Below, in pieces: positions 1 to 64,000 of a stretch of DNA of 64,000 bases (position 1 is its first letter; each line of letters starts with the position of its first letter). The notes beneath the pieces are model-generated. The model searched no databases. It saw only the letters and a program-made list of their open reading frames with translations, and was not told the DNA's origin. Position numbers and translations under genes: made by a program. Source of the stretch: Solibacillus palustris (GTDB taxonomy: Bacteria; Bacillota; Bacilli; Bacillales_A; Planococcaceae); the NCBI RefSeq assembly GCF_022549215.1, contig NZ_JAKZFC010000005.1, forward strand, positions 225,440 to 289,439, read 5' to 3'.

Positions 1-221
1 AAACGAGTACGAACGGAATCCGAATGTAGCTGTTTTTGAAGTAGAAAAAATACATAAAGCCAGGGAACGGTGATAAGAGCTGACAAAATGATTGACATCC
101 ATGAATCGCGCTCAGCTCCACTTAATAAAGAGGGAATGATTGTTACGTGATTTTTCAAGCCAATCACCGTCATCGATAAAAAAACAATATGAAGAATACT
201 AATTTTACCTTTAGATTTCAT
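1..221 (-). CDS. Spore germination permease, GerAB/YndE type (N-terminal part)
   Basis: The reverse strand from 221 to the window edge is open and encodes about 73 residues, beginning MKSKGKISILHIVF. A GAGGAA ribosome site lies 7 nt before the ATG. The start resembles the GerAB/YndE family of endospore germinant-receptor permeases: an ISIL-type opening, a first membrane segment (about residues 8-30), then a loop with ERDSW matching the family's (K/R)-D-(A/S)-W position, then a second membrane segment (about 43-62). These proteins sit in the spore inner membrane with GerA and GerC partners and take part in nutrient sensing. The gene is cut by the window, so the rest cannot be judged. Family assignment rests on recalled family features, not a search. 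Confidence 0.7.
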   Translation of the reverse strand, partial: MKSKGKISILHIVFLSMTVIGLKNHVTIIPSLLSGAERDSWMSIILSALITVPWLYVFFLLQKQLHSDSVRTR

Positions 222-452
222 AGAAAATTCCTCGCACTTTTTCTCTATTGAATGATTATTAGGTGGAAAAGAATATGTACTTACCTTAACTTAAGATAAG
301 CACTCTCTTCCTAGCACAAAGTATTGCCAAAAATAGAGTGGTTATACAATTTTGAGGATGTTAGTATCAGATACTATATTTCTTATAAAGTGAAATTTCA
401 ATCAGTCGGATTTTACTTAATCGAAGGGAATAATATTTATTTTGGAAAATAC

Positions 453-481
453 AAAAAGCGCTAGCTCGGGCTAACGCTTTA
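453..481 (-). terminator. Terminator of the C39-like peptidase gene
   Basis: Read on the minus strand, GCGTTAGC, a CCGA loop and GCTAGCGC form a hairpin followed by TTTTTG. The stop codon of the peptidase gene lies inside the 5' arm. Confidence 0.75.
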
Positions 482-1001
482 TCGGTTCAATTTTAACAAA
501 GTTTAATACTTTACGATTATCATCAAATTTAAAGGAGCGCACTTGGCTATCGCGATTACGACCACCATTATCATGGATTGTTAAGTACAATTCACTGTCT
601 TTGATATCGTAGCCAATAAGTGGAACCCAATGGTATTTATAAAGCGGCTTATTTTTAGTTAGAAACTGCCATGAAAAATAGACATCAAAGCGCATCGCTA
701 CAGGATTGCCTTCACGTAACTGCTCAATTGCTTGCGTTATTGTACATTCTTCCACACACCAATCATCACCAAGCAGCTTGCGCAAATTGCGGATTAGACG
801 CCACTTAAATAATCCGATTTTTGTACCGCCAAGTAGTTTATACAATTCGTTAATATCATGTGGTAGCACCTTTTCGTCATTTTGACATAAATAATTTAAA
901 ATCACGTGTGCTGTAGTTGGTCCGCATGCAGAGTTTTGGAATTCAGTCCGAATATCTGCACTATATTGTGATTTTCCTGTGATATTTAGTAGGATTTTCA
1001 T
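471..1001 (-). CDS. C39-like cysteine peptidase family protein
   Basis: A 176-residue protein with no signal peptide. It carries a papain-like C39_2 pattern: the nucleophile region NSACGPTTA with Cys26, a His in YHWVPLIGYD (His124), and an Asn/Asp pair in IHDNGG (about 144-145), the expected Cys-His-Asp/Asn order. Family members are bacteriocin-processing-like or uncharacterised peptidases such as YvpB. No ABC transporter or bacteriocin gene lies nearby, so a processing role is not supported. The ATG at 1001 follows a GGGAGG site. Monocistronic, with its own terminator. Substrate unknown. Confidence 0.65.
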   Translation of the reverse strand: MKILLNITGKSQYSADIRTEFQNSACGPTTAHVILNYLCQNDEKVLPHDINELYKLLGGTKIGLFKWRLIRNLRKLLGDDWCVEECTITQAIEQLREGNPVAMRFDVYFSWQFLTKNKPLYKYHWVPLIGYDIKDSELYLTIHDNGGRNRDSQVRSFKFDDNRKVLNFVKIEPIKR

Positions 1002-1063
1002 GCTACAACCTCCCAGTTATTATAAAGTAATAATATACCTAAATAAAATATATTGGGCCCTTT

Positions 1064-1090
1064 TGAAACTATTTCAAGTAGTGTGCCGTC
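1064..1090 (+). promoter_or_regulatory. ECF-type (autoregulatory) promoter
   Basis: TGAAAC at 1064-1069 and CGTC at 1087-1090 are separated by 17 nt, the hallmark spacing and sequence of Bacillus SigW/SigX/SigM-class promoters. It lies 34 nt before the ECF sigma gene, so that sigma factor probably drives its own operon. Confidence 0.75.
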
Positions 1091-1123
1091 TAACGGTAAA
1101 TTCATTTGTAAGGTGGTGACAAA

Positions 1124-1648
1124 ATGCAGCTAGAGCAATTGATCCGAGCGCATGGTGAAGAATTATTACGCCTTGCTTATACATATGTGAAGAATAACGA
1201 AGCAGCTGAGGATATTGTACAAGACGTCTTACTAAAAGCCTTTGAGCAGCAGGGACAATTTCGTGGTGAAGCAAGTTACCGCACGTATTTATATCGCATG
1301 ACAATAAACCGTAGCTATGATTATTTACGCAGTTGGAGCCATAAAAATACCATTTTCACTGAAAAAATCCAACAATTTTTTAAAGGCACGAAATCAGCGG
1401 AGCAGGAAGTACTTGTATTAACAGAAAATCGGGCATTAGGTAAGGCGGTGCTCAATTTACCGATTAAATACCGTGAAATCATCATCTTATATTATTACAA
1501 AGAACTTAAAATCGATGAAATTGCCGAGATGTTATCGTGTTCAGACAATACGGTGAAAACGAGGCTAAGGCGCGGACGGGAAAAACTAAAGCAAACGCTA
1601 GAAGGAGGTGCGTGGGATGACGAAATCTCAAATGAAACAGGCCATTGA
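1124..1648 (+). CDS. ECF-family RNA polymerase sigma factor
   Basis: A 174-residue extracytoplasmic-function sigma factor. Region 2 spans about residues 8-75 and includes AEDIVQDVLLKAF (28-40), the RNA polymerase and -10 contact helix. Region 4 spans about 105-158 and has the helix-turn-helix IDEIAEMLSCSDNTVKTRL for the -35. The ATG follows AAGGTGGTGA. A matching TGAAAC/CGTC promoter lies directly upstream, so it is likely autoregulated. Its 3' end overlaps the downstream membrane gene by 32 nt, typical of sigma/anti-sigma pairs. It is closest in style to SigV/SigX-like factors, but orthology to a named one is not claimed. The inducing signal is unknown. Confidence 0.92.
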   Translation: MQLEQLIRAHGEELLRLAYTYVKNNEAAEDIVQDVLLKAFEQQGQFRGEASYRTYLYRMTINRSYDYLRSWSHKNTIFTEKIQQFFKGTKSAEQEVLVLTENRALGKAVLNLPIKYREIIILYYYKELKIDEIAEMLSCSDNTVKTRLRRGREKLKQTLEGGAWDDEISNETGH

Positions 1649-3047
1649 CGAAGCAATTAGTAACGGACCGATGATGAACGAGAACTTTGTGCAAAAAATA
1701 CTGAACGATAAAAAACGTCCGAAAAAAACAATTCCTTTTTTACAACCAGCACTTGTAGTAGTAATGATGCTTGTGATTGGTACGTTGCTTTATTTTAGTC
1801 CTTCACAAACGAAGCAATCTGCAGTAGAAATTAAAGAGTATAGTTTAACAGACACACAAGCCAAGCTCGTAGAAGGCTTTTATACTGCCATTGCCATGAA
1901 GGATGAAAAGGCGCTGGCAAAAGTGGCAACAATGAGCAACGAAGAAGTCATCAATCGTTATAAAGCGTTTGACTTAACGAAACAAATAGAAGTGATTAAA
2001 ACAATTGATGATGAAAAAGAGCTAATGCTTTATATAAAATTACGAGGTGCGACGTATTCGTATTTAGAAAAGCTGGTACTAGATAAGGAAAGCGAAAAAT
2101 TCATCATAAGTGATGCGTATGAGTTTCTTTTTTACGAGGAAGACATTGAGCTCCCAAAATCAATTGCTCTAACTTATCAAGATGCACCTATTGCGACACC
2201 TATGAAAACTACACCATGGAAGCTTGATAAGGCCGAACAACAAACAATCAATGGCAACACACTGTATCAAATTGAAACAAAAGAAGGCATGCAGCGAATA
2301 TTTGAATCGTTTTCTGGTGAGCGCTTTGATTTAGGGATCGCAAGTGAGGGGATTTCTTATTTTAATTCCGGCGAAAGTAATCAATTTTTTATCATTGATA
2401 CCTTAACGAAGCAGATGACGTATATTTACTTGAATCAGCAAGGAACTTATCAAATGATCACGGGTGAACTGGATTGGCAAAGTATCACGCAATATCAAAC
2501 CGAGTTTCATGATGCACCGTTTATAGTAACGGGTGGCACACAACCAAAAATTATGACGATTCAAAATGATAAGCTTATTTATGCAAATATTTTTGCGAAT
2601 GCTGAATTTGTACAGCCACTTGAATTTTATAGTTCAGAAAGCTATGGCGATTCATTACTTGTAAAATATACAGAGGATTTGCGGCAAACATCTCAGTATT
2701 TCGAACTAAAGTCGATGAATCTCTATGAGGATTATAGGTTGCGAGACATGTTGATAGCAAAGCCAGAGCATTTTAAAGATATGTCATTAACTAATCGTTA
2801 TAAGGATCAACTGATTTATATTTTTAATGAGGGCACGATTTATTACAGAGGTAAAACGAGTACAGGCGAATTAATTGAAAAAACGTACACAAATATTCAA
2901 ATCGAAACAATGGACAATCAATATTTTATTACAGGTGATGACGGCTTTAGCTGGACATTAACACGCACCGCACCACGCATTTTGCAGGATGAAAAAGGCA
3001 TTGAATATACAATACCTATTGCGTTTGAGGATATACCTCAGAATTAA
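1617..3047 (+). CDS. Putative anti-sigma factor with large extracytoplasmic domain
   Basis: A 476-residue single-pass membrane protein. The ATG at 1617 is chosen because AGAAGGAGGT sits 7 nt upstream; a GTG at 1608 lies inside that site. A short basic cytoplasmic segment (about residues 1-35) precedes one membrane segment (about 40-57), then about 415 residues outside the cell. The position, overlapping and translationally coupled to the ECF sigma gene, is what points to an anti-sigma role. The cytoplasmic part lacks the HxxxCxxC zinc anti-sigma signature and is short for a full anti-sigma domain. The outer part is rich in short alternating hydrophobic/aromatic strands (YFNSGESNQFFIIDT, YQMITGELDW), suggesting a beta-rich, possibly propeller-like sensor. 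That fold is an inference. Confidence 0.65.
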   Translation: MTKSQMKQAIDEAISNGPMMNENFVQKILNDKKRPKKTIPFLQPALVVVMMLVIGTLLYFSPSQTKQSAVEIKEYSLTDTQAKLVEGFYTAIAMKDEKALAKVATMSNEEVINRYKAFDLTKQIEVIKTIDDEKELMLYIKLRGATYSYLEKLVLDKESEKFIISDAYEFLFYEEDIELPKSIALTYQDAPIATPMKTTPWKLDKAEQQTINGNTLYQIETKEGMQRIFESFSGERFDLGIASEGISYFNSGESNQFFIIDTLTKQMTYIYLNQQGTYQMITGELDWQSITQYQTEFHDAPFIVTGGTQPKIMTIQNDKLIYANIFANAEFVQPLEFYSSESYGDSLLVKYTEDLRQTSQYFELKSMNLYEDYRLRDMLIAKPEHFKDMSLTNRYKDQLIYIFNEGTIYYRGKTSTGELIEKTYTNIQIETMDNQYFITGDDGFSWTLTRTAPRILQDEKGIEYTIPIAFEDIPQN

Positions 3048-3241
3048 TGATTGAAATCGAATATGACGATGGTAAAAAAGAAAAGTTACAGTTATGGTTA
3101 AATGAAGAAAGTCAAACAAGCTTTGTGAAGAAAATCGATACGCTGAATAAATTTGAGAGCCTGTTTACCATTCCTGACGAGCTGGCCAATCATTTCCGAC
3201 AATTAGTTGAGCAAATTGAGGAAATCGACAACTCCAAATAA
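3047..3241 (+). CDS. Small hypothetical protein, third gene of sigma operon
   Basis: A 64-residue acidic, soluble protein starting MIEIEYDDGKKEKLQLWLN. Its ATG overlaps the stop of the preceding membrane gene by one base (TAATG), so translation is probably coupled through re-initiation; no separate ribosome site is evident. The first half looks beta-hairpin-like, the second half helical. No family recognised. Co-transcription with the ECF sigma factor makes it a candidate accessory regulator or target. The operon terminator follows within 45 nt. Confidence 0.6.
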   Translation: MIEIEYDDGKKEKLQLWLNEESQTSFVKKIDTLNKFESLFTIPDELANHFRQLVEQIEEIDNSK

Positions 3242-3244
3242 AAA

Positions 3245-3285
3245 CGAAACCTACCTCCAAATTCGGGGTAGGTTTCGCATTTTTA
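3245..3285 (+). terminator. Sigma operon terminator
   Basis: CGAAACCTACC and GGGTAGGTTTCG form an 11-bp stem with a ten-nt loop, followed by CATTTTT. Confidence 0.8.
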
Positions 3286-3306
3286 CAATCTGTTATATAA
3301 GCATAC

Positions 3307-4485
3307 TTAAGAAAATTTTGGTGTTTGTATCTTTTTCCACATAAATGTGAAAATAATCGTTCCTATTAAAATTATTAGGCCAGCAATAAATGGATACAAA
3401 ATTTGAATATCATATAATGCACCCGCAAGAAGTGGTCCTAAAATGTTACCAATACTCATATATGCATTGTTCATGCCCATCGCAAAGCCCTGTTCATTGC
3501 CCGCTAATTTTGAAATAAGTGTCGTGAGAACGGGACGTAAAATCGATGTTGCGAGGAAAATTAATAATGAAATGGCAAAAAATAAATTGTAGCTATTGGC
3601 GATAATCGATAGTGAGAAGCCAATTGCTGTGACGATTAAAAAAAGTTTTAAGACATTTAATTCGCCCATTACTTTGACAATCCAATCGACAACAAACAGC
3701 TGCATAATGACACCTACTAAGCCAGTAGCCGTCACCATAAACGCAATTTCTTGAGGCGTTGCACCAAATTGATCATTCACATAAAGGCCAAGTACCGTTT
3801 CATATGCCATTAAGCCGAAGCTCATTATTAACGTAATAATCAATGGAATAAAGAATGGCTTTTTCACAGATAAAAGAATGTCTTTTACCATAGATGAATC
3901 TGGTTGCGCCTCGATATCCACTTTTTCTAATTGGCTTTCCTTTAATGTAAAGAAAGAGACGACAAACGCTAAAAGTCCTACAATTGCCGAAACTAATAAA
4001 GGAGTTTTCAGTCCATAATCAGCTAAAAAACCACCGATACCAGGACCAATCACAATGCCTAAAGACATCGCAGCAGAAATAAAACTATTCCCCTTTGCAC
4101 GCTGGTCCATTGTTGTAATATCGGCTACATATGCATAAATTGCTGGAATTAAAAACGCACAGCCAATCCCACCAATCGCGCGTGATACATACAGTAACGC
4201 AACTGAATCAGCAAAATAAAAGATAAACATCGAGATTGCTAATGTTAAAAGTCCGATATTAATGAGCGGGCGGCGACCATATTTGTCGGTCCATTTCCCA
4301 CCAATAGGTGATACTAAAAACTGAGCGAATGCGAAAATCGCAATAATTAGCCCTGCAGCCGTCCCACCTTGGCCAAGTTCTTTTAAATAGGCAGGGATAA
4401 TCGGAATAATTATCCCAAAGCTTCCTACTGCAATAAACATATTGAGCATAAGAAGCGCTAATTTTTTTCGTTGATCTGAAGTCAT
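3307..4485 (-). CDS. MFS multidrug efflux transporter (Bmr/NorA-like)
   Basis: A 392-residue major facilitator with about 12 membrane segments. Antiporter motif A appears as GGKWTDKYGRRP after TM2, and the drug:H+ antiporter motif C as GPGIGGFLAD in TM5, so it belongs to the 12-TMS drug efflux group (Bmr, Blt, NorA are 388-400 residues). The ATG at 4485 is chosen because AAAGGA lies 7 nt upstream; upstream in-frame ATGs lack a ribosome site. Acts in the cytoplasmic membrane, exporting hydrophobic cations or drugs by proton antiport; substrate not predictable. No regulator gene is adjacent. Confidence 0.85.
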   Translation of the reverse strand: MTSDQRKKLALLMLNMFIAVGSFGIIIPIIPAYLKELGQGGTAAGLIIAIFAFAQFLVSPIGGKWTDKYGRRPLINIGLLTLAISMFIFYFADSVALLYVSRAIGGIGCAFLIPAIYAYVADITTMDQRAKGNSFISAAMSLGIVIGPGIGGFLADYGLKTPLLVSAIVGLLAFVVSFFTLKESQLEKVDIEAQPDSSMVKDILLSVKKPFFIPLIITLIMSFGLMAYETVLGLYVNDQFGATPQEIAFMVTATGLVGVIMQLFVVDWIVKVMGELNVLKLFLIVTAIGFSLSIIANSYNLFFAISLLIFLATSILRPVLTTLISKLAGNEQGFAMGMNNAYMSIGNILGPLLAGALYDIQILYPFIAGLIILIGTIIFTFMWKKIQTPKFS

Positions 4486-4570
4486 TGTTGTTCCTTTCAT
4501 CTTACAAATTTGCATGTAGACCATTGTAATATGGAATTTGAATGAACACAAATACTATTAGGAAGTAAAA

Positions 4571-4600
4571 ACGAACGAAGCCAATAGATGCTTCGTTCGT
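4571..4600 (-). terminator. Terminator of thioredoxin-like gene
   Basis: Perfect 11-bp inverted repeat ACGAACGAAGC / GCTTCGTTCGT. On the minus strand it is followed by TTTTTAC. Confidence 0.8.
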
Positions 4601-4606
4601 TTCAAA

Positions 4607-4924
4607 TTATGCTTGTGCGTTTAAGAACTCTTCAACTTGTGCAGGTGATTTTGCATTAGCGCTATGTAAGTGAGCTAATTTTTCACCGTTTTTGAAGATT
4701 AATAATGATGGAATCCCCATGACTTGATATTTCTCAGCTAAATCTGGGAAGTTATCACGGTTAATTGAGTACCAGTCATATTGGTTGTATTCTTCAATAA
4801 TTGGATCGATAAACATATCCATACGCGTACAGTCTGGGCACCAGCCAGCGAAGAACTTAATGATGACGGCTTTGTCTGTCCCTGTTAGTTCTGTGAATTG
4901 TTCAATTGTTGTAATTTCTTGCAT
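4607..4924 (-). CDS. Thioredoxin-family protein, WCPDC active site
   Basis: A 105-residue single thioredoxin fold. The active site is WCPDC (Cys29 and Cys32) and the cis-proline loop is MGIPSLLIF (about 70-78). CPDC instead of CGPC suggests a different redox potential from housekeeping thioredoxin. There is no signal peptide, so it is cytoplasmic. The ATG at 4924 is preferred over GTG 4933 because AAAGGAG lies 10 nt upstream of the ATG and only 1 nt from the GTG. A paralogue with the same CPDC motif at the same residue numbers lies at 29441-29779. Likely a general thiol-disulfide reductase. Confidence 0.85.
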   Translation of the reverse strand: MQEITTIEQFTELTGTDKAVIIKFFAGWCPDCTRMDMFIDPIIEEYNQYDWYSINRDNFPDLAEKYQVMGIPSLLIFKNGEKLAHLHSANAKSPAQVEEFLNAQA

Positions 4925-5132
4925 TTGTTTCACGCTCCTTTAAGCTCATTGTACACGAAATTAGACGATTACGAAAAGTAATTAAACTTTAACAATGAAT
5001 AAAAATAGAACTGTAATTTTTCGATTTATTGGTTTAATCGTAAATTGCAATTCGACGATATTTGAAAAAGAAAAATATTATTTGAATCTATTTTGAGCGA
5101 AATAGATTTTTCTAAAAATTTCAAGAAAATTA

Positions 5133-5161
5133 TTGCGCAAATTGTCAAAATAATCTACACT
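5133..5161 (+). promoter_or_regulatory. Candidate SigA promoter of fad operon
   Basis: TTGCGC at 5133-5138 and TACACT at 5156-5161, spacer 17 nt. Placement 40 nt upstream of the FadR box fits repression by downstream blocking. The boxes are imperfect. Confidence 0.4.
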
Positions 5162-5203
5162 AAGAACAGAAAAGCTGTTTGAAGTTTTTTTTTCATTTCA
5201 AAA

Positions 5204-5221
5204 TGAATGACTGTTCATTCA
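5204..5221 (+). promoter_or_regulatory. FadR operator
   Basis: TGAATGACTGTTCATTCA is an 18-bp inverted repeat closely matching the B. subtilis FadR (YsiA) box TGAATGAMTANTCATTCA. It lies directly upstream of the fadN ribosome site. In the known system FadR represses beta-oxidation genes and long-chain acyl-CoA releases it. Confidence 0.88.
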
Positions 5222-5242
5222 AAGGAGAAGGGGGAAGTGCTC

Positions 5243-7627
5243 GTGTCTTACAACATTCAAAAAGTAGCGGTTTTAGGTTCAGGGGTTATGGGTTCAGGTA
5301 TTGCAGCACATTTAGCAAACATCGGTATTCCTACATTATTATTAGATATCGCGCCAAAAGAGCTTACGAAAGAAGAAGAGGCTAAGGGTTTAACGCTTGA
5401 TTCGAAAGCAGTAAAAAATCGTTTCGTTAATTCGGCTATGCAAAAATTACTAAAGCAAAAGCCAGCACCACTTTCTACGAAAAAAAATCTAGCCTTAATT
5501 ACACCAGGTAACTTTGACGATGATTTAGATAAATTAAAAGATGTCGATTGGATTATCGAAGTTATCGTAGAAAAATTAGACATAAAAAAAGGGTTATTCG
5601 AAAAGATTGATGCAGTTCGTAAACAAGGCACAATCATTTCATCAAATACATCAGGGGTAAGCATTAACGCGATGGCGGAAGGGCGTTCAGAAGATTTCCA
5701 AGCACATTTTCTTGGCACACATTTCTTCAACCCGCCACGTTATTTAAAATTACTAGAAGTGATTCCGTCAAATACGACAAAGCCAGAAGTAGTCGAATTT
5801 ATGCAAGCATTTGGTGAAGATGTACTTGGTAAAGGGGTCGTAATTGCCAAAGATACACCAAACTTTATCGCCAACCGAATCGGTACGTACGGTTTAATCG
5901 TGACGATGAACGAAATGATCGCACGCAACTACTCAGTAGGTGAAGTGGATTCAGTAACAGGTCCAATTATTGGTCGTCCAAAATCAGCAACATTCCGTAC
6001 GCTAGATGTAGTTGGTTTAGATACATTTGCACACGTTGCCAAAAATGTATACGACCATACGACAGGTGCGGAACAGCAAGTATTTGATGAATCACCGATC
6101 TTAAATAAAATGATTACAAATGGTTGGTTAGGCGCGAAATCAGGTCAAGGCTTCTTCAAAAAAGAAGGCAAAAACATTTTAGAGCTAAACTTATCAACAT
6201 TTGAATATGAGCCAGCGAAAAAGCTCGTTGCGCCATCACTTGAAATGGCGAAGCAGGCAAAAGGTCCAGGCGGCAAATTAAAAACGTTAATTTATGCAAA
6301 AGACCGTGTTGGCGAATTATTATGGAATTCATTTGCACCAACATTAATTTACTCTGCACAGCTAACAGGTGAAATTGCAGACGATATCGTAGCAATCGAT
6401 AATGCCATGAAATGGGGCTTCGGCTGGGCACAAGGTCCATTCGAAATGTGGGATGCAATCGGTGTAGAAAAATCAGTCGAAAAAATGAAAGAAGAAGGCT
6501 ATGAGATTCCTGCATTTGTAACAGGATTACTAGATAAAGAGCTAACAACTTTCTATTCAGAAATTGAAGGCGACCTAGCATATTACAACGGCACAGAGTA
6601 CGTAAAAGTACCAGTAAATGAAAAGGCAATCGACTTAAAGCGCTACAAGAAAAAGCATGGAGTTATTAAATCTAATTCAGGTGCAAGCCTAATCGATTTA
6701 GGCGATGGTATTGCCTTACTTGAATTCCACTCAAAATCAAATGCAATCGGTTTAGATATCGTGCAAATGATTAACTTCTCGATTGATGAGGTTGAGAAAA
6801 ATTACAAAGGGCTTGTCATCGGGAACCAAGGCAAAAACTTCTGTGTAGGAGCCAACCTTGCGATGATTTTAATGGAAGCACAAGACGATAACATTTTCGA
6901 ACTTGATTTCGTTATTAAGTCATTCCAACAAGCAATGCGCCGTATTAAGTACGCAACAAAGCCAGTTGTTGCAGCACCATTCCAAATGGCTTTAGGTGGT
7001 GGTGCGGAAGTATGTTTACCTGCTGCTCACATTCAAGCATCTGCTGAAACGTATATGGGACTTGTTGAAGTAGGGGTCGGTTTAATCCCAGGCGGTGGCG
7101 GTAATATCGGACTATATGAAAAATTCATTAAAGGCTTACCAAATGGCGTAGAAATAGACTACCAAAATATCGCGAATAAAGTATTTGAAACAATTGCATT
7201 GGCAAAAGTTTCAACATCAGGCGAAGAAGCGCGTGAAAATAACTTCTTAGACTTTGCAGATGGAATTTCGGTAAACCCAGATCACTTAATTTATGACGCA
7301 AAACAAGCAGCGTTAGCATTAGCGGATGCAGGCTACACAGCTCCTGTGAAAAAGCCTGTGAAAGTAGTGGGCGCACCAGGTTATGCGACATTATTATTAG
7401 GCGCTCAAGGTATGTTCGATTCAGGCTTTATTTCAGAGCATGATCTAAAAATTGCGAAAAAGCTTGCCTATGTCATCGCGGGCGGAAAAGTGCCATACGG
7501 AACAGAAGTAACTGAAGAATACCTATTAAACTTAGAAAAACAAGCATTTTTAGAACTAGTTGCAGACCAAAAATCACAAATGCGTATGCAGCACATGCTC
7601 GTAAAAGGAAAGCCGTTGCGTAACTAA
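5243..7627 (+). CDS. fadN: 3-hydroxyacyl-CoA dehydrogenase / enoyl-CoA hydratase FadN
   Basis: About 794 residues, the usual FadN length. An NAD-binding Rossmann motif LGSGVMGSG (about 11-19) opens the 3-hydroxyacyl-CoA dehydrogenase region, followed by dehydrogenase C-terminal domains (about 190-400). A crotonase-type hydratase domain follows, with the oxyanion-hole region KNFCVGANLAM and GGGAEVCLPA (about 530-610). It hydrates 2-enoyl-CoA and oxidises the 3-hydroxyacyl-CoA in fatty acid degradation. The GTG at 5243 is chosen because AAGGGGG lies 8 nt upstream and FadN proteins begin just before AVLGSG; the ATG at 5207 lies inside the FadR box and has no ribosome site. First gene of fadN-fadA-fadE. 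Confidence 0.95.
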   Translation: MSYNIQKVAVLGSGVMGSGIAAHLANIGIPTLLLDIAPKELTKEEEAKGLTLDSKAVKNRFVNSAMQKLLKQKPAPLSTKKNLALITPGNFDDDLDKLKDVDWIIEVIVEKLDIKKGLFEKIDAVRKQGTIISSNTSGVSINAMAEGRSEDFQAHFLGTHFFNPPRYLKLLEVIPSNTTKPEVVEFMQAFGEDVLGKGVVIAKDTPNFIANRIGTYGLIVTMNEMIARNYSVGEVDSVTGPIIGRPKSATFRTLDVVGLDTFAHVAKNVYDHTTGAEQQVFDESPILNKMITNGWLGAKSGQGFFKKEGKNILELNLSTFEYEPAKKLVAPSLEMAKQAKGPGGKLKTLIYAKDRVGELLWNSFAPTLIYSAQLTGEIADDIVAIDNAMKWGFGWAQGPFEMWDAIGVEKSVEKMKEEGYEIPAFVTGLLDKELTTFYSEIEGDLAYYNGTEYVKVPVNEKAIDLKRYKKKHGVIKSNSGASLIDLGDGIALLEFHSKSNAIGLDIVQMINFSIDEVEKNYKGLVIGNQGKNFCVGANLAMILMEAQDDNIFELDFVIKSFQQAMRRIKYATKPVVAAPFQMALGGGAEVCLPAAHIQASAETYMGLVEVGVGLIPGGGGNIGLYEKFIKGLPNGVEIDYQNIANKVFETIALAKVSTSGEEARENNFLDFADGISVNPDHLIYDAKQAALALADAGYTAPVKKPVKVVGAPGYATLLLGAQGMFDSGFISEHDLKIAKKLAYVIAGGKVPYGTEVTEEYLLNLEKQAFLELVADQKSQMRMQHMLVKGKPLRN

Positions 7628-7650
7628 TTAAACGTTCATGAAACTATTTC

Positions 7651-7674
7651 GCTAGCAAGTTCTCTCTTGCTAGC
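7651..7674 (+). other. Intercistronic hairpin between fadN and fadA
   Basis: GCTAGCAAG and CTTGCTAGC form a perfect 9-bp stem with a 6-nt loop, without a U-run. It is more likely an mRNA processing or stabilising structure than a terminator, since fadA has no promoter that I can see. Confidence 0.6.
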
Positions 7675-7697
7675 AATCACAAGGGGGAAACATCATT

Positions 7698-8870
7698 ATG
7701 CGTGAAGCCGTTATTGTTGCAGGTGCACGAACACCAATCGGTCGAGCAAAAAAAGGAACACTTGCCAATACTCGTCCAGATGATTTTGGTGCAGTAGTAG
7801 TAAAAGAAACGTTAAAACGTGCGGGCTATGAAGGTCCAGTTGATGATTTAATTATGGGATGTGCGATGCCAGAAGCAGAGCAAGGTATGAACGTAGCACG
7901 TTTAGTTGGTGCGCTAGCAGGTCTTCCAGATACAACGCCAGCATTAACAGTAAACCGCTTCTGTTCATCGGGTTTACAAACAATTGCATATGCAGCAGAG
8001 CGTATTATGCTTGGTCACGCAAAAGCGATCGTTGCAGGTGGGACAGAATCAATGAGTATGATTCCAATGACAGGAAATACCGTTCGTTTAAATCCGAAAT
8101 TAGCGGAAGAAGCGCCACAGTATTACATTGGTATGGGTCACACAGCAGAAGAAGTAGCAAATCGTTACAACGTTAGTCGTGAAGATCAAGATGCTTTCGC
8201 GGTACGCTCACATGAATTAGCTGAAAAAGCGATTAAAGAAGGCAAATTCAAAGATGAAATCGTACCTGTTGAAATTGTTGAATACTATGTGGATGAAAAC
8301 AATCAATTACAAGAAAAGAAAACGATTTTCGATACAGATGAAGGCGTTCGTCCAGGAACATCTGTTGAAGGCTTAGCGAAATTACGTCCAGCATTCAACG
8401 TCAAAGGTTCGGTAACAGCTGGTAATGCTTCACAAACATCAGATGGCGCGGCGGCAGTGCTTGTCATGGATCGTGAAGAGGCAGAAAAGCAAGGCATGAA
8501 ACCACTTGCCAAATTCCTAGGCTTTGCGGTTGGCGGGGTACCACCGGAAGTAATGGGAATTGGTCCAATCGTAGCGGTACCGAAAGCGTTAGAAATCGCG
8601 GGCATTACACAAGACCAAGTCGATTTATGGGAAATTAATGAAGCATTCGCCTCACAGTCAATTCAAGTTGTACGTGAGCTAGGCATCGATATTGATAAAG
8701 TTAACGTAAACGGTGGCGCGATTGCTCTTGGGCATCCACTAGGGGCTACAGGTGCTATTCTTTCAATCAAGCTAATTAACGAACTAAAACGCCGCGGTGG
8801 TAAATATGGTGTCGTAACAATGTGTATCGGCGGAGGTATGGGCGCAGCGGGCGTATTTGAAGTACTGTAA
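7698..8870 (+). CDS. fadA: Acetyl-CoA C-acyltransferase (3-ketoacyl-CoA thiolase) FadA
   Basis: A 390-residue thiolase, full family length. The acyl-accepting cysteine is in NRFCSSGLQ (Cys89), the histidine in [15 protein letters not shown] (about 340-350), and the second catalytic cysteine in [13 protein letters not shown] near the C-terminus. It cleaves 3-ketoacyl-CoA with CoA to acetyl-CoA and a shortened acyl-CoA, the last beta-oxidation step. The ATG follows an AGGGGGAA site. It sits between fadN and fadE in the order known from B. subtilis yusLKJ, so the three enzymes give a complete cycle under FadR control. Confidence 0.96.
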
Positions 8871-8924
8871 GCGGAACAGGGAACGGAAAAAAATTTCACA
8901 GTGGGAAATAAGGAGGAATTTATT

Positions 8925-10706
8925 ATGGAACAAACAACAAACATTATTAAAGGTGGCGGCTTCTTAATCGAAGACGTAGAAATCGAGCGTGTAATTACAC
9001 CAGAGGACTTCACTGACGAGCAAAAAATGATTGCACAAACAACACAAGAGTATGTGCAAAATGAAGTTGTGCCAGTAATTGAAAACTTGGAGCATCACGA
9101 GTTTGAGCACTCTGTACGTTTATTAAAAAAAGCAGGAGAGTTAGGTTTATTAGCTGCAGATATACCAGAAGAGTACGAAGGTTTAGGCTTAGACAAAATT
9201 TCTTCAGCATTAATTGGTGAAAAAATGTCGCCAGCGGGTGGTTTTTCTATTACGCACGGTGCACACGTTGGTATTGGTTCTTTACCAATCGTATTATTCG
9301 GTAACCACGAGCAAAAAACACAATACTTACCGAAGTTGGCATCAGGTGAGTTAATCGCTGCTTACGCGTTAACAGAGCCAGGTTCAGGATCAGACGCATT
9401 AGGTGCGAAAACGACGGCAAAATTAAATGAAGCAGGCACTCACTACATTTTAAATGGTGAAAAACAATGGATTACAAATGCAGGCTTTGCAGATGTATTT
9501 GTAGTATACGCAAAAATCGATGGCGATAAATTTACAGCGTTTATCGTAGAACGCACATACCAAGGGGTTTCTGTTGGTCCAGAAGAGAAGAAAATGGGGA
9601 TTAAATCATCTTCTACACGTACATTAATTTTAGAAGATGCTGAGGTGCCAGTAGAAAACGTACTAGGTGAAATTGGTCGTGGTCACGTAATCGCATTCAA
9701 CATCTTAAATATCGGACGTTATAAATTAGGAGTAGGTACTGTAGGAGCTTCAAAACGTGCATTTGAGCTTGCAGTAGCGTACACAAACCAACGTCAACAA
9801 TTCAAAACAAAATTATCAGATTTCAACTTAACGAAAGAAAAAATTGCAACGATGGCATCTCATATTTATGCCTCTGAGTCATTAAACTATCGTACAGTTG
9901 GTTACTTCGAGGACCGTTTAAGTCAGTTATCTGAAGTAGAGCAAAAAGACGGTAAAGCAATCGCAGGTGCTATCGCAGAATATGCAATCGAATGTTCAAT
10001 CGCAAAAGTATTCGGCTCTGAAACATTAGATTATGTAGCAGACGAGGCAGTGCAATTACACGGTGGCTACGGCTTCATGGCAGAGTACGAAGTAGAGCGA
10101 ATTTACCGCGATTCTCGTATTAACCGTATTTTCGAAGGTACAAACGAAATCAACCGTATGATCGTGCCAGGCACATTCATGAAAAAAGCATTAAAAGGCG
10201 AGTTACCGTTATTACAAGTAGCACAAGAGCTACAAAACGAGCTATTAATGTTAATGCCTGAAGAAATTGGCAATGAAGCATTAGAGCAAGAGAAATATTT
10301 AGTGAAAAACGCGAAAAAAATTGCGGTACTTGCAGCAGGTGCAGCAGCTCAGCGCTTCGGAGCAAAATTAGATGCAGAGCAAGAAGTTCTTGTAAACATC
10401 GCTAACATTGCAAACCAACTATACGCAATGGAATCAGCTGTTATTCGTACGCAAAAAGCAATTGCACGTGACGGTGAAGAAAAAGCAGCACAAAAAATTC
10501 TCTACACTCAAATTTTCTGCCAAGAAGCATTTGCAGAAATCGAAAAAGAAGCAAAAGAAACGTTAATCGCATCAGTTGAAGGTGACAATGCACGTTTGAT
10601 TCTTTCAGCGTTACGTAAGTTAACACGTAACAACCCATACAACTTAATTCTGAAAAAACGCCAAGCTTCAGTGAAGTTAATCGAAGCTGAAAAGTTTGTC
10701 GTTTAA
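8925..10706 (+). CDS. fadE: Acyl-CoA dehydrogenase FadE
   Basis: A 593-residue acyl-CoA dehydrogenase, longer than the usual 380 because of a C-terminal helical extension (about 430-593) as in very-long-chain enzymes and B. subtilis YusJ. FAD-binding motifs include AYALTEPGSGSDA (about 145-157) and KQWITNAGFADVF; the C-terminal signature is IFEGTNEINRMIVPG (about 405-420). It introduces the first trans-2 double bond, passing electrons to ETF. ATG 8925 is chosen because AAGGAGGAATTTATT precedes it. Last gene of the fad operon, followed by a terminator. ETF genes are not in the window. Confidence 0.95.
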   Translation: MEQTTNIIKGGGFLIEDVEIERVITPEDFTDEQKMIAQTTQEYVQNEVVPVIENLEHHEFEHSVRLLKKAGELGLLAADIPEEYEGLGLDKISSALIGEKMSPAGGFSITHGAHVGIGSLPIVLFGNHEQKTQYLPKLASGELIAAYALTEPGSGSDALGAKTTAKLNEAGTHYILNGEKQWITNAGFADVFVVYAKIDGDKFTAFIVERTYQGVSVGPEEKKMGIKSSSTRTLILEDAEVPVENVLGEIGRGHVIAFNILNIGRYKLGVGTVGASKRAFELAVAYTNQRQQFKTKLSDFNLTKEKIATMASHIYASESLNYRTVGYFEDRLSQLSEVEQKDGKAIAGAIAEYAIECSIAKVFGSETLDYVADEAVQLHGGYGFMAEYEVERIYRDSRINRIFEGTNEINRMIVPGTFMKKALKGELPLLQVAQELQNELLMLMPEEIGNEALEQEKYLVKNAKKIAVLAAGAAAQRFGAKLDAEQEVLVNIANIANQLYAMESAVIRTQKAIARDGEEKAAQKILYTQIFCQEAFAEIEKEAKETLIASVEGDNARLILSALRKLTRNNPYNLILKKRQASVKLIEAEKFVV

Positions 10707-10717
10707 TCGGTTAAGAC

Positions 10718-10755
10718 AAACGAGATGTGGACTCGGCGTCCCGCATCTCGTTTTA
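10718..10755 (+). terminator. fad operon terminator
   Basis: AAACGAGATG and CATCTCGTTT pair around a short loop, ending in TTTTAA. Confidence 0.75.
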
Positions 10756-10846
10756 ATGTAGATTTATTTCAATAGAATTTCGCTCGATTTGTTATTATAT
10801 TTCGATTACAATAGAAAAAATTGAACTATACTAAGGGAGCGGAAAA

Positions 10847-11203
10847 ATGACAATTCAATTTATTAACTACCCAAATTGTACAACCTGTAAAAAAGCACAA
10901 AAATGGTTAGATGAAAACGGTATTGCCTATGAAAATATTCACATCGTTGAACAAACGCCTTCTAAAGAACAGTTAAAGGCATATTATGAAGCAAGTGGTC
11001 TGCCCTTAAAGAAATTTTTTAACATATCAGGCATGAAGTACCGTGAATTAGAGTTGAAAGACAAATTACCAACAATGTCTGAAGACGAGCAATTAGCACT
11101 ATTAGGATCAGATGGCATGTTAATTAAACGTCCACTCGTAACAGATGGAAAAAAATTAACATTAGGATTTAAGGAGTCTGACTTCTTGGAAACTTGGAAA
11201 TAA
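10847..11203 (+). CDS. yusI: ArsC/Spx-family protein YusI
   Basis: A 118-residue ArsC-like thioredoxin-fold protein with the N-terminal motif YPNCTTCKKA (Cys11 and Cys14). Further family features are KFFNISGMKYRE in the middle and LIKRPLVTDG (about 95-104), where arsenate reductase-like and Spx proteins have a conserved Arg-Pro. The best match by context is B. subtilis YusI, which also sits between the fad genes and gcvH. A redox-active CxxC suggests thiol chemistry or Spx-like RNA polymerase binding; which of these is unknown. The ATG follows AAGGGAGCGG. Confidence 0.85.
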   Translation: MTIQFINYPNCTTCKKAQKWLDENGIAYENIHIVEQTPSKEQLKAYYEASGLPLKKFFNISGMKYRELELKDKLPTMSEDEQLALLGSDGMLIKRPLVTDGKKLTLGFKESDFLETWK

Positions 11204-11283
11204 CCGTGGAATATCATTGAATTTCCGAACGAAATATGGCAAAATGAACTTGAATATACTACATATTACTTGGAGGTTTTCTC

Positions 11284-11664
11284 ATGAGCACACCAAAAGA
11301 ATTAAGTTATACAAAAGAGCACGAGTGGATTAAAGTTGAAGGAAACAAAGCAACAATCGGTATTACAGACTTCGCACAATCTGAATTAGGCGACATCGTA
11401 TTCGTTGAGCTACCAGAAGTAGGCGACGAAATCGCTAAAGATCAACCATTCGGTAGTGTGGAATCAGTAAAAACAGTTTCTGAACTTTACGCACCAGTGT
11501 CAGGTACAGTTGTTGCAGTAAATGAAGAATTATCAGATAACCCAGAATTCGTTAACGAATCTCCATACGGTACAGCTTGGATGATTACAGTTGAGCTTTC
11601 TAATGAAGCTGAAGTTGAAGAATTAATGGATGCAGATGCATACGCTGAATTAATCGAGCAATAA
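11284..11664 (+). CDS. gcvH: Glycine cleavage system H protein
   Basis: A 126-residue lipoyl carrier protein. The lipoylated lysine is Lys63 in [14 protein letters not shown]. It shuttles the aminomethyl group between GcvP and GcvT and in Firmicutes also serves as the hub of lipoate assembly: octanoyl is placed on GcvH by LipM, LipA inserts sulfur, LipL transfers it to 2-oxoacid dehydrogenases. A lipA gene lies at 34.3 kb. gcvT/gcvP are not adjacent, fitting a separate role in lipoate supply. The ATG follows TTGGAGG; a terminator follows. Confidence 0.97.
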
Positions 11665-11670
11665 TATTTT

Positions 11671-11710
11671 AACGTCGAAACCTAGTATGTTTAGGTTTTG
11701 GCGTTTTTTG
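11671..11710 (+). terminator. gcvH terminator
   Basis: AACG-CGAAACCTA and TTAGGTTTTG-CGTT form a hairpin followed by TTTTTT. Confidence 0.8.
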
Positions 11711-11736
11711 GTTATTAAACTATGGGAGGTGCTTTC

Positions 11737-12057
11737 ATGGGAAAATGTATCATAGTAGAAGGACGTGCAGATAAGTTAAGAATCGAGCCTATTTTAGCAG
11801 AGAATGTGACAATTCTTTGTACGAACGGCACAATCAGCGAAGTCGATTTAATTGATTTATTAGCAGCTTACGAGCAAGATGAAATTGTGACATTTTTTGA
11901 CGCGGATAAAAATGGAGAAAAATTACGAAAGCTCATGAATCGGGTATATCCAGAAGCGCAACAATTTATTATTCCGCAACAGTACAATGAAGTTGAAAAA
12001 ACACCAATCGTAATATTACGCGATTTATTACAACAGGCAAAATTTTTAGTAAGATAG
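11737..12057 (+). CDS. yusF: Toprim domain protein YusF
   Basis: A 106-residue stand-alone toprim fold. The conserved glutamate is in IIVEGRADK (about 4-12) and the DxD-type acidic pair in FFDADKNGEK (about 62-71), the metal-binding residues used by primases, topoisomerases and RNase M5. ATG 11737 has GGGAGGTG 6 nt upstream; ATG 11722 would place that site inside the gene. Related stand-alone toprim proteins include RnmV and OLD-type nucleases, but a specific activity is not known for YusF. It lies 13 nt before yusE and is probably co-transcribed. Confidence 0.85.
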   Translation: MGKCIIVEGRADKLRIEPILAENVTILCTNGTISEVDLIDLLAAYEQDEIVTFFDADKNGEKLRKLMNRVYPEAQQFIIPQQYNEVEKTPIVILRDLLQQAKFLVR

Positions 12058-12070
12058 GAATGACATTACG

Positions 12071-12373
12071 ATGGAACAATGGACAAGAAGCCAATGGGAG
12101 CAAAGCGTGCAGCAACATAAAAAAAGCGCACTTTTTATCTATACCCCTATGTGTGGGACATGTGATGTGGCCAAAAGAATTTTAAATGTAATTGAGGAAT
12201 TACTACCAGATTTACCGATTGGAATGGCAAATATCAATTATTTAGAGAACCTCGCAATAGATCTGAAAATTGAAAGTGTTCCTTGCTTACTTGTTTCTAA
12301 TAATGGACAATTACAGGAAAAAATTTATGCTTTTCAATCCGTACCATTTTTGTATGAAATATTAAAAAAGTAA
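12071..12373 (+). CDS. yusE: Thioredoxin-like protein YusE
   Basis: A 100-residue thioredoxin fold with active site MCGTCD (about residues 28-33; CGTC rather than CGPC) and cis-proline loop ESVPCLLVSNNG (about 73-84). The order yusF-yusE matches B. subtilis. Cytoplasmic, no signal peptide. Probably a thiol-disulfide reductase or regulator of unknown partner. The weak upstream TAGGAATGAC site suggests modest expression. Confidence 0.82.
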   Translation: MEQWTRSQWEQSVQQHKKSALFIYTPMCGTCDVAKRILNVIEELLPDLPIGMANINYLENLAIDLKIESVPCLLVSNNGQLQEKIYAFQSVPFLYEILKK

Positions 12374-12402
12374 TTGACGAACAATTATTAGCATGTTAAA
12401 GT
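12374..12402 (+). promoter_or_regulatory. SigA promoter of metNPQ
   Basis: TTGACG (12374-12379), 17-nt spacer, TAAAGT (12397-12402). It overlaps the yusE stop and lies about 30 nt upstream of the S-box riboswitch. Confidence 0.7.
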
Positions 12403-12431
12403 AACACTCATACAAAACAAACTTAATAGCG

Positions 12432-12540
12432 TTACTCTTATAAAGAGTGGTGGAGGGAAGTGCCCTATGAAGCCCGGCAACCAGCAATTATTGCAAAGGT
12501 GCCAATTCACACAAAGATTATCTTTGAAAGATGAGAGAAC
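12432..12540 (+). promoter_or_regulatory. SAM-I (S-box) riboswitch
   Basis: The conserved S-box core is clear: AGAGTGGTGGAGGGAA, then CCCTATGAAGCCCGGCAACC, then GGTGCCAATTC and the closing GATGAGAG that pairs back to CTCTTAT. S-adenosylmethionine binding stabilises the aptamer and lets the downstream terminator (12562-12597) form, so the methionine importer is shut off when SAM is plentiful. Confidence 0.96.
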
Positions 12541-12561
12541 GGTTCAACGTATAAATTTGCG

Positions 12562-12597
12562 AAACCTTTCTACTTGTCGTGGTAGAAAGGTTTTTTG
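12562..12597 (+). terminator. Riboswitch expression-platform terminator
   Basis: AAACCTTTCTAC and GTAGAAAGGTTT, a perfect 12-bp stem, 8-nt loop, then TTTTTTG. It lies between the aptamer and metN. Confidence 0.92.
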
Positions 12598-12678
12598 TTT
12601 GTTCTAAGAGGCGAATAAGCAAAAAAGCGATTATTGAACATAACGAATAGGTTATTTCAAGTTAAAGGAGTTCAAGCG

Positions 12679-13707
12679 ATGATTGATATACAAAACATAA
12701 CGAAAGTTTATAAAACAAAAAACGGCGAACTAACTGCCGTCAACGATGTAAACTTGTCAATTAATAAAGGTGAAATTTTCGGAATTATTGGATATAGTGG
12801 GGCCGGTAAAAGTACGATGATTCGCTTATTAAACGGTTTAGAAAAGCCAACAACTGGCTCGGTTATTGTCAATGGACAAGATATTGCGAAAGCGTCAGGT
12901 AATGAGTTACGTTCAGCTCGCCAAAAGATCAGCATGATTTTCCAACACTTTAATTTACTTTGGTCACGTACGGTTGAGGAAAACATTGCGTTCCCACTTG
13001 AAATTGCAGGTGTACCGAAGGCCAAGCGTGCACAGCGCGTAGAGGAATTAATCGAACTAGTTGGTTTAAAGGGGCGCGGTAAAGCGTATCCGTCACAATT
13101 ATCGGGTGGTCAAAAGCAGCGTGTCGGCATTGCCCGCGCATTAGCAAACAATCCAGAAGTATTACTTTGTGATGAAGCAACATCTGCACTAGACCCAGAA
13201 ACAACGGAATCGATTTTACAGTTACTGCTAGACATTAATAAGCAAATCGGGTTAACAATTGTTCTGATTACGCACGAAATGCACGTTATCCGTAAAATTT
13301 GTAACCGTGTCGCAGTTATGGAAGCTGGTAAAGTAGTAGAGCAAGGGGACGTATTACGAGTGTTCCAACATCCACAAGCACCGATTACGAAAAACTTCGT
13401 ATCGAAAGCTGCTGGTGAAACGCAAGAAACACAAGCATCGCTAGAGCAAATTTTAACGAATTATCCATCAGGAAAAATTGTGAAATTGACATTTGCTGGA
13501 GCTACAACAGAGCAACCGGTCATCTCCCAAATTATTAAGCAATTCGATGTTGTCATTAATATTGTACATGGCAAAATTTCAACTACAACGGGCGGTTCAC
13601 TTGGTACATTGTTTGTCCATATTGATGGTGACAAGCAGCAAATACAACAGGCACTCCAATTTTTAAAACAGCATGAAATACAAATGGAGGTGATTGAGCA
13701 TGATTAA
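12679..13707 (+). CDS. metN: Methionine ABC transporter ATP-binding protein MetN
   Basis: A 342-residue ATPase. Walker A is GYSGAGKST (about 38-46), the ABC signature LSGGQKQR (about 138-145), Walker B VLLCDEATSALD (about 160-171), H-loop ITHEMH. The C-terminal 75 residues form the NIL ligand-sensing domain typical of MetN, through which methionine inhibits the transporter. ATG 12679 follows AAAGGAGTTCAAGCG. It works with MetP and MetQ to import methionine, including D-methionine in known systems. It lies behind the S-box riboswitch, which supports this substrate strongly. Confidence 0.96.
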   Translation: MIDIQNITKVYKTKNGELTAVNDVNLSINKGEIFGIIGYSGAGKSTMIRLLNGLEKPTTGSVIVNGQDIAKASGNELRSARQKISMIFQHFNLLWSRTVEENIAFPLEIAGVPKAKRAQRVEELIELVGLKGRGKAYPSQLSGGQKQRVGIARALANNPEVLLCDEATSALDPETTESILQLLLDINKQIGLTIVLITHEMHVIRKICNRVAVMEAGKVVEQGDVLRVFQHPQAPITKNFVSKAAGETQETQASLEQILTNYPSGKIVKLTFAGATTEQPVISQIIKQFDVVINIVHGKISTTTGGSLGTLFVHIDGDKQQIQQALQFLKQHEIQMEVIEHD

Positions 13708-14368
13708 TCAATTATTTCCGAATGTAAATTGGGACAAAATGCTCGAAGCCACATACGAAACATTGTATATGACAACAGTCGCAACGGCAGTGACATTCGT
13801 ATTGGGTATTTTAATCGGGATTGTCTTATTTTTAACAAGCGACAATCAACTATGGGCTAATAAAATCGTCCACTTTTTAACGGGATCTATCGTTAATATT
13901 TTCCGTTCGATTCCATTTATCGTGCTAATTATTTTATTAATTCCTTTCACGAAGTTTTTACTAGGAACAATTCGTGGTGCCAATGCAGCATTACCGGCTT
14001 TAATTATTGGGGCCGCACCGTTTTATGCGCGCATGGTATTAATTGCGCTACGTGAAATTGATAAAGGTGTTATCGAAGCGGCTCGTTCAATGGGTGCGAA
14101 AGTGTCAACAATCATATGGAAAGTACTAATTCCAGAAAGCTTACCGGCGCTTATTTCAGGGATAACAGTAACAGCGGTAGCACTTGTAGGCTATACAGCG
14201 ATGGCTGGTATTATCGGTGCAGGTGGTCTTGGAAACTTAGCCTTCCTTGATGGTTTCTCTCGTAATCGTACAGACGTTACATTTATGGCGACCATTATTA
14301 TATTAATCATTGTATTTATTATTCAAATTATTGGTGATAGCATTACAACAAAAATTGATAAACGATAG
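13700..14368 (+). CDS. metP: Methionine ABC transporter permease MetP (MetI)
   Basis: A 222-residue inner-membrane permease with five or six segments. The EAA loop IEAARSMGAKVSTIIWKVLIP (about 131-151) contacts MetN. ATG 13700 is preceded by GGAGGTGATTGAGC and overlaps the metN end by 8 nt, so translation is coupled. The length matches MetI family permeases (about 217-222). Confidence 0.95.
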   Translation: MINQLFPNVNWDKMLEATYETLYMTTVATAVTFVLGILIGIVLFLTSDNQLWANKIVHFLTGSIVNIFRSIPFIVLIILLIPFTKFLLGTIRGANAALPALIIGAAPFYARMVLIALREIDKGVIEAARSMGAKVSTIIWKVLIPESLPALISGITVTAVALVGYTAMAGIIGAGGLGNLAFLDGFSRNRTDVTFMATIIILIIVFIIQIIGDSITTKIDKR

Positions 14369-14404
14369 TTAGTGGCAATTGCGCCGTAATTATATAGCCA
14401 TTAC

Positions 14405-14536
14405 TTATCGAACAAGCATCTCTTAACTTGATGAATCAAGTTAAGCCTCCGGCGGATGTCACAGATTTTTAGAGGAATTTTTCGAGCAAACTCGAAAAAA
14501 TCTGGACGCAATTACGCCGAGGCGTAATTGATTAAG
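14405..14536 (+). repeat. Dispersed hairpin repeat, family 1, copy A
   Basis: Copy A fills most of the 250-bp gap between metP and metQ. It has a perfect 11-bp hairpin CTTAACTTGAT/ATCAAGTTAAG (14422-14445), the shared block CCTCCGGCGGATGTCACAG, a middle hairpin TTTTTCGAG/CTCGAAAAA (14478-14499), and a terminal perfect 10-bp hairpin CAATTACGCC/GGCGTAATTG (14509-14530). Copies B (45590-45710, same strand) and C (52203-52330, opposite strand) share the blocks and the order. No ORF inside. It may set the metNP:metQ expression ratio by processing or partial termination. Confidence 0.85.
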
Positions 14537-14619
14537 AGGTGCCTCTGTATAGTGAATATCCAGAATATAAAAAATGTTCGAAAAGTTTAGGTGAGAAAAA
14601 ATATAGAATAGAGGAAAAA

Positions 14620-15465
14620 ATGATGAAAAAATTATTATTTTCAGTAGTATTAGGTGCTTCAATCCTTGCATTAGCAGCATGTGGAACAGATGAAAAATCA
14701 ACAACAGGCAGTGATTCAACAGCAGAGCCAACAACATTAGTAGTAGGTGCTTCAAACACACCTCATGCGGTTATTTTAGAACAAGTAAAACCAATTTTAG
14801 AAAAGCAAGGCATTACATTAGAAATTGAAACTTACCAAGATTACGTATTACCGAACCAAAACTTAGATTCTGGTGACTTAGATGCCAACTACTTCCAACA
14901 CATCCCTTATTTCGAAGGACAAAAAGCGGAATTTGGTTATGATTTTGTAAACGCTGGTGGTGTTCATATCGAGCCAATCGGTATTTACTCTAAAAAATAT
15001 GCATCTTTAGAAGAGCTTCCTGAAGGTGCAACAATTCTATTATCAAACTCTGTAGCTGACCACGGTCGTATGCTTTCATTACTTGAAGCACAAGGCTTAA
15101 TTAAATTAGCTGATGGTATCGATAAAACAAAAGCAGAGCTTAAAGATGTTGTAGAAAATCCAAAAAATTTAGTGTTTGATCATGATACAGCTCCAGAAAT
15201 GTTATTCCAAATGTACGATAACGAAGAAGGTGACGCGGTATTAATTAACTCAAACTTCGCAATCGACAACGGTATTAACCCATTAGAAGACGCAATCGCA
15301 ATCGAGTCTGGTGATTCACCATACGTGAACATCATTGCTGTTCAATCTGGTGATGAAGATTCAAAAGAAATTAAAGCATTAGTTGAAGCATTACACTCAA
15401 AAGAAATTCAAGACTTCATCGTAGAAGAATGGGGCGGCTCAGTAGTTCCAGTTGACGGGAAGTAA
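14620..15465 (+). CDS. metQ: Methionine-binding lipoprotein MetQ
   Basis: About 281 residues of the NlpA/MetQ family. A lipoprotein signal peptide ends in the lipobox LAAC (Cys21), followed by a Thr/Ser-rich linker, then the binding domain starting TTLVVGASNTPHAVIL. Anchored to the outer face of the membrane, it delivers methionine to MetNP. Two adjacent ATGs (14620, 14623) follow GAGGAAAAA; either may be used. It is separated from metP by repeat copy A, so its translation is independent. A bidirectional terminator follows. Confidence 0.95.
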   Translation: MMKKLLFSVVLGASILALAACGTDEKSTTGSDSTAEPTTLVVGASNTPHAVILEQVKPILEKQGITLEIETYQDYVLPNQNLDSGDLDANYFQHIPYFEGQKAEFGYDFVNAGGVHIEPIGIYSKKYASLEELPEGATILLSNSVADHGRMLSLLEAQGLIKLADGIDKTKAELKDVVENPKNLVFDHDTAPEMLFQMYDNEEGDAVLINSNFAIDNGINPLEDAIAIESGDSPYVNIIAVQSGDEDSKEIKALVEALHSKEIQDFIVEEWGGSVVPVDGK

Positions 15466-15483
15466 CATAATAATTGTATTTAC

Positions 15484-15524
15484 AAAAAAACCATTTTCCA
15501 GTTTGTTCTGGAGAATGGTTTTTT
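15484..15524 (+). terminator. Bidirectional terminator between metQ and gltC
   Basis: AAAACCATTTTCCAG pairs with CTGGAGAATGGTTTT (one G-U), TTTGTT loop, T-run on both strands. Confidence 0.85.
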
Positions 15525-15526
15525 GA

Positions 15527-16429
15527 TTATTGAAACCTCGACAGACGTGAATAGAACTTGGATACAAAATCCACAAATACTTGTTCAGATGGAGCAAGGT
15601 CCCGTGTTGTTGGCGCGATGATGCCGACCGTTCTACGGATTGTAGGACTTGCAATTGGCATCTTCACCGTCATACGCGGTGTCGAATCGTAAAGTGAGCT
15701 TTCCGGGAGTAGTGTAACTCCGATTCCTGCAGCAACTAAACCTTTCAATGCATCCATATCTTCACCCTCAGATGTAATCTTTGGAACGAAGCCGGCTGAA
15801 CGACAAGCGTCGACGGCAACTTTTTGTAAAATATATCCTTCTGGGAACAATACAAAGTTGTCATTTTTTAAATCAATTAAATGAATTGAGTCTTGTTTTG
15901 CTAATGGATGTGTCGCGGGTATTAAAGCGTGAATGCTTTCACTAAAAAGTACGGTTGTTTCTATCGCCTCATCTTTTGGTGGTAATGGACCAAGTAATGC
16001 TAAATTAAGTTCACGATTTTTTACGGCTTCAATCAAATATTTATAGGAACCTTGGCGTAAATGGAATGAAATATCTGGGTACTCTTTTTTGAATGCAGAA
16101 ATGATGGTTGGTAAAACATAGCTAGCTAAACTTGTAGGAAAGCCAACTTTAATTGTTCCTTTTGCTGGGTCTAAATACTCTTCAACTTGCTTGGCAGCAA
16201 AATCGATGGCCTTCAGTGCGGTAATGCTGTGCTCTAAAAAAGTTTTACCAATCGGTGTCAGTTTGACGTTACGTCCGACACGTTCAAAAAGTGGTGCTCC
16301 GAGCTCTTCTTCTAAATTGGCAATTTGTCGGCTAATTGCAGACTGTGCAACGTGTAAATACTCAGCAGCTTCGGATATATGTTCACGTTCTGCTACCTCG
16401 ACAAAGTAACGTAATTGTCGTAATTCCAT
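15527..16429 (-). CDS. gltC: LysR-type activator of glutamate synthase, GltC
   Basis: A 300-residue LysR regulator. The N-terminal winged HTH is very close to B. subtilis GltC: MELRQLRYFVEVAEREH, then AAEYLHVAQSAISRQIANLE (about 23-42). The effector domain runs from about 90 to 295 (GTIKVGFPTSLASYVLP). The ATG follows GGAGTGGGATTT. GltC activates gltAB in response to 2-oxoglutarate and is antagonised by glutamate and RocG in B. subtilis; here it is divergent from gltA as in that system, and a glutamate dehydrogenase lies at 58.4 kb. Confidence 0.96.
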   Translation of the reverse strand: MELRQLRYFVEVAEREHISEAAEYLHVAQSAISRQIANLEEELGAPLFERVGRNVKLTPIGKTFLEHSITALKAIDFAAKQVEEYLDPAKGTIKVGFPTSLASYVLPTIISAFKKEYPDISFHLRQGSYKYLIEAVKNRELNLALLGPLPPKDEAIETTVLFSESIHALIPATHPLAKQDSIHLIDLKNDNFVLFPEGYILQKVAVDACRSAGFVPKITSEGEDMDALKGLVAAGIGVTLLPESSLYDSTPRMTVKMPIASPTIRRTVGIIAPTTRDLAPSEQVFVDFVSKFYSRLSRFQ

Positions 16430-16445
16430 AAATCCCACTCCATTC

Positions 16446-16460
16446 ATCTAAAAAGTAGAT
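16446..16460 (+). promoter_or_regulatory. Candidate GltC binding site
   Basis: ATCTA-N5-TAGAT, an inverted repeat with the T-N11-A form used by LysR proteins. It lies in the gltC-gltA divergent gap, 17 nt from the gltC start and about 22 nt upstream of the proposed gltA -35. Confidence 0.5.
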
Positions 16461-16481
16461 TGTTTCTATCCAAACTATATA

Positions 16482-16511
16482 TTGTTTATATTATTTCGAA
16501 AACTTTAAAAT
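16482..16511 (+). promoter_or_regulatory. Candidate gltA promoter
   Basis: TTGTTT (16482-16487), 18-nt spacer, TAAAAT (16506-16511). A weak -35 fits an activator-dependent promoter. Confidence 0.4.
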
Positions 16512-16548
16512 GTAAATACGTTATTGAAAGAATGAGGGGGAATTAAAT

Positions 16549-19500
16549 ATGAGTTTTCACCAGTTACCACAAGCACAAGGTTTATACGATCCACAGTTTG
16601 AACATGACGCATGTGGCATCGGGATGTACGCAAATATGAAGGGAAAACCTTCACATCAAATCGTGAAAAATGGTTTAGAAATGTTATGTCGCTTAGAACA
16701 CCGTGCTGGACGTGGGGGAGACGGTAGAACAGGCGATGGTGCAGGTCTAATGGTTCAAATCCCAGATGCTTTCTTCAAAATCAACTGTCCAGAACTAAAT
16801 TTACCTGAAAAAGGTGAGTACGGCGTTGGGCAAGTTTTCTTCACGGAAAGTGACAGCGAACGCCAACAAATTGAACAAAAAATGAATGAACTAATCGTAC
16901 AAGAAGGGCAGGACTTAATTGGCTGGCGAACAGTTCCAACAAATAAAGAAAATTTAAGTGAGATTGCAAAATCAAGTGCACCAATTATTCGTCAAGTATT
17001 TATTCGATCCAAAACAAGTGATTCACAAAGCTTTGAGCGTAAGCTGTATTTAATCCGAAAGCAGTTAGAGCACTGGGCTGACAAGCAAGAATTTGAATTG
17101 TATGTACCAAGTCTTTCAAGCCAGACGATAGTATTTAAAGGTTTACTAGCTCCAGAGGAAGTAAGTGACTTCTACATCGATTTACAAGATGAAAGCTTCG
17201 TATCGGCATTAGCACTAGTACACTCGCGTTATTCAACGAACACATTCCCATCTTGGAAACGTGCACACCCAAACCGCTACATTATTCATAACGGGGAAAT
17301 TAACACATTGCGTGGGAACATTAACTGGATGCGTGCCCGTGAGCAACAATTTGTTTCGGAAGCGTTTGGGGATGATTTAGAAAAGCTATTACCAATCATT
17401 GATACAACAGGTTCAGATTCATCGATGCTTGATAACGCATTTGAATTTTTCGTATTAGCAGGTCGTACACCAGCAGAGACGGCGATGATGATGATTCCAG
17501 AGCCTTGGACAGAAAATCCACGTATTGAGGAAGACCGTAAAGCATTTTATCAATATCATGCAAGTTTAATGGAGCCATGGGATGGTCCAACAGCAATTTG
17601 TTTCACAGATGGTAAGCAAATTGGTGCGATTTTAGATCGTAACGGCTTACGTCCAGGTCGACTTTACGTAACAAAAGATGATCACGTAATTTTTTCTTCT
17701 GAAACAGGCGTTGTTGATTATGGAGAAGAAGATATTTTATATAAAGATCGTTTAAGTCCAGGCCGCATGCTGTTAATCGATTTAGAGCAAGGTAAAATTA
17801 TTTCGGATGAAGAGCTGAAGGCGGAAATGGCAGCAGCAGAGCCTTACGCACAGTGGTTACAAGATAATATGTTAAAGCTTGAAGCGGATGAAGAGATACA
17901 AGTTCAAGTAAACGACATTACATTACGTCAAAAAATTCAAGGCTACACATATGAAGATGTGAAAAAGTATATCGTACCACTTGCAAAGGACGGTAAGGAT
18001 CCACTCGGCTCAATGGGGAATGACTCGCCACTTGCGGTATTATCAGAACGCCCGCAGTCTTTATTTAATTACTTTAAGCAATTATTCGCACAAGTAACAA
18101 ACCCACCAATCGATTCCATTCGGGAGCATGTTGTTACATCTACTATGACAATGCTAGGTGCGGAAGGTGATTTACTTCATCCAACAGCACAAAACGCACG
18201 ACGTATTATTTTAGAAACGCCGGTATTAACTACGGCTGAGTACGAAAAGTTAATGAATAATGGTGATAGTGACTTTGAAGTAGCAGAAATCTCAATGAAA
18301 TATACAGAATCTTTAGAAAGTGAATTAAACCGTATTAAAACAGAAGCGGAAGCAGCAATTTTTGGTGGAAGAACAATCATCGTTTTAGATGATTTTGTAG
18401 AGGATGCAAAGCAATTAACAATTCCAGTACTACTTGCAGCAAGTACTATACATCAGTATTTAGTGCGTATCGGATTGCGTACAAAAGCAAGTTTAGTCGT
18501 TAATAGCGCGGAAGTTCGTGAAGTACATCACTTCGCCGCATTAATTGGCTTTGGTGTCGATGCAGTTCATCCTTATTTGGCCTATGCAACAATTGCGCAG
18601 GCAATTGAAGAAAAGCATTTAGCATTACCTTATGAAAAAGCAGTTCAAAAATATCGTAAAGGTGCTGCTGAAGGTGTTGTAAAAGTCATGTCGAAAATGG
18701 GTATTTCAACAGTACAGTCATACCGTGGAGCGCAAGTGTTCGAAGCGGTGGGTATTTCAAAGGCGGTAACCGACGAATACTTTACAGGAACTGCTTCTCA
18801 AATTGATGGTATCGATTTACAAACAATCGGAGAAGAGGCAAAACGTCGCCACGAGGCAGCGTTGAATTCAATGACTGCCGAATTACAGTCAGGTTCAGAA
18901 TTCCAGTGGCGTGCTGATGGTGAGCACCATGCATTCAATCCAAAAACAATTCACACATTACAATGGGCAACACGTAAAAATGATTACGGTCTATACCGTA
19001 TGTTTGCGGAAATGGCAAATGAGGAGCGCATCGGTTTTTTACGCAACTTATTTGATTTCAAAAAGGCAGAACGTCGTTTACCGATGGAAGAAGTAGAATC
19101 TGTAGACTCAATCGTTAAACGCTTTAAATCAGGTGCGATGTCGTTCGGTTCGTTGTCAAAAGAGGCGCATGAAACATTAGCCATCGCAATGAATAAATTA
19201 GGAGCACGCTCAAACTCAGGTGAGGGCGGTGAAGACCCGGCACGTTATGAACTAAATTCTAATGGCGATAATCGTCGTTCAAGTATAAAGCAAATTGCGT
19301 CAGGTCGTTTCGGTGTGAAATCAGATTATTTAGTAAATGCAGATGAATTACAAATCAAAATGGCACAGGGCGCAAAACCAGGTGAAGGTGGTCAATTACC
19401 GGGAAATAAAGTATATCCATGGGTTGCTGAGGTTCGTGGCTCAACACCAGGTGTCGGCTTAATTTCACCGCCACCACACCATGATATTTATTCAATTGAA

Positions 19501-21072
19501 GATATGGCAGAACTAATCCATGACTTAAAAAATGCGAACCGCTATGCACGTATTTCAGTAAAACTTGTAGCTAAAGCGGGTGTTGGGACCATCGCAGCGG
19601 GCGTTGCAAAAGGTGCAGCTGACGTTATCGTGATTTCGGGTTATGACGGTGGTACAGGTGCATCTCCGAAAACGTCCATTAAACATACAGGGTTACCATG
19701 GGAGCTTGGTTTAGCAGAGGCACATCAAACGTTAATGTTAAACGGCTTACGTGATCGCGTTGTATTAGAAACAGACGGTAAGTTAATGACAGGTAAAGAT
19801 GTGGTAATGGCAGCGTTACTAGGAGCGGAGGAGTTCGGTTTCGCAACAGCGCCACTAATTGTTTTAGGTTGTGTGATGATGCGTGCTTGTCATTTAGATA
19901 CATGTCCAGTTGGGGTAGCCACACAAAACCCAGCGCTACGAGCGAAATTTATGGGCAATGCGGATCATGTGGTAAGTTATATGCGTTTTGTGGCAGAAGA
20001 AATGCGTGAATACATGAGTATTTTAGGGTTCCGCACAGTAGAAGAAATGGTGGGCCGTACAGATGTCTTGCAAATTTCAGCGCGTACAAAACAGCATTGG
20101 AAAGCAAGTCAGCTTGATTTATCGGCACTGCTACACCAAATGCAAGGTACACGTACGAAGCAGCAAGAGCAAGATCATCAAATCTCAGAAAGCTTTGATG
20201 TGCGTGAGTTATTGCCAAAAGTCGAGCAATCGATTGCAAATAAAGAGGTAGTACAGCTAAGCTATCCAATTAAAAATACGGATCGTGCAATGGGTACAAT
20301 TGTAGGAAGTGAAATTTCACGTAAATACGGTGAAGTTGGTTTACCAGATAACACAATTCACCTTACGTTTACAGGGCATGCAGGACAGAGCTTTGGTGCT
20401 TTTACTCCACGAGGTATGGCAATGCGTGTTATTGGTGACGTCAATGACTACTTCGGAAAAGGCTTATCGGGTGGTAAAGTTGTTGCGATTGCACCAATCA
20501 AAGGCGATTTTGAGAAAAACGTCATTGCAGGGAATGTTTGCTTATATGGTGCAACGAGCGGGCAAGCGTTTATAAATGGTCGAGCAGGTCATCGCTTTGG
20601 CGTTCGTAACTCTGGTGCAAATATTGTTGTAGAGGGTATTGGCGACCACGGCTGTGAATATATGACAGGTGGGAAAATCGTCGTATTAGGCGATGTTGGT
20701 CAAAACTTCGGGGCGGGGATGTCAGGTGGTATTGGCTACATTTTACCGAGCGACGAAGCGCACTTTAAAGCGCAATGCAATATGGAAATGATTCAATTTG
20801 AAAAGTTAAAAGAAGCACATGAAATTGAGCAAGTACGCCAGTTAATTATTAAACACTTAGAAGAAACAGAAAGCTCATATGCACTTGATGTTTTAGCGAA
20901 GTGGACAGAATTTGTACCGAAGTTTGTCAAGGTAGTACCGACAGACTATAAGGCAATCATCGAAAGAATCGAGCGTCATAAATTAAATGGGTTAACAGAT
21001 GATCATGCGGCAATGCAAGCGTTTGTGGAGGTAACGGGAAGTCAGAAAAAGCTTGTGAGTTCGAAATTATAG
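16549..21072 (+). CDS. gltA: Glutamate synthase (NADPH) large subunit
   Basis: 1507 residues, typical for the family. The class II glutamine amidotransferase domain begins after a short propeptide at Cys22 in EHDACGIGMYA. Then come the central domain, the FMN-binding synthase domain (about 790-1160; RSNSGEGGEDPARY, GYDGGTGASPKTS), and the 3Fe-4S cysteines in GCVMMRACHLDTCPVG (about 1107-1120). The C-terminal GXGXG beta-helix repeats span about 1240-1450 (GLSGGKVV, NGRAGHRFGVRNSG). It transfers the glutamine amide to 2-oxoglutarate with GltB supplying electrons. ATG follows GAGGGGGAA. Controlled by divergent gltC. Confidence 0.98.
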   Translation: MSFHQLPQAQGLYDPQFEHDACGIGMYANMKGKPSHQIVKNGLEMLCRLEHRAGRGGDGRTGDGAGLMVQIPDAFFKINCPELNLPEKGEYGVGQVFFTESDSERQQIEQKMNELIVQEGQDLIGWRTVPTNKENLSEIAKSSAPIIRQVFIRSKTSDSQSFERKLYLIRKQLEHWADKQEFELYVPSLSSQTIVFKGLLAPEEVSDFYIDLQDESFVSALALVHSRYSTNTFPSWKRAHPNRYIIHNGEINTLRGNINWMRAREQQFVSEAFGDDLEKLLPIIDTTGSDSSMLDNAFEFFVLAGRTPAETAMMMIPEPWTENPRIEEDRKAFYQYHASLMEPWDGPTAICFTDGKQIGAILDRNGLRPGRLYVTKDDHVIFSSETGVVDYGEEDILYKDRLSPGRMLLIDLEQGKIISDEELKAEMAAAEPYAQWLQDNMLKLEADEEIQVQVNDITLRQKIQGYTYEDVKKYIVPLAKDGKDPLGSMGNDSPLAVLSERPQSLFNYFKQLFAQVTNPPIDSIREHVVTSTMTMLGAEGDLLHPTAQNARRIILETPVLTTAEYEKLMNNGDSDFEVAEISMKYTESLESELNRIKTEAEAAIFGGRTIIVLDDFVEDAKQLTIPVLLAASTIHQYLVRIGLRTKASLVVNSAEVREVHHFAALIGFGVDAVHPYLAYATIAQAIEEKHLALPYEKAVQKYRKGAAEGVVKVMSKMGISTVQSYRGAQVFEAVGISKAVTDEYFTGTASQIDGIDLQTIGEEAKRRHEAALNSMTAELQSGSEFQWRADGEHHAFNPKTIHTLQWATRKNDYGLYRMFAEMANEERIGFLRNLFDFKKAERRLPMEEVESVDSIVKRFKSGAMSFGSLSKEAHETLAIAMNKLGARSNSGEGGEDPARYELNSNGDNRRSSIKQIASGRFGVKSDYLVNADELQIKMAQGAKPGEGGQLPGNKVYPWVAEVRGSTPGVGLISPPPHHDIYSIEDMAELIHDLKNANRYARISVKLVAKAGVGTIAAGVAKGAADVIVISGYDGGTGASPKTSIKHTGLPWELGLAEAHQTLMLNGLRDRVVLETDGKLMTGKDVVMAALLGAEEFGFATAPLIVLGCVMMRACHLDTCPVGVATQNPALRAKFMGNADHVVSYMRFVAEEMREYMSILGFRTVEEMVGRTDVLQISARTKQHWKASQLDLSALLHQMQGTRTKQQEQDHQISESFDVRELLPKVEQSIANKEVVQLSYPIKNTDRAMGTIVGSEISRKYGEVGLPDNTIHLTFTGHAGQSFGAFTPRGMAMRVIGDVNDYFGKGLSGGKVVAIAPIKGDFEKNVIAGNVCLYGATSGQAFINGRAGHRFGVRNSGANIVVEGIGDHGCEYMTGGKIVVLGDVGQNFGAGMSGGIGYILPSDEAHFKAQCNMEMIQFEKLKEAHEIEQVRQLIIKHLEETESSYALDVLAKWTEFVPKFVKVVPTDYKAIIERIERHKLNGLTDDHAAMQAFVEVTGSQKKLVSSKL

Positions 21073-21085
21073 GAGGGGTTCTAGC

Positions 21086-22567
21086 ATGGGGAAATCAACA
21101 GGATTTATGGAATTTAAGCGTGAGAAGGTTCAGGAAAACGTACCACTAGAGCGTATTTCGAGCTGGAATGAATATACGAGGAAGCTTACAGACGAAAAAT
21201 TACAAACACAAGGTGCACGCTGCATGGATTGTGGCACTCCATTTTGCCATATGGGGATTGAAATTCGTGGTACGGCAGCAGGTTGTCCAATCAACAACGT
21301 CATCCCAGAGTGGAATGATTTAGTATACAAAGGGCAATGGGAAGAAGCATTGAAGCGTCTGCATATGACGAATAACTTTCCAGAATTTACAGGGCGCGTA
21401 TGTCCAGCGCCATGTGAAGGTTCTTGTACGCTAGCGATTACTGACCCAGCCGTTGCGATTAAATCCATTGAACGTACGATTATTGACAAAGGATTTGATA
21501 ATGGATGGGTAACACCACGCATACCACAAATTCGCTCAGGTTACAAAATAGCGGTTGTTGGTTCGGGTCCAGCAGGTTTGGCGGCGGCAGATCAGTTAAA
21601 CCAAATGGGGCATTCTGTTACAGTTTTCGAACGTTCAGACCGCTTTGGTGGCTTATTAATGTACGGGATTCCCAACATGAAGCTTGAAAAAGAAGTCGTT
21701 GAACGCCGGGTGAATTTATTATCATTAGAAGGTATTCAATTTATCGCTAATACAGAAGTCGGTAACGATATTACAAAAGAACAACTACAACATCAGTATG
21801 ACGCGGTTATTTTATGTACCGGTGCGCAAAAGCAACGTACACTGCATATGGAAGGCAACGACGCGGGCAATATCCATTTAGCGATGGAATATTTAACTGA
21901 TGTGACAAAAAGTTTACTAGAATCTAATTTTGAAGATAAAAAAGCTTTAAATGTGGAAGGCAAAGATGTGATCGTCATTGGTGGTGGAGATACGGGTGCA
22001 GACTGCGTAGCAACAGCACTTCGTCAAAATTGCCGTTCGGTGTACCAGTTTGGTAAACATCCGCAACAAGCAACAACGCGTACAGAGGATACAATGTGGC
22101 CGAAAGACCCAAATGTTTACACGTTAGATTACGCATATGCAGAGGCTGATGCAAAATTCGGTCGCGATCCACGCGAGTACTGCATTCAAACGACCAAAAT
22201 TGTGAAGGATGCGCATGGCAACGTCAAAGAGCTCCACACAATCCAAATGGAAAAAATCTTAGGTGAAGATGGTTTCCATTACTTTAAAGAGTTACCAGGC
22301 ACAGAAAAAGTATGGCCAGCACAGCATGTATTCGTAGCGATTGGTTTTGAAGGCGCTGAGAAAGAAACGCCTAAGCATTTTGGAGTGGAATTAACAAACA
22401 ACCGAATTCGCGCTTCCATCAAGGATTACGAAACGAGTGTACCCAGTGTATTTGCAGCAGGCGATGCACGTCGTGGTCAAAGCTTAGTTGTCTGGGCAAT
22501 TAAAGAAGGTCGCGCCGTTGCAGCGAGCGTTCATTATTATTTGCAGGAGCAAGCGAAGAAATTTTAA
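21086..22567 (+). CDS. gltB: Glutamate synthase (NADPH) small subunit
   Basis: 493 residues. The N-terminal Fe-S cysteine region has CMDCGTPFCHMG (about 46-57), GCPINN and CPAPCEGSC. An FAD Rossmann motif VVGSGPAGLAAAD lies near 156-168 and a second NADPH motif VIGGGDTGADC near 296-306. It oxidises NADPH and feeds electrons through FAD and 4Fe-4S clusters to GltA. It lies 13 nt after gltA with an AGGAGGGG site, so the two are one operon. Confidence 0.97.
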   Translation: MGKSTGFMEFKREKVQENVPLERISSWNEYTRKLTDEKLQTQGARCMDCGTPFCHMGIEIRGTAAGCPINNVIPEWNDLVYKGQWEEALKRLHMTNNFPEFTGRVCPAPCEGSCTLAITDPAVAIKSIERTIIDKGFDNGWVTPRIPQIRSGYKIAVVGSGPAGLAAADQLNQMGHSVTVFERSDRFGGLLMYGIPNMKLEKEVVERRVNLLSLEGIQFIANTEVGNDITKEQLQHQYDAVILCTGAQKQRTLHMEGNDAGNIHLAMEYLTDVTKSLLESNFEDKKALNVEGKDVIVIGGGDTGADCVATALRQNCRSVYQFGKHPQQATTRTEDTMWPKDPNVYTLDYAYAEADAKFGRDPREYCIQTTKIVKDAHGNVKELHTIQMEKILGEDGFHYFKELPGTEKVWPAQHVFVAIGFEGAEKETPKHFGVELTNNRIRASIKDYETSVPSVFAAGDARRGQSLVVWAIKEGRAVAASVHYYLQEQAKKF

Positions 22568-22599
22568 TTTAAGTGTAGAGTAAGAAATTTTATATTTAA

Positions 22600-22634
22600 A
22601 AAGGGGCTCTTTTATATGGAGTACCCCTATTTTG
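22600..22634 (+). terminator. gltAB terminator
   Basis: AGGGGCTC and GAGTACCCCT form an imperfect stem with a bulged A, followed by ATTTTG. Confidence 0.6.
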
Positions 22635-22652
22635 CTCGGTTTAGAAATAAGC

Positions 22653-23192
22653 CTATTTTTCCTTATGCTTATTCTGCATATATTCTAAGTATTCTTCTGA
22701 TTGTCCTTTTGGGATACTAAGACTTTTCCAATCCTTATCCTTTAATTGCTTTCCAATATATACAATCTGCCCTACATGATAAGCGTAATGAGCCATTTGT
22801 CTTTCTATTGCATCAATTACCGTATGGCTTTCGCTGCGAATGTAAATATTCTTTAGTAAATCCTGTTCTCCTAGCTCACTTAATGTGTCAAAAAGTATAT
22901 TCCAACCATTTTCCCAAATTGCAATCAATTCTTGTTTTGATAATATAGTGTTCTCAAATTCTTGATCCCTATTCCTATAAGATTTTTCCCCATCTGAAGT
23001 TAAAAAATCAGACCACCTAGATATCATATTTCCACTTAAATGTTTAATAATAACTGCTATACTATTCGATTCTTCATTTAAGCTCCAATGAATATTGTTT
23101 TCTGACAATTGATTTATTGTCTTATCTCCAAGCTCTTTAACACTTTTAAACCTTTCTAGGACAACTTTCAAATATTCATTTCCGAAATTCAT
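22653..23192 (-). CDS. DinB/DUF1572-family protein
   Basis: A 179-residue four-helix-bundle protein of the DinB-like superfamily (DUF1572, YuaE-like). Metal-ligand histidines are plausible at IIKHLSGNM (about residue 50), and HYAYHVGQIVYIGK (about 140-153) is the typical C-terminal helix. These are often metal-dependent thiol S-transferases in the bacillithiol context; the substrate is unknown. ATG 23192 follows GGGGGAA. The gene is more AT-rich than gltB and sufC and breaks the neighbourhood, so it may be a later insertion. Confidence 0.8.
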   Translation of the reverse strand: MNFGNEYLKVVLERFKSVKELGDKTINQLSENNIHWSLNEESNSIAVIIKHLSGNMISRWSDFLTSDGEKSYRNRDQEFENTILSKQELIAIWENGWNILFDTLSELGEQDLLKNIYIRSESHTVIDAIERQMAHYAYHVGQIVYIGKQLKDKDWKSLSIPKGQSEEYLEYMQNKHKEK

Positions 23193-23661
23193 TAGTATTC
23201 CCCCTGTTACTAAGTTATAAATAATACAGATATGCACCTTTCAGTATTCAGGAAAGGATTATTGACCTTCACCGAATAATCGACCTTATTATTAATTCTG
23301 CAATCATTGTTTATATCCTTTAATCATTCACAAACCCTCGTTTGCTTATATTTCTTTCCAATATTTAAGTAATAGCATAAATATTTAATCAATAATTTCA
23401 AAAACATTACTACAACTAAGAAACGTTATTTGCTAATTTAAGAAAGGGTGTTTCTAGCTTTTCGGATAAGTCCTTTTAATTATTGGAGTCAATGACAATT
23501 TAATGAATTCAATTAAATAAGTGAAATTGATTCTCAATTACAAGTTCACTATTGAAAATGAAAAATTTAAAAGCACTACTATTTTAATAGTAGAAACAAC
23601 TTAAATAAAAGTGTTAATAAAAAGAAATAAAGATTTTTTAATTAAAATCATTCTAAACTAT
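23193..23661 (+). other. AT-rich intergenic region upstream of suf operon
   Basis: About 470 bp without a supported ORF. The only clear symmetry is AATTGATTCTCAATT (23525-23539), a 6-3-6 inverted repeat loosely like half of a Fur or PerR box. The suf promoter starts at 23662. Nothing else recognised. Confidence 0.5.
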
Positions 23662-23690
23662 TTGCAACCAACATTCATTTCGGGTAAGAT
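23662..23690 (+). promoter_or_regulatory. sufCDSUB promoter
   Basis: TTGCAA (23662-23667), 17-nt spacer, TAAGAT (23685-23690), then a short leader with a GCATG/CATGC hairpin before the sufC ribosome site TTTGGAGG. Confidence 0.65.
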
Positions 23691-23750
23691 TGTCTATGAA
23701 ATTAATTTAGCATGCATGTGTCATGCAAATGAACATTTGGAGGTAATTTA

Positions 23751-24533
23751 ATGACAACTTTAGAAATTAAAGATCTTCACGTTGAAATCGACGGAAAAGA
23801 GATTTTAAAAGGTTTAAACCTAACAATTAACACAAATGAAGTACACGCGATCATGGGTCCAAACGGTACTGGTAAATCAACTTTAGCTTCAGCAATTATG
23901 GGTCACCCTAAATATGAAGTAACGCAAGGTGAAGTTTTAATCGATGGTGAAAACGTATTAGAAATGGAAGTAGATGAGCGTGCGAAAGCTGGTTTATTCT
24001 TAGCGATGCAATACCCATCTGAAATCGCTGGTGTTACAAACGCTGACTTCTTACGTTCTGCTATTAACGCACGTCGTGAAGAAGGTGATGAAATTTCATT
24101 AATGAAATTCATCCGTGAATTAGACAAAACAATGGAATTCTTAGAAATGCCAGAAGAAATGGCTCAACGTTACTTAAACGAAGGCTTCTCTGGTGGTGAG
24201 AAAAAACGTAACGAAATTTTACAAATGATGATGATTAAACCAACATTTGGTATTTTAGATGAAATCGACTCTGGTTTAGATATCGACGCATTAAAAGTAG
24301 TATCTAAAGGGATTAACGAAATGCGCGGCGAAGGTTTCGGCTGCTTAATGATCACGCACTACCAACGTTTACTAAACTACATTACACCTGACCATGTTCA
24401 CGTAATGATGCAAGGTAAAGTTGTGAAATCTGGTGGCGCTGAATTAGCTCAACGTTTAGAAGCAGAAGGTTACGAATGGATTAAACAAGAGCTAGGTATC
24501 GAAAATACGGACGCGGTAACAGAAGAAGTATAA
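23751..24533 (+). CDS. sufC: Fe-S assembly ATPase SufC
   Basis: A 260-residue ABC-type ATPase. Walker A is GPNGTGKST (about 37-45), the signature FSGGEKKRNEI (about 145-155), Walker B FGILDEIDSGLD. It binds SufB and SufD in the SufBC2D scaffold on which Fe-S clusters are built. First gene of the essential Firmicute suf operon sufCDSUB; codon use is strongly biased, in keeping with high expression. Confidence 0.97.
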   Translation: MTTLEIKDLHVEIDGKEILKGLNLTINTNEVHAIMGPNGTGKSTLASAIMGHPKYEVTQGEVLIDGENVLEMEVDERAKAGLFLAMQYPSEIAGVTNADFLRSAINARREEGDEISLMKFIRELDKTMEFLEMPEEMAQRYLNEGFSGGEKKRNEILQMMMIKPTFGILDEIDSGLDIDALKVVSKGINEMRGEGFGCLMITHYQRLLNYITPDHVHVMMQGKVVKSGGAELAQRLEAEGYEWIKQELGIENTDAVTEEV

Positions 24534-24551
24534 TTAAGGAGGACGACGAAG

Positions 24552-27518
<2,967 letters not shown>

Positions 27519-27593
27519 TGTAAGTGAAGGGGAATGTCCGAAAAGCAATTTTTGGTCAGCCCCACTTCTCAATTGATGAACGGAGGAGACAAC

Positions 27594-28991
27594 ATGGCTA
27601 AAAAAATGCCTGAAATCGGCGATTACAAATATGGCTTCCATGACAAGGACGTATCGATTTTCCGTTCTGAGCGTGGATTAACAGAAGAAATCGTTCGTGA
27701 AATTTCCAATATGAAAGAAGAGCCACAGTGGATGCTTGACTACCGCTTAAAAGCTCTTAACAAATTCTATGAAATGCCAATGCCTCAATGGGGTGGCGAC
27801 CTTTCAGCTTTAAACTTCGATGAAATTACGTACTACGTAAAGCCATCTGAAGCAACACAACGTTCTTGGGATGAAGTACCTGAAGAAATCAAAACAACTT
27901 TCGATAAATTAGGTATTCCTGAAGCAGAGCAAAAATATCTTGCAGGTGTATCTGCTCAGTACGAATCTGAAGTAGTTTACCACAATATGAAATCTGATCT
28001 TGAAGATATGGGGATTGTATTTAAAGATACTGACTCAGCGTTAAAAGAAAACGAAGAAATCTTCAAAAAGCACTGGGGTACAGTAATCCCGTACACTGAC
28101 AACAAATTCGCAGCATTAAACTCAGCGGTTTGGTCTGGTGGATCATTCATCTATATGCCAAAAGGTGTTAAATTAGATACACCGTTGCAAGCATACTTCC
28201 GTATTAACTCGGAAAACATGGGGCAATTCGAGCGTACGCTTATTATCGTAGACGAAGATGCTTCTGTACACTACGTAGAAGGCTGTACAGCGCCAGTTTA
28301 CACAACAAACTCTCTACACTCAGCAGTAGTAGAAATCATTGTTAAGAAAAATGCATATTGCCGTTACACAACAATCCAAAACTGGGCAAACAACGTGTAC
28401 AACCTAGTTACAAAGCGTACTGTAGTTGAAGAAAACGGTACAATGGAATGGATCGACGGCAACATCGGTTCTAAATTAACAATGAAATACCCAGCTTGTA
28501 TTCTTAAAGGAGAAGGCGCACGTGGTATGACTTTATCAATCGCTCTAGCTGGTAAAGGTCAACATCAACATGCGGGTGCGAAAATGATTCACTTAGCACC
28601 GAATACATCTTCTACAATCGTTTCGAAGTCGATTGCGAAACAAGGCGGTAAAGTAACGTACCTAGGCCAAGTGAAATTCGGTAAAAACGCGACAGGTGCA
28701 CGTGCAAATATCGAATGTGACACATTAATTATGGATAACCAGTCTACATCAGACACAATTCCATATAACGAAATTTTAAACGATAATGTATCTTTAGAGC
28801 ACGAAGCAAAAGTTTCAAAAGTATCTGAAGAGCAATTATTCTACTTAATGTCTCGTGGTATTTCTGAAGAAGAAGCGACAGAAATGATTGTAATGGGCTT
28901 CATCGAGCCATTCACGAAAGAATTACCAATGGAATATGCAGTAGAAATGAACCGTCTTATCAAGTTCGAGATGGAAGGTTCAATCGGGTAA
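27594..28991 (+). CDS. sufB: Fe-S assembly scaffold protein SufB
   Basis: 465 residues, full length. Family core features include [18 protein letters not shown] (about 258-275), the [16 protein letters not shown] block, and the C-terminal [19 protein letters not shown] 27594 follows CGGAGGAGACAAC; an in-frame TTG/GTG-type extension upstream has no ribosome site. Last gene of the suf operon, followed by a strong terminator. Confidence 0.97.
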
Positions 28992-29003
28992 TTCAATTTT
29001 TCA

Positions 29004-29036
29004 AACACTTGCTGTTTTTCAGCAAGTGTTTTTTTA
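29004..29036 (+). terminator. suf operon terminator
   Basis: AACACTTGCTG / CAGCAAGTGTT with a short T-rich loop and a run of seven T. Confidence 0.92.
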
Positions 29037-29186
29037 TAAGTTCGAGAACAATTATGTTGAAATCGTGAAGAAATGACGATGAAAAAGAGGAAAAATAACA
29101 ATAAATCAAAGGGAATCATTTACAATATCTGAATTAGATGGAATAATGGATAGTATATATTAAGTACATAAAAGGAGCGGTTTTTT

Positions 29187-29330
29187 GTGGAAAATTTATT
29201 TTGGCCAATAACATTAGGCGTACCAGCTGCTGTATTAGTAGTAGCGGTTGTAATTATCTTTTGGGCATTAGGACAAAAGAAGAGCGGCAGACTTTCGAAA
29301 AACGAAGAGCATGAGGGTATCATTAAATAA
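29187..29330 (+). CDS. Small single-pass membrane protein
   Basis: A 47-residue protein from a GTG preceded by AAAGGAGCGG. One hydrophobic segment covers about residues 6-27 (PITLGVPAAVLVVAVVIIFW), followed by a charged tail with KKSGRLSKNEEHEG. It has its own ribosome site and its own terminator, so it is likely a real gene. No family recognised. Confidence 0.65.
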   Translation: MENLFWPITLGVPAAVLVVAVVIIFWALGQKKSGRLSKNEEHEGIIK

Positions 29331-29334
29331 TGAA

Positions 29335-29377
29335 AAATGCTTCAAACGCACATTAAGCGTTTGAAGCATTTTTTTGT
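29335..29377 (+). terminator. Terminator of the small membrane protein gene
   Basis: AAATGCTTCAAACG and CGTTTGAAGCATTT form a 14-bp stem with a 9-nt loop and a T-run. Confidence 0.92.
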
Positions 29378-29440
29378 GGATAGGAAAGTAGAAGTTTTTC
29401 AATATAATCCACATCAGAAAAGACAACAACTCTTGACAAT

Positions 29441-29779
29441 TTAGCGTGAGCTGTGTTTTTCTGACTTTAATCCTGTGATAAAACTTTCAATTTCTTCTTG
29501 TGTTTTGCGGTCTTTGCTTACGAAGCGACCAAGCTCTGTATCATTTTCATAAGCAACGAAGCTTGGAATCCCAATGACATTTAGCTCGATGCAAAGGTCG
29601 ATAAATTGATCGCGGTCTACTTTGACAAAATGAAAGTCTGAATATTTTTCTACCACTTCGGGCATAAACGGATCGATAAATCGGCAATCCGGACACCAAT
29701 TTGCTGTAAACTCGAAAATAACTGGCTTTGCACCAATTTTAAATTGTTCAAATTCGCTTAAAGTTTGTAAAATATGCAT
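29441..29779 (-). CDS. Thioredoxin-family protein, WCPDC active site (paralogue)
   Basis: 112 residues, thioredoxin fold. The active site is WCPDC (Cys29, Cys32), with the cis-proline loop VIGIPSFVAYEN (about 70-81). It is a clear relative of the protein at 4607-4924, with the same active-site spacing but different flanks (ANWCPDCRFIDP against AGWCPDCTRMDM). ATG follows AAAGGAGAATGATTTT. Cytoplasmic. Likely a thiol-disulfide reductase; partner unknown. Confidence 0.85.
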   Translation of the reverse strand: MHILQTLSEFEQFKIGAKPVIFEFTANWCPDCRFIDPFMPEVVEKYSDFHFVKVDRDQFIDLCIELNVIGIPSFVAYENDTELGRFVSKDRKTQEEIESFITGLKSEKHSSR

Positions 29780-29887
29780 AAAATCATTCTCCTTTTATCT
29801 ATTAGTATGCTTGGAATTAATGTATTTTGCAATGAATTCGTATAGAGAATAACAGTTGTAGTACAATCAAGATAAGAGGTGAACGGG

Positions 29888-30739
29888 ATGATTGCAATCG
29901 GATTAACAGGTTGGGGCGATCACCCCGACGTTTATAGTTCAGTGACAGCTGCAAAAGATAAATTATTTGATTATAGTGGACATTTTCCGGTAGTGGAATT
30001 GGATACATCGTTTTATGCGATTCCCTCTGTTGAAAATGTAGAGAAGTGGTGTAAAGATACACCGGATACGTTTCAGTTTGTAGTAAAGGCATATCAAGGT
30101 ATGACGGGGCATTTACGAGATGAATTGCCATTTGAAACGCGTAATGATATGTTCAATGCGTTTCGTGTGTGTGCAGATACTTTCCAAAGGCATGGAAAGC
30201 TCGCGATGGTGCTCGTGCAATTTCCGCCGTGGTTTGATTGCCAGACAAAAAATGTTAATTATATTCAATATATCAAGCAGCAGTTAGCCGATTACCCAGT
30301 GGCAATTGAATTTCGTAACCAAACTTGGTATAGCGAACAAATGAAAGACAAAACATTGGCTTTTCTCAAGAACAATGATTATATACATTGCGTTTGTGAT
30401 GAACCACAAGCTGGTAGTGGTTCAGTACCTTTTGTGCCAATTGCTACGCATGAAAAAGTACTTGTACGGATTCATGGACGCAATGTACATGGTTGGCGTA
30501 ATATTGGACATGGAGAAAATTGGCGTAAAGTACGTTTTTTATATGATTATAATGAACGAGAACTACAGCAACTAAGTGAACAAGTACATTTTTTAAATAA
30601 ACAGGCAAAGCAAGTGTATGTACTGTTTAACAACAATTCTGGTGGTCATGCTGCGAAAAATGCCAAACGGATGCAACAAATTTTGCAACTCGAATTTGAA
30701 AATTTAGCGCCAAAACAGCTAGGCTTATTTGGTGATTAA
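29888..30739 (+). CDS. yunF: DUF72-family protein YunF
   Basis: 283 residues of the DUF72 TIM-barrel family. Motifs: GLTGWGDHPDVY near the N-terminus, PVVELDTSFYAIPS (about 38-51), AIEFRNQTWYS, and VRIHGRN near 198-204. ATG 29888 follows AAGAGGTGAACGGG. Context matches B. subtilis yunF, near yunD and yunB. Its biochemical role is unknown; metal-dependent hydrolase activity has been suggested for the fold only. Confidence 0.85.
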   Translation: MIAIGLTGWGDHPDVYSSVTAAKDKLFDYSGHFPVVELDTSFYAIPSVENVEKWCKDTPDTFQFVVKAYQGMTGHLRDELPFETRNDMFNAFRVCADTFQRHGKLAMVLVQFPPWFDCQTKNVNYIQYIKQQLADYPVAIEFRNQTWYSEQMKDKTLAFLKNNDYIHCVCDEPQAGSGSVPFVPIATHEKVLVRIHGRNVHGWRNIGHGENWRKVRFLYDYNERELQQLSEQVHFLNKQAKQVYVLFNNNSGGHAAKNAKRMQQILQLEFENLAPKQLGLFGD

Positions 30740-30781
30740 ACATCTTTTGTTGTAAATAAAAAATCAAATGAGGTGGCAGTT

Positions 30782-32146
30782 GTGCGAGAGAAAATTCATT
30801 TTTTCCATACAAATGATTTACATAGTCATTTTACGTATTGGAAACGTAGTCAGTATTTTATTGAAGCAACACGAAAAATGCTCGCAGAACTAGGGGAGAC
30901 GAGCTTTTTAGTCGATTTAGGAGATCATCTAGATCGCTCGAATTTGTATACTGAGGCCACGCTTGGGCAAGGCAACATAAAGATGTTGAATGATGCCCAC
31001 TATGATGTCGTAACATTAGGCAATAACGAGGGCATAACGTTAGCACATGATGAGCTGTATCATCTTTATGACGATGCCCAATTTGAGGTTGTTATTGGCA
31101 ATTTGTTTTCGGCTCAACAGAAAAATCCACAGTGGATGAAGCCTTATACGATTTTGACAACACAATATGGAACTAAAATCGCGGTTTTAGCTGCGACAGC
31201 ATCGTTTGAAGTATTTTATAAGGAACTTGGCTGGGAAGTGACTACGCCTAGAGCTGAAATAATTAAATGGGCATACGCTTTAAAAAATGAGGTAGATGTT
31301 ATTGTTTGTCTATCACATTTAGGCATTACGGAAGACGAGCTACTTGCGCAAGAATGTCCTATTATTGATGTTATATTTGGTTCGCATACACATCATGTAT
31401 TTGAGAATGGCCGTATTGAAAACGGTGTACTGCTAACAGGTGGCGGGAAATTTGGACAATTTACGGGTCATTTAATATTGGAGTTTAATCATGCGACAAA
31501 AAAATTAGAGAAAAAATCAGATCGTCTCTATGAAAATGCATTATTACCCGAAGCATCAGGTGAAACGGAATGGTTACTAGATATACAGCAGCAGGCCAAG
31601 CAAATGTTAGCGCAGCCTGTATTTTATGCAGCAAAATTCTATAATAAAGAATGGTTCCATCGTTCGCAGTTATCGGATTTATTTGCTGAGTGTATGTATG
31701 AATATACAAATGCAGATTGTGTCATGTTTAATGCAGGTATATTCGTTGAATCATTAAAAAAGGGCTTTGTTTCCAAATATGATATTCACAAAATTTTACC
31801 TCATCCGATAAATGTATGTGTAGTGCATATTACAGGTGCGGAATTAAAGGAAATTTTTGTGCAATCAGAAAATAAAGATTGGCCACGACTTGAACTGAAG
31901 GGGCTTGGTTTTAGAGGTGTTATTTTCGGTAAAATGCTGAATTACGGAATAACGATGAATCATGAACGCGAACTGTTCATTAATGGTGTACCTGTTAATG
32001 CAGAGCAAGAATACCGTTTAGCGACATTGGATTTATTTACATTTGGCTTCTTCTTCCCAAGGTTTAAGTATGCAAAGAAAGAGTATTTTTTACCGCAATT
32101 TTTACGTGATATATTTATAGAATATTGTGTGAAGGAATTTGCCTGA
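30782..32146 (+). CDS. yunD: 5'-nucleotidase/metallophosphatase-family protein YunD
   Basis: About 454 residues. The N-terminal calcineurin-like phosphoesterase domain shows HTNDLHSHF (about 8-16), DLGDHLD, TLGNNEG, SHLGITEDE and GSHTHHVF, the two-metal ligands in order. The C-terminal 5_nucleotid_C domain covers about 275-440. No signal peptide, unlike secreted 5'-nucleotidases. GTG 30782 is chosen because GAGGTGG is 5 nt upstream and the protein then begins MREKIHFFHTND like YunD; GTG 30773 lies in that site. Confidence 0.88.
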   Translation: MREKIHFFHTNDLHSHFTYWKRSQYFIEATRKMLAELGETSFLVDLGDHLDRSNLYTEATLGQGNIKMLNDAHYDVVTLGNNEGITLAHDELYHLYDDAQFEVVIGNLFSAQQKNPQWMKPYTILTTQYGTKIAVLAATASFEVFYKELGWEVTTPRAEIIKWAYALKNEVDVIVCLSHLGITEDELLAQECPIIDVIFGSHTHHVFENGRIENGVLLTGGGKFGQFTGHLILEFNHATKKLEKKSDRLYENALLPEASGETEWLLDIQQQAKQMLAQPVFYAAKFYNKEWFHRSQLSDLFAECMYEYTNADCVMFNAGIFVESLKKGFVSKYDIHKILPHPINVCVVHITGAELKEIFVQSENKDWPRLELKGLGFRGVIFGKMLNYGITMNHERELFINGVPVNAEQEYRLATLDLFTFGFFFPRFKYAKKEYFLPQFLRDIFIEYCVKEFA

Positions 32147-32222
32147 ATAATAAATATACCTTTTCACCGAATATTTATAATTTTATAATATACGCAACTT
32201 TAGAATGGAGAACAAATAAGAA

Positions 32223-33326
32223 ATGCGATTAATATCGATCAATGTTTTGAAGGAAGGTATGGTAGTCGGTAGAACTATCTGGAATGAAGCGGGACACCCA
32301 CTATTACATAAAGACGTTATCGTAACTAACCGAATTGTTGAGCGATTACGTGAGTTGAAAATTCAATATTTATATATTGATGATATGATTTCGACAGGGA
32401 TAGAAATCGAAGAAACGGTGTCTCCTTCCAAAAGAATCGAAGCAGTAAAGAATATGACAAAAGCTTTTACGGACGTGAAACGAGCAAAAGCATCCCAAGC
32501 CTCATATGTATTAGATCAACAGTCAAAAGTACTAGGCTTAATTGTGGATGATATATTAAATTCGATCATGAATAGTAGCGAAGTATTAATGGTTTTAACA
32601 GATGCGTATTTATATGATGAATATATTTACCAGCACTCGTTTCAAGTAACGATGTATTCCCTGGCGATTGCCAAAGAGTTAGGCTATTCTTATGAAGATG
32701 TTCGCCTAATCGGTATTGGTGCATTGTTACATGATATTGGGAAGCTCTTAATTCCATCTGAAATATTAATGAAGCCCGGCAAATTAACGGATGAAGAATA
32801 TGAAGAAATGAAGCAACATGCACGTTTTGGCTTTGACATATTACGCAATTTGCATTCAGTGTCATTACTTGTTGCGCATTGTGCGTTCCAGCATCATGAG
32901 CGAATTGACGGTAGTGGTTATCCACGAGGCATAGTTGATTTTGAAATTCATCCTTTTGCAAAGGTGATTGCAGTTGCAGATGTATTTGATGCTTTAACAT
33001 CAAACCGTGTATACCGTAAAAAAATGCTACCGATAGATGCGATTGCCATCATTATGGAAGGGCGAGCGAAGTTGTTTGATGCACGCGTAGTAGATGCCTT
33101 TTTACGTAGCGTAGTTCATTATGCAAATGGTTCAATTGTGTTATTAAGTGATGGGCGACGAGGCATTATTTCGAAACAAAATATAGTCGATGTAACACGT
33201 CCATGGGTACGTATTTTTGAAGAAGACGATAAGCTATTAGATGCTACATACGAAATTTGTCTGAGTGACCATCCATTATTAAATATTGAAAAAATCGAAG
33301 TGGACTATGTTGTCCCAGCCGAATAA
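32223..33326 (+). CDS. HD-GYP domain protein, likely c-di-GMP phosphodiesterase
   Basis: 367 residues. A short N-terminal domain (about 1-60, KEGMVVGRTIWNEAGHPLL) of the type preceding HD-GYP modules is followed by the HD-GYP domain (about 115-300): HSFQVTMYSLAIAKELG, LLHDIGKLLIP (the HD), and HHERIDGSGYPRG (the GYP). All metal and GYP residues are present, so it is probably active on cyclic di-GMP. No receiver or membrane domain. It is inserted between yunD and yunB. ATG follows GGAGAACAAATAAGAA. Confidence 0.9.
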   Translation: MRLISINVLKEGMVVGRTIWNEAGHPLLHKDVIVTNRIVERLRELKIQYLYIDDMISTGIEIEETVSPSKRIEAVKNMTKAFTDVKRAKASQASYVLDQQSKVLGLIVDDILNSIMNSSEVLMVLTDAYLYDEYIYQHSFQVTMYSLAIAKELGYSYEDVRLIGIGALLHDIGKLLIPSEILMKPGKLTDEEYEEMKQHARFGFDILRNLHSVSLLVAHCAFQHHERIDGSGYPRGIVDFEIHPFAKVIAVADVFDALTSNRVYRKKMLPIDAIAIIMEGRAKLFDARVVDAFLRSVVHYANGSIVLLSDGRRGIISKQNIVDVTRPWVRIFEEDDKLLDATYEICLSDHPLLNIEKIEVDYVVPAE

Positions 33327-33331
33327 CCTAT

Positions 33332-33370
33332 TCCTCTTTCTCATATTTTGTGAGAAGGAGGATTTTTTTT
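33332..33370 (+). terminator. Terminator-like hairpin containing the yunB ribosome site
   Basis: TCCTCTTTCTCA (33332-33343) pairs with TGAGAAGGAGGA (33351-33362), a 12-bp stem with one G-U and a 7-nt loop, then eight T. The GGAGG of yunB is in the 3' arm and the TTG start ends the T-run. Confidence 0.8.
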
Positions 33371-34139
33371 GCGTTTTCGTAAAAAAACAGGGATGCGTTT
33401 TAGGACGAAAAAGCGCAATAGTAAAAATATAATAACGCTTATTTTAGTTAGTTTAGTGCTCTCGGTTGTACTCAGTATTTATACTATTAACGGGCGTTTG
33501 ATGCCGATCTATAAAGAGTATGCTGAAGTACAAACGAATAAAGTGGCTTCTTATGTTGTGAGTAAGGCGATTAACTCACGTACCTCTAGTGTACTGGATG
33601 TCAATGAGATTATTGTCAATTTACCTACACAATCAAAGGATATGATTACGACAAAATTTAATACCGAGATTATTAATCAAGTGCGCGCGGAAACACAAAC
33701 ATTAGTAAAAGAATATTTAGAGCAGGCAGAAAGTGGGGATTTATCACATTTGCCAAATTTAGAAAATGTCGAATACGATGTTGGTAAAATGGAGGCTGGT
33801 GATGGTATCGTATTTTTTGTGCCACTTGGTCAGGCACTAAATATTCCCATCATCGGTAACCTTGGTCCAAAAATCCCGATTCGTTTTCATATTATTGGTA
33901 ATGTACATAGCGATGTTCAATCAAGCATAAGGGAGTTTGGTATTAATAACGCAATTGTCGAAGTAAATTTATTGATTGAAGTAAACGTGAAAATTATTAT
34001 TCCATTTGCTAGTCATTCTGCTTCGGTTGAACAAAAAATCCCAATAGCAATTGGCTTAGTCCAAGGTACTGTTCCACATATTTACAGTGCAGGAGAAGGT
34101 ACTCAACCATCAATCGAAGTACCAATTCCGTATGATTAA
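33369..34139 (+). CDS. yunB: Sporulation protein YunB
   Basis: 256 residues of the YunB sporulation family. An N-terminal membrane anchor (about 20-42, IITLILVSLVLSVVLSIYTI) is followed by an exported domain (PIYKEYAEVQTNKVASYVVSKAI). In B. subtilis yunB is a SigE-dependent mother-cell gene needed for normal spore formation. The TTG at 33369 is chosen because GGAGG lies 7 nt upstream; ATG 33393 has no site. That ribosome site is buried in a terminator-like hairpin, so translation from read-through transcripts may be poor. Confidence 0.9.
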   Translation: MRFRKKTGMRFRTKKRNSKNIITLILVSLVLSVVLSIYTINGRLMPIYKEYAEVQTNKVASYVVSKAINSRTSSVLDVNEIIVNLPTQSKDMITTKFNTEIINQVRAETQTLVKEYLEQAESGDLSHLPNLENVEYDVGKMEAGDGIVFFVPLGQALNIPIIGNLGPKIPIRFHIIGNVHSDVQSSIREFGINNAIVEVNLLIEVNVKIIIPFASHSASVEQKIPIAIGLVQGTVPHIYSAGEGTQPSIEVPIPYD

Positions 34140-34252
34140 GCTCTATTCTAATTAGTTAAAATAATAGCGATAGTTAGTTGTTGGCAAACGCTATCTATGG
34201 TACATTGACAACAGCAGTATCTTAGTAGTAGTTGAGTGAAAGGAAGAAAACA

Positions 34253-35164
34253 ATGACATCTTGTAAACCAACTAGTCCAACAGAGGAGCATTTACGCAAA
34301 CCCGAGTGGCTAAAAATTAAGCTAAATACAAATGATGAGTATAAAGCGTTAAAAAAGCTAATGCGTGAAAAAAATTTACACACTGTCTGTGAAGAAGCTC
34401 GCTGTCCCAATATTCACGAATGCTGGGGAGAACGCCGTACCGCAACGATGATGATTTTAGGTTCGGTATGTACACGTGCATGTCGCTTTTGTGCTGTAAA
34501 AACAGGCCTTCCGAATGAGCTTGATTTAGCAGAGCCAGAACGTGTAGCAGATTCAGTACAATTAATGAACTTAAAGCATGTTGTAATTACAATGGTAGCC
34601 CGTGATGACCTAAAAGATGGTGGCGCGGAAGTACTTGCTGAAACAGTACGTGCGATTCGTCGTAAAAGCCCATTAACATCAATTGAAGTTTTACCGTCTG
34701 ACTTAGGGGGGCGTGAAGAAAATTTACGAATGTTAATGGATGCAAAGCCTGATATTTTAAACCACAATATTGAAACGGTACGTAGCTTGACACCTCGTGT
34801 GCGTGCAAAAGCGACATATGATCGTTCATTAGAGTTTTTACGTGGTGCGAAGGAAATGGAACCATCAATCCCAACGAAATCTTCATTGATGATTGGTTTA
34901 GGTGAAACACTGGAAGAAATTTATGAAGTAATGGATGACTTACGTGCAAATAACGTCGACATTATGACAATTGGCCAATACTTACAGCCAACGAAAAAGC
35001 ATTTACCAGTGAAGAAATATTATTCACCGTTAGAATTTGGCAAGCTTCGTAAAATTGCGATGGAAAAAGGTTTTAGTCATTGTGAAGCTGGACCACTCGT
35101 ACGTAGTAGCTACCATGCTGATGAACAAGTAAACGCTGCTACAAAACATCAACTAGAAATTTAA
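34253..35164 (+). CDS. lipA: Lipoyl synthase
   Basis: A 303-residue radical SAM enzyme. The auxiliary cluster is in [12 protein letters not shown] (Cys46, Cys51, Cys57) and the SAM cluster in CTRACRFC (Cys73, Cys77, Cys80), exactly the LipA arrangement. The C-terminal RSSYHADE carries the conserved Arg-Ser-Ser that binds the auxiliary cluster. It inserts two sulfurs into octanoyl-GcvH. ATG 34253 follows GAAAGGAAGAAAACA. It needs clusters from the suf system and acts on GcvH, both in this window. Confidence 0.97.
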
Positions 35165-35228
35165 CGGTCGATATTGCTTTCAGGTGAAATGTTATATAAC
35201 ATGGAACGTATGATAGGTGGTGTCTAAT

Positions 35229-35567
35229 TTGATTATTGTAGAAGGTTATATGTATGAAATTATTGAAGATGTGCGAGAGGGCTTCGAAGAAGAAGCATTT
35301 ACAGCACGGTATTCAGATATTTTATCGAAGTACGATTATATCGTAGGGGACTGGGGTTATGGTCAGCTACGTTTAAAAGGATTTTTTGACGACAAAAATC
35401 AAAAATCTACATTTGATACGAAAATTAGCACGGTGCAAGATTATTTATATGAGTATTGTAATTTTGGCTGTGCGTATTTTATCGTACAAAAAGCAGGCCG
35501 CGCACCAGAAATTGTGGCAGTGGAAGCTACAGAGGAAGCGCCAGTAGAAGAAACAACAGTTGAATAA
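35229..35567 (+). CDS. yutD: YutD family protein (DUF1027)
   Basis: About 112 residues. The region EEAFTARYSDILSKYDYIVG and GDWGYGQLRLKGFFDD is nearly the same as in YutD. A TTG start at 35229 is chosen: AGGTGG lies 9 nt upstream and homologues begin MI; GTGs at 35217/35220 lie inside that site. The C-terminal 20 residues are Glu/Val/Thr rich and not part of the family core. Function unknown; always near lipA in Bacilli. Confidence 0.88.
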   Translation: MIIVEGYMYEIIEDVREGFEEEAFTARYSDILSKYDYIVGDWGYGQLRLKGFFDDKNQKSTFDTKISTVQDYLYEYCNFGCAYFIVQKAGRAPEIVAVEATEEAPVEETTVE

Positions 35568-35582
35568 CATATCCATTAACAT

Positions 35583-35620
35583 AAAAACGAGGAAGCATGC
35601 AATATGCCTCCTCGTTTTTT
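35583..35620 (+). terminator. Bidirectional terminator after yutD
   Basis: AAAACGAGGA-GCAT and ATGC-TCCTCGTTTT form a long stem with T-runs on both sides; it also ends the opposing DUF3055 gene. Confidence 0.85.
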
Positions 35621-35886
35621 CAGCTTAATAACTCTCTTAAGTAATCACGTAAATCCTCTGTTTCTACTTCAGTACGGTTGTAGGCGTGTTCTAAGTATCC
35701 TGGTTCTTCGACATCATCTGCGCCGATAATAGCAAAGCGGCCAAATTGAATGTCTAGTACAAGTACTTTGCCAAAGAATCGGCTACTTTGTAAAATAGCT
35801 AAATCGTAGCGCTGTGTTTTTCCTGCGAAACTCACAAAGCGCGTTTTTGTATCTTCTACATCATCATATAAGAAAAATCGTTCCAT
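35620..35886 (-). CDS. DUF3055-family protein
   Basis: An 88-residue acidic protein starting MERFFLYDDVEDTKTRFVSF, the recognisable opening of DUF3055. ATG 35886 is chosen because GAAGGGGT lies 10 nt upstream and the family starts there. A small soluble protein of unknown function conserved in Bacilli next to the yut cluster. Confidence 0.8.
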   Translation of the reverse strand: MERFFLYDDVEDTKTRFVSFAGKTQRYDLAILQSSRFFGKVLVLDIQFGRFAIIGADDVEEPGYLEHAYNRTEVETEDLRDYLRELLS

Positions 35887-35977
35887 TTTGTTTTGTACCC
35901 CTTCCATATCTAAAGAATATGGTACTATATATTAGAAAACACTATCAACTTTTATTAATTGAATGGAGGCTTTATCT

Positions 35978-36427
35978 ATGTATTTCGTAGATAGAAATAA
36001 AATTACTAACAACTTAGCACATTTAGACGAATTGATTGCCATTTTTGAAGGCACAGACAACTGGTTAGCCGACGATATTCATAAATTAGCCTTACAGCGT
36101 ATTGGTCATAACGTTATGGAAGCAATGATGGATGTAGGGAACTTAGTAATCGATGGCTTCATTATGCGTGACCCTGGTAGCTATGAAGATATTATTGATA
36201 TTTTCGTTGATGAAAAAGTCATCGCAACAGAAATGGATGCACCGTTAAAAGAAATAGTTGGACTACGTAAAATGATCGTGCGCGAATATATTGCAGTAGA
36301 TAATGACGAAATTTTAGCTGTATTAACAAAAAACTTACCGACAATGAAACAATACTCAGGCAAAGTACAAGATTATTTAACAAATGAGTTAGGACCAGTA
36401 TCTGCATTTTTACCAGAGGATAAATAA
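35978..36427 (+). CDS. yutE: YutE, DUF86/HepT-like protein
   Basis: 149 residues, all-helical, starting MYFVDRNKITNNLAHLDEL with the C-terminal YLTNELGPVSAFLP typical of YutE. DUF86 includes HepT toxins, which carry an RX4-6HXY active site and pair with a MntA nucleotidyltransferase. Here that motif is not evident and no MntA lies nearby, so a toxin role is unlikely. ATG 35978 follows AATGGAGGCTTTATCT. It ends one base before the yutF start and is surely co-transcribed with it. Confidence 0.85.
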   Translation: MYFVDRNKITNNLAHLDELIAIFEGTDNWLADDIHKLALQRIGHNVMEAMMDVGNLVIDGFIMRDPGSYEDIIDIFVDEKVIATEMDAPLKEIVGLRKMIVREYIAVDNDEILAVLTKNLPTMKQYSGKVQDYLTNELGPVSAFLPEDK

Positions 36428-36428
36428 T

Positions 36429-37190
36429 ATGCACTATAAAGCGTATTGTTTTGATTTAGATGGCACGATTTATCGCGGTAAAGCTGGTATTGATTCGGCT
36501 ATTCAGTTTGTACATCAATTACAAGCGCAAGGAATCGAGCCGTTTTATTTAACGAATAACTCATCAAAAACACGTGAAACCATTCAGCAAATGCTACATG
36601 ATATGGGCATTACTGCACCGCTTGAGCATATTTATTCGAGCTCGCTTGCTACAGCAAAGTATGTAGCAAAAATGAGTAAGGACAAGCGTGTCAATGTTGT
36701 TGGAGAGCAGGGGATTCGTACAGCACTTCTTCAAGAAGGACTCATCATTACTGAAGAGCAAGCGGATATTTTAGTAATGGGAATTGACCGCCAAATGACG
36801 TATGAAAAGCTTGCTAAGGCGAGTGTATATGTACAAAATGGTGCGGTTTTAGTCGGAACAAATGGCGATATTAAATTTCCAAATGAAGATAGCTTTGTAC
36901 CAGGCAATGGTTCGTTTGTTCATTTAATTGCGAATGTTGCTGGGGTGACACCGATTTTTGTTGGTAAGCCCTCACCTTTGATGCTACAAATTATGGCAGA
37001 TGATCACGGCTTTGATAAGTGTCAGATGGTCATGGTTGGTGATAATTATGACACGGACATTTTATGTGGCATTAATTTTGGCTGTGATACAATTCATGTG
37101 AATACAGGTGTAACACCAACAGCTATCGTCAAACAACAAGCACAATTGCCAACGTATTGCGTTGAAAATTTATTAGAACTGATTAAATAA
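36429..37190 (+). CDS. yutF: HAD-family phosphatase YutF (NagD-like)
   Basis: 253 residues, HAD superfamily subclass IIA. Motif I is FDLDGTIYRG (about 8-17), motif II LTNNSSKTR (about 41-49), the Lys in VGKPSPLML (about 180), motif III VGDNYDTDI (about 201-209). The C2 cap is of the NagD/p-nitrophenyl phosphatase type. It hydrolyses small phosphorylated metabolites; the physiological substrate is unclear. ATG follows GAGGATAAATA. Confidence 0.9.
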   Translation: MHYKAYCFDLDGTIYRGKAGIDSAIQFVHQLQAQGIEPFYLTNNSSKTRETIQQMLHDMGITAPLEHIYSSSLATAKYVAKMSKDKRVNVVGEQGIRTALLQEGLIITEEQADILVMGIDRQMTYEKLAKASVYVQNGAVLVGTNGDIKFPNEDSFVPGNGSFVHLIANVAGVTPIFVGKPSPLMLQIMADDHGFDKCQMVMVGDNYDTDILCGINFGCDTIHVNTGVTPTAIVKQQAQLPTYCVENLLELIK

Positions 37191-37226
37191 AAAATCCGAT
37201 GTGGAAGTTTACCACATCGGATTTTC
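37191..37226 (+). terminator. Bidirectional terminator between yutF and yuzB
   Basis: AAAATCCGATGTGG and CCACATCGGATTTT, a perfect 14-bp stem with a 7-nt loop. The yuzB stop lies inside. Confidence 0.93.
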
Positions 37227-37445
37227 TTCAATATATTGATAAATCGCCTTTGTTAATTCATCCGGCGTATCTGCTTCCACCACTTCACCATTTACTACCG
37301 CATAAAAGCCTCGCGCACATTTTGTACAATAGCTCATGCAGCCGTATTCAAGCACATCAATTTCAGGATCTTTTTCGAGCTCCTCATATGTTTTTTGTGC
37401 ACCGTTTGCTAAATTCGTAATACAAAATTCAACCATGTTAAACAT
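37209..37445 (-). CDS. yuzB: YuzB family protein (DUF1450)
   Basis: 78 residues. Cysteines lie in VEFCITN (about residue 8) and in the ferredoxin-like cluster GCMSYCTKCARGF (about 35-47), so metal or thiol chemistry is likely. It ends EENPMW like YuzB. The start MFNMVEF parallels the homologue, with GGGGTG 5 nt upstream of the first ATG. Function unknown. Confidence 0.87.
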   Translation of the reverse strand: MFNMVEFCITNLANGAQKTYEELEKDPEIDVLEYGCMSYCTKCARGFYAVVNGEVVEADTPDELTKAIYQYIEENPMW

Positions 37446-37543
37446 CTTGTCACCCCGCTACTTTCACATGCTACTTTGTTTTTTTACTGGCGTCAAATGC
37501 TACGTACTTGCATAGATTTCTATAAAATTAATCGGAATTCTTT

Positions 37544-37561
37544 ATGTGAATTTTTTCACAA
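37544..37561 (+). promoter_or_regulatory. Rex operator 1
   Basis: ATGTGAATTTTTTCACAA matches the Bacillus Rex box TTGTGAAWWWWTTCACAA at all but the first base. Upstream of the NADH dehydrogenase gene. Confidence 0.78.
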
Positions 37562-37577
37562 AACATATTATAATATA

Positions 37578-37595
37578 TTGTGAATGTTATCACAA
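37578..37595 (+). promoter_or_regulatory. Rex operator 2, overlapping the -35
   Basis: TTGTGAATGTTATCACAA, an 18-bp inverted repeat matching the Rex box with one mismatch in the right half. Its first six bases are the -35 of the promoter below, so bound Rex would exclude RNA polymerase. NADH releases Rex. Confidence 0.78.
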
Positions 37596-37606
37596 ACGGT
37601 TATAAT
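37578..37606 (+). promoter_or_regulatory. NADH dehydrogenase promoter
   Basis: TTGTGA (37578-37583), exactly 17 nt, TATAAT (37601-37606): a near-consensus SigA promoter. A second TATAAT at 37569-37574 lacks a good -35. Confidence 0.8.
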
Positions 37607-37736
37607 GAATATGGAAAGTTTGTGAACACTGGAGCTCTTCATTTTGTAAATAGTGAACATATTACTAAGTGAAGGTAGGACATCTTCGAAACATAGGAAG
37701 TTCAATTGATTAATTAGAGATATGAGGGAAAATGCT

Positions 37737-38804
37737 ATGCAAAAATTAGTTTTATTAGGTGGCGGTTATGGAAATATGCGTATTTTACTACGTCTATTAC
37801 CGAGCTTACCGGCAGATGTAGAAATTATACTAGTAGACCGTACACCATTCCACAGCTTAAAAACGGAATTCTACGCACTTGCAGCAGGTACATCAACAGA
37901 TAAAGAAATTCGTGTTGATTTTCCTGAACATGATCGATTAAAACGCGTTTATGGTGAAATTGTTCGAATCGATCGAGAAGACAAAAAAGTTTTCTTAGAA
38001 GATGGGCAAGAAGTAGAATACGATCAGCTTGTTATAGGTTTAGGCTGTGTTGATAAATATCACGGTGTTCCAGGTGCAGATGAATTCACATACAGCATTC
38101 AAACGATTGCAAAGGCTCGTTCTACATTCGAAAAAGTATGTGGTTTAGCACCAGGTGCAACGGTAGCCATTATCGGTGCAGGTCTTTCGGGTATTGAACT
38201 TGCGAGTGAATTACGTGAAAGTCGCGCGGATTTAAAAATTAAATTATTTGACCGTTCTCAACGTATTTTACGTGACTTCCCAGAAAAGTTAAGTGAATAC
38301 ATTAAAAGTTGGTTCGAGAAAAACAACGTGGAAGTAATCGCAAATTCAAATATTACATGTGTTGAAGAAGGTCGATTACACAATCATGACGAAATTATCG
38401 AAGCAGATGTTATAGTATGGACTGCTGGAGTTCAACCGGTAAAAATCGTTCGTGACTTAGATGTAGAAAAAGATAAATTCAACCGTCCAGTTATCACAGA
38501 TCATTATCATGTCATTGGTGACGAAGATGTTTATGTAGTAGGGGATTCGGCTTCTTCACACTTACCTCCAACAGCACAATTAGCAGAAGAGCAAGCAGAG
38601 CGTATTGCAAAAGTGCTAAAAATGCGTTGGAAAGGTGAAGCATTACCAGAAAAACTATCTGAAATCAAAATGAAGGGCTTCATGGGTTCTTTAGGTAAAA
38701 AACAAGGTTTCGTCCACTTAGCAGATACAACCGTAACAGGTCGTATTGCACGCCTTATGAAGTCTGGTTTACTTTGGTACTATAAAAGACAAAACGATAA
38801 CTAA
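37737..38804 (+). CDS. yutJ: Type II NADH dehydrogenase (YutJ-like)
   Basis: 355 residues of the NDH-2 flavoprotein family. The FAD-binding motif is LLGGGYGNMRIL (about 5-16), the NADH-binding motif IIGAGLSGIELASEL (about 147-161), and the FAD pyrophosphate site VYVVGDSASS (about 266-275). It passes electrons from NADH to menaquinone without pumping protons. ATG 37737 follows GAGGGAAAATGCT. Two Rex boxes in the promoter region mean it is probably induced when NADH/NAD+ is high. Confidence 0.88.
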   Translation: MQKLVLLGGGYGNMRILLRLLPSLPADVEIILVDRTPFHSLKTEFYALAAGTSTDKEIRVDFPEHDRLKRVYGEIVRIDREDKKVFLEDGQEVEYDQLVIGLGCVDKYHGVPGADEFTYSIQTIAKARSTFEKVCGLAPGATVAIIGAGLSGIELASELRESRADLKIKLFDRSQRILRDFPEKLSEYIKSWFEKNNVEVIANSNITCVEEGRLHNHDEIIEADVIVWTAGVQPVKIVRDLDVEKDKFNRPVITDHYHVIGDEDVYVVGDSASSHLPPTAQLAEEQAERIAKVLKMRWKGEALPEKLSEIKMKGFMGSLGKKQGFVHLADTTVTGRIARLMKSGLLWYYKRQNDN

Positions 38805-38847
38805 AAAAATGTCCAGCCAAGGATTTCTTGCGCTGGACATTTTTTTA
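38804..38847 (+). terminator. Bidirectional terminator between NDH-2 and yuzD
   Basis: AATGTCCAGC and GCTGGACATT, 10-bp stem with A/T runs on both sides. Both adjacent stop codons touch it. Confidence 0.9.
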
Positions 38848-39177
38848 TTCTTCTACAGGAACAAAGCCTAGCTGTTCAAGTGCAGTGAATACTGGCTTGA
38901 TTTGTACGTAGCCTTCACCAACAACTTCATCATTAATCAAAACAAGTGGGTAGAAAAATTCATCTTCTTGAATACGATTGGCGTAATCTTGATCGCGTTC
39001 ATTCTCAATTACACCTTCGATATCGATATATCGGATTGTAAATACTTGGTTTGGATATTTGCGTGTTATAGCAGCTTGTAGCCATTCGTATGTATCCTTA
39101 GATGATGGTGCATTGACACAGCTTGCGCACATAATATCTGCACCGTAAATTTCAATAATTGGTTTTTTAGTAGACAT
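38845..39177 (-). CDS. yuzD: YuzD family protein (DUF1462)
   Basis: 110 residues with a thioredoxin-like pattern: IEIYGADIMCASC (Cys17, Cys20) as the opening strand and CxxC, then a cis-Pro-like stretch YPLVLINDEVVGEG (about 76-89). Matches the YuzD family, divergent from the NifU-like yutI as in B. subtilis. Probably a small redox or metal-binding protein linked to Fe-S metabolism. Confidence 0.85.
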   Translation of the reverse strand: MSTKKPIIEIYGADIMCASCVNAPSSKDTYEWLQAAITRKYPNQVFTIRYIDIEGVIENERDQDYANRIQEDEFFYPLVLINDEVVGEGYVQIKPVFTALEQLGFVPVEE

Positions 39178-39261
39178 AGAATTTCAAACCTTTCGTTATT
39201 CATTAATGGATTTTTTTACTTCTTCACATTATAATAACTTTAGTGAAGGGAGTCGAGCAAA

Positions 39262-39498
39262 ATGACAGAAACAGAACAATATCAACAAGTACAAGAAGTT
39301 TTAGATAAATTACGTCCGTTCCTATTACGCGATGGCGGTGACTGTGAATTAGTAGACATTGAAGATGGTATCGTAAAATTACGTTTATTAGGTGCATGCG
39401 GTAGCTGTCCAAGTTCTACAATCACGTTAAAAGCTGGTATCGAACGTGCCTTATTAGAAGAAGTACCAGGCATTATTGAAGTAGAGCAAGTATTCTAA
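39262..39498 (+). CDS. yutI: NifU C-terminal domain protein YutI
   Basis: 78 residues, the NifU-like cluster carrier domain alone. The cluster site is [11 protein letters not shown] (Cys46, Cys49), two proteins sharing one 4Fe-4S. It acts as a carrier downstream of SufBCD, together with YutM. ATG follows AAGGGAGTCGAGC. Followed by a strong terminator. Confidence 0.93.
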
Positions 39499-39507
39499 TA
39501 TAACGGG

Positions 39508-39540
39508 TAAAGGCAGGAGAATAGCTCTCCTGCCTTTTAA
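39508..39540 (+). terminator. Bidirectional terminator after yutI
   Basis: AAAGGCAGGAGA and TCTCCTGCCTTT, 12-bp stem with a short loop. Confidence 0.9.
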
Positions 39541-40229
39541 TGTGCAACTTTTTCACGGGCAGCGCGTACAAGTTCCCATTGTTCTTTTGCCATATCTACT
39601 AATTTGGCCTCACCACCAACACGTTGAGTCTCAATAACGCGTGAGAAAAAGCGTGTTGCGTTTTCGTAGTCTTCTAAACGTCGTGATAATTCCGCAACCA
39701 TATACATTATGCGTACATCAGACATTTGCGTACTTGAATAGTCACCATTAGAGAAGCTTTCCATATAGTGGTCACGCGCAATTTTTAAGAAGCGTAGTTC
39801 TTGGTTATAATTATTTAATGAACGGTACAGCCATGCTAAACGCAGCGCTAAGCCCGATGTAATAACATATTTTTCTTTTTTAATCGTTGCACATAAAAAG
39901 GCTAGTTTGAAAGCTTGAATTGCATCAAATACCGTACGCTCAGTTTTGAAGCTATGAGGTATCCAATTTTCGCAAATTTGCTTATTTAAATTCTCTTTTA
40001 CACCAGGTGCAAAATATTTATTGAAATCTTCGGTAAATGAAAACCCACAGTGTTGGCATACAAATACATTATAGTATAAAGCGTTTACATGCTTATCTGC
40101 ATAAATAGGTTGAAAGTCGGATTCGGTATGCTCAATTTTTATTGATTTTGTACGAACTTTTAGTGATGTGAAGCTTTTTTTGCAGTGCATACATTCTATA
40201 CTTTTTTCATAAAATGGAGAAATTTCCAT
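39537..40229 (-). CDS. DUF2225-family protein
   Basis: 230 residues. The N-terminal zinc-ribbon-like part has IECMHCKKSF (Cys13, Cys16) and VCQHCGFSF (about Cys58, Cys61). The rest is helical and TPR-like (ALRLAWLYRSLNNYNQELRF, AELSRRLEDYENATRFFSRV). This matches DUF2225, common in Firmicutes; function unknown. Cytoplasmic. ATG follows an AGAGAGG site. Confidence 0.85.
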   Translation of the reverse strand: MEISPFYEKSIECMHCKKSFTSLKVRTKSIKIEHTESDFQPIYADKHVNALYYNVFVCQHCGFSFTEDFNKYFAPGVKENLNKQICENWIPHSFKTERTVFDAIQAFKLAFLCATIKKEKYVITSGLALRLAWLYRSLNNYNQELRFLKIARDHYMESFSNGDYSSTQMSDVRIMYMVAELSRRLEDYENATRFFSRVIETQRVGGEAKLVDMAKEQWELVRAAREKVAH

Positions 40230-40525
40230 GTGATCATACCTCTCTGCTAAAATATTAAGTATATTATATCAATATTCTTATTAAAGTAGTAACTAATTAT
40301 TAGATATATTATGAAATTATTAGTACAATATTCCTTTGAATTACTTATTATATATAGTCTTATTTTCTTTGGAGGATGAAAACGTATTAATTTTTCAAGA
40401 TAATCCAAATAGAAAACACATCATTTCCTTCTATATTGCGAAAAATATGTTTTTCTAACAGGCAGTTTTGTTGTCAGAAGGGAAATACAATTGATATGAT
40501 AACCGTATAAAGGAAGGTGACTGGA

Positions 40526-40900
40526 ATGGCGATTGAAAAACAGGTAGTAATTTTAACAGAAGCAGCCTCATTTCAAGTCAAAGAAATGATGGCTCATAAC
40601 GAAGAGGAACATGCAAGCTTACGTGTCGCAGTAAAAGGCGGCGGTTGTAGTGGTTTATCGTATGGGATGGCTTTTGATAATGATGTAAACGAAGATGATT
40701 TTACAGATAATCAGTTCGGCATTCGCATTTTAGTTTCTAAGGATGATGCCGGCATTTTACAAGGTACAAAAATTGATTTTAAACAATCGCTTATGGGCGG
40801 TGGATTTACCATCGATAATCCGAACGCATTAGCTTCATGTGGTTGTGGCACGAGCTTTAAAGCGGCTGCACGTCCAGCTGAACCGCAAAGTTGTGAGTGA
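40526..40900 (+). CDS. yutM: A-type Fe-S carrier YutM (IscA/SufA-like)
   Basis: 124 residues. The three cluster cysteines of the HesB/IscA family are in GGGCSGLSYG (Cys41) and ASCGCGTSF (Cys105, Cys107). The short tail after the CGC motif is unusual in ending QSCE with one more cysteine. It accepts clusters from SufBCD and passes them to targets such as LipA. ATG 40526 follows AAAGGAAGGTGACTGGA. Confidence 0.92.
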   Translation: MAIEKQVVILTEAASFQVKEMMAHNEEEHASLRVAVKGGGCSGLSYGMAFDNDVNEDDFTDNQFGIRILVSKDDAGILQGTKIDFKQSLMGGGFTIDNPNALASCGCGTSFKAAARPAEPQSCE

Positions 40901-40991
40901 TGGATTGTAAATAACGGTTAGAATTGGTGTGCACACAATCCTGAAAATGTGTAAACACAACCTTAAAATGATGTTTAGGGTTGTAGATACC

Positions 40992-41046
40992 GAGCCTTTT
41001 TGATTTGTAAGTTGCGAAAGCAAAACGAATCAAGAAGGCTTTTTTG
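40992..41046 (+). terminator. yutM terminator
   Basis: GAGCCTTTTTGATT and AATCAAGAAGGCT pair around a loop, followed by TTTTTT. The 90 bp before it hold a GTGTGCACAC palindrome (40927-40936) of unknown use. Confidence 0.8.
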
Positions 41047-41115
41047 TATGGTTTTAAGAAAAATATTGACCTTGTAATATCTGCTAGAAGTGCTGAGGGT
41101 GTGTGGCAAAAGAAT

Positions 41116-41230
41116 CATTCACACAGGCTATCTAAATGTTGCTGTACAGTAAAGTGGAGGGCTACAGCGAGATAGAGGCGATGATAACAAAAGGACATGC
41201 ATAATGGGATTAAACCATTGATGCAAGTCC
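41116..41230 (-). repeat. Repeated 3' module, copy 1
   Basis: On the plus strand it begins CATTCACACAGGCT, contains CTACAGCGA, and ends in a hairpin GGACATGCATAATGG / CCATTGATGCAAGTCC (41193-41230). Read on the minus strand the hairpin is followed by TTTTGTT and acts as terminator of the 41275-41517 gene. Copy 2 (41753-41860) has the same start, the CACAGCGA block and a closely related hairpin. Confidence 0.75.
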
Positions 41231-41274
41231 TTGAATGATGTGTAATGGCTATTGTTCCCATTGCTGAAAATAAC

Positions 41275-41517
41275 TCATAAAATTATTTTTTCCCCAAGGT
41301 TGTCTAAATCTCTTTTTAAGTTAAAAAAAATTACTATTCTATGAGACCTTTCTGTAACTCGACCAAAATCAACAATTTGTTGTATTTCAACTATGTCATT
41401 CGTATAAATTTTTTGTGAGTCTCTAACTTCGGTAATCTTTACGCCTAAATTGTCAATAGATTCCCAATGTACAATGTTAAGTTCAACTATTCCCTGATAA
41501 GAAGCTTTAATACTCAA
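41275..41517 (-). CDS. Hypothetical protein, 80 residues
   Basis: An 80-residue soluble protein from a TTG start with GGGAG 8 nt upstream. It looks beta-rich and charged (YQGIVELNIVHWESIDNLGV, then RIVIFFNLKRDLDNLGEKI). No family recognised. It is flanked by two copies of a repeated 3' module, so it may belong to an accessory, mobile-cassette-like segment. No paired regulator. Confidence 0.5.
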   Translation of the reverse strand: MSIKASYQGIVELNIVHWESIDNLGVKITEVRDSQKIYTNDIVEIQQIVDFGRVTERSHRIVIFFNLKRDLDNLGEKIIL

Positions 41518-41752
41518 GTCATCATCTCCCTGTTTCTTAATAACTGAAAATTACGTTAATACAGAAATCGTAACATAATAGAGTTTGGATTGGTAGATAA
41601 ATGGAAGAAAGGGGGCTGTTACCACAGGAATAGGTGAGGGTGTCTAATCAGTTCCAACTTTGAATGATCTTATAAAAACAAACTTAGCAACTTCTAAGAA
41701 GCGTTTAATGAGCTGGTAGTACTTATGAGCGCAGAAATTGGAGCAGAAGAAA

Positions 41753-41860
41753 CATTCACACAGGCTTTGCTACAAACCCTTTCGTGAAGTTACAGGAGTG
41801 AGTATGTGAAGGCACAGCGAAAGAACTTGCAAATATGGGATTCTAACATAAATGCAAGTC
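41753..41860 (-). repeat. Repeated 3' module, copy 2
   Basis: Same order as copy 1: CATTCACACAGGCT, a variable middle, GCACAGCGA, then hairpin ACTTGCAAATATG / CATAAATGCAAGT. On the minus strand TTCTTT follows the hairpin, so it terminates the 41868-42842 transporter gene. Confidence 0.75.
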
Positions 41861-41867
41861 CTTTTCT

Positions 41868-42842
41868 TTAATTATCAGAATCCTTAAGTATTAGTTTAGG
41901 AATTACCTTGATATAGATTATTTCCCCTATTAATTCCACAATGGTTTGTGTAACGATTACAGCCGACGCTAACGTTGCCCAAGGCTTAGGTAAAGCTAAT
42001 GCTAAAGGTAGAACTACTAGGGAGTTCCTTGTTCCTGTACTAAAAATTAATGCTCTTCCTGCCCCTTTATCTAAATTGAATGCATGCGCAATAAAACGAG
42101 ATACAAGTGGTGTAATGATTAAAAACAAGATATATATCGGAATAACACGCACGATTATCTCGAAATCACTGTATAGCTTACCAATTTGCGAAGCCACTAC
42201 CACAATTAATACTAAACCCATAAACGGAACGGGCAACCACGTAGTAAAATCTAGTGCCTTCTCACCTATTGTTTTCTTTTTAGCCCATAATTGAGTAAAG
42301 ACAGCTAATATTAGAGGTGCTACTATTAGAAATAAAAAAGCTTCTAGGAATGGCTCTAAATGAACAACTCCTACCATCTCTTCACCTATAAATAGCCATA
42401 GATAGAATGGAAGTAATATCATTTGTACTACAAATAAAATAGGTGTCGAAGCTAACATTAATTTCTCGTTTCCCTTCCCAAGCTGAGTAAAGACTATTAC
42501 GTAGTCAATACATGGAGTTAGTAAGACCAAACAAACTCCTAATAATATTGGTGAAGATTGAGGAAATATTGTTATTAAGAACCAAACGATAATAGGGACT
42601 GCAATAAAATTCCCCACTAGTAATGCACCCATAAATTTGAGGTTTGAAATCGCCTCACGTAGTTTTAAAAATGGAATTTGAGCAAACATTCCATACATGA
42701 GTACAGCTATGAAAGGTGAAATAGTCCAATCTAAACTAGTTCCTAAATTTTTATCTGATAGACCTATTATTCCTCCAAAAATTAATGAAAAAACATAAAT
42801 CCAGATTTGATGATTCTCTATCTTTTCCCTTGTAATATTCAC
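41868..42842 (-). CDS. Arsenite-permease-like (ACR3/BASS superfamily) transporter
   Basis: 324 residues with about ten membrane segments. LLGVCLVLLTPCIDYVIVF (about 100-118) has the cysteine in TM4 that ACR3 pumps use, and GTRNSLVVLPLALALP (about 266-281) matches the TM9 helix-break region of the bile-acid/arsenite transporter superfamily. Bacteria annotate such proteins as arsenic resistance protein. It lacks arsR or arsC neighbours, so arsenite may not be its substrate. Start ATG with a GGGAGG site. It sits in an accessory patch and ends in a repeated 3' module. Confidence 0.75.
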   Translation of the reverse strand: MNITREKIENHQIWIYVFSLIFGGIIGLSDKNLGTSLDWTISPFIAVLMYGMFAQIPFLKLREAISNLKFMGALLVGNFIAVPIIVWFLITIFPQSSPILLGVCLVLLTPCIDYVIVFTQLGKGNEKLMLASTPILFVVQMILLPFYLWLFIGEEMVGVVHLEPFLEAFLFLIVAPLILAVFTQLWAKKKTIGEKALDFTTWLPVPFMGLVLIVVVASQIGKLYSDFEIIVRVIPIYILFLIITPLVSRFIAHAFNLDKGAGRALIFSTGTRNSLVVLPLALALPKPWATLASAVIVTQTIVELIGEIIYIKVIPKLILKDSDN

Positions 42843-43335
42843 GTCTTAATCCTCCCTATCTTAGGATGCTTCTTTCAAGGGTGATAAATGCCCTAATTCT
42901 TGTTTAAGGATACAGTGAAGTCTTTCGTAAGTATAACATGGCAATTATTCATATCTCCTGACTACTGTACAATATCTTTCTGACAAATATTCGATTTAGT
43001 AATGAAAATTAAAATTCCCCTATTATCGAGTCTTTGAAAAGCAAGATAGAGGTATGTAAACTTATAATGCAAGTAATGATGAGATTGCGTTAGCACTTCA
43101 TTAAGTTGGTTAGGGTTCAATTGAATCAGTGACATATACAATCCACTCTGTGATTTACATTCGATCATAAATAAATGAAAGCCTTAGCATTACAAAAAAA
43201 ATTGCTAACCGCTTTTTTGTACGAATATTTCAAACTTTCCCTAGTATATTACTATAATTTAACGTATCTCTTTGTATTATCTAAATTTTTGAATTATGAT
43301 AGTGGTACACCTTACGAGTGAAGGAGGCTTTTACA
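42843..43335 (+). other. Intergenic region between transporter and ykuI
   Basis: About 490 bp. It holds the upstream region of the ACR3-like gene and of ykuI. A 68-codon frame on the minus strand (42962-43168) lacks a ribosome site. No repeat, operator or RNA recognised. Confidence 0.4.
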
Positions 43336-44541
43336 TTGAGTGTTTTAGAAATGTTAGATAAGCTTGATCAAATTGAAATCTTATATGAACCAATATATAG
43401 TGCTGATGGTCATCGCGTCGTTGCGTATGAGGTTATCGGGCAAGTAGATAGTGAAAGTGGCATAATTAATATTGAGCAAATTACATACGAACAAGACGTG
43501 CCAGCAGATATACGTGCCGAAATTGAACAGTTATTTGTACGTAAGTCACTACAATCCGTTGCACACTTGATTTCAGATGTCGGGCTTTATATTCCATGTA
43601 ATCCGAATTTATTAGTGTTAGATTACGGTGAAAGCTATTTTACGATGTTGAAGGAGCTTATAGATGAGCAAAATTTACCTCAAATTACGCTTGTTATGGC
43701 TGAGCATAAATATACAGGTGAAATTGATCAGTTACACCATTTAATTCGTTATATCAAAACGTATGGTGTGAAAATTGCACTTTCAGATGTCGGCTCACAA
43801 ACACAGTTAGAAAACTTACTCATGGTAGAACCGGCTGTCCTAAAAATTAATGTCGGGCAGCTGAATTATAATTTATGGGGCTCACAAAACCATGCATTTG
43901 CGACAATCCGCGCACTTGCGGTGAAAATGGGCACATTGTTACTCATCGAACATATCGAAACAGTGTACCAATTACAGCACGGGTGGAAAAATGGGGCACG
44001 TTTTTTTAAAGGCCCTTATTTACAATTACCAGACAAACAATTTAACTCACGTGATTCGCTAAAAGAGCGTTTCCGTAGCGAATGTGAGCAGTTTATTGCA
44101 ACGGAAAAAAAACAACTCCTTCATAAATATGAGGAAATGAAGCGTTTAGAAAAAAAGATTTGTACAATTGTTGAGCAAGTGAACCCATCAGGCTCGCAAC
44201 AGAATAAGCTGATGCAGTTAGCGAATGCCCTCCAAAACTGCGCATTCCGAATTTATATTTGTGATAATAATGGATTCCAGACTAGCCCGAATATTCGCAG
44301 GAAGGAAGGCAAGTGGGAAATTCAAGAAGCAGCTCAAGGGAAAAATTGGAGTTGGCGACCGTATTTTCTGTTAAATATTATTAAATTGGCGAAGGACCAT
44401 AAAGGTGATTTGTCGTCTGTTTATAGTGATATTGAAACAGGTGAATTAACGCGCACCTATTCAATGGCATTAGCAAATGGAGAATTTTTATTTATTGATA
44501 TTGCTTATGATTATTTATATGAGCATAATATTGTAAATTGA
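43336..44541 (+). CDS. ykuI: EAL-domain protein YkuI
   Basis: 401 residues. The N-terminal EAL domain (about 10-240) has YEVIGQ in place of the EAL signature, and HKYTGEIDQLHHLIRY, KINVGQLN and LLIEHIET blocks. The C-terminal PAS-like domain (about 285-400) has NWSWRPYFLLNIIKLAK and YSDIETGELTRTYS, as in B. subtilis YkuI. YkuI binds c-di-GMP but has not been shown to be active; several catalytic acids seem changed here too, so it may be a receptor. TTG start at 43336 follows AAGGAGG by 8 nt. Confidence 0.9.
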   Translation: MSVLEMLDKLDQIEILYEPIYSADGHRVVAYEVIGQVDSESGIINIEQITYEQDVPADIRAEIEQLFVRKSLQSVAHLISDVGLYIPCNPNLLVLDYGESYFTMLKELIDEQNLPQITLVMAEHKYTGEIDQLHHLIRYIKTYGVKIALSDVGSQTQLENLLMVEPAVLKINVGQLNYNLWGSQNHAFATIRALAVKMGTLLLIEHIETVYQLQHGWKNGARFFKGPYLQLPDKQFNSRDSLKERFRSECEQFIATEKKQLLHKYEEMKRLEKKICTIVEQVNPSGSQQNKLMQLANALQNCAFRIYICDNNGFQTSPNIRRKEGKWEIQEAAQGKNWSWRPYFLLNIIKLAKDHKGDLSSVYSDIETGELTRTYSMALANGEFLFIDIAYDYLYEHNIVN

Positions 44542-44562
44542 TGTAGCAAAAATTAATGGAAA

Positions 44563-44596
44563 AAGACATGTGAAGGTCACCTTTGCATGTTTTTTC
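44563..44596 (+). terminator. ykuI terminator
   Basis: GACATG-AGGT / ACCT-CATGT hairpin followed by TTTTTT. It ends 18 nt before the NUDIX gene. Confidence 0.7.
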
Positions 44597-44614
44597 ATAT
44601 ACGGGGGATTAATA

Positions 44615-45115
44615 ATGGTAAAAAAGGATCGAGGGAAAGTTTGGCTAGGGGTAGCATCCATTGTTGAAAATGCAAACGGTGAGTGGCTGCTTGTAAAAAA
44701 GACCTATGGGGGACTTAAGGGGGTTTGGTCATTACCAGCGGGTTTTGTTCAAGAAGCTGAAACGGTAACGAAAGCAGCGATGCGTGAAGTATTAGAAGAA
44801 ACAGGTGTTATGTGTAAAGTCGTTGGTTTAGTTGGTTTTCGTTCAGGTGTGATATTAAATGATATTAGTGATAATATGGCGATTTTTTATTGTCGACTGG
44901 TCGATGAGTTGGCACCGTTTATATTGCAAGACCGAGAAATTCAAGAAGCCTGCTGGATGTCACCGAGAGATATTGTCATGCATGAATTATCGTCAGTGAT
45001 GTTAAAAGAAATGGCACAGGAGCATGTTGCGCGCCATATGCACCCCATTATAGAGGACATTAATCCAGGCGATGATTTTGGCTATAATGAATATCATTTA
45101 TATTTCAAGAAATAA
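44615..45115 (+). CDS. NUDIX hydrolase
   Basis: 166 residues. The Nudix box is complete at residues 43-65: GFVQEAETVTKAAMREVLEE then TGV, fitting GX5EX7REUXEEXGU. It hydrolyses nucleoside diphosphates linked to another group; WSLPAGF before the box is common to NADH/ADP-ribose type enzymes, but the substrate cannot be fixed. ATG 44615 follows GGGGGATTAATA; an upstream ATG lies in the ykuI terminator. Confidence 0.9.
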   Translation: MVKKDRGKVWLGVASIVENANGEWLLVKKTYGGLKGVWSLPAGFVQEAETVTKAAMREVLEETGVMCKVVGLVGFRSGVILNDISDNMAIFYCRLVDELAPFILQDREIQEACWMSPRDIVMHELSSVMLKEMAQEHVARHMHPIIEDINPGDDFGYNEYHLYFKK

Positions 45116-45256
45116 CCCTTATAAAATGATAAAAATCACGTACAATATGAATGAATTTTGACAATTTGGTTCTTAATTTCATTATTTTGGATGTACAATT
45201 GAAAGCATAACCCCAATCATGTAAAATTATGAGAGATTATTGGGGGTATACATAAC

Positions 45257-45583
45257 ATGAATGACGTTTCGTTAGTACAATTAATTATTTCGGTTGTGTT
45301 ATTTTTTGTCATGTTTTTCGGAATTGGATTTTTATTAAACATGCTATTACGCATGACGTGGTTAATGGCCGTACTTTATCCGATTGTTGTTGTATTTATT
45401 ATTGATGAGGTGAGCTTTTTAGATTATATTTTCAAGCCGGGAACAGCTTTTCCAGCTTTAGTCGATAAAGCTCAAGCGTTGCATTTAGTAGATATATTAA
45501 TTTTAACTGGTGGTTTTGGTGGTGCGATTGTAGCGGGCTTTGTCATGATCGCGCTTCGAAAAGCTGGCTATCGAATGTTTTAA
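45257..45583 (+). CDS. yuiB: YuiB family membrane protein
   Basis: 108 residues with three membrane segments (about 8-30, 34-54, 80-102). It matches YuiB by size, topology and its place near yuiD and pepA (yuiE). Function unknown. ATG follows TGGGGGTATACATAAC. Confidence 0.8.
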   Translation: MNDVSLVQLIISVVLFFVMFFGIGFLLNMLLRMTWLMAVLYPIVVVFIIDEVSFLDYIFKPGTAFPALVDKAQALHLVDILILTGGFGGAIVAGFVMIALRKAGYRMF

Positions 45584-45589
45584 CCTCAT

Positions 45590-45710
45590 ACAGCAGATGT
45601 TCAAACACCCGCTGTAAGAAGTAAAAGCTTCCGGCGGATGTCATGGATTCGGCTTTCCGCGAGCGCAAAGCCGAATCCAGACGCAATTAAGCCAAGGCTT
45701 AATTGATTTT
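45590..45710 (+). repeat. Dispersed hairpin repeat, family 1, copy B
   Basis: It starts with ACAGC...GCTGT around a TTCAAA loop (45590-45615). The shared GCTTCCGGCGGATGTCATG block follows, then a perfect 12-bp hairpin GGATTCGGCTTT/AAAGCCGAATCC (45645-45678), and a perfect 10-bp hairpin CAATTAAGCC/GGCTTAATTG (45684-45705). The terminal hairpin differs from copies A and C at one pair, changed on both arms (C-G to A-T), so pairing is kept. The middle hairpin has a different sequence but the same position. Confidence 0.85.
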
Positions 45711-45716
45711 AGATGG

Positions 45717-45755
45717 AAAAAACACGCTTACAATTATTGTGTAGGCGTGTTTTTT
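45717..45755 (+). terminator. Terminator downstream of yuiB
   Basis: AACACGC-TACA / TGTA-GCGTGTT hairpin with A- and T-runs. It lies between repeat copy B and the large element. Confidence 0.88.
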
Positions 45756-45756
45756 G

Positions 45757-46000
45757 TCTGTTAAGGAAATAATAAATTATCGAATTGTGGATTACTTTTA
45801 CGAAGATTTATCTTCCGTCTAGGCTAAAGCGCCAGCCCCTCGGCCATTTCGATCCCTCCTGCAAAAGTGGTGGAACGTTTACTTTTGCGTCGGGTCCTCC
45901 AATGTCTGAGGCTCACACGATGTGAGTCATTGGAGGCATGCCACATGGACGTGGCGTTTTGCCTACTCGGGGCTGAACAGGCGCATTAGCGCTTTTGTTC
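45757..46000 (+). repeat. Structured dispersed element, family 2, copy 1
   Basis: About 244 bp. A 60-bp leader (TTAAGGAAA...) leads to GTCTAG (45817). The closing stem AGCGCC+AGCCCC (45828-45839) pairs with GGGGCT (45969-45974) and GGCGC (45980-45984). Inside are hairpins GCAAAAGT/ACTTTTGC (45861-45888), CCTCCAATG/CATTGGAGG (45896-45936) with an inner GCTCAC/GTGAGT, and GCCAC/GTGGC (45940-45955). It ends GCGCTTTTGTTC. Copy 2 is at 54811-55055; 50 nt (45914-45963) are identical. Elements with TCTAG..CAGCGCC...GGCGC..GCGCTTTT ends are common between Bacillaceae genes; I know no established function. Confidence 0.88.
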
Positions 46001-46001
46001 T

Positions 46002-46478
46002 TTACATCATAAGCGCATACCATGTAAATGACAGTACTATTCCCGAAAGTCCACCGATAAATACCTCGCTTTTTTTGTGGCCTAATAATGTTTTTAAGTC
46101 TTGTATTTTTTCTTGTTCATTCATTTCTGGCCAACGTTTGATCTCTTTGAAGAATAATTGTAAGTCGTGGCGCAATTCATTTAGAACAGCAGCATGTTGA
46201 CCTGCTTGAAAGCGTACGTGACTGGCATCGTACATAACAATACCAGCAAGCATCGCCGCTACCGCAAATGTAGGGGAGCCAAAGCCTGTTTCAATTCCTA
46301 TGGCCGATGCGATGCTTGTTACAGCTGCAGAATGTGAACTTGGCATCCCCCCTGTAGAAGTAAGTAAGTTCCAATCTATTTTCTTTGTCATAATAAAGTT
46401 AATGGGAATTTTTAATATTTGTGCAAAAAGAATCGCGCAGACACCTAGCCATAGTGGCGTATTTTGTAACAGCTCCAT
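46002..46478 (-). CDS. yuiD: YuiD, divergent PAP2-family membrane protein
   Basis: 158 residues, about four membrane segments. STGGMPSSHSAAVTS (about 41-55) is the PSSHS phosphatase motif of the PAP2-related DUF212 family, followed by YDASHVRFQAGQHAAVLNEL (about 82-101). Probably a membrane phosphatase-like enzyme; substrate unknown. ATG 46478 follows GGTGGGAATA. The stop abuts the structured element at 45757-46000. Confidence 0.88.
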   Translation of the reverse strand: MELLQNTPLWLGVCAILFAQILKIPINFIMTKKIDWNLLTSTGGMPSSHSAAVTSIASAIGIETGFGSPTFAVAAMLAGIVMYDASHVRFQAGQHAAVLNELRHDLQLFFKEIKRWPEMNEQEKIQDLKTLLGHKKSEVFIGGLSGIVLSFTWYALMM

Positions 46479-46767
46479 TATTCCCACCCACTTTCTTGTA
46501 ATTGCTAATATTATAGCATTAAAGGTAACATTTTTTTACATACGAATATTTTTGTCAGAACATTAAATCGGTGAAAAATATAGATTCAGTTTTCCTTTGA
46601 AAAAGATAACTCGAGTGAAAATAGCGAGTATTGTGTTTTTATTATGCGGATTACACTGAAAAATATATACTTTCCTCCCCACTAAAAATCCGAAAACTTA
46701 ATTTGTTTCGTTCCCCGAATTAACTTTTTTGTATATAATGGAGCTATACATTAGGAGGCGTTTTGTT

Positions 46768-48270
46768 ATGAATATAGAAACTACAGCACAAACATTTGAT
46801 ACTCTTACTTCTGAAACATTAATTGTCGGAGTACAAAAACACCGCGAGCAAATGAAAAATTGGCCAGCATTTATCGAATTTTACGGTGAAACAGTAGATG
46901 CTTGGTTACGTGCCGGTGAAATTATTACCGATGCAAAAAAAATTACGAAGCTACCTTATGCAGGTTCACCGGCTTCATTAAAGCGTGTATACTTCGTTGG
47001 TTTAGGCGAGCGCAAAAACCTAACAGCAAATGAATTACGTGAAGTCTTTGCTGCAGTTGGGAAAGAGTTAAAAGCAGCGAAAATTGGTAATGTAACACTT
47101 TGGGTAGAATCATTTACAACTGATACGCTAGAAGAAGCAGAAGTTGCTTATTTAGCAGGTGAAGGTCTAAATTTAGGCTTTTATTCTGTACAAAACTATA
47201 AAACATCTTCAAACGAAGTAGACGTATACTTCGACCAAATCCAATTCGTAACAGAAGCGGCGATGGACGATGTGGTCGCAAACTTTGAAGTTGGTAAAAT
47301 TTATGCCGATGCGGTAAATGAAGCACGAACACTAATTAACTTACCACCAAACTTACTAACTGCAACGGATTTAGCAAATTACGCAACAGAGCTAGCCAAC
47401 CAATATGATTTAGAAATCGAAGTGTTAAATAAAGCACAAATTGAAGAGCTTGGTATGGGCGGAATTTTAGCGGTTAATAAAGGTTCGGTTGAAGAGCCAC
47501 GCTTAATTACGATCAAATACCAAGGGAAACAAAAATGGGAAGATGTAATTGGCTTTGTTGGTAAAGGTGTAACGTATGATACAGGTGGATACTCATTAAA
47601 ACCGCGTGAAGGTATGGTTGGTATGAAGGGTGACATGGGAGGCGCTGCTGCTGTACTAGGAGCAATGCGTATTATCGGTGAAACACGTCCAAAACAAAAC
47701 GTTGTCGCAGTAATTGGTTCTACGGACAATATGGTTTCAGGTGAAGCGTTTAAACCAGATGATGTCATTACAATGTACAATGGTAAAACAGTAGAAGTAT
47801 TAAATACAGATGCTGAAGGTCGATTAGTATTAGCCGATGCTACAACTTATGCAAAACAACAAGGCGCGGATTATTTAATCGATGTCGCTACATTAACAGG
47901 TGGGGTAATTGTCGCGCTAGGTAAAGATAAAACAGGCGCACTAACAAATGATGAAGAATTTTTCGAAGAGTTTATGGGTGCTGCCATTGAAGCAGGGGAA
48001 TTCGTATGGCGCTTACCTTTAACTGAAAGCGACAAAAAACGTATTCGTAAATCGGATGTAGCCGACTTAAATAACTCACCAGGGCGCGATGGTCATATGA
48101 TTTTCGGTGGAGGCTTCGTTGGTGAATTCGCAGAAAATACACCATGGATTCACTTAGATATCGCGGGGACATCAGATGCTGATGCACCACATGTATTAGG
48201 TCCTAAAGGTGGTACGGGCGTTATGGTTCGTACACTTGCTACGTTAGTAGAGTTACGCGATAACGAATAA
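46768..48270 (+). CDS. pepA: Leucyl aminopeptidase (M17), YuiE/PepA
   Basis: 500 residues, M17 family. The signature NTDAEGRLVLAD (about 349-360) and metal/catalytic residues in VGKGVTYDTGGYSLKP (about 262-277) and GDMGGAAAVLGA are present. It cleaves N-terminal residues, especially Leu, from peptides using two metals; hexameric and cytoplasmic in the family. ATG 46768 follows TAGGAGGCGTTTTGTT. Confidence 0.96.
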   Translation: MNIETTAQTFDTLTSETLIVGVQKHREQMKNWPAFIEFYGETVDAWLRAGEIITDAKKITKLPYAGSPASLKRVYFVGLGERKNLTANELREVFAAVGKELKAAKIGNVTLWVESFTTDTLEEAEVAYLAGEGLNLGFYSVQNYKTSSNEVDVYFDQIQFVTEAAMDDVVANFEVGKIYADAVNEARTLINLPPNLLTATDLANYATELANQYDLEIEVLNKAQIEELGMGGILAVNKGSVEEPRLITIKYQGKQKWEDVIGFVGKGVTYDTGGYSLKPREGMVGMKGDMGGAAAVLGAMRIIGETRPKQNVVAVIGSTDNMVSGEAFKPDDVITMYNGKTVEVLNTDAEGRLVLADATTYAKQQGADYLIDVATLTGGVIVALGKDKTGALTNDEEFFEEFMGAAIEAGEFVWRLPLTESDKKRIRKSDVADLNNSPGRDGHMIFGGGFVGEFAENTPWIHLDIAGTSDADAPHVLGPKGGTGVMVRTLATLVELRDNE

Positions 48271-48387
48271 CAATAACAAGCCCCTTTTACGGGCATATGA
48301 TCTCCCATCGACGCTTTCAAAGCCTTAATGCGGACGTCTTATTGTAGTTTTTAAACAAAGTCATGAAGTTTATAAAAAAAGTTTGAT

Positions 48388-48421
48388 GAAAAATCCTGAG
48401 TTGATACGCAGGATTTTTCTC
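48388..48421 (+). terminator. pepA terminator
   Basis: GAAAAATCCTG and CAGGATTTTTC, an 11-bp stem. The rest of the 305-bp pepA-VOC gap shows nothing recognisable. Confidence 0.85.
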
Positions 48422-48576
48422 GTTTCATAAACAAGCCATAGTATTGAATCATGTTTTTTATGTAAGGTTAGCGAGCGATGGGTGAGGTAAACAAAAAGAG
48501 TTTTGAGAAGATAAAGATTACAATAAATACGGAGTAAGAATTTTTGCATATCGAAGATGAAAGAAGGATTAATAAA

Positions 48577-48999
48577 ATGATACAATCTGTTGTACATATT
48601 GCTTTAGTTGTTCAAGATTATGATGAAGCTATTGAGTTTTACACAAAAAAACTACATTTTACGTTAATTGAAGATATATATCAACCAGAACAAGATAAAC
48701 GATGGGTAGTAGTATCCCCACCTGGCTCATCTGGTACTACAATATTACTTGCAAGGGCTTCAAAACCCGAACAAACATCTATTATTGGTAATCAAGCAGG
48801 AGGAAGAGTTTTTCTATTCCTTGGGACAGATGACTTTTGGCGAGATTATAATGAAATGATAGGTAAGGGAATTGAATTCGTTAGAGAACCAAAAGAACAA
48901 TCATATGGTATTGTTGCGGTATTTAAAGATTTGTACGGAAACTTATGGGATTTAATCCAATTTGAAAAAAATCATCCTATGTTCCAACGAGTAAAATAG
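48577..48999 (+). CDS. VOC (glyoxalase-fold) family protein
   Basis: 140 residues, vicinal oxygen chelate fold. Two beta-alpha-beta units: IALVVQDYDEAIEFYTKKL (about 9-27), with metal-binding His about residue 8, and VFKDLYGNLWDLIQF (about 118-132) with the terminal Glu-type strand. Members act as glyoxalases, dioxygenases or antibiotic-modifying enzymes; the substrate is not predictable here. ATG 48577 follows AGAAGGATTAATAAA. More AT-rich than pepA. Confidence 0.85.
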   Translation: MIQSVVHIALVVQDYDEAIEFYTKKLHFTLIEDIYQPEQDKRWVVVSPPGSSGTTILLARASKPEQTSIIGNQAGGRVFLFLGTDDFWRDYNEMIGKGIEFVREPKEQSYGIVAVFKDLYGNLWDLIQFEKNHPMFQRVK

Positions 49000-49405
49000 A
49001 CTAAAACCTTTAGAGCACTTATCAAAGTACTCATATATTTATAAAGCATACAAAACGAACCTAAATAATATTTCCAAATCAAAGGTAGGGAATACAAGGG
49101 AAAGCAATAAACGCTGTTAAATTAGTGTTTGTAGCCTTTTTTATGAACATTGTTATGCGTGTTTTTATGAAACGGTATATAAACATAGCTATAAAAAGAC
49201 CTTCCTGATTTTGCACAAAATCACTGCAGATATGCTGTCTAAATAAAAAACGTGCATGTATAGACAATTTATTAATGCTGTAAATTTACCTTTTTAAGAT
49301 TAGCTTATACAAAACAATAGCCTACAATTCGAGAATTATAGGCGAGTAACTAATAGCAAGAAATGCGGTAGAATATGCTAGGAAAAAGGGGAGGAGGCTT
49401 TACAA
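49000..49405 (+). other. Intergenic region upstream of the Tyr/Pro-rich gene
   Basis: About 405 bp without a supported gene. A hairpin GCCTACAATTC/GAATTATAGGC (49320-49342, one mismatch) lies 60 nt before the next gene. A 62-codon minus-strand frame has no ribosome site. Confidence 0.4.
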
Positions 49406-49603
49406 TTGGTGAATCGTTATCCATATGGTGGCTTTGGCGGCTTTTTTCCATTCGGCGCACCATTTCTAGGAGGATTTTTAGGGAGTTTTTTAGGGGGTTC
49501 ATTTAACCGTTATCCGCAACCATACTATTACTATCCGCCGTATCCATATCCATATCAACCGTACCAACCTTATCCACCATATCGCAGACACCGTAATTGG
49601 TAA
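49406..49603 (+). CDS. Small Gly/Phe- and Tyr/Pro-rich protein
   Basis: About 65 residues. The first half is Gly/Phe rich (GGFGGFFPFGAPFLGGFLGS), the second a Tyr/Pro tract (YYYYPPYPYPYQPYQPYPPY) ending RRHRNW. TTG 49406 is favoured since GAGGAGG lies 8 nt upstream; GTG 49409 is possible. Composition is like small spore-coat or surface proteins of Bacilli, which is only an analogy. No family recognised. Strong ribosome site suggests it is expressed. Confidence 0.65.
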   Translation: MVNRYPYGGFGGFFPFGAPFLGGFLGSFLGGSFNRYPQPYYYYPPYPYPYQPYQPYPPYRRHRNW

Positions 49604-49697
49604 GGCCATACGTATAACATAAGAACATTCTTGCTCACCCCACCATTGTTAGCTATGATAAGTAAAGAAATATTACGAGCTTTGAGGGAATTAATTT

Positions 49698-50258
49698 ATG
49701 AAAAATCCATATTTATATGGTTACTTACCACTATTTACAATCATTTTATTTAGTTTTACATTTGGTATTTTTGGAGTATCTGAATCGCTTCAGTTTTTTC
49801 AATCTATCGGTGTATACAATGGGATGCGTGAGTTTTTATCGGATTTAGAGTTGCGTTTTGTGCTATTAATTGTATTTGCATTATTATTTTTCATGGTTTT
49901 TTCGGCATTAAAGTTGATTGGTGAAACAATTCATGAACTTGGCATGTTATTTTTTTCGAAGGATAAAGAAGGTCAAACTATTCATGCAGCACGCGGTGGC
50001 TATGTGATTTTCTTTTTCGGTGCGTTTGCATCAGTTATTGGAATTCAATCTTGGATACTATTAATTGCTGTATTTTTAACGACTACGTTCTGTTATTTCA
50101 TTTATTACGTCTATAAAATGAGCCAATACATGTCGGTTGTTGGTGTAATTGGGCTTATATTCTTTGAAGTGTTATCGTGGTGTTTATTATTAGCGTTAAT
50201 CGTTTACGCGATTGTGAAATTGTATAATGGTGTAATAGCGAGTTTGCCGTTTGTATAA
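49698..50258 (+). CDS. yufK: YufK family membrane protein (DUF5366)
   Basis: 186 residues with five membrane segments (about 8-28, 50-72, 97-117, 120-138, 150-175). It matches YufK in length, hydrophobic profile and position near pbpD. Function unknown. ATG with a TTGAGGGAATTAATTT site upstream. Strong terminator downstream. Confidence 0.78.
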   Translation: MKNPYLYGYLPLFTIILFSFTFGIFGVSESLQFFQSIGVYNGMREFLSDLELRFVLLIVFALLFFMVFSALKLIGETIHELGMLFFSKDKEGQTIHAARGGYVIFFFGAFASVIGIQSWILLIAVFLTTTFCYFIYYVYKMSQYMSVVGVIGLIFFEVLSWCLLLALIVYAIVKLYNGVIASLPFV

Positions 50259-50261
50259 TGT

Positions 50262-50309
50262 AAAAAGCTTGTTTGTCTTAAGTTAATTCAAGACAAACAA
50301 GCTTTTTTA
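50262..50309 (+). terminator. yufK terminator
   Basis: AAAAAGCTTGTTTGTCTT and AAGACAAACAAGCTTTTT, 18-bp perfect stem; works in both directions. Confidence 0.95.
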
Positions 50310-50334
50310 TGTGGGTAGGAAAATATAAAATGTT

Positions 50335-52188
50335 CTAATTGGTTATGGCATTGAAAATTGAGAAATGAATCTTTTGCTTTTCAATTGCTTCCATCGAGCG
50401 TGGTGTATCATAACCGATCCATACGGCTGTCGTATAATCATTTGTTAAGCCTGCAACCCAATAATCTTTAAACTGATTGGTAGTACCTGTTTTTGCACCG
50501 AGATAGCCTGAAGAGCTATATAATCCTTTTCCTGTACCGTTTGTGACTACTTTATGCAATAAATCCCGCATCGTATTGACAGTGCTTGCCGACCAAATTT
50601 TCTCACGTTCACGTGGCCAACTATAGATTGTTTCCCCTTGTAAATTTGTTACTTTACGAATACTACGTGCGGGTGCATAAAAGCCGTCAATAAAGCTAGA
50701 ATACGCATCGGCTAATTCAAGTGAGGTAACACCGTAAGTTAACCCTCCTAAAGCTGACGCATATGTACGATCCTTATCGATAATCGAGCGGAATTGGAAA
50801 CGATCGATATATGAGAAGGCGGTATCCACACCAATTGTATTGTAAAGCCTTAATGCAGCTGTATTAATACTGTCTTGGAATGCCTTCTCAATCGTTACGT
50901 TGCCATACCAAATCCCTCTGTAGTTTTCAGGACAGAAATTACCTACACAATATTGTGCGCCACTAACAATGGAATTTTTTGTAGCGGTTGTTGTTTCGAA
51001 ATACGGGGCAAACACGCTAATTGGTTTAAAGGCAGAACCTGGTTGACGAGGGGATTGAAATGCCCGATGTAAATCATACTTTTGATAATTCTTGCCACCG
51101 AAAATGCTGACGATTTCACGTGTTTCATTATTGATAACTGTCGCACTCGCTTGTAATTCTGAGTGAGATAAAATATCGTTAATTGCTGCCTCATCTTGCT
51201 TCTGCTTATCTGGCTGGAGCGCAGTATAGATATGGATACCTTGCTGTAATAGGGTATCAATTTTCTTTTGTAGCTCTAGCTGTAAAAATTCTTTTTCCAT
51301 TTTGTCTGTCGTAGAAGCAATTTGTTCATTATAACCTGTTTGCTCGCCGATGAGCCATTTCAACTCTTGTAAAACATAAGTGCTATAACTTGGATACTGT
51401 TGAATCTTTGTTTTAACAGCGAGTTCAATTGGCTGTTGCTTATGCATAGCTGCTTCTTGTAAGGTTAATATTTGATGTTCAGTTAATTTATCAAGTAAGC
51501 GTTCTTGACGGGCTTTCGTATTGTCAAAGTTTCGTAATGGATCATACAAGGATGGGTTATTCGGAATCGCGGCAATAAACGCCATTTCCGCTATCGTTAG
51601 TTTTTCGAGCGGGCGATCAAAATAATAGGTTGCCGCTGCACCGATACCATATACCTGATTGCTAAAGTACATTTCATTTAAGTACATTTCTAAAATTTCT
51701 TCTTTTGAATAAACTTTTTCAAGCTCATACGAGTAAAATAGCTCCATTAGTTTACGTTCATATGTTTTGTCGACTGATAAATACCGCATACGGACGAGCT
51801 GTTGCGTAATGGTCGACCCACCTTGCTGAATCGACTGCTCATTGCTATTGGCAATAAATGCACGTGCAATCGCGCTGACATCAAAGCCGATATGATCATA
51901 AAAACTTTCATCTTCACTAAAAATAAAAATATCCTTCACCACTTCAGGAATATCATCAAGCTTTAGAGGCTGTGACCATTCTGTATATTCTTCACTAAAA
52001 ATTTCATTGTTCGCATCGTACAATGTGATTGGTAATGTCGAAACAGTATTTTCAGGAAGCTCCATCGATTTTTCGATAAGTTGTTCGTGCTGTTGTGCTT
52101 TTGCGAGTTCTTTCCATACTTCGCTTCCGAGTAAAAGTAGTAAAGGGATGCTACATAAGATAAGCATGTAGCCAAAAACTTGTTTCAT
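50335..52188 (-). CDS. pbpD: Class A penicillin-binding protein 4 (PbpD)
   Basis: 617 residues. An N-terminal membrane anchor (about 4-21) is followed by a glycosyltransferase-51 domain (about 60-230; EDESFYDHIGFD with Glu92, GGSTITQQLVR) and a transpeptidase domain (about 330-600; SxxK at Ser385 in PGSAFKP, SxN in DSINTAA, KTG in GAKTGTTN). All catalytic motifs are present, so it both polymerises and cross-links peptidoglycan. B. subtilis PbpD is 624 residues and lies beside yufK. ATG follows AGGGGGTAATTT, which directly adjoins repeat copy C in the leader. Confidence 0.95.
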   Translation of the reverse strand: MKQVFGYMLILCSIPLLLLLGSEVWKELAKAQQHEQLIEKSMELPENTVSTLPITLYDANNEIFSEEYTEWSQPLKLDDIPEVVKDIFIFSEDESFYDHIGFDVSAIARAFIANSNEQSIQQGGSTITQQLVRMRYLSVDKTYERKLMELFYSYELEKVYSKEEILEMYLNEMYFSNQVYGIGAAATYYFDRPLEKLTIAEMAFIAAIPNNPSLYDPLRNFDNTKARQERLLDKLTEHQILTLQEAAMHKQQPIELAVKTKIQQYPSYSTYVLQELKWLIGEQTGYNEQIASTTDKMEKEFLQLELQKKIDTLLQQGIHIYTALQPDKQKQDEAAINDILSHSELQASATVINNETREIVSIFGGKNYQKYDLHRAFQSPRQPGSAFKPISVFAPYFETTTATKNSIVSGAQYCVGNFCPENYRGIWYGNVTIEKAFQDSINTAALRLYNTIGVDTAFSYIDRFQFRSIIDKDRTYASALGGLTYGVTSLELADAYSSFIDGFYAPARSIRKVTNLQGETIYSWPREREKIWSASTVNTMRDLLHKVVTNGTGKGLYSSSGYLGAKTGTTNQFKDYWVAGLTNDYTTAVWIGYDTPRSMEAIEKQKIHFSIFNAITN

Positions 52189-52202
52189 AAATTACCCCCT
52201 AA

Positions 52203-52330
52203 TCAATTACGCCTCGGCGTAATTGCGTCCAGATTTTTTTCGAGCTCGCTCGAAAAACTCCCCTAAAAAATCTGTGACATCCGCCGAGGCATTAACTTGA
52301 TTCAGCCGGGGTTTGAACCCCCACTGAATA
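52203..52330 (-). repeat. Dispersed hairpin repeat, family 1, copy C
   Basis: Opposite orientation to A and B. Read on the minus strand: ATTCAG...CTGAAT around GGGGTTCAAACCCC (52300-52329), then CTCGGCGGATGTCACAG, a middle hairpin TTTTTCGAGC/GCTCGAAAAA-like, and CAATTACGCC/GGCGTAATTG (52204-52225). The terminal hairpin ends 15 nt before the pbpD ATG, so the copy forms the pbpD leader. The arm sequence equals copy A, while the loop dinucleotide is read as GA in both. Confidence 0.85.
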
Positions 52331-52468
52331 GAATTGCATATTTAGCAATCATCTCCCACTTATAGAAGAAGGGAACTTCTGTACCTGTCGTTTCGCTTTC
52401 GGTACAAAAAGAATTGCTGAAGCCAGTTATATGTATCTACAAAAGAGTACCATAAAAGGGACATACAT
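52331..52468 (-). other. Possible transposon right-end remnant upstream of pbpD
   Basis: Read on the minus strand, a GTACC/GGTAC stem (52381-52404) is followed by GAAGTTCCCTTCTTCTATAA and GTGGGAGATG. Its CTTCTATAAG core resembles the right-end hairpin found after IS605-type tnpB genes. No transposase or TnpB is present. Identification is tentative. Confidence 0.3.
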
Positions 52469-53695
52469 TTAAGCGTGGTTTTTTAAAAGTTCATTCATAT
52501 ATTGTTTTGGAAGTTTACGTAAGAAATACATTACTGTAAAAGCACTTAAAAATAATAAGCCCGTTGTGTAAAATACTGAATGAATACCACCAAAGCTTGC
52601 AACAATCCCACCAAGTACTGGTCCTAAAATATTGCCAAGGAAACGGAAACTTTGGTTATAGCCCATAATCTCACCCTGCACTTCAATAGGTGCTTCACGA
52701 CGAATGAGCGCGGTTGTAATTGGAATTAGCCCACCAGACACAATACCAAACATGAAGCGTAATAAAATAAGCTGCCAAAGCTCTGTAACGAATGCCTGTG
52801 GAATAATGAAAACAACTGCAAGGATAAGTAAAAAAGATAATACTTTTTCGTAGCCATGATGGTCACTCAGTTTTCCCCAAAAGCGTGCAAATAATATATT
52901 CCCAAGCCCTGCAGCACTAAATGTAACGCCTGCAAGCATCGCAACTTCCTGTGTGCGAGAAAGTTCAGAGACATAAAGCGAAAGCAAAGGCTGAATACTA
53001 AAGTTCCCGATTTGAATAAGTGTTGTAACGAGCATGACATTTAAAATGAGGCGGTGATGAAAAATCGCCCAAATGACATTTTTGCGTGAGTAGATGGAAT
53101 TTTTCATTTTACGAATAATCGTAGGTTCATGAATACCAATGATAATAATGATTGCAGCAATCGTAATTGAGATTGCAGTAATAATAAATGTATATTTAAA
53201 ACCAAATGAATCGGCCATTATTCCACCAATGACAGGACCAAATAATGTCCCACCAACACTTCCCATCTGTAGTGTTCCAAGAGTTTTACCAGCGACTTCT
53301 TTCCGTGTGTGTTTACTAATAAACGCCATAGAAGTAGGAATAAAGCCTGTTACGATCCCCATTGCGAGCCTCAGTAAGAAAAATTGTTCAACGTTTTGTA
53401 CGTAACCCATTAAGAAAATACTCGCAGCAATGCCGAAGCAGTTAATTATCATAATTGGCTTGTAACCATATTTATCGGCAATTCTTCCCCAAATGGGTGA
53501 CATTAACAGTGCGCTAATAAAGGTCGCTGCAAAAATTAAACCAGCCCAAGTTTGTACGTAGCTATCTGAAAAATCACCTAACGTATCAATATATAGTGAT
53601 AAAAAGGGCATAATCATTGTAGCTGAAGCTGCTACGATAAAATTGGCAATTAAAATGATGATGAAGTTATGTTTCATATTTTGCAAATAAATCAC
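52469..53695 (-). CDS. MFS multidrug transporter (YuxJ-like)
   Basis: About 408 residues, 12 membrane segments. Motif A WGRIADKYGYKP (about 70-81) and a repeat of it, WGKLSDHHGYEK, in the second half; motif C-like GTLFGPVIGGIMAD in TM5. Position next to pbpD matches B. subtilis yuxJ. Start uncertain: GTG 53695 is only 3 nt from GGAAG, TTG 53686 is 11 nt from it, and ATG 53677 has no site. Probably a proton-driven drug exporter; substrate unknown. Confidence 0.82.
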   Translation of the reverse strand: MIYLQNMKHNFIIILIANFIVAASATMIMPFLSLYIDTLGDFSDSYVQTWAGLIFAATFISALLMSPIWGRIADKYGYKPIMIINCFGIAASIFLMGYVQNVEQFFLLRLAMGIVTGFIPTSMAFISKHTRKEVAGKTLGTLQMGSVGGTLFGPVIGGIMADSFGFKYTFIITAISITIAAIIIIIGIHEPTIIRKMKNSIYSRKNVIWAIFHHRLILNVMLVTTLIQIGNFSIQPLLSLYVSELSRTQEVAMLAGVTFSAAGLGNILFARFWGKLSDHHGYEKVLSFLLILAVVFIIPQAFVTELWQLILLRFMFGIVSGGLIPITTALIRREAPIEVQGEIMGYNQSFRFLGNILGPVLGGIVASFGGIHSVFYTTGLLFLSAFTVMYFLRKLPKQYMNELLKNHA

Positions 53696-53915
53696 ATTCT
53701 TCCGTAAATTTATTAATTAAATTTCAGTATAACTTATTTCGGGTTCCGAAGAAAGTGCTTCGCAAGTTAATAGCAGAAATTGCATAACTTGTGGTAAACT
53801 GAAACTTGGTAGCAATGGGAGAATATAAATGGATATACTGTCATTGATTTTTCATGTAAACATTTCTATTTATCTATACCCAAGCATTCATAATTTATTT
53901 AAAGGAGAGACAAAT

Positions 53916-54503
53916 ATGCTTCCACAATTATCAAAAGAATTAAATCCTGGTGAAGTAATGGTAGAAATGAACACAACTATGGGTTCAATCAAAATTAAAT
54001 TATTCCCAGAGCAAGCACCAAAAACAGTTGAAAACTTTTTAGGTCATGCAAAATCGGGTTATTATAACGGCATTATTTTCCACCGTGTTATTCCTAAATT
54101 CATGATTCAAGGTGGCGACCCAACTGGTACAGGTATGGGCGGCGAATCAATTTGGGGTGGTACTTTCGAAGACGAGTGTGTTCCAGAGTTATTAAACATC
54201 CGTGGTGCACTATCTATGGCAAACGCTGGTCCTGGCACAAACGGTTCTCAATTCTTTATTGTACAAGCTCCTCAAGTTGAAGTTTCGATGTTAAAGCAAA
54301 TGGAAGTTCGTGGCTGGTCTAAAGAAGAAGTAGAATTTTATAAGAAAAACGGTGGTACACCATGGTTAGACGGTAAGCACACTGTATTCGGTCAAGTAGT
54401 TGAAGGTATGGAAGTTGTTGACAAAATTACGAACGTTGACCGAAATATGCACGATAAACCAAAAGAAGATGTTAAAATTGAGTCAATCACTGTAATTGAC
54501 TAA
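53916..54503 (+). CDS. Peptidyl-prolyl cis-trans isomerase (cyclophilin)
   Basis: 195 residues. Cyclophilin active site: [19 protein letters not shown] (about 53-71; Arg, Phe, Met, Gln) and [15 protein letters not shown] (about 103-117). An insertion at about 120-150 ([20 protein letters not shown]) makes it longer than PpiB (143). No signal peptide, so cytoplasmic. ATG 53916 follows AAAGGAGAGACAAAT. Confidence 0.94.
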
Positions 54504-54526
54504 TTTTTAAAGGATGTGTTTCGCGG

Positions 54527-54757
54527 GTGAATCAATTTTTAATCAATTTCTCTGGTGGCTTCTTATATTTCCCTAAAGATAAATCGCTTTATTTACCAGC
54601 TGCTATTGAATTTTTGATTTTAATCATTATTGTTTTTGCAACATTTTATTTATTCCGTCGAATTTCTGCTCGTCAAGCTGAAAAGGCACAACATCTAGAA
54701 ATGCGCGCGTTACAAGAGCGTGATGAGCGCATGGCGAAAGAAAATGCAAGAAAATAA
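54527..54757 (+). CDS. Small membrane protein with charged helical tail
   Basis: 76 residues from GTG 54527 with AAAGGATG about 10 nt upstream. One membrane segment (about 24-44, AAIEFLILIIIVFATFYLF), then a strongly charged helix RRISARQAEKAQHLEMRALQ continuing ERDERMAKENARK, probably a coiled coil in the cytoplasm. It lies 23 nt after the cyclophilin gene and is likely co-transcribed. No family recognised. Confidence 0.7.
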   Translation: MNQFLINFSGGFLYFPKDKSLYLPAAIEFLILIIIVFATFYLFRRISARQAEKAQHLEMRALQERDERMAKENARK

Positions 54758-54776
54758 CTGCAAAAGCAATATACAA

Positions 54777-54810
54777 AAAGCGTCCCGAAGCTAAATTGGG
54801 GCGCTTTTGT
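54777..54810 (+). terminator. Terminator after cyclophilin operon
   Basis: AAAAGCGTCCC and GGGGCGCTTTT (one G-U), followed by GTTCTTG; the family 2 element starts at once. Confidence 0.8.
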
Positions 54811-55055
54811 TCTTGTTAAGGAAACTATAAACTATCGCATTGAGGATAACTTTTACAAAAAGTCAACTCCCGTCTAGGTTAAAGCGCCAGCCCCTCGCAC
54901 CATTAGAACCCTCATGCAAAAGTGGTGGAGCGTTTACTTTTTCGTCGGGCCCTCCAAAACTTGCGGCCCACACGATGTGAGTCATTGGAGGCATGCCACA
55001 TGGACGTGGCGTTTTGCCCACTCGGGGCTGGAAGGGCGCTTTAGCGCTTTTGTTC
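54811..55055 (+). repeat. Structured dispersed element, family 2, copy 2
   Basis: About 245 bp, same orientation and architecture as 45757-46000: TTAAGGAAAC leader, GTCTAG (54872), AGCGCC+AGCCCC (54883-54894) pairing with GGGGCT (55024-55029) and GGCGCT (55035-55040), and the same inner hairpins. Positions 54969-55018 are identical to 45914-45963. Like copy 1 it lies between the terminator of a plus-strand gene and the stop codon of a converging minus-strand gene. Confidence 0.88.
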
Positions 55056-56222
55056 CTATTGTAATGCTTTTTTAATACCTTCCACACCTTGCTTCACTAA
55101 ATCAAATGGGCATGCGACATTCATACGTAAAAAACCTTGTCCTGCTTTACCATATTTTGTTCCTGGGTCAAGAGCAACTAAGCCTTTATGTATAAGGCGA
55201 TGCATTATTTCATTTTCTTCAAGACCAGTTCCACGGTAATCAATCCACATTAAGTATGTTGCATCAGGAATTGAAACACAAATACCTGGAATTGCATTAA
55301 GTTCAGTAACAACATAGTCCATATTATTTTTTATATAGGGAAGTAGCTCATCTAACCAAGGTGCTCCTTTTGTATAAACGGCCTCAACTGTTGTACATGC
55401 AAAAACATTTAAGCCCATTTGTCCATGTGCTTCTGTATGTGATTTTAATGCATCAAATAATTCTTTGTTTGATGCAATCATCATCGCTGCATGAATACCC
55501 GCGATGTTAAATGTTTTTGTCGGCGCGATACATGCAATAATTTTTGCATTATCTGCATTTTTAACAGTTAGTGTCGGTGTATAACTTTTCTTAATTAAAA
55601 TATCTGCGTGAATTTCGTCTGCTAATAAATACACATCATATTTAATGCAAAGTGCAACAAGCTCCTCTAATTGTTCACGACTCCATACAATACCGATTGG
55701 ATTGTGCGGATTACATAAAATGTACATCTTGATATCAGATTGGAAGATTTGTTCGAGTTTTTCAAAGTTTAAAAAATATTGACCATCTTGCTCAGTTAGC
55801 TCACATGTAATGATTTCTCGTTGTTGTGCATTTGGAATATTGAAAAATGGAGGATAGGCTGGTGTCGCCATTCCGATTTTGTCACCTTTTTTCGTAAATG
55901 TCTCAACAATAGTGGCAATTGCAGGTACAACTCCTGATTGGAATAGGATTGTATCTGGATCGATTGTCCAGTTGTGACGTGTTTGATACCATTGCACCGT
56001 GGCATCTTTAACCTTACAGTTTTCGAACGTATAACCAAAAATGGGATGTTTTAAACGTTCAGTTATGGCTTCACTTACTACTGTTGGTGCGGGAAAATCC
56101 ATGTCAGCAATCCACATTGGTAGAAGCTCTGATGTATTCTCTAAGTTATAAACCTCGCACATTTTATCCCATTTAATGGAGCTAGAATTTCGGCGTTCAT
56201 GAATTTCATTAAAAAATGACAT
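55056..56222 (-). CDS. patB: MalY/PatB-family aminotransferase (cystathionine beta-lyase)
   Basis: 388 residues, class I/II PLP fold. The PLP lysine is in CIAPTKTFNIAG (about 230-241), the Asp/Tyr pair in LLADEIHADI (about 200-209). PMWIADMDFPAP (about 35-46) is the characteristic MalY/PatB opening. It splits cystathionine to homocysteine or acts as a C-S lyase. The neighbour yugE, divergent here, is also beside patB in B. subtilis. ATG follows AAAGAGGATTATTA. Confidence 0.93.
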   Translation of the reverse strand: MSFFNEIHERRNSSSIKWDKMCEVYNLENTSELLPMWIADMDFPAPTVVSEAITERLKHPIFGYTFENCKVKDATVQWYQTRHNWTIDPDTILFQSGVVPAIATIVETFTKKGDKIGMATPAYPPFFNIPNAQQREIITCELTEQDGQYFLNFEKLEQIFQSDIKMYILCNPHNPIGIVWSREQLEELVALCIKYDVYLLADEIHADILIKKSYTPTLTVKNADNAKIIACIAPTKTFNIAGIHAAMMIASNKELFDALKSHTEAHGQMGLNVFACTTVEAVYTKGAPWLDELLPYIKNNMDYVVTELNAIPGICVSIPDATYLMWIDYRGTGLEENEIMHRLIHKGLVALDPGTKYGKAGQGFLRMNVACPFDLVKQGVEGIKKALQ

Positions 56223-56304
56223 TAATAATCCTCTTTTCTTTTTGATATGTTCGAACCTATGTTATCATACTAACTAATAGAAAGAGAGTAGTTAGGTGAA
56301 TAAA

Positions 56305-56565
56305 ATGGAAAATACAGAAATGAACCAGAAGTGTGTACAACTATTGCTGGACTGGGATCCGTTTAATTTAGGCTCAGAAAGCTATGAAACTGAAACTGCT
56401 GATGTTGTAGCTGCCTTGCAAGGAATTGACGACCCATCTGAACTAGCAAAAGTGATTCAAACTGTTTATGAATACTCTTACGAACAATGGATCCCATTTG
56501 AAGACTGTGTCGCGATTTCATATAAACTTATCGCAGAAAAATTTATAGCAAAATGTATTATCTAA
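56305..56565 (+). CDS. yugE: YugE, DUF1871-family protein
   Basis: 86 residues, helical, acidic. LLDWDPFNLGSESYETETAD (about 13-32) and the Trp-containing YEQWIPFEDCVAISYKL match DUF1871. ATG 56305 follows AGTTAGGTGAATAAA; ATG 56296 lies in that site. Divergent from patB. Function unknown. Confidence 0.85.
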   Translation: MENTEMNQKCVQLLLDWDPFNLGSESYETETADVVAALQGIDDPSELAKVIQTVYEYSYEQWIPFEDCVAISYKLIAEKFIAKCII

Positions 56566-56566
56566 C

Positions 56567-56607
56567 AAAAACGAGCAACCCAAACCAATGGGCTGCTCGT
56601 TTTTTTA
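56567..56607 (+). terminator. Bidirectional terminator after yugE
   Basis: AAAACGAGCA-CCCA / TGGG-TGCTCGTTTT stem followed by a T-run; it also ends the XRE gene on the other strand. Confidence 0.9.
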
Positions 56608-56811
56608 TTTTAAACCGTCGACTAAATTCGAAACGGGTACATCTAGTATTGTAGATAACACGAATAATGATTGCTTTGAAGGGATTTGTTCACCTGTTTC
56701 GTATGCAGTTAATTTTTCGATACCTAGCTGCGTTTTCATTGAAAGCTCTTCAATTGATAATTTTTTCTCTATACGTAAAAGTTTTAATTGTTCATGAAGT
56801 GAAACCTTCAT
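56605..56811 (-). CDS. Small XRE-family DNA-binding protein
   Basis: 68 residues, essentially a lone Cro/C1 helix-turn-helix: LKLLRIEKKLSIEELSMKTQ, then LGIEKLTAYETGEQIPSKQS, LSTILDVPVSNL. ATG 56811 has AAGGATG 8 nt upstream; GTG 56820 overlaps it. A likely repressor with no obvious target, standing between yugE and a broken symporter gene. Confidence 0.85.
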   Translation of the reverse strand: MKVSLHEQLKLLRIEKKLSIEELSMKTQLGIEKLTAYETGEQIPSKQSLFVLSTILDVPVSNLVDGLK

Positions 56812-56950
56812 GTGGTTCACATCCTTCCTGAAATTTCGATTATTTTAAATATAATATGCAGGAAGATTTATGAAATCCAATATTATGTGAAAAAATGAAA
56901 ATTAATAAAGGATTATCCGATAAATAATTTTTGGATAAACCTTTTAATAC

Positions 56951-57400
56951 TTAACTAAAGAACACTTTATTTACGAAAATAGCAATGATGCATAACGGTG
57001 CTAAATAACAAACAATAAAGTACCAAATATTATAGACAACCGGTAAAGTTTGCATTTCCTCACGCGAAATTTTCTTCGAACAATGATATCCCGCGAAAAT
57101 CGACGTTAATAATGCACCAATCGGCATTAGAATAGCGCTTGTAACATAATCTACGAAGCCGAAAATCGAACGGTTTAAAATTAATATCTAATAGAAGTCC
57201 AAATGATAAGGCTCTAGGAATCCCTACGATGAAAATGACTGCTGCAAAAACCAAGTTGTTTTTTTGCGAGATTGTGTTTTTTCGCGAATTCCAATTGATA
57301 CAACAACTTCAAGCATAGCAATCGCACTTGGATCCTTTTGACCTCGACGCCCAATCATAAATTCGGCTATTAATAAAGGTAAACCTATAATAACTATACA
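56951..57400 (-). pseudogene. Remnant of NSS-family sodium symporter (YhdH/YocR-like)
   Basis: Joined frames on the minus strand give family pieces in order: GLPLLIAEFMIGRRGQKDP (end of TM2 region), directly followed by SAIAMLEVVVSIGIRE (TM7 region), then after a shift in an A7 run FAAVIFIVGIPRALSFGLLL, then after another shift FGFVDYVTSAILMPIGALL and a C-terminal segment ending NKVFFS before a stop at 56951. So a large internal stretch between TM2 and TM7 is gone and at least two frameshifts follow; there is no start or ribosome site. Clearly inactive. Confidence 0.88.
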
Positions 57401-57596
57401 TTTAAAGCAAAATATTTTGTGAAATGCAATAATTTTAAAAGGAAAATAGATCGATCTTTTTGTTTTAAGACGTTAATTTTGTACTCTATATACAGAAAAT
57501 ACTATATTAAGTCGATTCTTTGTTACGCATAGTATCATATGTTATAATTTAACATGACATATACGTATTGATGAAAAAAGAAGGTAGGAACAAAGT

Positions 57597-57971
57597 ATGG
57601 TAAAAAAAATTGAAGTAGGTGACGTACTAATCGGTAAAGTAACAGGAATTCAACCATACGGAGCTTTTGTTGCTTTAGATGAACAGACACAAGGTCTTGT
57701 CCATATATCAGAAATTACTTACGGATTTGTAAAAGATGTAAATGACTTTCTATCGGTAGGGGAAGACATTGAAGTTAAGGTGCTTGAAGTAGACGAAGAA
57801 CAAAAGAAAATTAGTTTATCGATTCGTGAGTTACAAGAAGTACCCTATTATCGAAAAAAAGAGTCGCATCCAAGACGTTCATTACAAGATCGTGTGGATG
57901 AAGTCGATGCGGACGGCTTTAGAATTTTAAAAGACAAATTAAAAGATTGGATTGAGCAATCAGGTCAGTAA
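57597..57971 (+). CDS. yugI: S1-domain RNA-binding general stress protein YugI (GSP13)
   Basis: 124 residues. One S1 OB-fold (about 5-75): GDVLIGKVTGIQPYGAFVAL, GLVHISEI, KVLEVDEEQKKISLSIREL. A charged tail follows. It associates with ribosomes in relatives. ATG follows AGAAGGTAGGAACAAAGT. The yugE-yugI-yugJ neighbourhood matches B. subtilis. Confidence 0.92.
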   Translation: MVKKIEVGDVLIGKVTGIQPYGAFVALDEQTQGLVHISEITYGFVKDVNDFLSVGEDIEVKVLEVDEEQKKISLSIRELQEVPYYRKKESHPRRSLQDRVDEVDADGFRILKDKLKDWIEQSGQ

Positions 57972-57979
57972 TGACAATA

Positions 57980-58018
57980 AGAAGGTGTCCGAGAAGTAAT
58001 TCTTGGACATCTTTTTTG
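57980..58018 (+). terminator. yugI terminator
   Basis: AGAAGGTGTCC and GGACATCTTTTTT form a stem with one or two G-U pairs and a T-run. Confidence 0.75.
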
Positions 58019-58374
58019 CATAGTAGAGCAAGAGGCAGGGACAAAAAAGAAAATGATAGAACAAAATACAATCGGACTAACACTTTTTTGACTTACGAGG
58101 GAGCTTCAATTTGATTAGGTGAAATATTAATATTATTTTTCACATTTTTCAAAAAAAACGAGATATGTACCAACCACTTCGATTTTCTTTTTTGTAATAA
58201 AAACTAGCAATATTGTATATTTTTATATCGAAAAAGTATTTTTTTCATTAAATCACGACTGAATTCAGAAAATTATTCGAAGTGTGACAAATTATTTAAC
58301 AAAGTTATATTGAAGTATGTTACAATGTTGGCGGAAAGACACTATTACATTAAATTTTAAAGAGGCGAATAACA
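58019..58374 (+). promoter_or_regulatory. Glutamate dehydrogenase upstream region
   Basis: About 355 bp without a gene. TGAATTCAGAAAATT (58260-58274) matches 11 of 15 bases of the CodY box AATTTTCWGAAAATT, all in its right two thirds. A TACAAT (58321-58326) is a plausible -10 with no convincing -35. Nothing else seen. Confidence 0.35.
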
Positions 58375-59619
58375 ATGGCTGAAAATTTAAACTTGTTTAC
58401 ATCAACTCAAGAAGTAATTCATGAGGCATTAAATAAACTAGGTTATGATGAAGGAATGTACGAATTATTAAAAGAACCACTTCGTATGTTAACAGTACGC
58501 ATTCCAGTAAAAATGGACGACGGTACAACAAAAGTTTTTACTGGTTACCGCGCGCAGCACAATGATGCAGTAGGTCCAACAAAAGGTGGGGTACGCTTCC
58601 ATCCGATGGTTAGTGAAGAGGAAGTGAAAGCGCTTTCTATGTGGATGACATTAAAGTGCGGTATTGTTGACCTTCCTTATGGTGGTGGTAAAGGTGGGAT
58701 AATTTGTGACCCACGTGAAATGTCCATGGGCGAAGTTGAGCGTTTAAGCCGTGGTTATGTACGTGCAATTAGCCAAGTAGTAGGGCCAACAAAAGACATT
58801 CCAGCACCAGACGTATTTACAAATGCACAAATTATGGCGTGGATGATGGATGAATATAGCCGCATGGACGAGTTTAACTCACCAGGTTTTATTACTGGTA
58901 AGCCAATTGTACTTGGTGGTTCACAAGGTCGCGATCGTGCAACTGCAGAAGGTGTTACTATTGTAATTGAAGAAGCTGCAAAAAAGCGTGGTATTGAAAT
59001 TAAAGGTGCACGTGTTGTTATTCAAGGCTTCGGTAACGCGGGTAGCTTCTTAGCGAAATTTATGAGCGATTTAGGTGCAAAAATAATTGGTATTTCAGAT
59101 GCACATGGTGCACTGCATGATCCGAATGGTTTAGATATTGACTATCTATTAGATCGTCGCGATTCATTCGGAACGGTGACAACATTATTTGAAAATACGA
59201 TTTCTAATAAAGAGCTATTAGAATTAGACTGTGATATTTTAGTTCCTGCTGCAATTGAAAACCAAATTACGGCAGAAAATGCACATAACATTAAAGCAAA
59301 CATCGTTGTTGAAGCGGCAAACGGTCCGACAACGTCAGAAGCAACAAAAATTTTAACAGAGCGTGGCATTCTTTTAGTACCAGACGTTTTAGCATCAGCA
59401 GGTGGTGTTACGGTATCTTACTTCGAGTGGGTACAAAATAACATGGGCTACTACTGGACGGAAGAAGAAGTACGTGAAAAATTATATGCAAAAATGATAA
59501 CGGCTTTTGACAATGTTTACACAACGGCTCAAAACCGTAACATCAACATGCGCTTAGCAGCTTACATGGTAGGTGTACGCCGCACAGCAGAAGCATCACG
59601 CTTCCGTGGTTGGGTATAG
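58375..59619 (+). CDS. Glutamate dehydrogenase (GudB/RocG)
   Basis: 414 residues of the hexameric Glu/Leu/Phe/Val dehydrogenase family. Substrate and catalytic lysines: GPTKGGVRFHP (Lys70) and PYGGGKGGI (Lys106). The NAD-binding motif is VIQGFGNAGSFLA (about 215-227). It deaminates glutamate to 2-oxoglutarate. The active-site region shows no in-frame duplication of the kind that silences gudB in laboratory B. subtilis, so it should be active. gudB or rocG cannot be told apart from sequence alone. ATG follows AAAGAGGCGAATAACA. Confidence 0.95.
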   Translation: MAENLNLFTSTQEVIHEALNKLGYDEGMYELLKEPLRMLTVRIPVKMDDGTTKVFTGYRAQHNDAVGPTKGGVRFHPMVSEEEVKALSMWMTLKCGIVDLPYGGGKGGIICDPREMSMGEVERLSRGYVRAISQVVGPTKDIPAPDVFTNAQIMAWMMDEYSRMDEFNSPGFITGKPIVLGGSQGRDRATAEGVTIVIEEAAKKRGIEIKGARVVIQGFGNAGSFLAKFMSDLGAKIIGISDAHGALHDPNGLDIDYLLDRRDSFGTVTTLFENTISNKELLELDCDILVPAAIENQITAENAHNIKANIVVEAANGPTTSEATKILTERGILLVPDVLASAGGVTVSYFEWVQNNMGYYWTEEEVREKLYAKMITAFDNVYTTAQNRNINMRLAAYMVGVRRTAEASRFRGWV

Positions 59620-59629
59620 GAAATAATTT

Positions 59630-59663
59630 AGTCTCACTTCTTTCGTAGAGGTGGGGCTTTTTA
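59630..59663 (+). terminator. Glutamate dehydrogenase terminator
   Basis: AGTCTCACTTCT and AGAGGTGGGGCT pair (with G-U) around TTCGT, then TTTTT. Confidence 0.7.
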
Positions 59664-59676
59664 TAAATTGAAACTT

Positions 59677-59749
59677 TGCTCGGGAGGCCTCATCCCACCG
59701 AGCATTAGTTTTCACTAATCGGGCTTTTAGGGATAGTGGATCGTCCACT
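59677..59749 (+). other. Three-hairpin leader upstream of iron alcohol dehydrogenase
   Basis: Three stems in 73 nt: TGCTCGG/CCGAGCA (59677-59704), ATTAGT/ACTAAT with a TTTC loop (59704-59719), and AGTGGA/TCCACT with a TCG loop (59735-59749). The ribosome site AGGAGG follows at about 59777. No ORF inside and no match to a riboswitch I know. Confidence 0.5.
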
Positions 59750-59788
59750 TTGCTTTCTAAATGCGGGATAAACGACAGGAGGATTTTC

Positions 59789-60952
59789 ATGAACAAATTT
59801 TCATTTTATAATCCAGTAAAAATTCATTTTGGTAGGGGCAGTGTTGAATATTTACGTAAAGGGCTACCGCAGTATGGACAAAATATTTTAATCGTATATG
59901 GTGGAGGAAGCATTAAAGCGAACGGTGTGTATGATGATATCATGAAGATTTTAAGTGACTTGAATATGAATGTATTTGAGTTGGCTGGTGTTGAACCAAA
60001 TCCGCGTGTTGAAACGGCACGTAAAGGGATAGCCATTTGTAAAGAAAATAATATTGATATTGTATTAGCTGTTGGTGGTGGTTCTGTAATCGACTGTTCA
60101 AAGCTTATCGTAGCAGGGGCTAAGGTAGAGGAAGATGCTTGGGATATCGTTTTGAAAAAGGTTTTGCCTACAGAAGCATTACCACTTGCAACTGTATTAA
60201 CACTAGCGGCAACTGCATCTGAAATGAACTCAGGATCTGTGATTACAAATTTAGAAACGAAGGAAAAATTCAGTTGGGGCAGTCCGGCATGCTTCCCTAA
60301 ATTTTCGATTTTAGACCCTGCTTATACATTTTCTGTCCCTAAAGATCAAACGATAAACGGTGTTGTTGATACGATGTCACATATTTTCGAGCAATACTTC
60401 AACAACGCATCAAACACGCCAATAACGGATGAGATGAGCGAAGGGATTTTACGGACATTAATCGAAGTTGCACCAAAAGCTTTAAAAGATCCTACTAACT
60501 ATGACTACCGCGAAACGTTAATGCTTGCGGGTACGCTCGGCTTAAACGGATTTTTATCATTAGGTTCGCGCGGAGACTGGGCAACGCATAATATCGAGCA
60601 TGCGGTTTCGGCATACTATGACATTGCACATGCAGGAGGTTTAGCAATACTTTTCCCACACTGGATGAAGCATAATGTACAAGTCAATCCAGCACGCTTT
60701 GCAAAAATTGCGGTGAATGTATTCGGTATTGACGTTAAGGATAAAACAGATGAAGAAATGGCATTAGAAGGAATCGACGCATTATCGGCATTTTGGACTT
60801 CAATTGGTGCACCAAATCGCTTAGCGGATTATAAAATTGATGCAACATACTTTAATGAAATTGTTGAGCACTGCATGGTCAATGGTCCATTTGGTAATTT
60901 TAATAAGCTTCAAGCAGAGGACGTACGAAAAATTTTAGAAATGTCTCTATAA
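59789..60952 (+). CDS. yugJ: Iron-containing alcohol dehydrogenase (YugJ/YugK)
   Basis: 387 residues, group III (Fe) ADH, butanol dehydrogenase type. The nucleotide loop is LAVGGGSVIDCSKL (about 94-107); metal ligands are expected in VVDTMSHIFEQYF (about 193-205) and EHAVSAYYDIAHAGGLAILF (about 270-290). It reduces aldehydes with NAD(P)H. ATG 59789 follows ACAGGAGGATTTTC; an in-frame ATG at 59750 lies in the leader. Next to yugI as in B. subtilis, which has two copies (yugJ, yugK); which one this corresponds to is not decidable. Confidence 0.92.
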   Translation: MNKFSFYNPVKIHFGRGSVEYLRKGLPQYGQNILIVYGGGSIKANGVYDDIMKILSDLNMNVFELAGVEPNPRVETARKGIAICKENNIDIVLAVGGGSVIDCSKLIVAGAKVEEDAWDIVLKKVLPTEALPLATVLTLAATASEMNSGSVITNLETKEKFSWGSPACFPKFSILDPAYTFSVPKDQTINGVVDTMSHIFEQYFNNASNTPITDEMSEGILRTLIEVAPKALKDPTNYDYRETLMLAGTLGLNGFLSLGSRGDWATHNIEHAVSAYYDIAHAGGLAILFPHWMKHNVQVNPARFAKIAVNVFGIDVKDKTDEEMALEGIDALSAFWTSIGAPNRLADYKIDATYFNEIVEHCMVNGPFGNFNKLQAEDVRKILEMSL

Positions 60953-60954
60953 AA

Positions 60955-60989
60955 AAAGACTGTCCAAAAGTGTTTGCTTTTGGACAGTA
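60955..60989 (-). terminator. Terminator of CDF transporter gene
   Basis: ACTGTCCAAAAG and CTTTTGGACAGT, a perfect 12-bp stem; on the minus strand a T7 run follows. It also separates the converging alcohol dehydrogenase gene. Confidence 0.9.
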
Positions 60990-61006
60990 CTCCCCTCAAA
61001 TTTACA

Positions 61007-61990
61007 TCATACCTTTTTGTTATTCTGTTTCATTGCTGTGTGTTGCCATCTGCGCTCACCGTCGTCTTCGTCAAAGGCCATTGTCACTTTTGTTACGCCT
61101 TTTTGATTTAATAGTAAATCCGTTAAATGATCTCGTACGTCATCCAAATAGGCGAGCGATAACTTCGGATCTGTTTCGGCTATAAGCTCAACATGTAAAA
61201 ACTCACCCTCTTTAATTACTTCTAAGCGAGCGATATCTTTAATATTTGGATCTTCCATTACCAAGTTTCCAATGTGTACAAGCATTTCCTCATCTGTTTC
61301 TCCGATTGCGCCTCTTGCGTTGTCTAAAAACACACGACCAACCACGTAAAACATCATCAGACCGATAATCATTGACACTAAACCTTCAATACGATAGAAC
61401 TCTGTGAAATAAGCAATAATAATTGCAAAAAATGCGAGTATATTACCTGATGTTGCAACTGAATCTTCCATCCAAACAAGTTTTGTGGCAGGTTTTGCAC
61501 GGTTCAAATATTTTATTGATTGTATGATTGCAACACCTTTTGTTTCAACGCCAACCTCATGCAATACTTCTTTTGCTGCCTTATGCAAAACGGTAAATTC
61601 TAAAATTGTACCAATAGCAAGTACCCCTAGTGCAATCCAAATACCTGATGATTCAGTTGCTGGATGTAGGAAGTGATGCCATCCTTCTTTAATTGTTTCG
61701 TATGAAAGAATCGCAACGATTAATACAGCCCCTAGACAAACTAGGTTAACAATTCGTCCGTAACCGTTTGGAAATCGCTGTGTCGGTGCCTTTTTTGATA
61801 AAGCCGAACCAATAAATACGAAAAACTGATTCGCTGCATCACCGAATGAATGCATCATTTCTGCAAACATCGCAACATTTCCAGTTAAGAAAAATGCCAC
61901 GCCCTTAATGACACCTAAAAAAGTGTTTACAAATGCAGCTAATAAGGAAGGTCGATTCCCACCTTTTAATAAGCTAAAAAGTTCTCCCAT
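61007..61990 (-). CDS. Cation diffusion facilitator (CDF) transporter
   Basis: 327 residues, six membrane segments. Metal sites: AEMMHSFGDAANQF in TM2 (HxxxD, about 45-58) and VWMEDSVATSGN in TM5 (about 174-185). The C-terminal cytoplasmic ferredoxin-like domain covers about 225-310. It exports divalent metals (Zn, Mn, Fe or Co) against protons; HxxxD rather than the zinc DxxxD type leaves the metal open. ATG 61990 follows GGAGGCGGATTGGCC. Lies 16 nt after the mgtC-like gene, so they probably form an operon. Confidence 0.9.
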   Translation of the reverse strand: MGELFSLLKGGNRPSLLAAFVNTFLGVIKGVAFFLTGNVAMFAEMMHSFGDAANQFFVFIGSALSKKAPTQRFPNGYGRIVNLVCLGAVLIVAILSYETIKEGWHHFLHPATESSGIWIALGVLAIGTILEFTVLHKAAKEVLHEVGVETKGVAIIQSIKYLNRAKPATKLVWMEDSVATSGNILAFFAIIIAYFTEFYRIEGLVSMIIGLMMFYVVGRVFLDNARGAIGETDEEMLVHIGNLVMEDPNIKDIARLEVIKEGEFLHVELIAETDPKLSLAYLDDVRDHLTDLLLNQKGVTKVTMAFDEDDGERRWQHTAMKQNNKKV

Positions 61991-62006
61991 GGCCAATCCG
62001 CCTCCG

Positions 62007-62726
62007 TTAATCTAAGTATTCTATATGGATGTTTTTTATAAACGGTAATTTGCGAAGCCTATTATAAATTGCGAGTGTATTATTTGCTTCTACTGTTGAA
62101 AAACGCATATCAATTTCATGTAGAGGCTTTTCAGTTGCAAGTATATCGCGAATGCAAATATTTTCGATAAACATTCCGTGCATTTTCATATAGTCAATTA
62201 AATCTTGAATATGCTCGGCTTGATCGATAATAACAACAAGTTTTACTTCGCGCATACGTAATCGTTTAGGACCAAATCTCATTAGAAGTGGTGCTATTAC
62301 TTCTATTCCGATTACTACGATGACAACGGTAATAAAAGCCTGAATGTAAAAACCAGCTCCGACAGCTATACCGATCGCAGCCGCACCCCAAATCATCGCG
62401 GCAGTAGTAAGACCTGTAATACTATCATTTCCTTTTCTCAAAATAACACCAGCACCTAAAAATCCGATACCACTAACAATTTGTGCTGCTAAACGTAAAG
62501 GGTCCATCGTGATATTAATATCTGGACGCGCGGGTGTTGAATACGCTGTTTCGATTGAAATAATCGTTAATAAGCAACTAAATGTCGCGATAACCATGCT
62601 CGTTTTTAACCCAACTGGCTTCTTTTTTAATTCTCTTTCTATCCCGATAATCAAACTAAGGGTTGCCGCAATTAATAATTTTAACAATACATCTAGTATA
62701 AATTGATCTCCTGTTAACCATCCCAT
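62007..62726 (-). CDS. MgtC/SapB-family membrane protein
   Basis: 239 residues. The MgtC domain (about 10-145) has LIIGIERELKKKPVGLKT (about 27-44), QIVSGIGFLGAGVILRKG and GLTTAAMIWGAAAIGIAVG. A C-terminal ACT-like cytoplasmic domain (about 155-235) follows. MgtC proteins affect Mg2+ homeostasis or F-type ATPase in other bacteria. ATG 62726 has AAAAGGAG 9 nt upstream; ATG 62735 abuts that site. Upstream of the CDF gene in one operon, suggesting a joint metal-ion role. Confidence 0.9.
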   Translation of the reverse strand: MGWLTGDQFILDVLLKLLIAATLSLIIGIERELKKKPVGLKTSMVIATFSCLLTIISIETAYSTPARPDINITMDPLRLAAQIVSGIGFLGAGVILRKGNDSITGLTTAAMIWGAAAIGIAVGAGFYIQAFITVVIVVIGIEVIAPLLMRFGPKRLRMREVKLVVIIDQAEHIQDLIDYMKMHGMFIENICIRDILATEKPLHEIDMRFSTVEANNTLAIYNRLRKLPFIKNIHIEYLD

Positions 62727-62867
62727 GAAGTCCATCTCCTTTTATGTATATATCGAGATTCGAACTCACAAGTGAAAAATCCTCTATTTTTTATAGTTTT
62801 CTACAAATGAAAGGAGTAAAATAAGTGCTTATGGAAAATATAATTTAATAGAAAGTAGGGGAATGAA

Positions 62868-63758
62868 CTGGATAAACCACCTATTCATCCATATATTCCA
62901 ATCTTTATTGGTGTAATTTCTGTTTCTCTTTCCGCGATTTTCGTAAAACTGGCAAATGCTGAATCAGGGGTTATCGCATTTTATCGCATGTTATTTTCAG
63001 TGCTAATAATGATGCCTTGGTTTTTAATGTACTATCGCCATGAATTGAAAGAGCTATCAAAGAGAGATTGGTTATTTTCGTCAATTGCCGGTATATTTTT
63101 GGCTTTCCACTTTATATTGTGGTTCGAATCTTTGAACTATACGTCCGTTGCCAGTTCAACAGTACTAGTAACGATGCAACCGCTATTTGCCTTTATTGGC
63201 ACGTATTTATTTTTTAAAGAAAAGATTACGTTGAAAACAGTTGTTGCGGGGATAATTGCGGTTTTGGGAAGCGTCCTCATTAGCTGGGGAGATTTTCAAG
63301 TAAGTGGTTCGGCATTATATGGAGACATTTTAGCTTTGATTGCATGTGCACTTGTTACGGGTTATTTACTTTTTGGACAAGATGTTCGTCAGCGATTATC
63401 GTTAGTAACGTATACAATTGTTGTTTATTGTATTAGTACGATTACATTATTCTTTTATATTATTGTAAGAGAACAATCATTTGGTCCTTATCCGGCGATA
63501 GAATGGTTTTGGTTTATTTTACTAGCGATTATTCCAAACTTATTAGGACATAATTTGTTTAATTGGTCATTGAAATGGGTTAGTACAAATGTTATTTCAA
63601 TCGCGATATTATTCGAACCAGTTGGCGCGGCAATCTTAGCTATTTTTATTTTCCAAGAGTATTTAACGGGCACGCAAATTATTGGAGGATTAATTGTAAT
63701 AGCAGGGATTATGCTGTTTGTTGTAGATATAAAAAAGTTTTTCTTAAAAAAAGCTTGA
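62868..63758 (+). CDS. EamA/DMT-family transporter with CTG start
   Basis: About 296 residues with ten membrane segments in two EamA halves (about 8-140 and 150-288; AFHFILWFESLNYTSVASST, LFEPVGAAILAIFIFQEYLT). The reading frame is open from a TAG upstream, and the only start that keeps TM1 (PYIPIFIGVISVSLSAIFVK) is CTG 62868, with AGGGG 6 nt before it. ATG 62988 would delete the first membrane segment. Drug/metabolite exporter superfamily; substrate unknown. Confidence 0.85.
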   Translation: MDKPPIHPYIPIFIGVISVSLSAIFVKLANAESGVIAFYRMLFSVLIMMPWFLMYYRHELKELSKRDWLFSSIAGIFLAFHFILWFESLNYTSVASSTVLVTMQPLFAFIGTYLFFKEKITLKTVVAGIIAVLGSVLISWGDFQVSGSALYGDILALIACALVTGYLLFGQDVRQRLSLVTYTIVVYCISTITLFFYIIVREQSFGPYPAIEWFWFILLAIIPNLLGHNLFNWSLKWVSTNVISIAILFEPVGAAILAIFIFQEYLTGTQIIGGLIVIAGIMLFVVDIKKFFLKKA

Positions 63759-63763
63759 TTTAA

Positions 63764-63808
63764 GTTATCCTTTTGAGTTATATTATTAATTGTCCTCAAA
63801 AGGATAAC
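63764..63808 (+). terminator. Long hairpin after EamA gene
   Basis: GTTATCCTTTTGAG and CTCAAAAGGATAAC, perfect 14-bp stem, 17-nt loop. No T-run follows, so it may be a weak or Rho-assisted terminator. Confidence 0.55.
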
Positions 63809-63838
63809 AACTTCAGAAAAAATATTTTGAAATAGTTA

Positions 63839-64000
63839 TTGACTTTGGGGGTACAGTGATGTACAGTAATAAAGTCGCTAACAAAGCGAAAGTTTAAAAG
63901 GGGAATGTTATTTACGTAATAATTAATGTATGATAACATAGAGGAGTTACCTTTTAACAATATGAACCTTGAAAACTGAACAAGCAACGTTAATGAATAT
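63839..64000 (+). promoter_or_regulatory. Promoter and leader of a probable rRNA operon
   Basis: TTGACT (63839-63844), 17-nt spacer, TACAGT (63862-63867). Further on ACCTTGAAAACTGAACAAGC near the window end is the sequence type that precedes 16S (or lies in spacers) in Bacillales rrn operons. No rRNA sequence itself is in the window. Confidence 0.6.

Follow-up and report, generated by a model that had tools for sequence, protein, structure and literature searches.

The window analysed here, a stretch of 64,000 nucleotides from Solibacillus palustris, carries three copies of a hairpin repeat with paired changes in its stems, which raises the question of what its structure is kept for. The original prediction described the three copies, their shared sequence blocks and their paired stem changes, all of which are in the sequence as claimed, and it saw no open reading frame or transposase within them, as was also found here.

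Repeat copies in the window and their family

The three loci were placed correctly, while their borders had to be reset from empty sites and element ends, the 5' end of copy C lying 97 bp beyond the proposed one. The window copies scored 114.6, 103.2 and 75.9 bits as members of the family. Their features are as follows.

14426..14532, + strand: copy A, 107 bp, left and right borders from empty sites and element ends
14422..14445, + strand: left hairpin of copy A, CTTAACTTGATGAATCAAGTTAAG
14451..14461, + strand: conserved linker of copy A, GGCGGATGTCA
14458..14507, + strand: middle hairpin of copy A, the module slot in its short form
14509..14530, + strand: terminal hairpin of copy A, CAATTACGCC-GA-GGCGTAATTG, followed by AT as the right end
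45583..45707, + strand: copy B, 125 bp, subfamily B
45640..45682, + strand: middle hairpin of copy B, subfamily form, GGATTCGG...CCGAATCC
45684..45705, + strand: terminal hairpin of copy B, CAATTAAGCC-AA-GGCTTAATTG
52202..52427, - strand: copy C, 226 bp, long left-end form with additional predicted hairpins
52275..52285, - strand: conserved linker of copy C, GGCGGATGTCA
52227..52278, - strand: middle hairpin of copy C, the module slot in its short form
52204..52225, - strand: terminal hairpin of copy C

Copy A is flanked by a BPD_transp_1 gene and an NlpA-lipoprotein gene, presumably metI/metQ-like, and, judged by eye, lies inside the loop of an intercistronic hairpin (GCATCTC...GAGGTGC); the first four bases of its left hairpin (CTTA) are target flank that was present before insertion. 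The first base of copy B, an A, supplies the end of the TAA stop codon of a YuiB-domain gene (45257-45583), and copy C is flanked by a penicillin-binding-protein gene and an MFS gene. The middle hairpin of copy B had been considered unrelated to those of A and C; it is instead a subfamily form, found also at L041 and L011:4835, that differs from them by compensatory changes (C-G to U-A and A-U to G-C) and lacks the internal bulge. Gene conversion, which had been offered as one explanation, is unneeded, since A and C differ from B as subfamilies do.

The window copies are a small sample (n = 3) of a family that had been counted as three. The linker GGCGGATGTCA had 50 matches in the source genome versus 0 for the reversed control, GGCGGATGTCACAGATTTTT had 75 near-matches there (up to 2 mismatches), and a repeat model built on 41 copies from the source genome gave 90 matches in the same-species genome G041 and matched 62 of 121 genomes of the family Planococcaceae in 13 of 19 genera, Sporosarcina and Lysinibacillus among them. 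Double changes were found in 13 of 29 pairs in the 41 source-genome copies and in 14 of 26 pairs in 52 sequences across genera; neither count was reached in any of 500 shuffles, and paired cells dropped to 22–47% in slid-alignment controls. The stems covary within the source genome as well as between genera, and constraint on the repeat structure is supported. The accompanying claim that selection acts on structure and not on sequence stands in its first half only, the linker GGCGGATGTCA being the most conserved part of the element.

In G041, the copies showed a strand bias: the first 1.64 Mb held 36 on + and 7 on -, and the intervals 2.05–3.28 and 3.69–4.1 Mb held 30 on - and 5 on +. Both neighbouring genes were co-oriented with the element in 29 of 54 copies and both opposed in 5, and the strand bias may follow gene orientation. 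This orientation preference, the strong covariation and the very stable folds (z of -5.8 for copy C as RNA) would suit a dispersed family of functional RNAs, whose transcripts act in mRNA through processing, stability or protein binding and whose structure is selected as RNA. One terminal-hairpin pair is, however, disrupted in 12 of the 41 copies, and with the evidence on position and slots given below we regard this reading as quite improbable.

Insertion sites and target

Empty sites mark the copies as insertions, a property that the original prediction missed. The element extends from ACTTG to AATTGAT. It is absent from the relative G013 at 10 of 10 alignable sites, the three window copies included, so its position is not kept as expected of a functional RNA; alignment was poor at sites 56592, 115989, 159044 and 255720. 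Absence from G013 could in principle reflect loss instead of a site never entered. The site of copy A is also empty in G011, while copies B and C are present in G041, which in turn lacks the source-genome copy C38:125973. The joined flanks had exactly the length of the empty site (difference 0, no duplication) at C38:39326, at copy A compared with G013 and at copy C of G041, and came within one base of it at copy C of the source genome, copy B and 125973. The empty site of G011 at copy A was 3 bases shorter than the join, with which a 3-bp duplication is also compatible. Among the 40 copies whose left end was obtained (14 of 54 gave none), the left flank was exactly TTTA in 27 and differed in 13, the latter counting against the IS200/IS605-like model discussed below, and conservation ended at -4. 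In the cleanest joins, insertion is 3' of TTTA without target duplication.

Being small, palindromic, ORF-less and present in many copies, the repeat resembles a miniature inverted-repeat element mobilised by a DDE transposase. Neither terminal inverted repeats, judged by eye, nor a target duplication in the clean joins was found, although the G011 site at copy A was 3 bases short, and we consider this explanation very improbable. A neighbouring repeat family, family II, shows a direct repeat of ~9 bp (TTTCTTATA) at C38:51936, so duplicating elements are distinguishable here.

The first A of the element completes the upstream stop codon in 11 of 54 source-genome copies. When an insertion falls in a stop codon at TTTA|A, a stop is restored, and gene ends would thus be safe landing sites. 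The bkd spacer holds the element in the source genome, in five Psychrobacillus-type loci (L211, L214, L227, L232 and L239) and, by coordinates, in G018 and G053. Such shared placement would favour a functional RNA, but only 1 of 30 loci fetched from 61 genomes was occupied, though G018 and G053 are occupied as well, and conserved placement was rejected as a sign of function. Among the plus-strand loci, three empty bkd spacers (L277, L281 and L289) show TTTTAA where the stop codon lies, which makes repeated stop-codon insertion the likelier reading.

Hairpin slots and Bacillaceae-1 modules

The variable middle hairpin, whose nature had likewise been missed, is a slot for exchangeable modules, among them Bacillaceae-1 (Rfam RF01690). 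In 2010, Bacillaceae-1 was reportedly catalogued among structured RNAs, with no function named. Its modules sit in the 5' slot or the middle hairpin of some copies and exceed the RF01690 gathering score of 35, the best reaching 79.5 bits (L252), and 89 of 93 RF01690 matches in G041 lay over the cut-off. The model spans the 67-nt module alone, while the repeat adds the host element, the slots and the nesting, none of which is mentioned in the excerpts of the Bacillaceae-1 literature searched. In 71 named loci, the module occupied the middle slot in forward orientation at 7 (and, in part, at one more) and in reverse at 5, namely two Bacillus ndiopicus loci and three Psychrobacillus species loci, whereas the 5' slot held it forward at 10 and in reverse at none. 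Both middle-slot orientations were seen outside the genus Solibacillus. Modules also differ between same-species orthologues, in the middle slot at C38:39326, in the 5' slot at C38:115989 and, for family III, at C38:64792. The three window copies contain no Bacillaceae-1 and match no Rfam family at its gathering score, the only Rfam hit in the window being a SAM riboswitch; copy B with its downstream terminator scored 35.4 bits as trpB (RF04312) versus a cut-off of 59 and was taken as a chance match.

Slot occupancy, orthologue differences and the two middle-slot orientations make it likely that, at least here, Bacillaceae-1 is a cassette housed within mobile repeats. Its presence in Bacillus subtilis, where 8 structures are given in the available part of PMC8208703, counts against our preferred explanation. 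The modules could instead be ancestral domains lost from some copies, Bacillaceae-1 being no mobile cassette, as internal deletions are common and loci L183 and L185 carry what we read as fused double Bacillaceae-1 products. We think this unlikely: the module is reversed in the middle slot at the five loci above, the short form has its own complete hairpin, unexpected under simple deletion, and the standalone Bacillaceae-1 examined (G041 3170172, G041 3361027 and L022:1925) lie within another repeat or beside hairpins. A role as RNA gains from the cataloguing of Bacillaceae-1 as an sRNA and from the proposal, in the part of PMC4333381 available, that its reverse complement binds CsrA; against it, the slots carry unrelated hairpins and same-species orthologues show internal deletions. 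Returning to nested cassettes, it is plausible, if somewhat doubtful, that Planococcaceae harbour mobile hairpins in the form of short structured DNA cassettes, each able to insert into the hairpins of another either way round and to a depth of at most three levels, that Bacillaceae-1 is a cassette and not an RNA gene, and that a structure-reading enzyme, no recognisable Y1 transposase, moves the carrier.

Candidate mobilisers and proposed movement

Of 15 genomes searched for Y1_Tnp (PF01797), 7 had none (G000, G041, G009, G008, G044, G101 and G117), and these are mostly high-copy. Y1/IS200 was rejected as the mobiliser, with no such gene in the source genome and different ends at ten same-genus IS200 loci, and so was TnpB/IS605, which is absent from G000, G041 and G009 and has different ends in G002 (ten of 19 matches aligned); among these alignable elements, no known IS end explains the palindromes. 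Y1 genes that we label RAYT-like were also rejected: of nine Y1 loci in other genomes, five (L301-L305) are flanked by another palindrome, GTGCCAGGCAC. In the 12 sources scanned, an element copy lay downstream of a Y1 gene at L305 (35.9 bits) and, weakly, at L307 (22.8 bits), and no Y1 gene had copies on both sides. Among 20 G041 stretches with a listed left end and no listed core, the ones read proved to be full copies, degenerate copies or copies with internal deletions, and none seen by eye bore a transposase.

The repeat shares with IS200/IS605 elements and PATEs a target kept on the left, clean joins without duplication and hairpin ends, and the shared part of the G002 IS605-type elements starts with TTTTAT, a putative edge read from the sequences. 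It differs in its ends, in hairpins placed at the tips and not subterminally, and in a source genome without a Y1 gene. Insertion on the 3' side of a short conserved target, with no duplication, agrees with PATEs; ends shared with an autonomous Y1 element were not found in the source genome or at the ten same-genus IS200 loci. REP/REPIN sequences, described in the accessible part of PMC6006769 as high-copy, intergenic, palindromic and tied to a Y1 enzyme acting in trans, resemble the repeat in the first three respects, but it is longer, lacks a GTAG/GTGG foot by eye and flanked no Y1 gene on both sides in the 12 sources scanned.

In the bcr1 repeats of the Bacillus cereus group, short multi-copy repeats with a TTTA-type target were again encountered, a likeness drawn from description and not from sequence: the excerpt of PMC6542083 gives an average of 39 and up to 130 copies linked to TTTAT, and that of PMC3446304, taking all 18 families of bcr repeats as one, places 84 of 165 and 62 of 155 within transcripts. 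They belong to another bacterial group, and modular slots did not appear in the excerpts of literature searched. A bcr1-like element joined at such a target by a hypothetical site-specific recombinase, and not by an HUH nuclease, would fit the key genomes without a Y1 enzyme; we give this alternative only a small chance. No published account of the repeat family was found among titles and abstract openings, most subscription journals lying outside this coverage.

On balance, we lean modestly towards a gene-less three-hairpin repeat, inserted 3' of TTTA and absent from the sites of a relative, that moves as single-stranded DNA in the IS200/IS605 manner by an enzyme supplied in trans. A hairpin-recognising (HUH-type) nuclease would use the TTTA flank and the TTGAT end as cleavage sites, TTTA would perhaps be picked by pairing with TAAR after the left stem, and the structure would be conserved as the substrate of mobility. 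ISDra2 and IS608 enter on the 3' side of a short target and leave it unduplicated (PMC8612924, in the part available). Bacillaceae-1 would enter the slots as an independent mobile cassette, and landing in TTTA|A of a stop codon would leave the stop intact.

Bacillaceae-1 thereby gains an identity that can be tested, that of a cassette borne by mobile repeats. The covariation observed here may mirror selection for mobility and not RNA function, which calls for caution in covariation-based discovery of RNA families. A widespread bacterial repeat now has defined ends and a defined target, making a search for its mobiliser possible, and these repeats would offer a simple route to harmless landing on stop codons.

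A hairpin-ended repeat family and its fold

The three copies of a hairpin repeat named in the original prediction were found in the sequence at the places it gave. The element reads ACTTG...AATTGAT, usually sits 3' of TTTA and comprises a left hairpin, a linker, a middle hairpin (the middle slot) and a terminal hairpin, with an optional 5' slot. A covariance model to which all three copies contributed scored them at 114.6, 103.2 and 75.9 bits, respectively:

14426-14532, + strand: copy A
45583-45707, + strand: copy B, a member of a subfamily
52202-52427, - strand: copy C

The original observation holds but understates its extent, the predicted three-copy family being a sample of a large one: the linker GGCGGATGTCA, the best-conserved sequence of the element, had 50 matches in the host genome versus 0 for its reversed control. 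Allowing up to two mismatches, a 20-mer was found 75 times in this genome, 167 and 139 times in the relatives G002 and G009, and at most 14 times per genome in the remaining 12 same-genus genomes searched. The family covariance model was built on 41 short-form copies out of 54 extracted from the host genome. The genome search with such a model, proposed in the original prediction, detected at least 90 copies at E ≤0.001 in G041, a same-species genome (150 of 2675 first-look candidates scored), and matches in at least 62 of 121 family genomes and at least 13 of 19 genera (stricter filters, 35 candidates scored per genome). Planococcaceae is the GTDB name of the family; in the NCBI taxonomy its genera fall partly in Caryophanaceae and partly in Bacillaceae. 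Named-species genomes, scanned with an exact 20-mer, gave 71 stretches, with labels including Sporosarcina, Lysinibacillus, Psychrobacillus, Metasolibacillus, Filibacter, Bacillus ndiopicus and other Bacillus sp. Four of them (L225, L243, L250 and L269) carry the element and are labelled Arthrobacter beigongshangensis; because their GC content is 41–44% and this taxid adjoins that of Sporosarcina beigongshangi, the label was taken as a mix-up and has probably been swapped.

Covariation counts depend on the structure that we named, because RNAalifold predicted seven middle-stem pairs and no others from the own-genome alignment. Under that structure, standard pairs occupied 92.4% of cells in the 41-copy alignment (32–47% in slid versions) and 13 of 29 pairs showed a double change, which none of 500 shuffles equalled, although kinship among copies alone can beat shuffles without constraint. 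Covariation exceeded the shuffled background; its absence would have counted against the original prediction. A cross-genus alignment of 52 sequences (three from the window plus 49 short-form references out of 53; the aberrant L204, second L225, L207 and L241 were dropped) was 95.0% paired, with a double change in 14 of 26 pairs and 22–43% pairing in slid versions. One terminal-stem pair was broken in 12 of the 41 own-genome copies, in line with decaying copies.

In copy C, a long-range alternative pairing is predicted to compete with the terminal hairpin: at 52202-52290, GCCTC..GGCG before the linker could pair with CGCCGAGGC of that hairpin, giving two exclusive folds. Extra GACTGTGACGAAAGCGAAGCGACAGTCACA-type hairpins precede the terminal hairpin in L235, L254, L257 and L265 (named-species loci), and a similar one occurs in long left ends, such as that of copy C.

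Empty sites and genomic context

We compared three syntenic segments: the host contig (C38, 289 kb), G041 (96.5% identity, 236 kb aligned) and the relative G013 (86.6%, 185 kb). G041 carries all three window copies and G013 none of them; copy A is also missing from another relative, G011. Among the matches listed, G013 was without the element at 10 of 10 alignable sites (192178, L037 and 282220 have no orthologue there), and the site of the C38:125973 copy was empty in G041. When the left flank up to TTTA was joined to the right flank after TTGAT, the length matched the empty site exactly at C38:39326, for copy A against G013 and for copy C of G041, and was off by one base for the host's own copy C, copy B and C38:125973, and by three bases for copy A against G011. 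The alignment at 42499 contained three one-base gaps, and those with G013 at 56592, 115989, 159044 and 255720 were too diverged for judging joins. The left body was recovered with at most one mismatch in 40 of the 54 own copies, 27 of which were preceded by exactly TTTA, and flank conservation was seen neither beyond -4 nor after the right end. In 11 of the 54, the upstream frame stops 5 nt inside the left-end match, the element's first A completing the stop codon (TAA in ten, TGA in L012).

Copy A is flanked by ABC-transporter genes (permease; NlpA lipoprotein), downstream of a riboswitch:

12435-12537: SAM riboswitch (RF00162; Rfam, 86.9 bits), upstream of the ABC-transporter genes between which copy A lies

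By eye, copy A sits within an intercistronic hairpin, in its loop; the same spacer in G002 holds a reverse-oriented copy. In relatives, the spacer at 14415-14545 has a short hairpin whose arms differ in sequence yet, by eye, still pair. For the 54 own copies, both neighbouring frames (mechanically called) were co-oriented with the element in 29, both opposed in 5, mixed in 18 and unassigned in 2. Along G041, + and - copies numbered 36 versus 7 in the first 1.64 Mb, 1 versus 1 at 1.64-2.05 Mb, 3 versus 20 at 2.05-3.28 Mb and 2 versus 10 beyond 3.69 Mb, with an even 5 versus 5 at 3.28-3.69 Mb; because genes in C38 are themselves strand-biased (153 versus 64), this does not cleanly separate the effect of replication from that of gene direction.

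The window also holds a second repeat family of about 240 bp, GTCTAGGYTAAAGCGCCAGCCCCTC...GGCGCTTTAGCGCTTTT:

45755-45993: second repeat family
54808-55053: second repeat family

Both sites are without it in G041. By eye, its copies follow terminator T-tracts and contain opposite-direction hairpins resembling Bacillaceae-1; at the C38:51936 copy there is a direct repeat roughly 9 bp long.

Bacillaceae-1 modules in the slots

In a relaxed-threshold Rfam scan of six own loci, four (L015, L022, L034 and L042) had Bacillaceae-1 (RF01690), a catalogued small RNA, in the 5' slot or middle hairpin at 52–74 bits, and none was found in the other two, L009 and L010. Of 25 relatives, 15, every one of them from the host's genus, had RF01690 matches; in a control set of 14 genomes, Bacillus subtilis gave matches. 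At least 93 matches were found in G041, where 150 out of 448 candidates were scored, and 89 of them passed the cut-off; relative to the 90 cores and with a 15-nt limit, 21 were directly 5', 14 within a core and 58 elsewhere. Five of these 58 lie 15–19 nt from a core and belong, in our reading, to the 5' class, and the match at 3228361 is inside a core outside the model-search list; with these reassigned, somewhat over half of the matches lie outside the element family.

Slot contents differed between same-species orthologues. The middle slot at C38:39326 holds a short hairpin in the host genome and Bacillaceae-1 in G041, the 5' slot at C38:115989 holds Bacillaceae-1 in the host and none in G041, and a copy of another repeat family, family III (C38:64792-65221; about 4792-5221 of L105), has a Bacillaceae-1 module in G041 that is absent in the host. 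Scanning all 71 named loci showed forward Bacillaceae-1 in the middle slot of L203, L212, L222, L247, L254, L256 and L263, with a partial one in L258, and reverse Bacillaceae-1 in that of L231, L245, L248, L252 and L268. The 5' slot carried it forward in ten (L212, L220, L231, L252, L254, where it is 45 nt distant, L255, L256, L263, L266 and L268) and reverse in none of the 71. Further hairpins were seen by eye inside the modules of L222, L247 and L254, and module fusions and internal deletions are, by our reading, common.

Mechanism and candidate mobilisers

In its kept left target, lack of duplication and hairpin ends, the element is like IS200/IS605 elements as described in PMC8612924 and PMC6006769. 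TTTA pairs with the bases directly after the left stem in many copies, in an arm list that includes spurious arms from copies with a Bacillaceae-1 5' slot; such pairing could serve as a guide. The IS605-type TnpB elements of G002 (L156-L165) share a part that starts TTTTAT and ends AGTTCAA, with no flank duplication by eye.

Against such a mechanism, a search of 15 genomes found no Y1_Tnp in seven, the host and other high-copy genomes among them. A known IS end, which the original prediction had named as a possible explanation of the palindromes, found no match among ten same-genus IS200 loci, whose ends differ, and we rejected these as the source. Nine Y1 loci from other genomes were examined, and five of them (L301-L305) were bordered by a different palindrome. 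One element copy lies downstream of a Y1 gene in G092 (35.9 bits) and another in G138 (weak, 22.8 bits). The mobiliser may therefore be lost or unrecognised. The main rival to an IS200/IS605-like mechanism is a bcr1-like recombination route (PMC6542083).

The Y1 genes of L301-L305, which we label RAYT-like, are flanked by GTGCCAGGCAC-type palindromes, on one side or on both, and are a candidate Gram-positive REP-RAYT system.

In sum, the repeats form a hairpin-ended family whose general kind is known, and they are very likely mobile. Neither nested exchangeable hairpin modules nor Bacillaceae-1 as such a module was found in the literature searched, which lacked most subscription journals.
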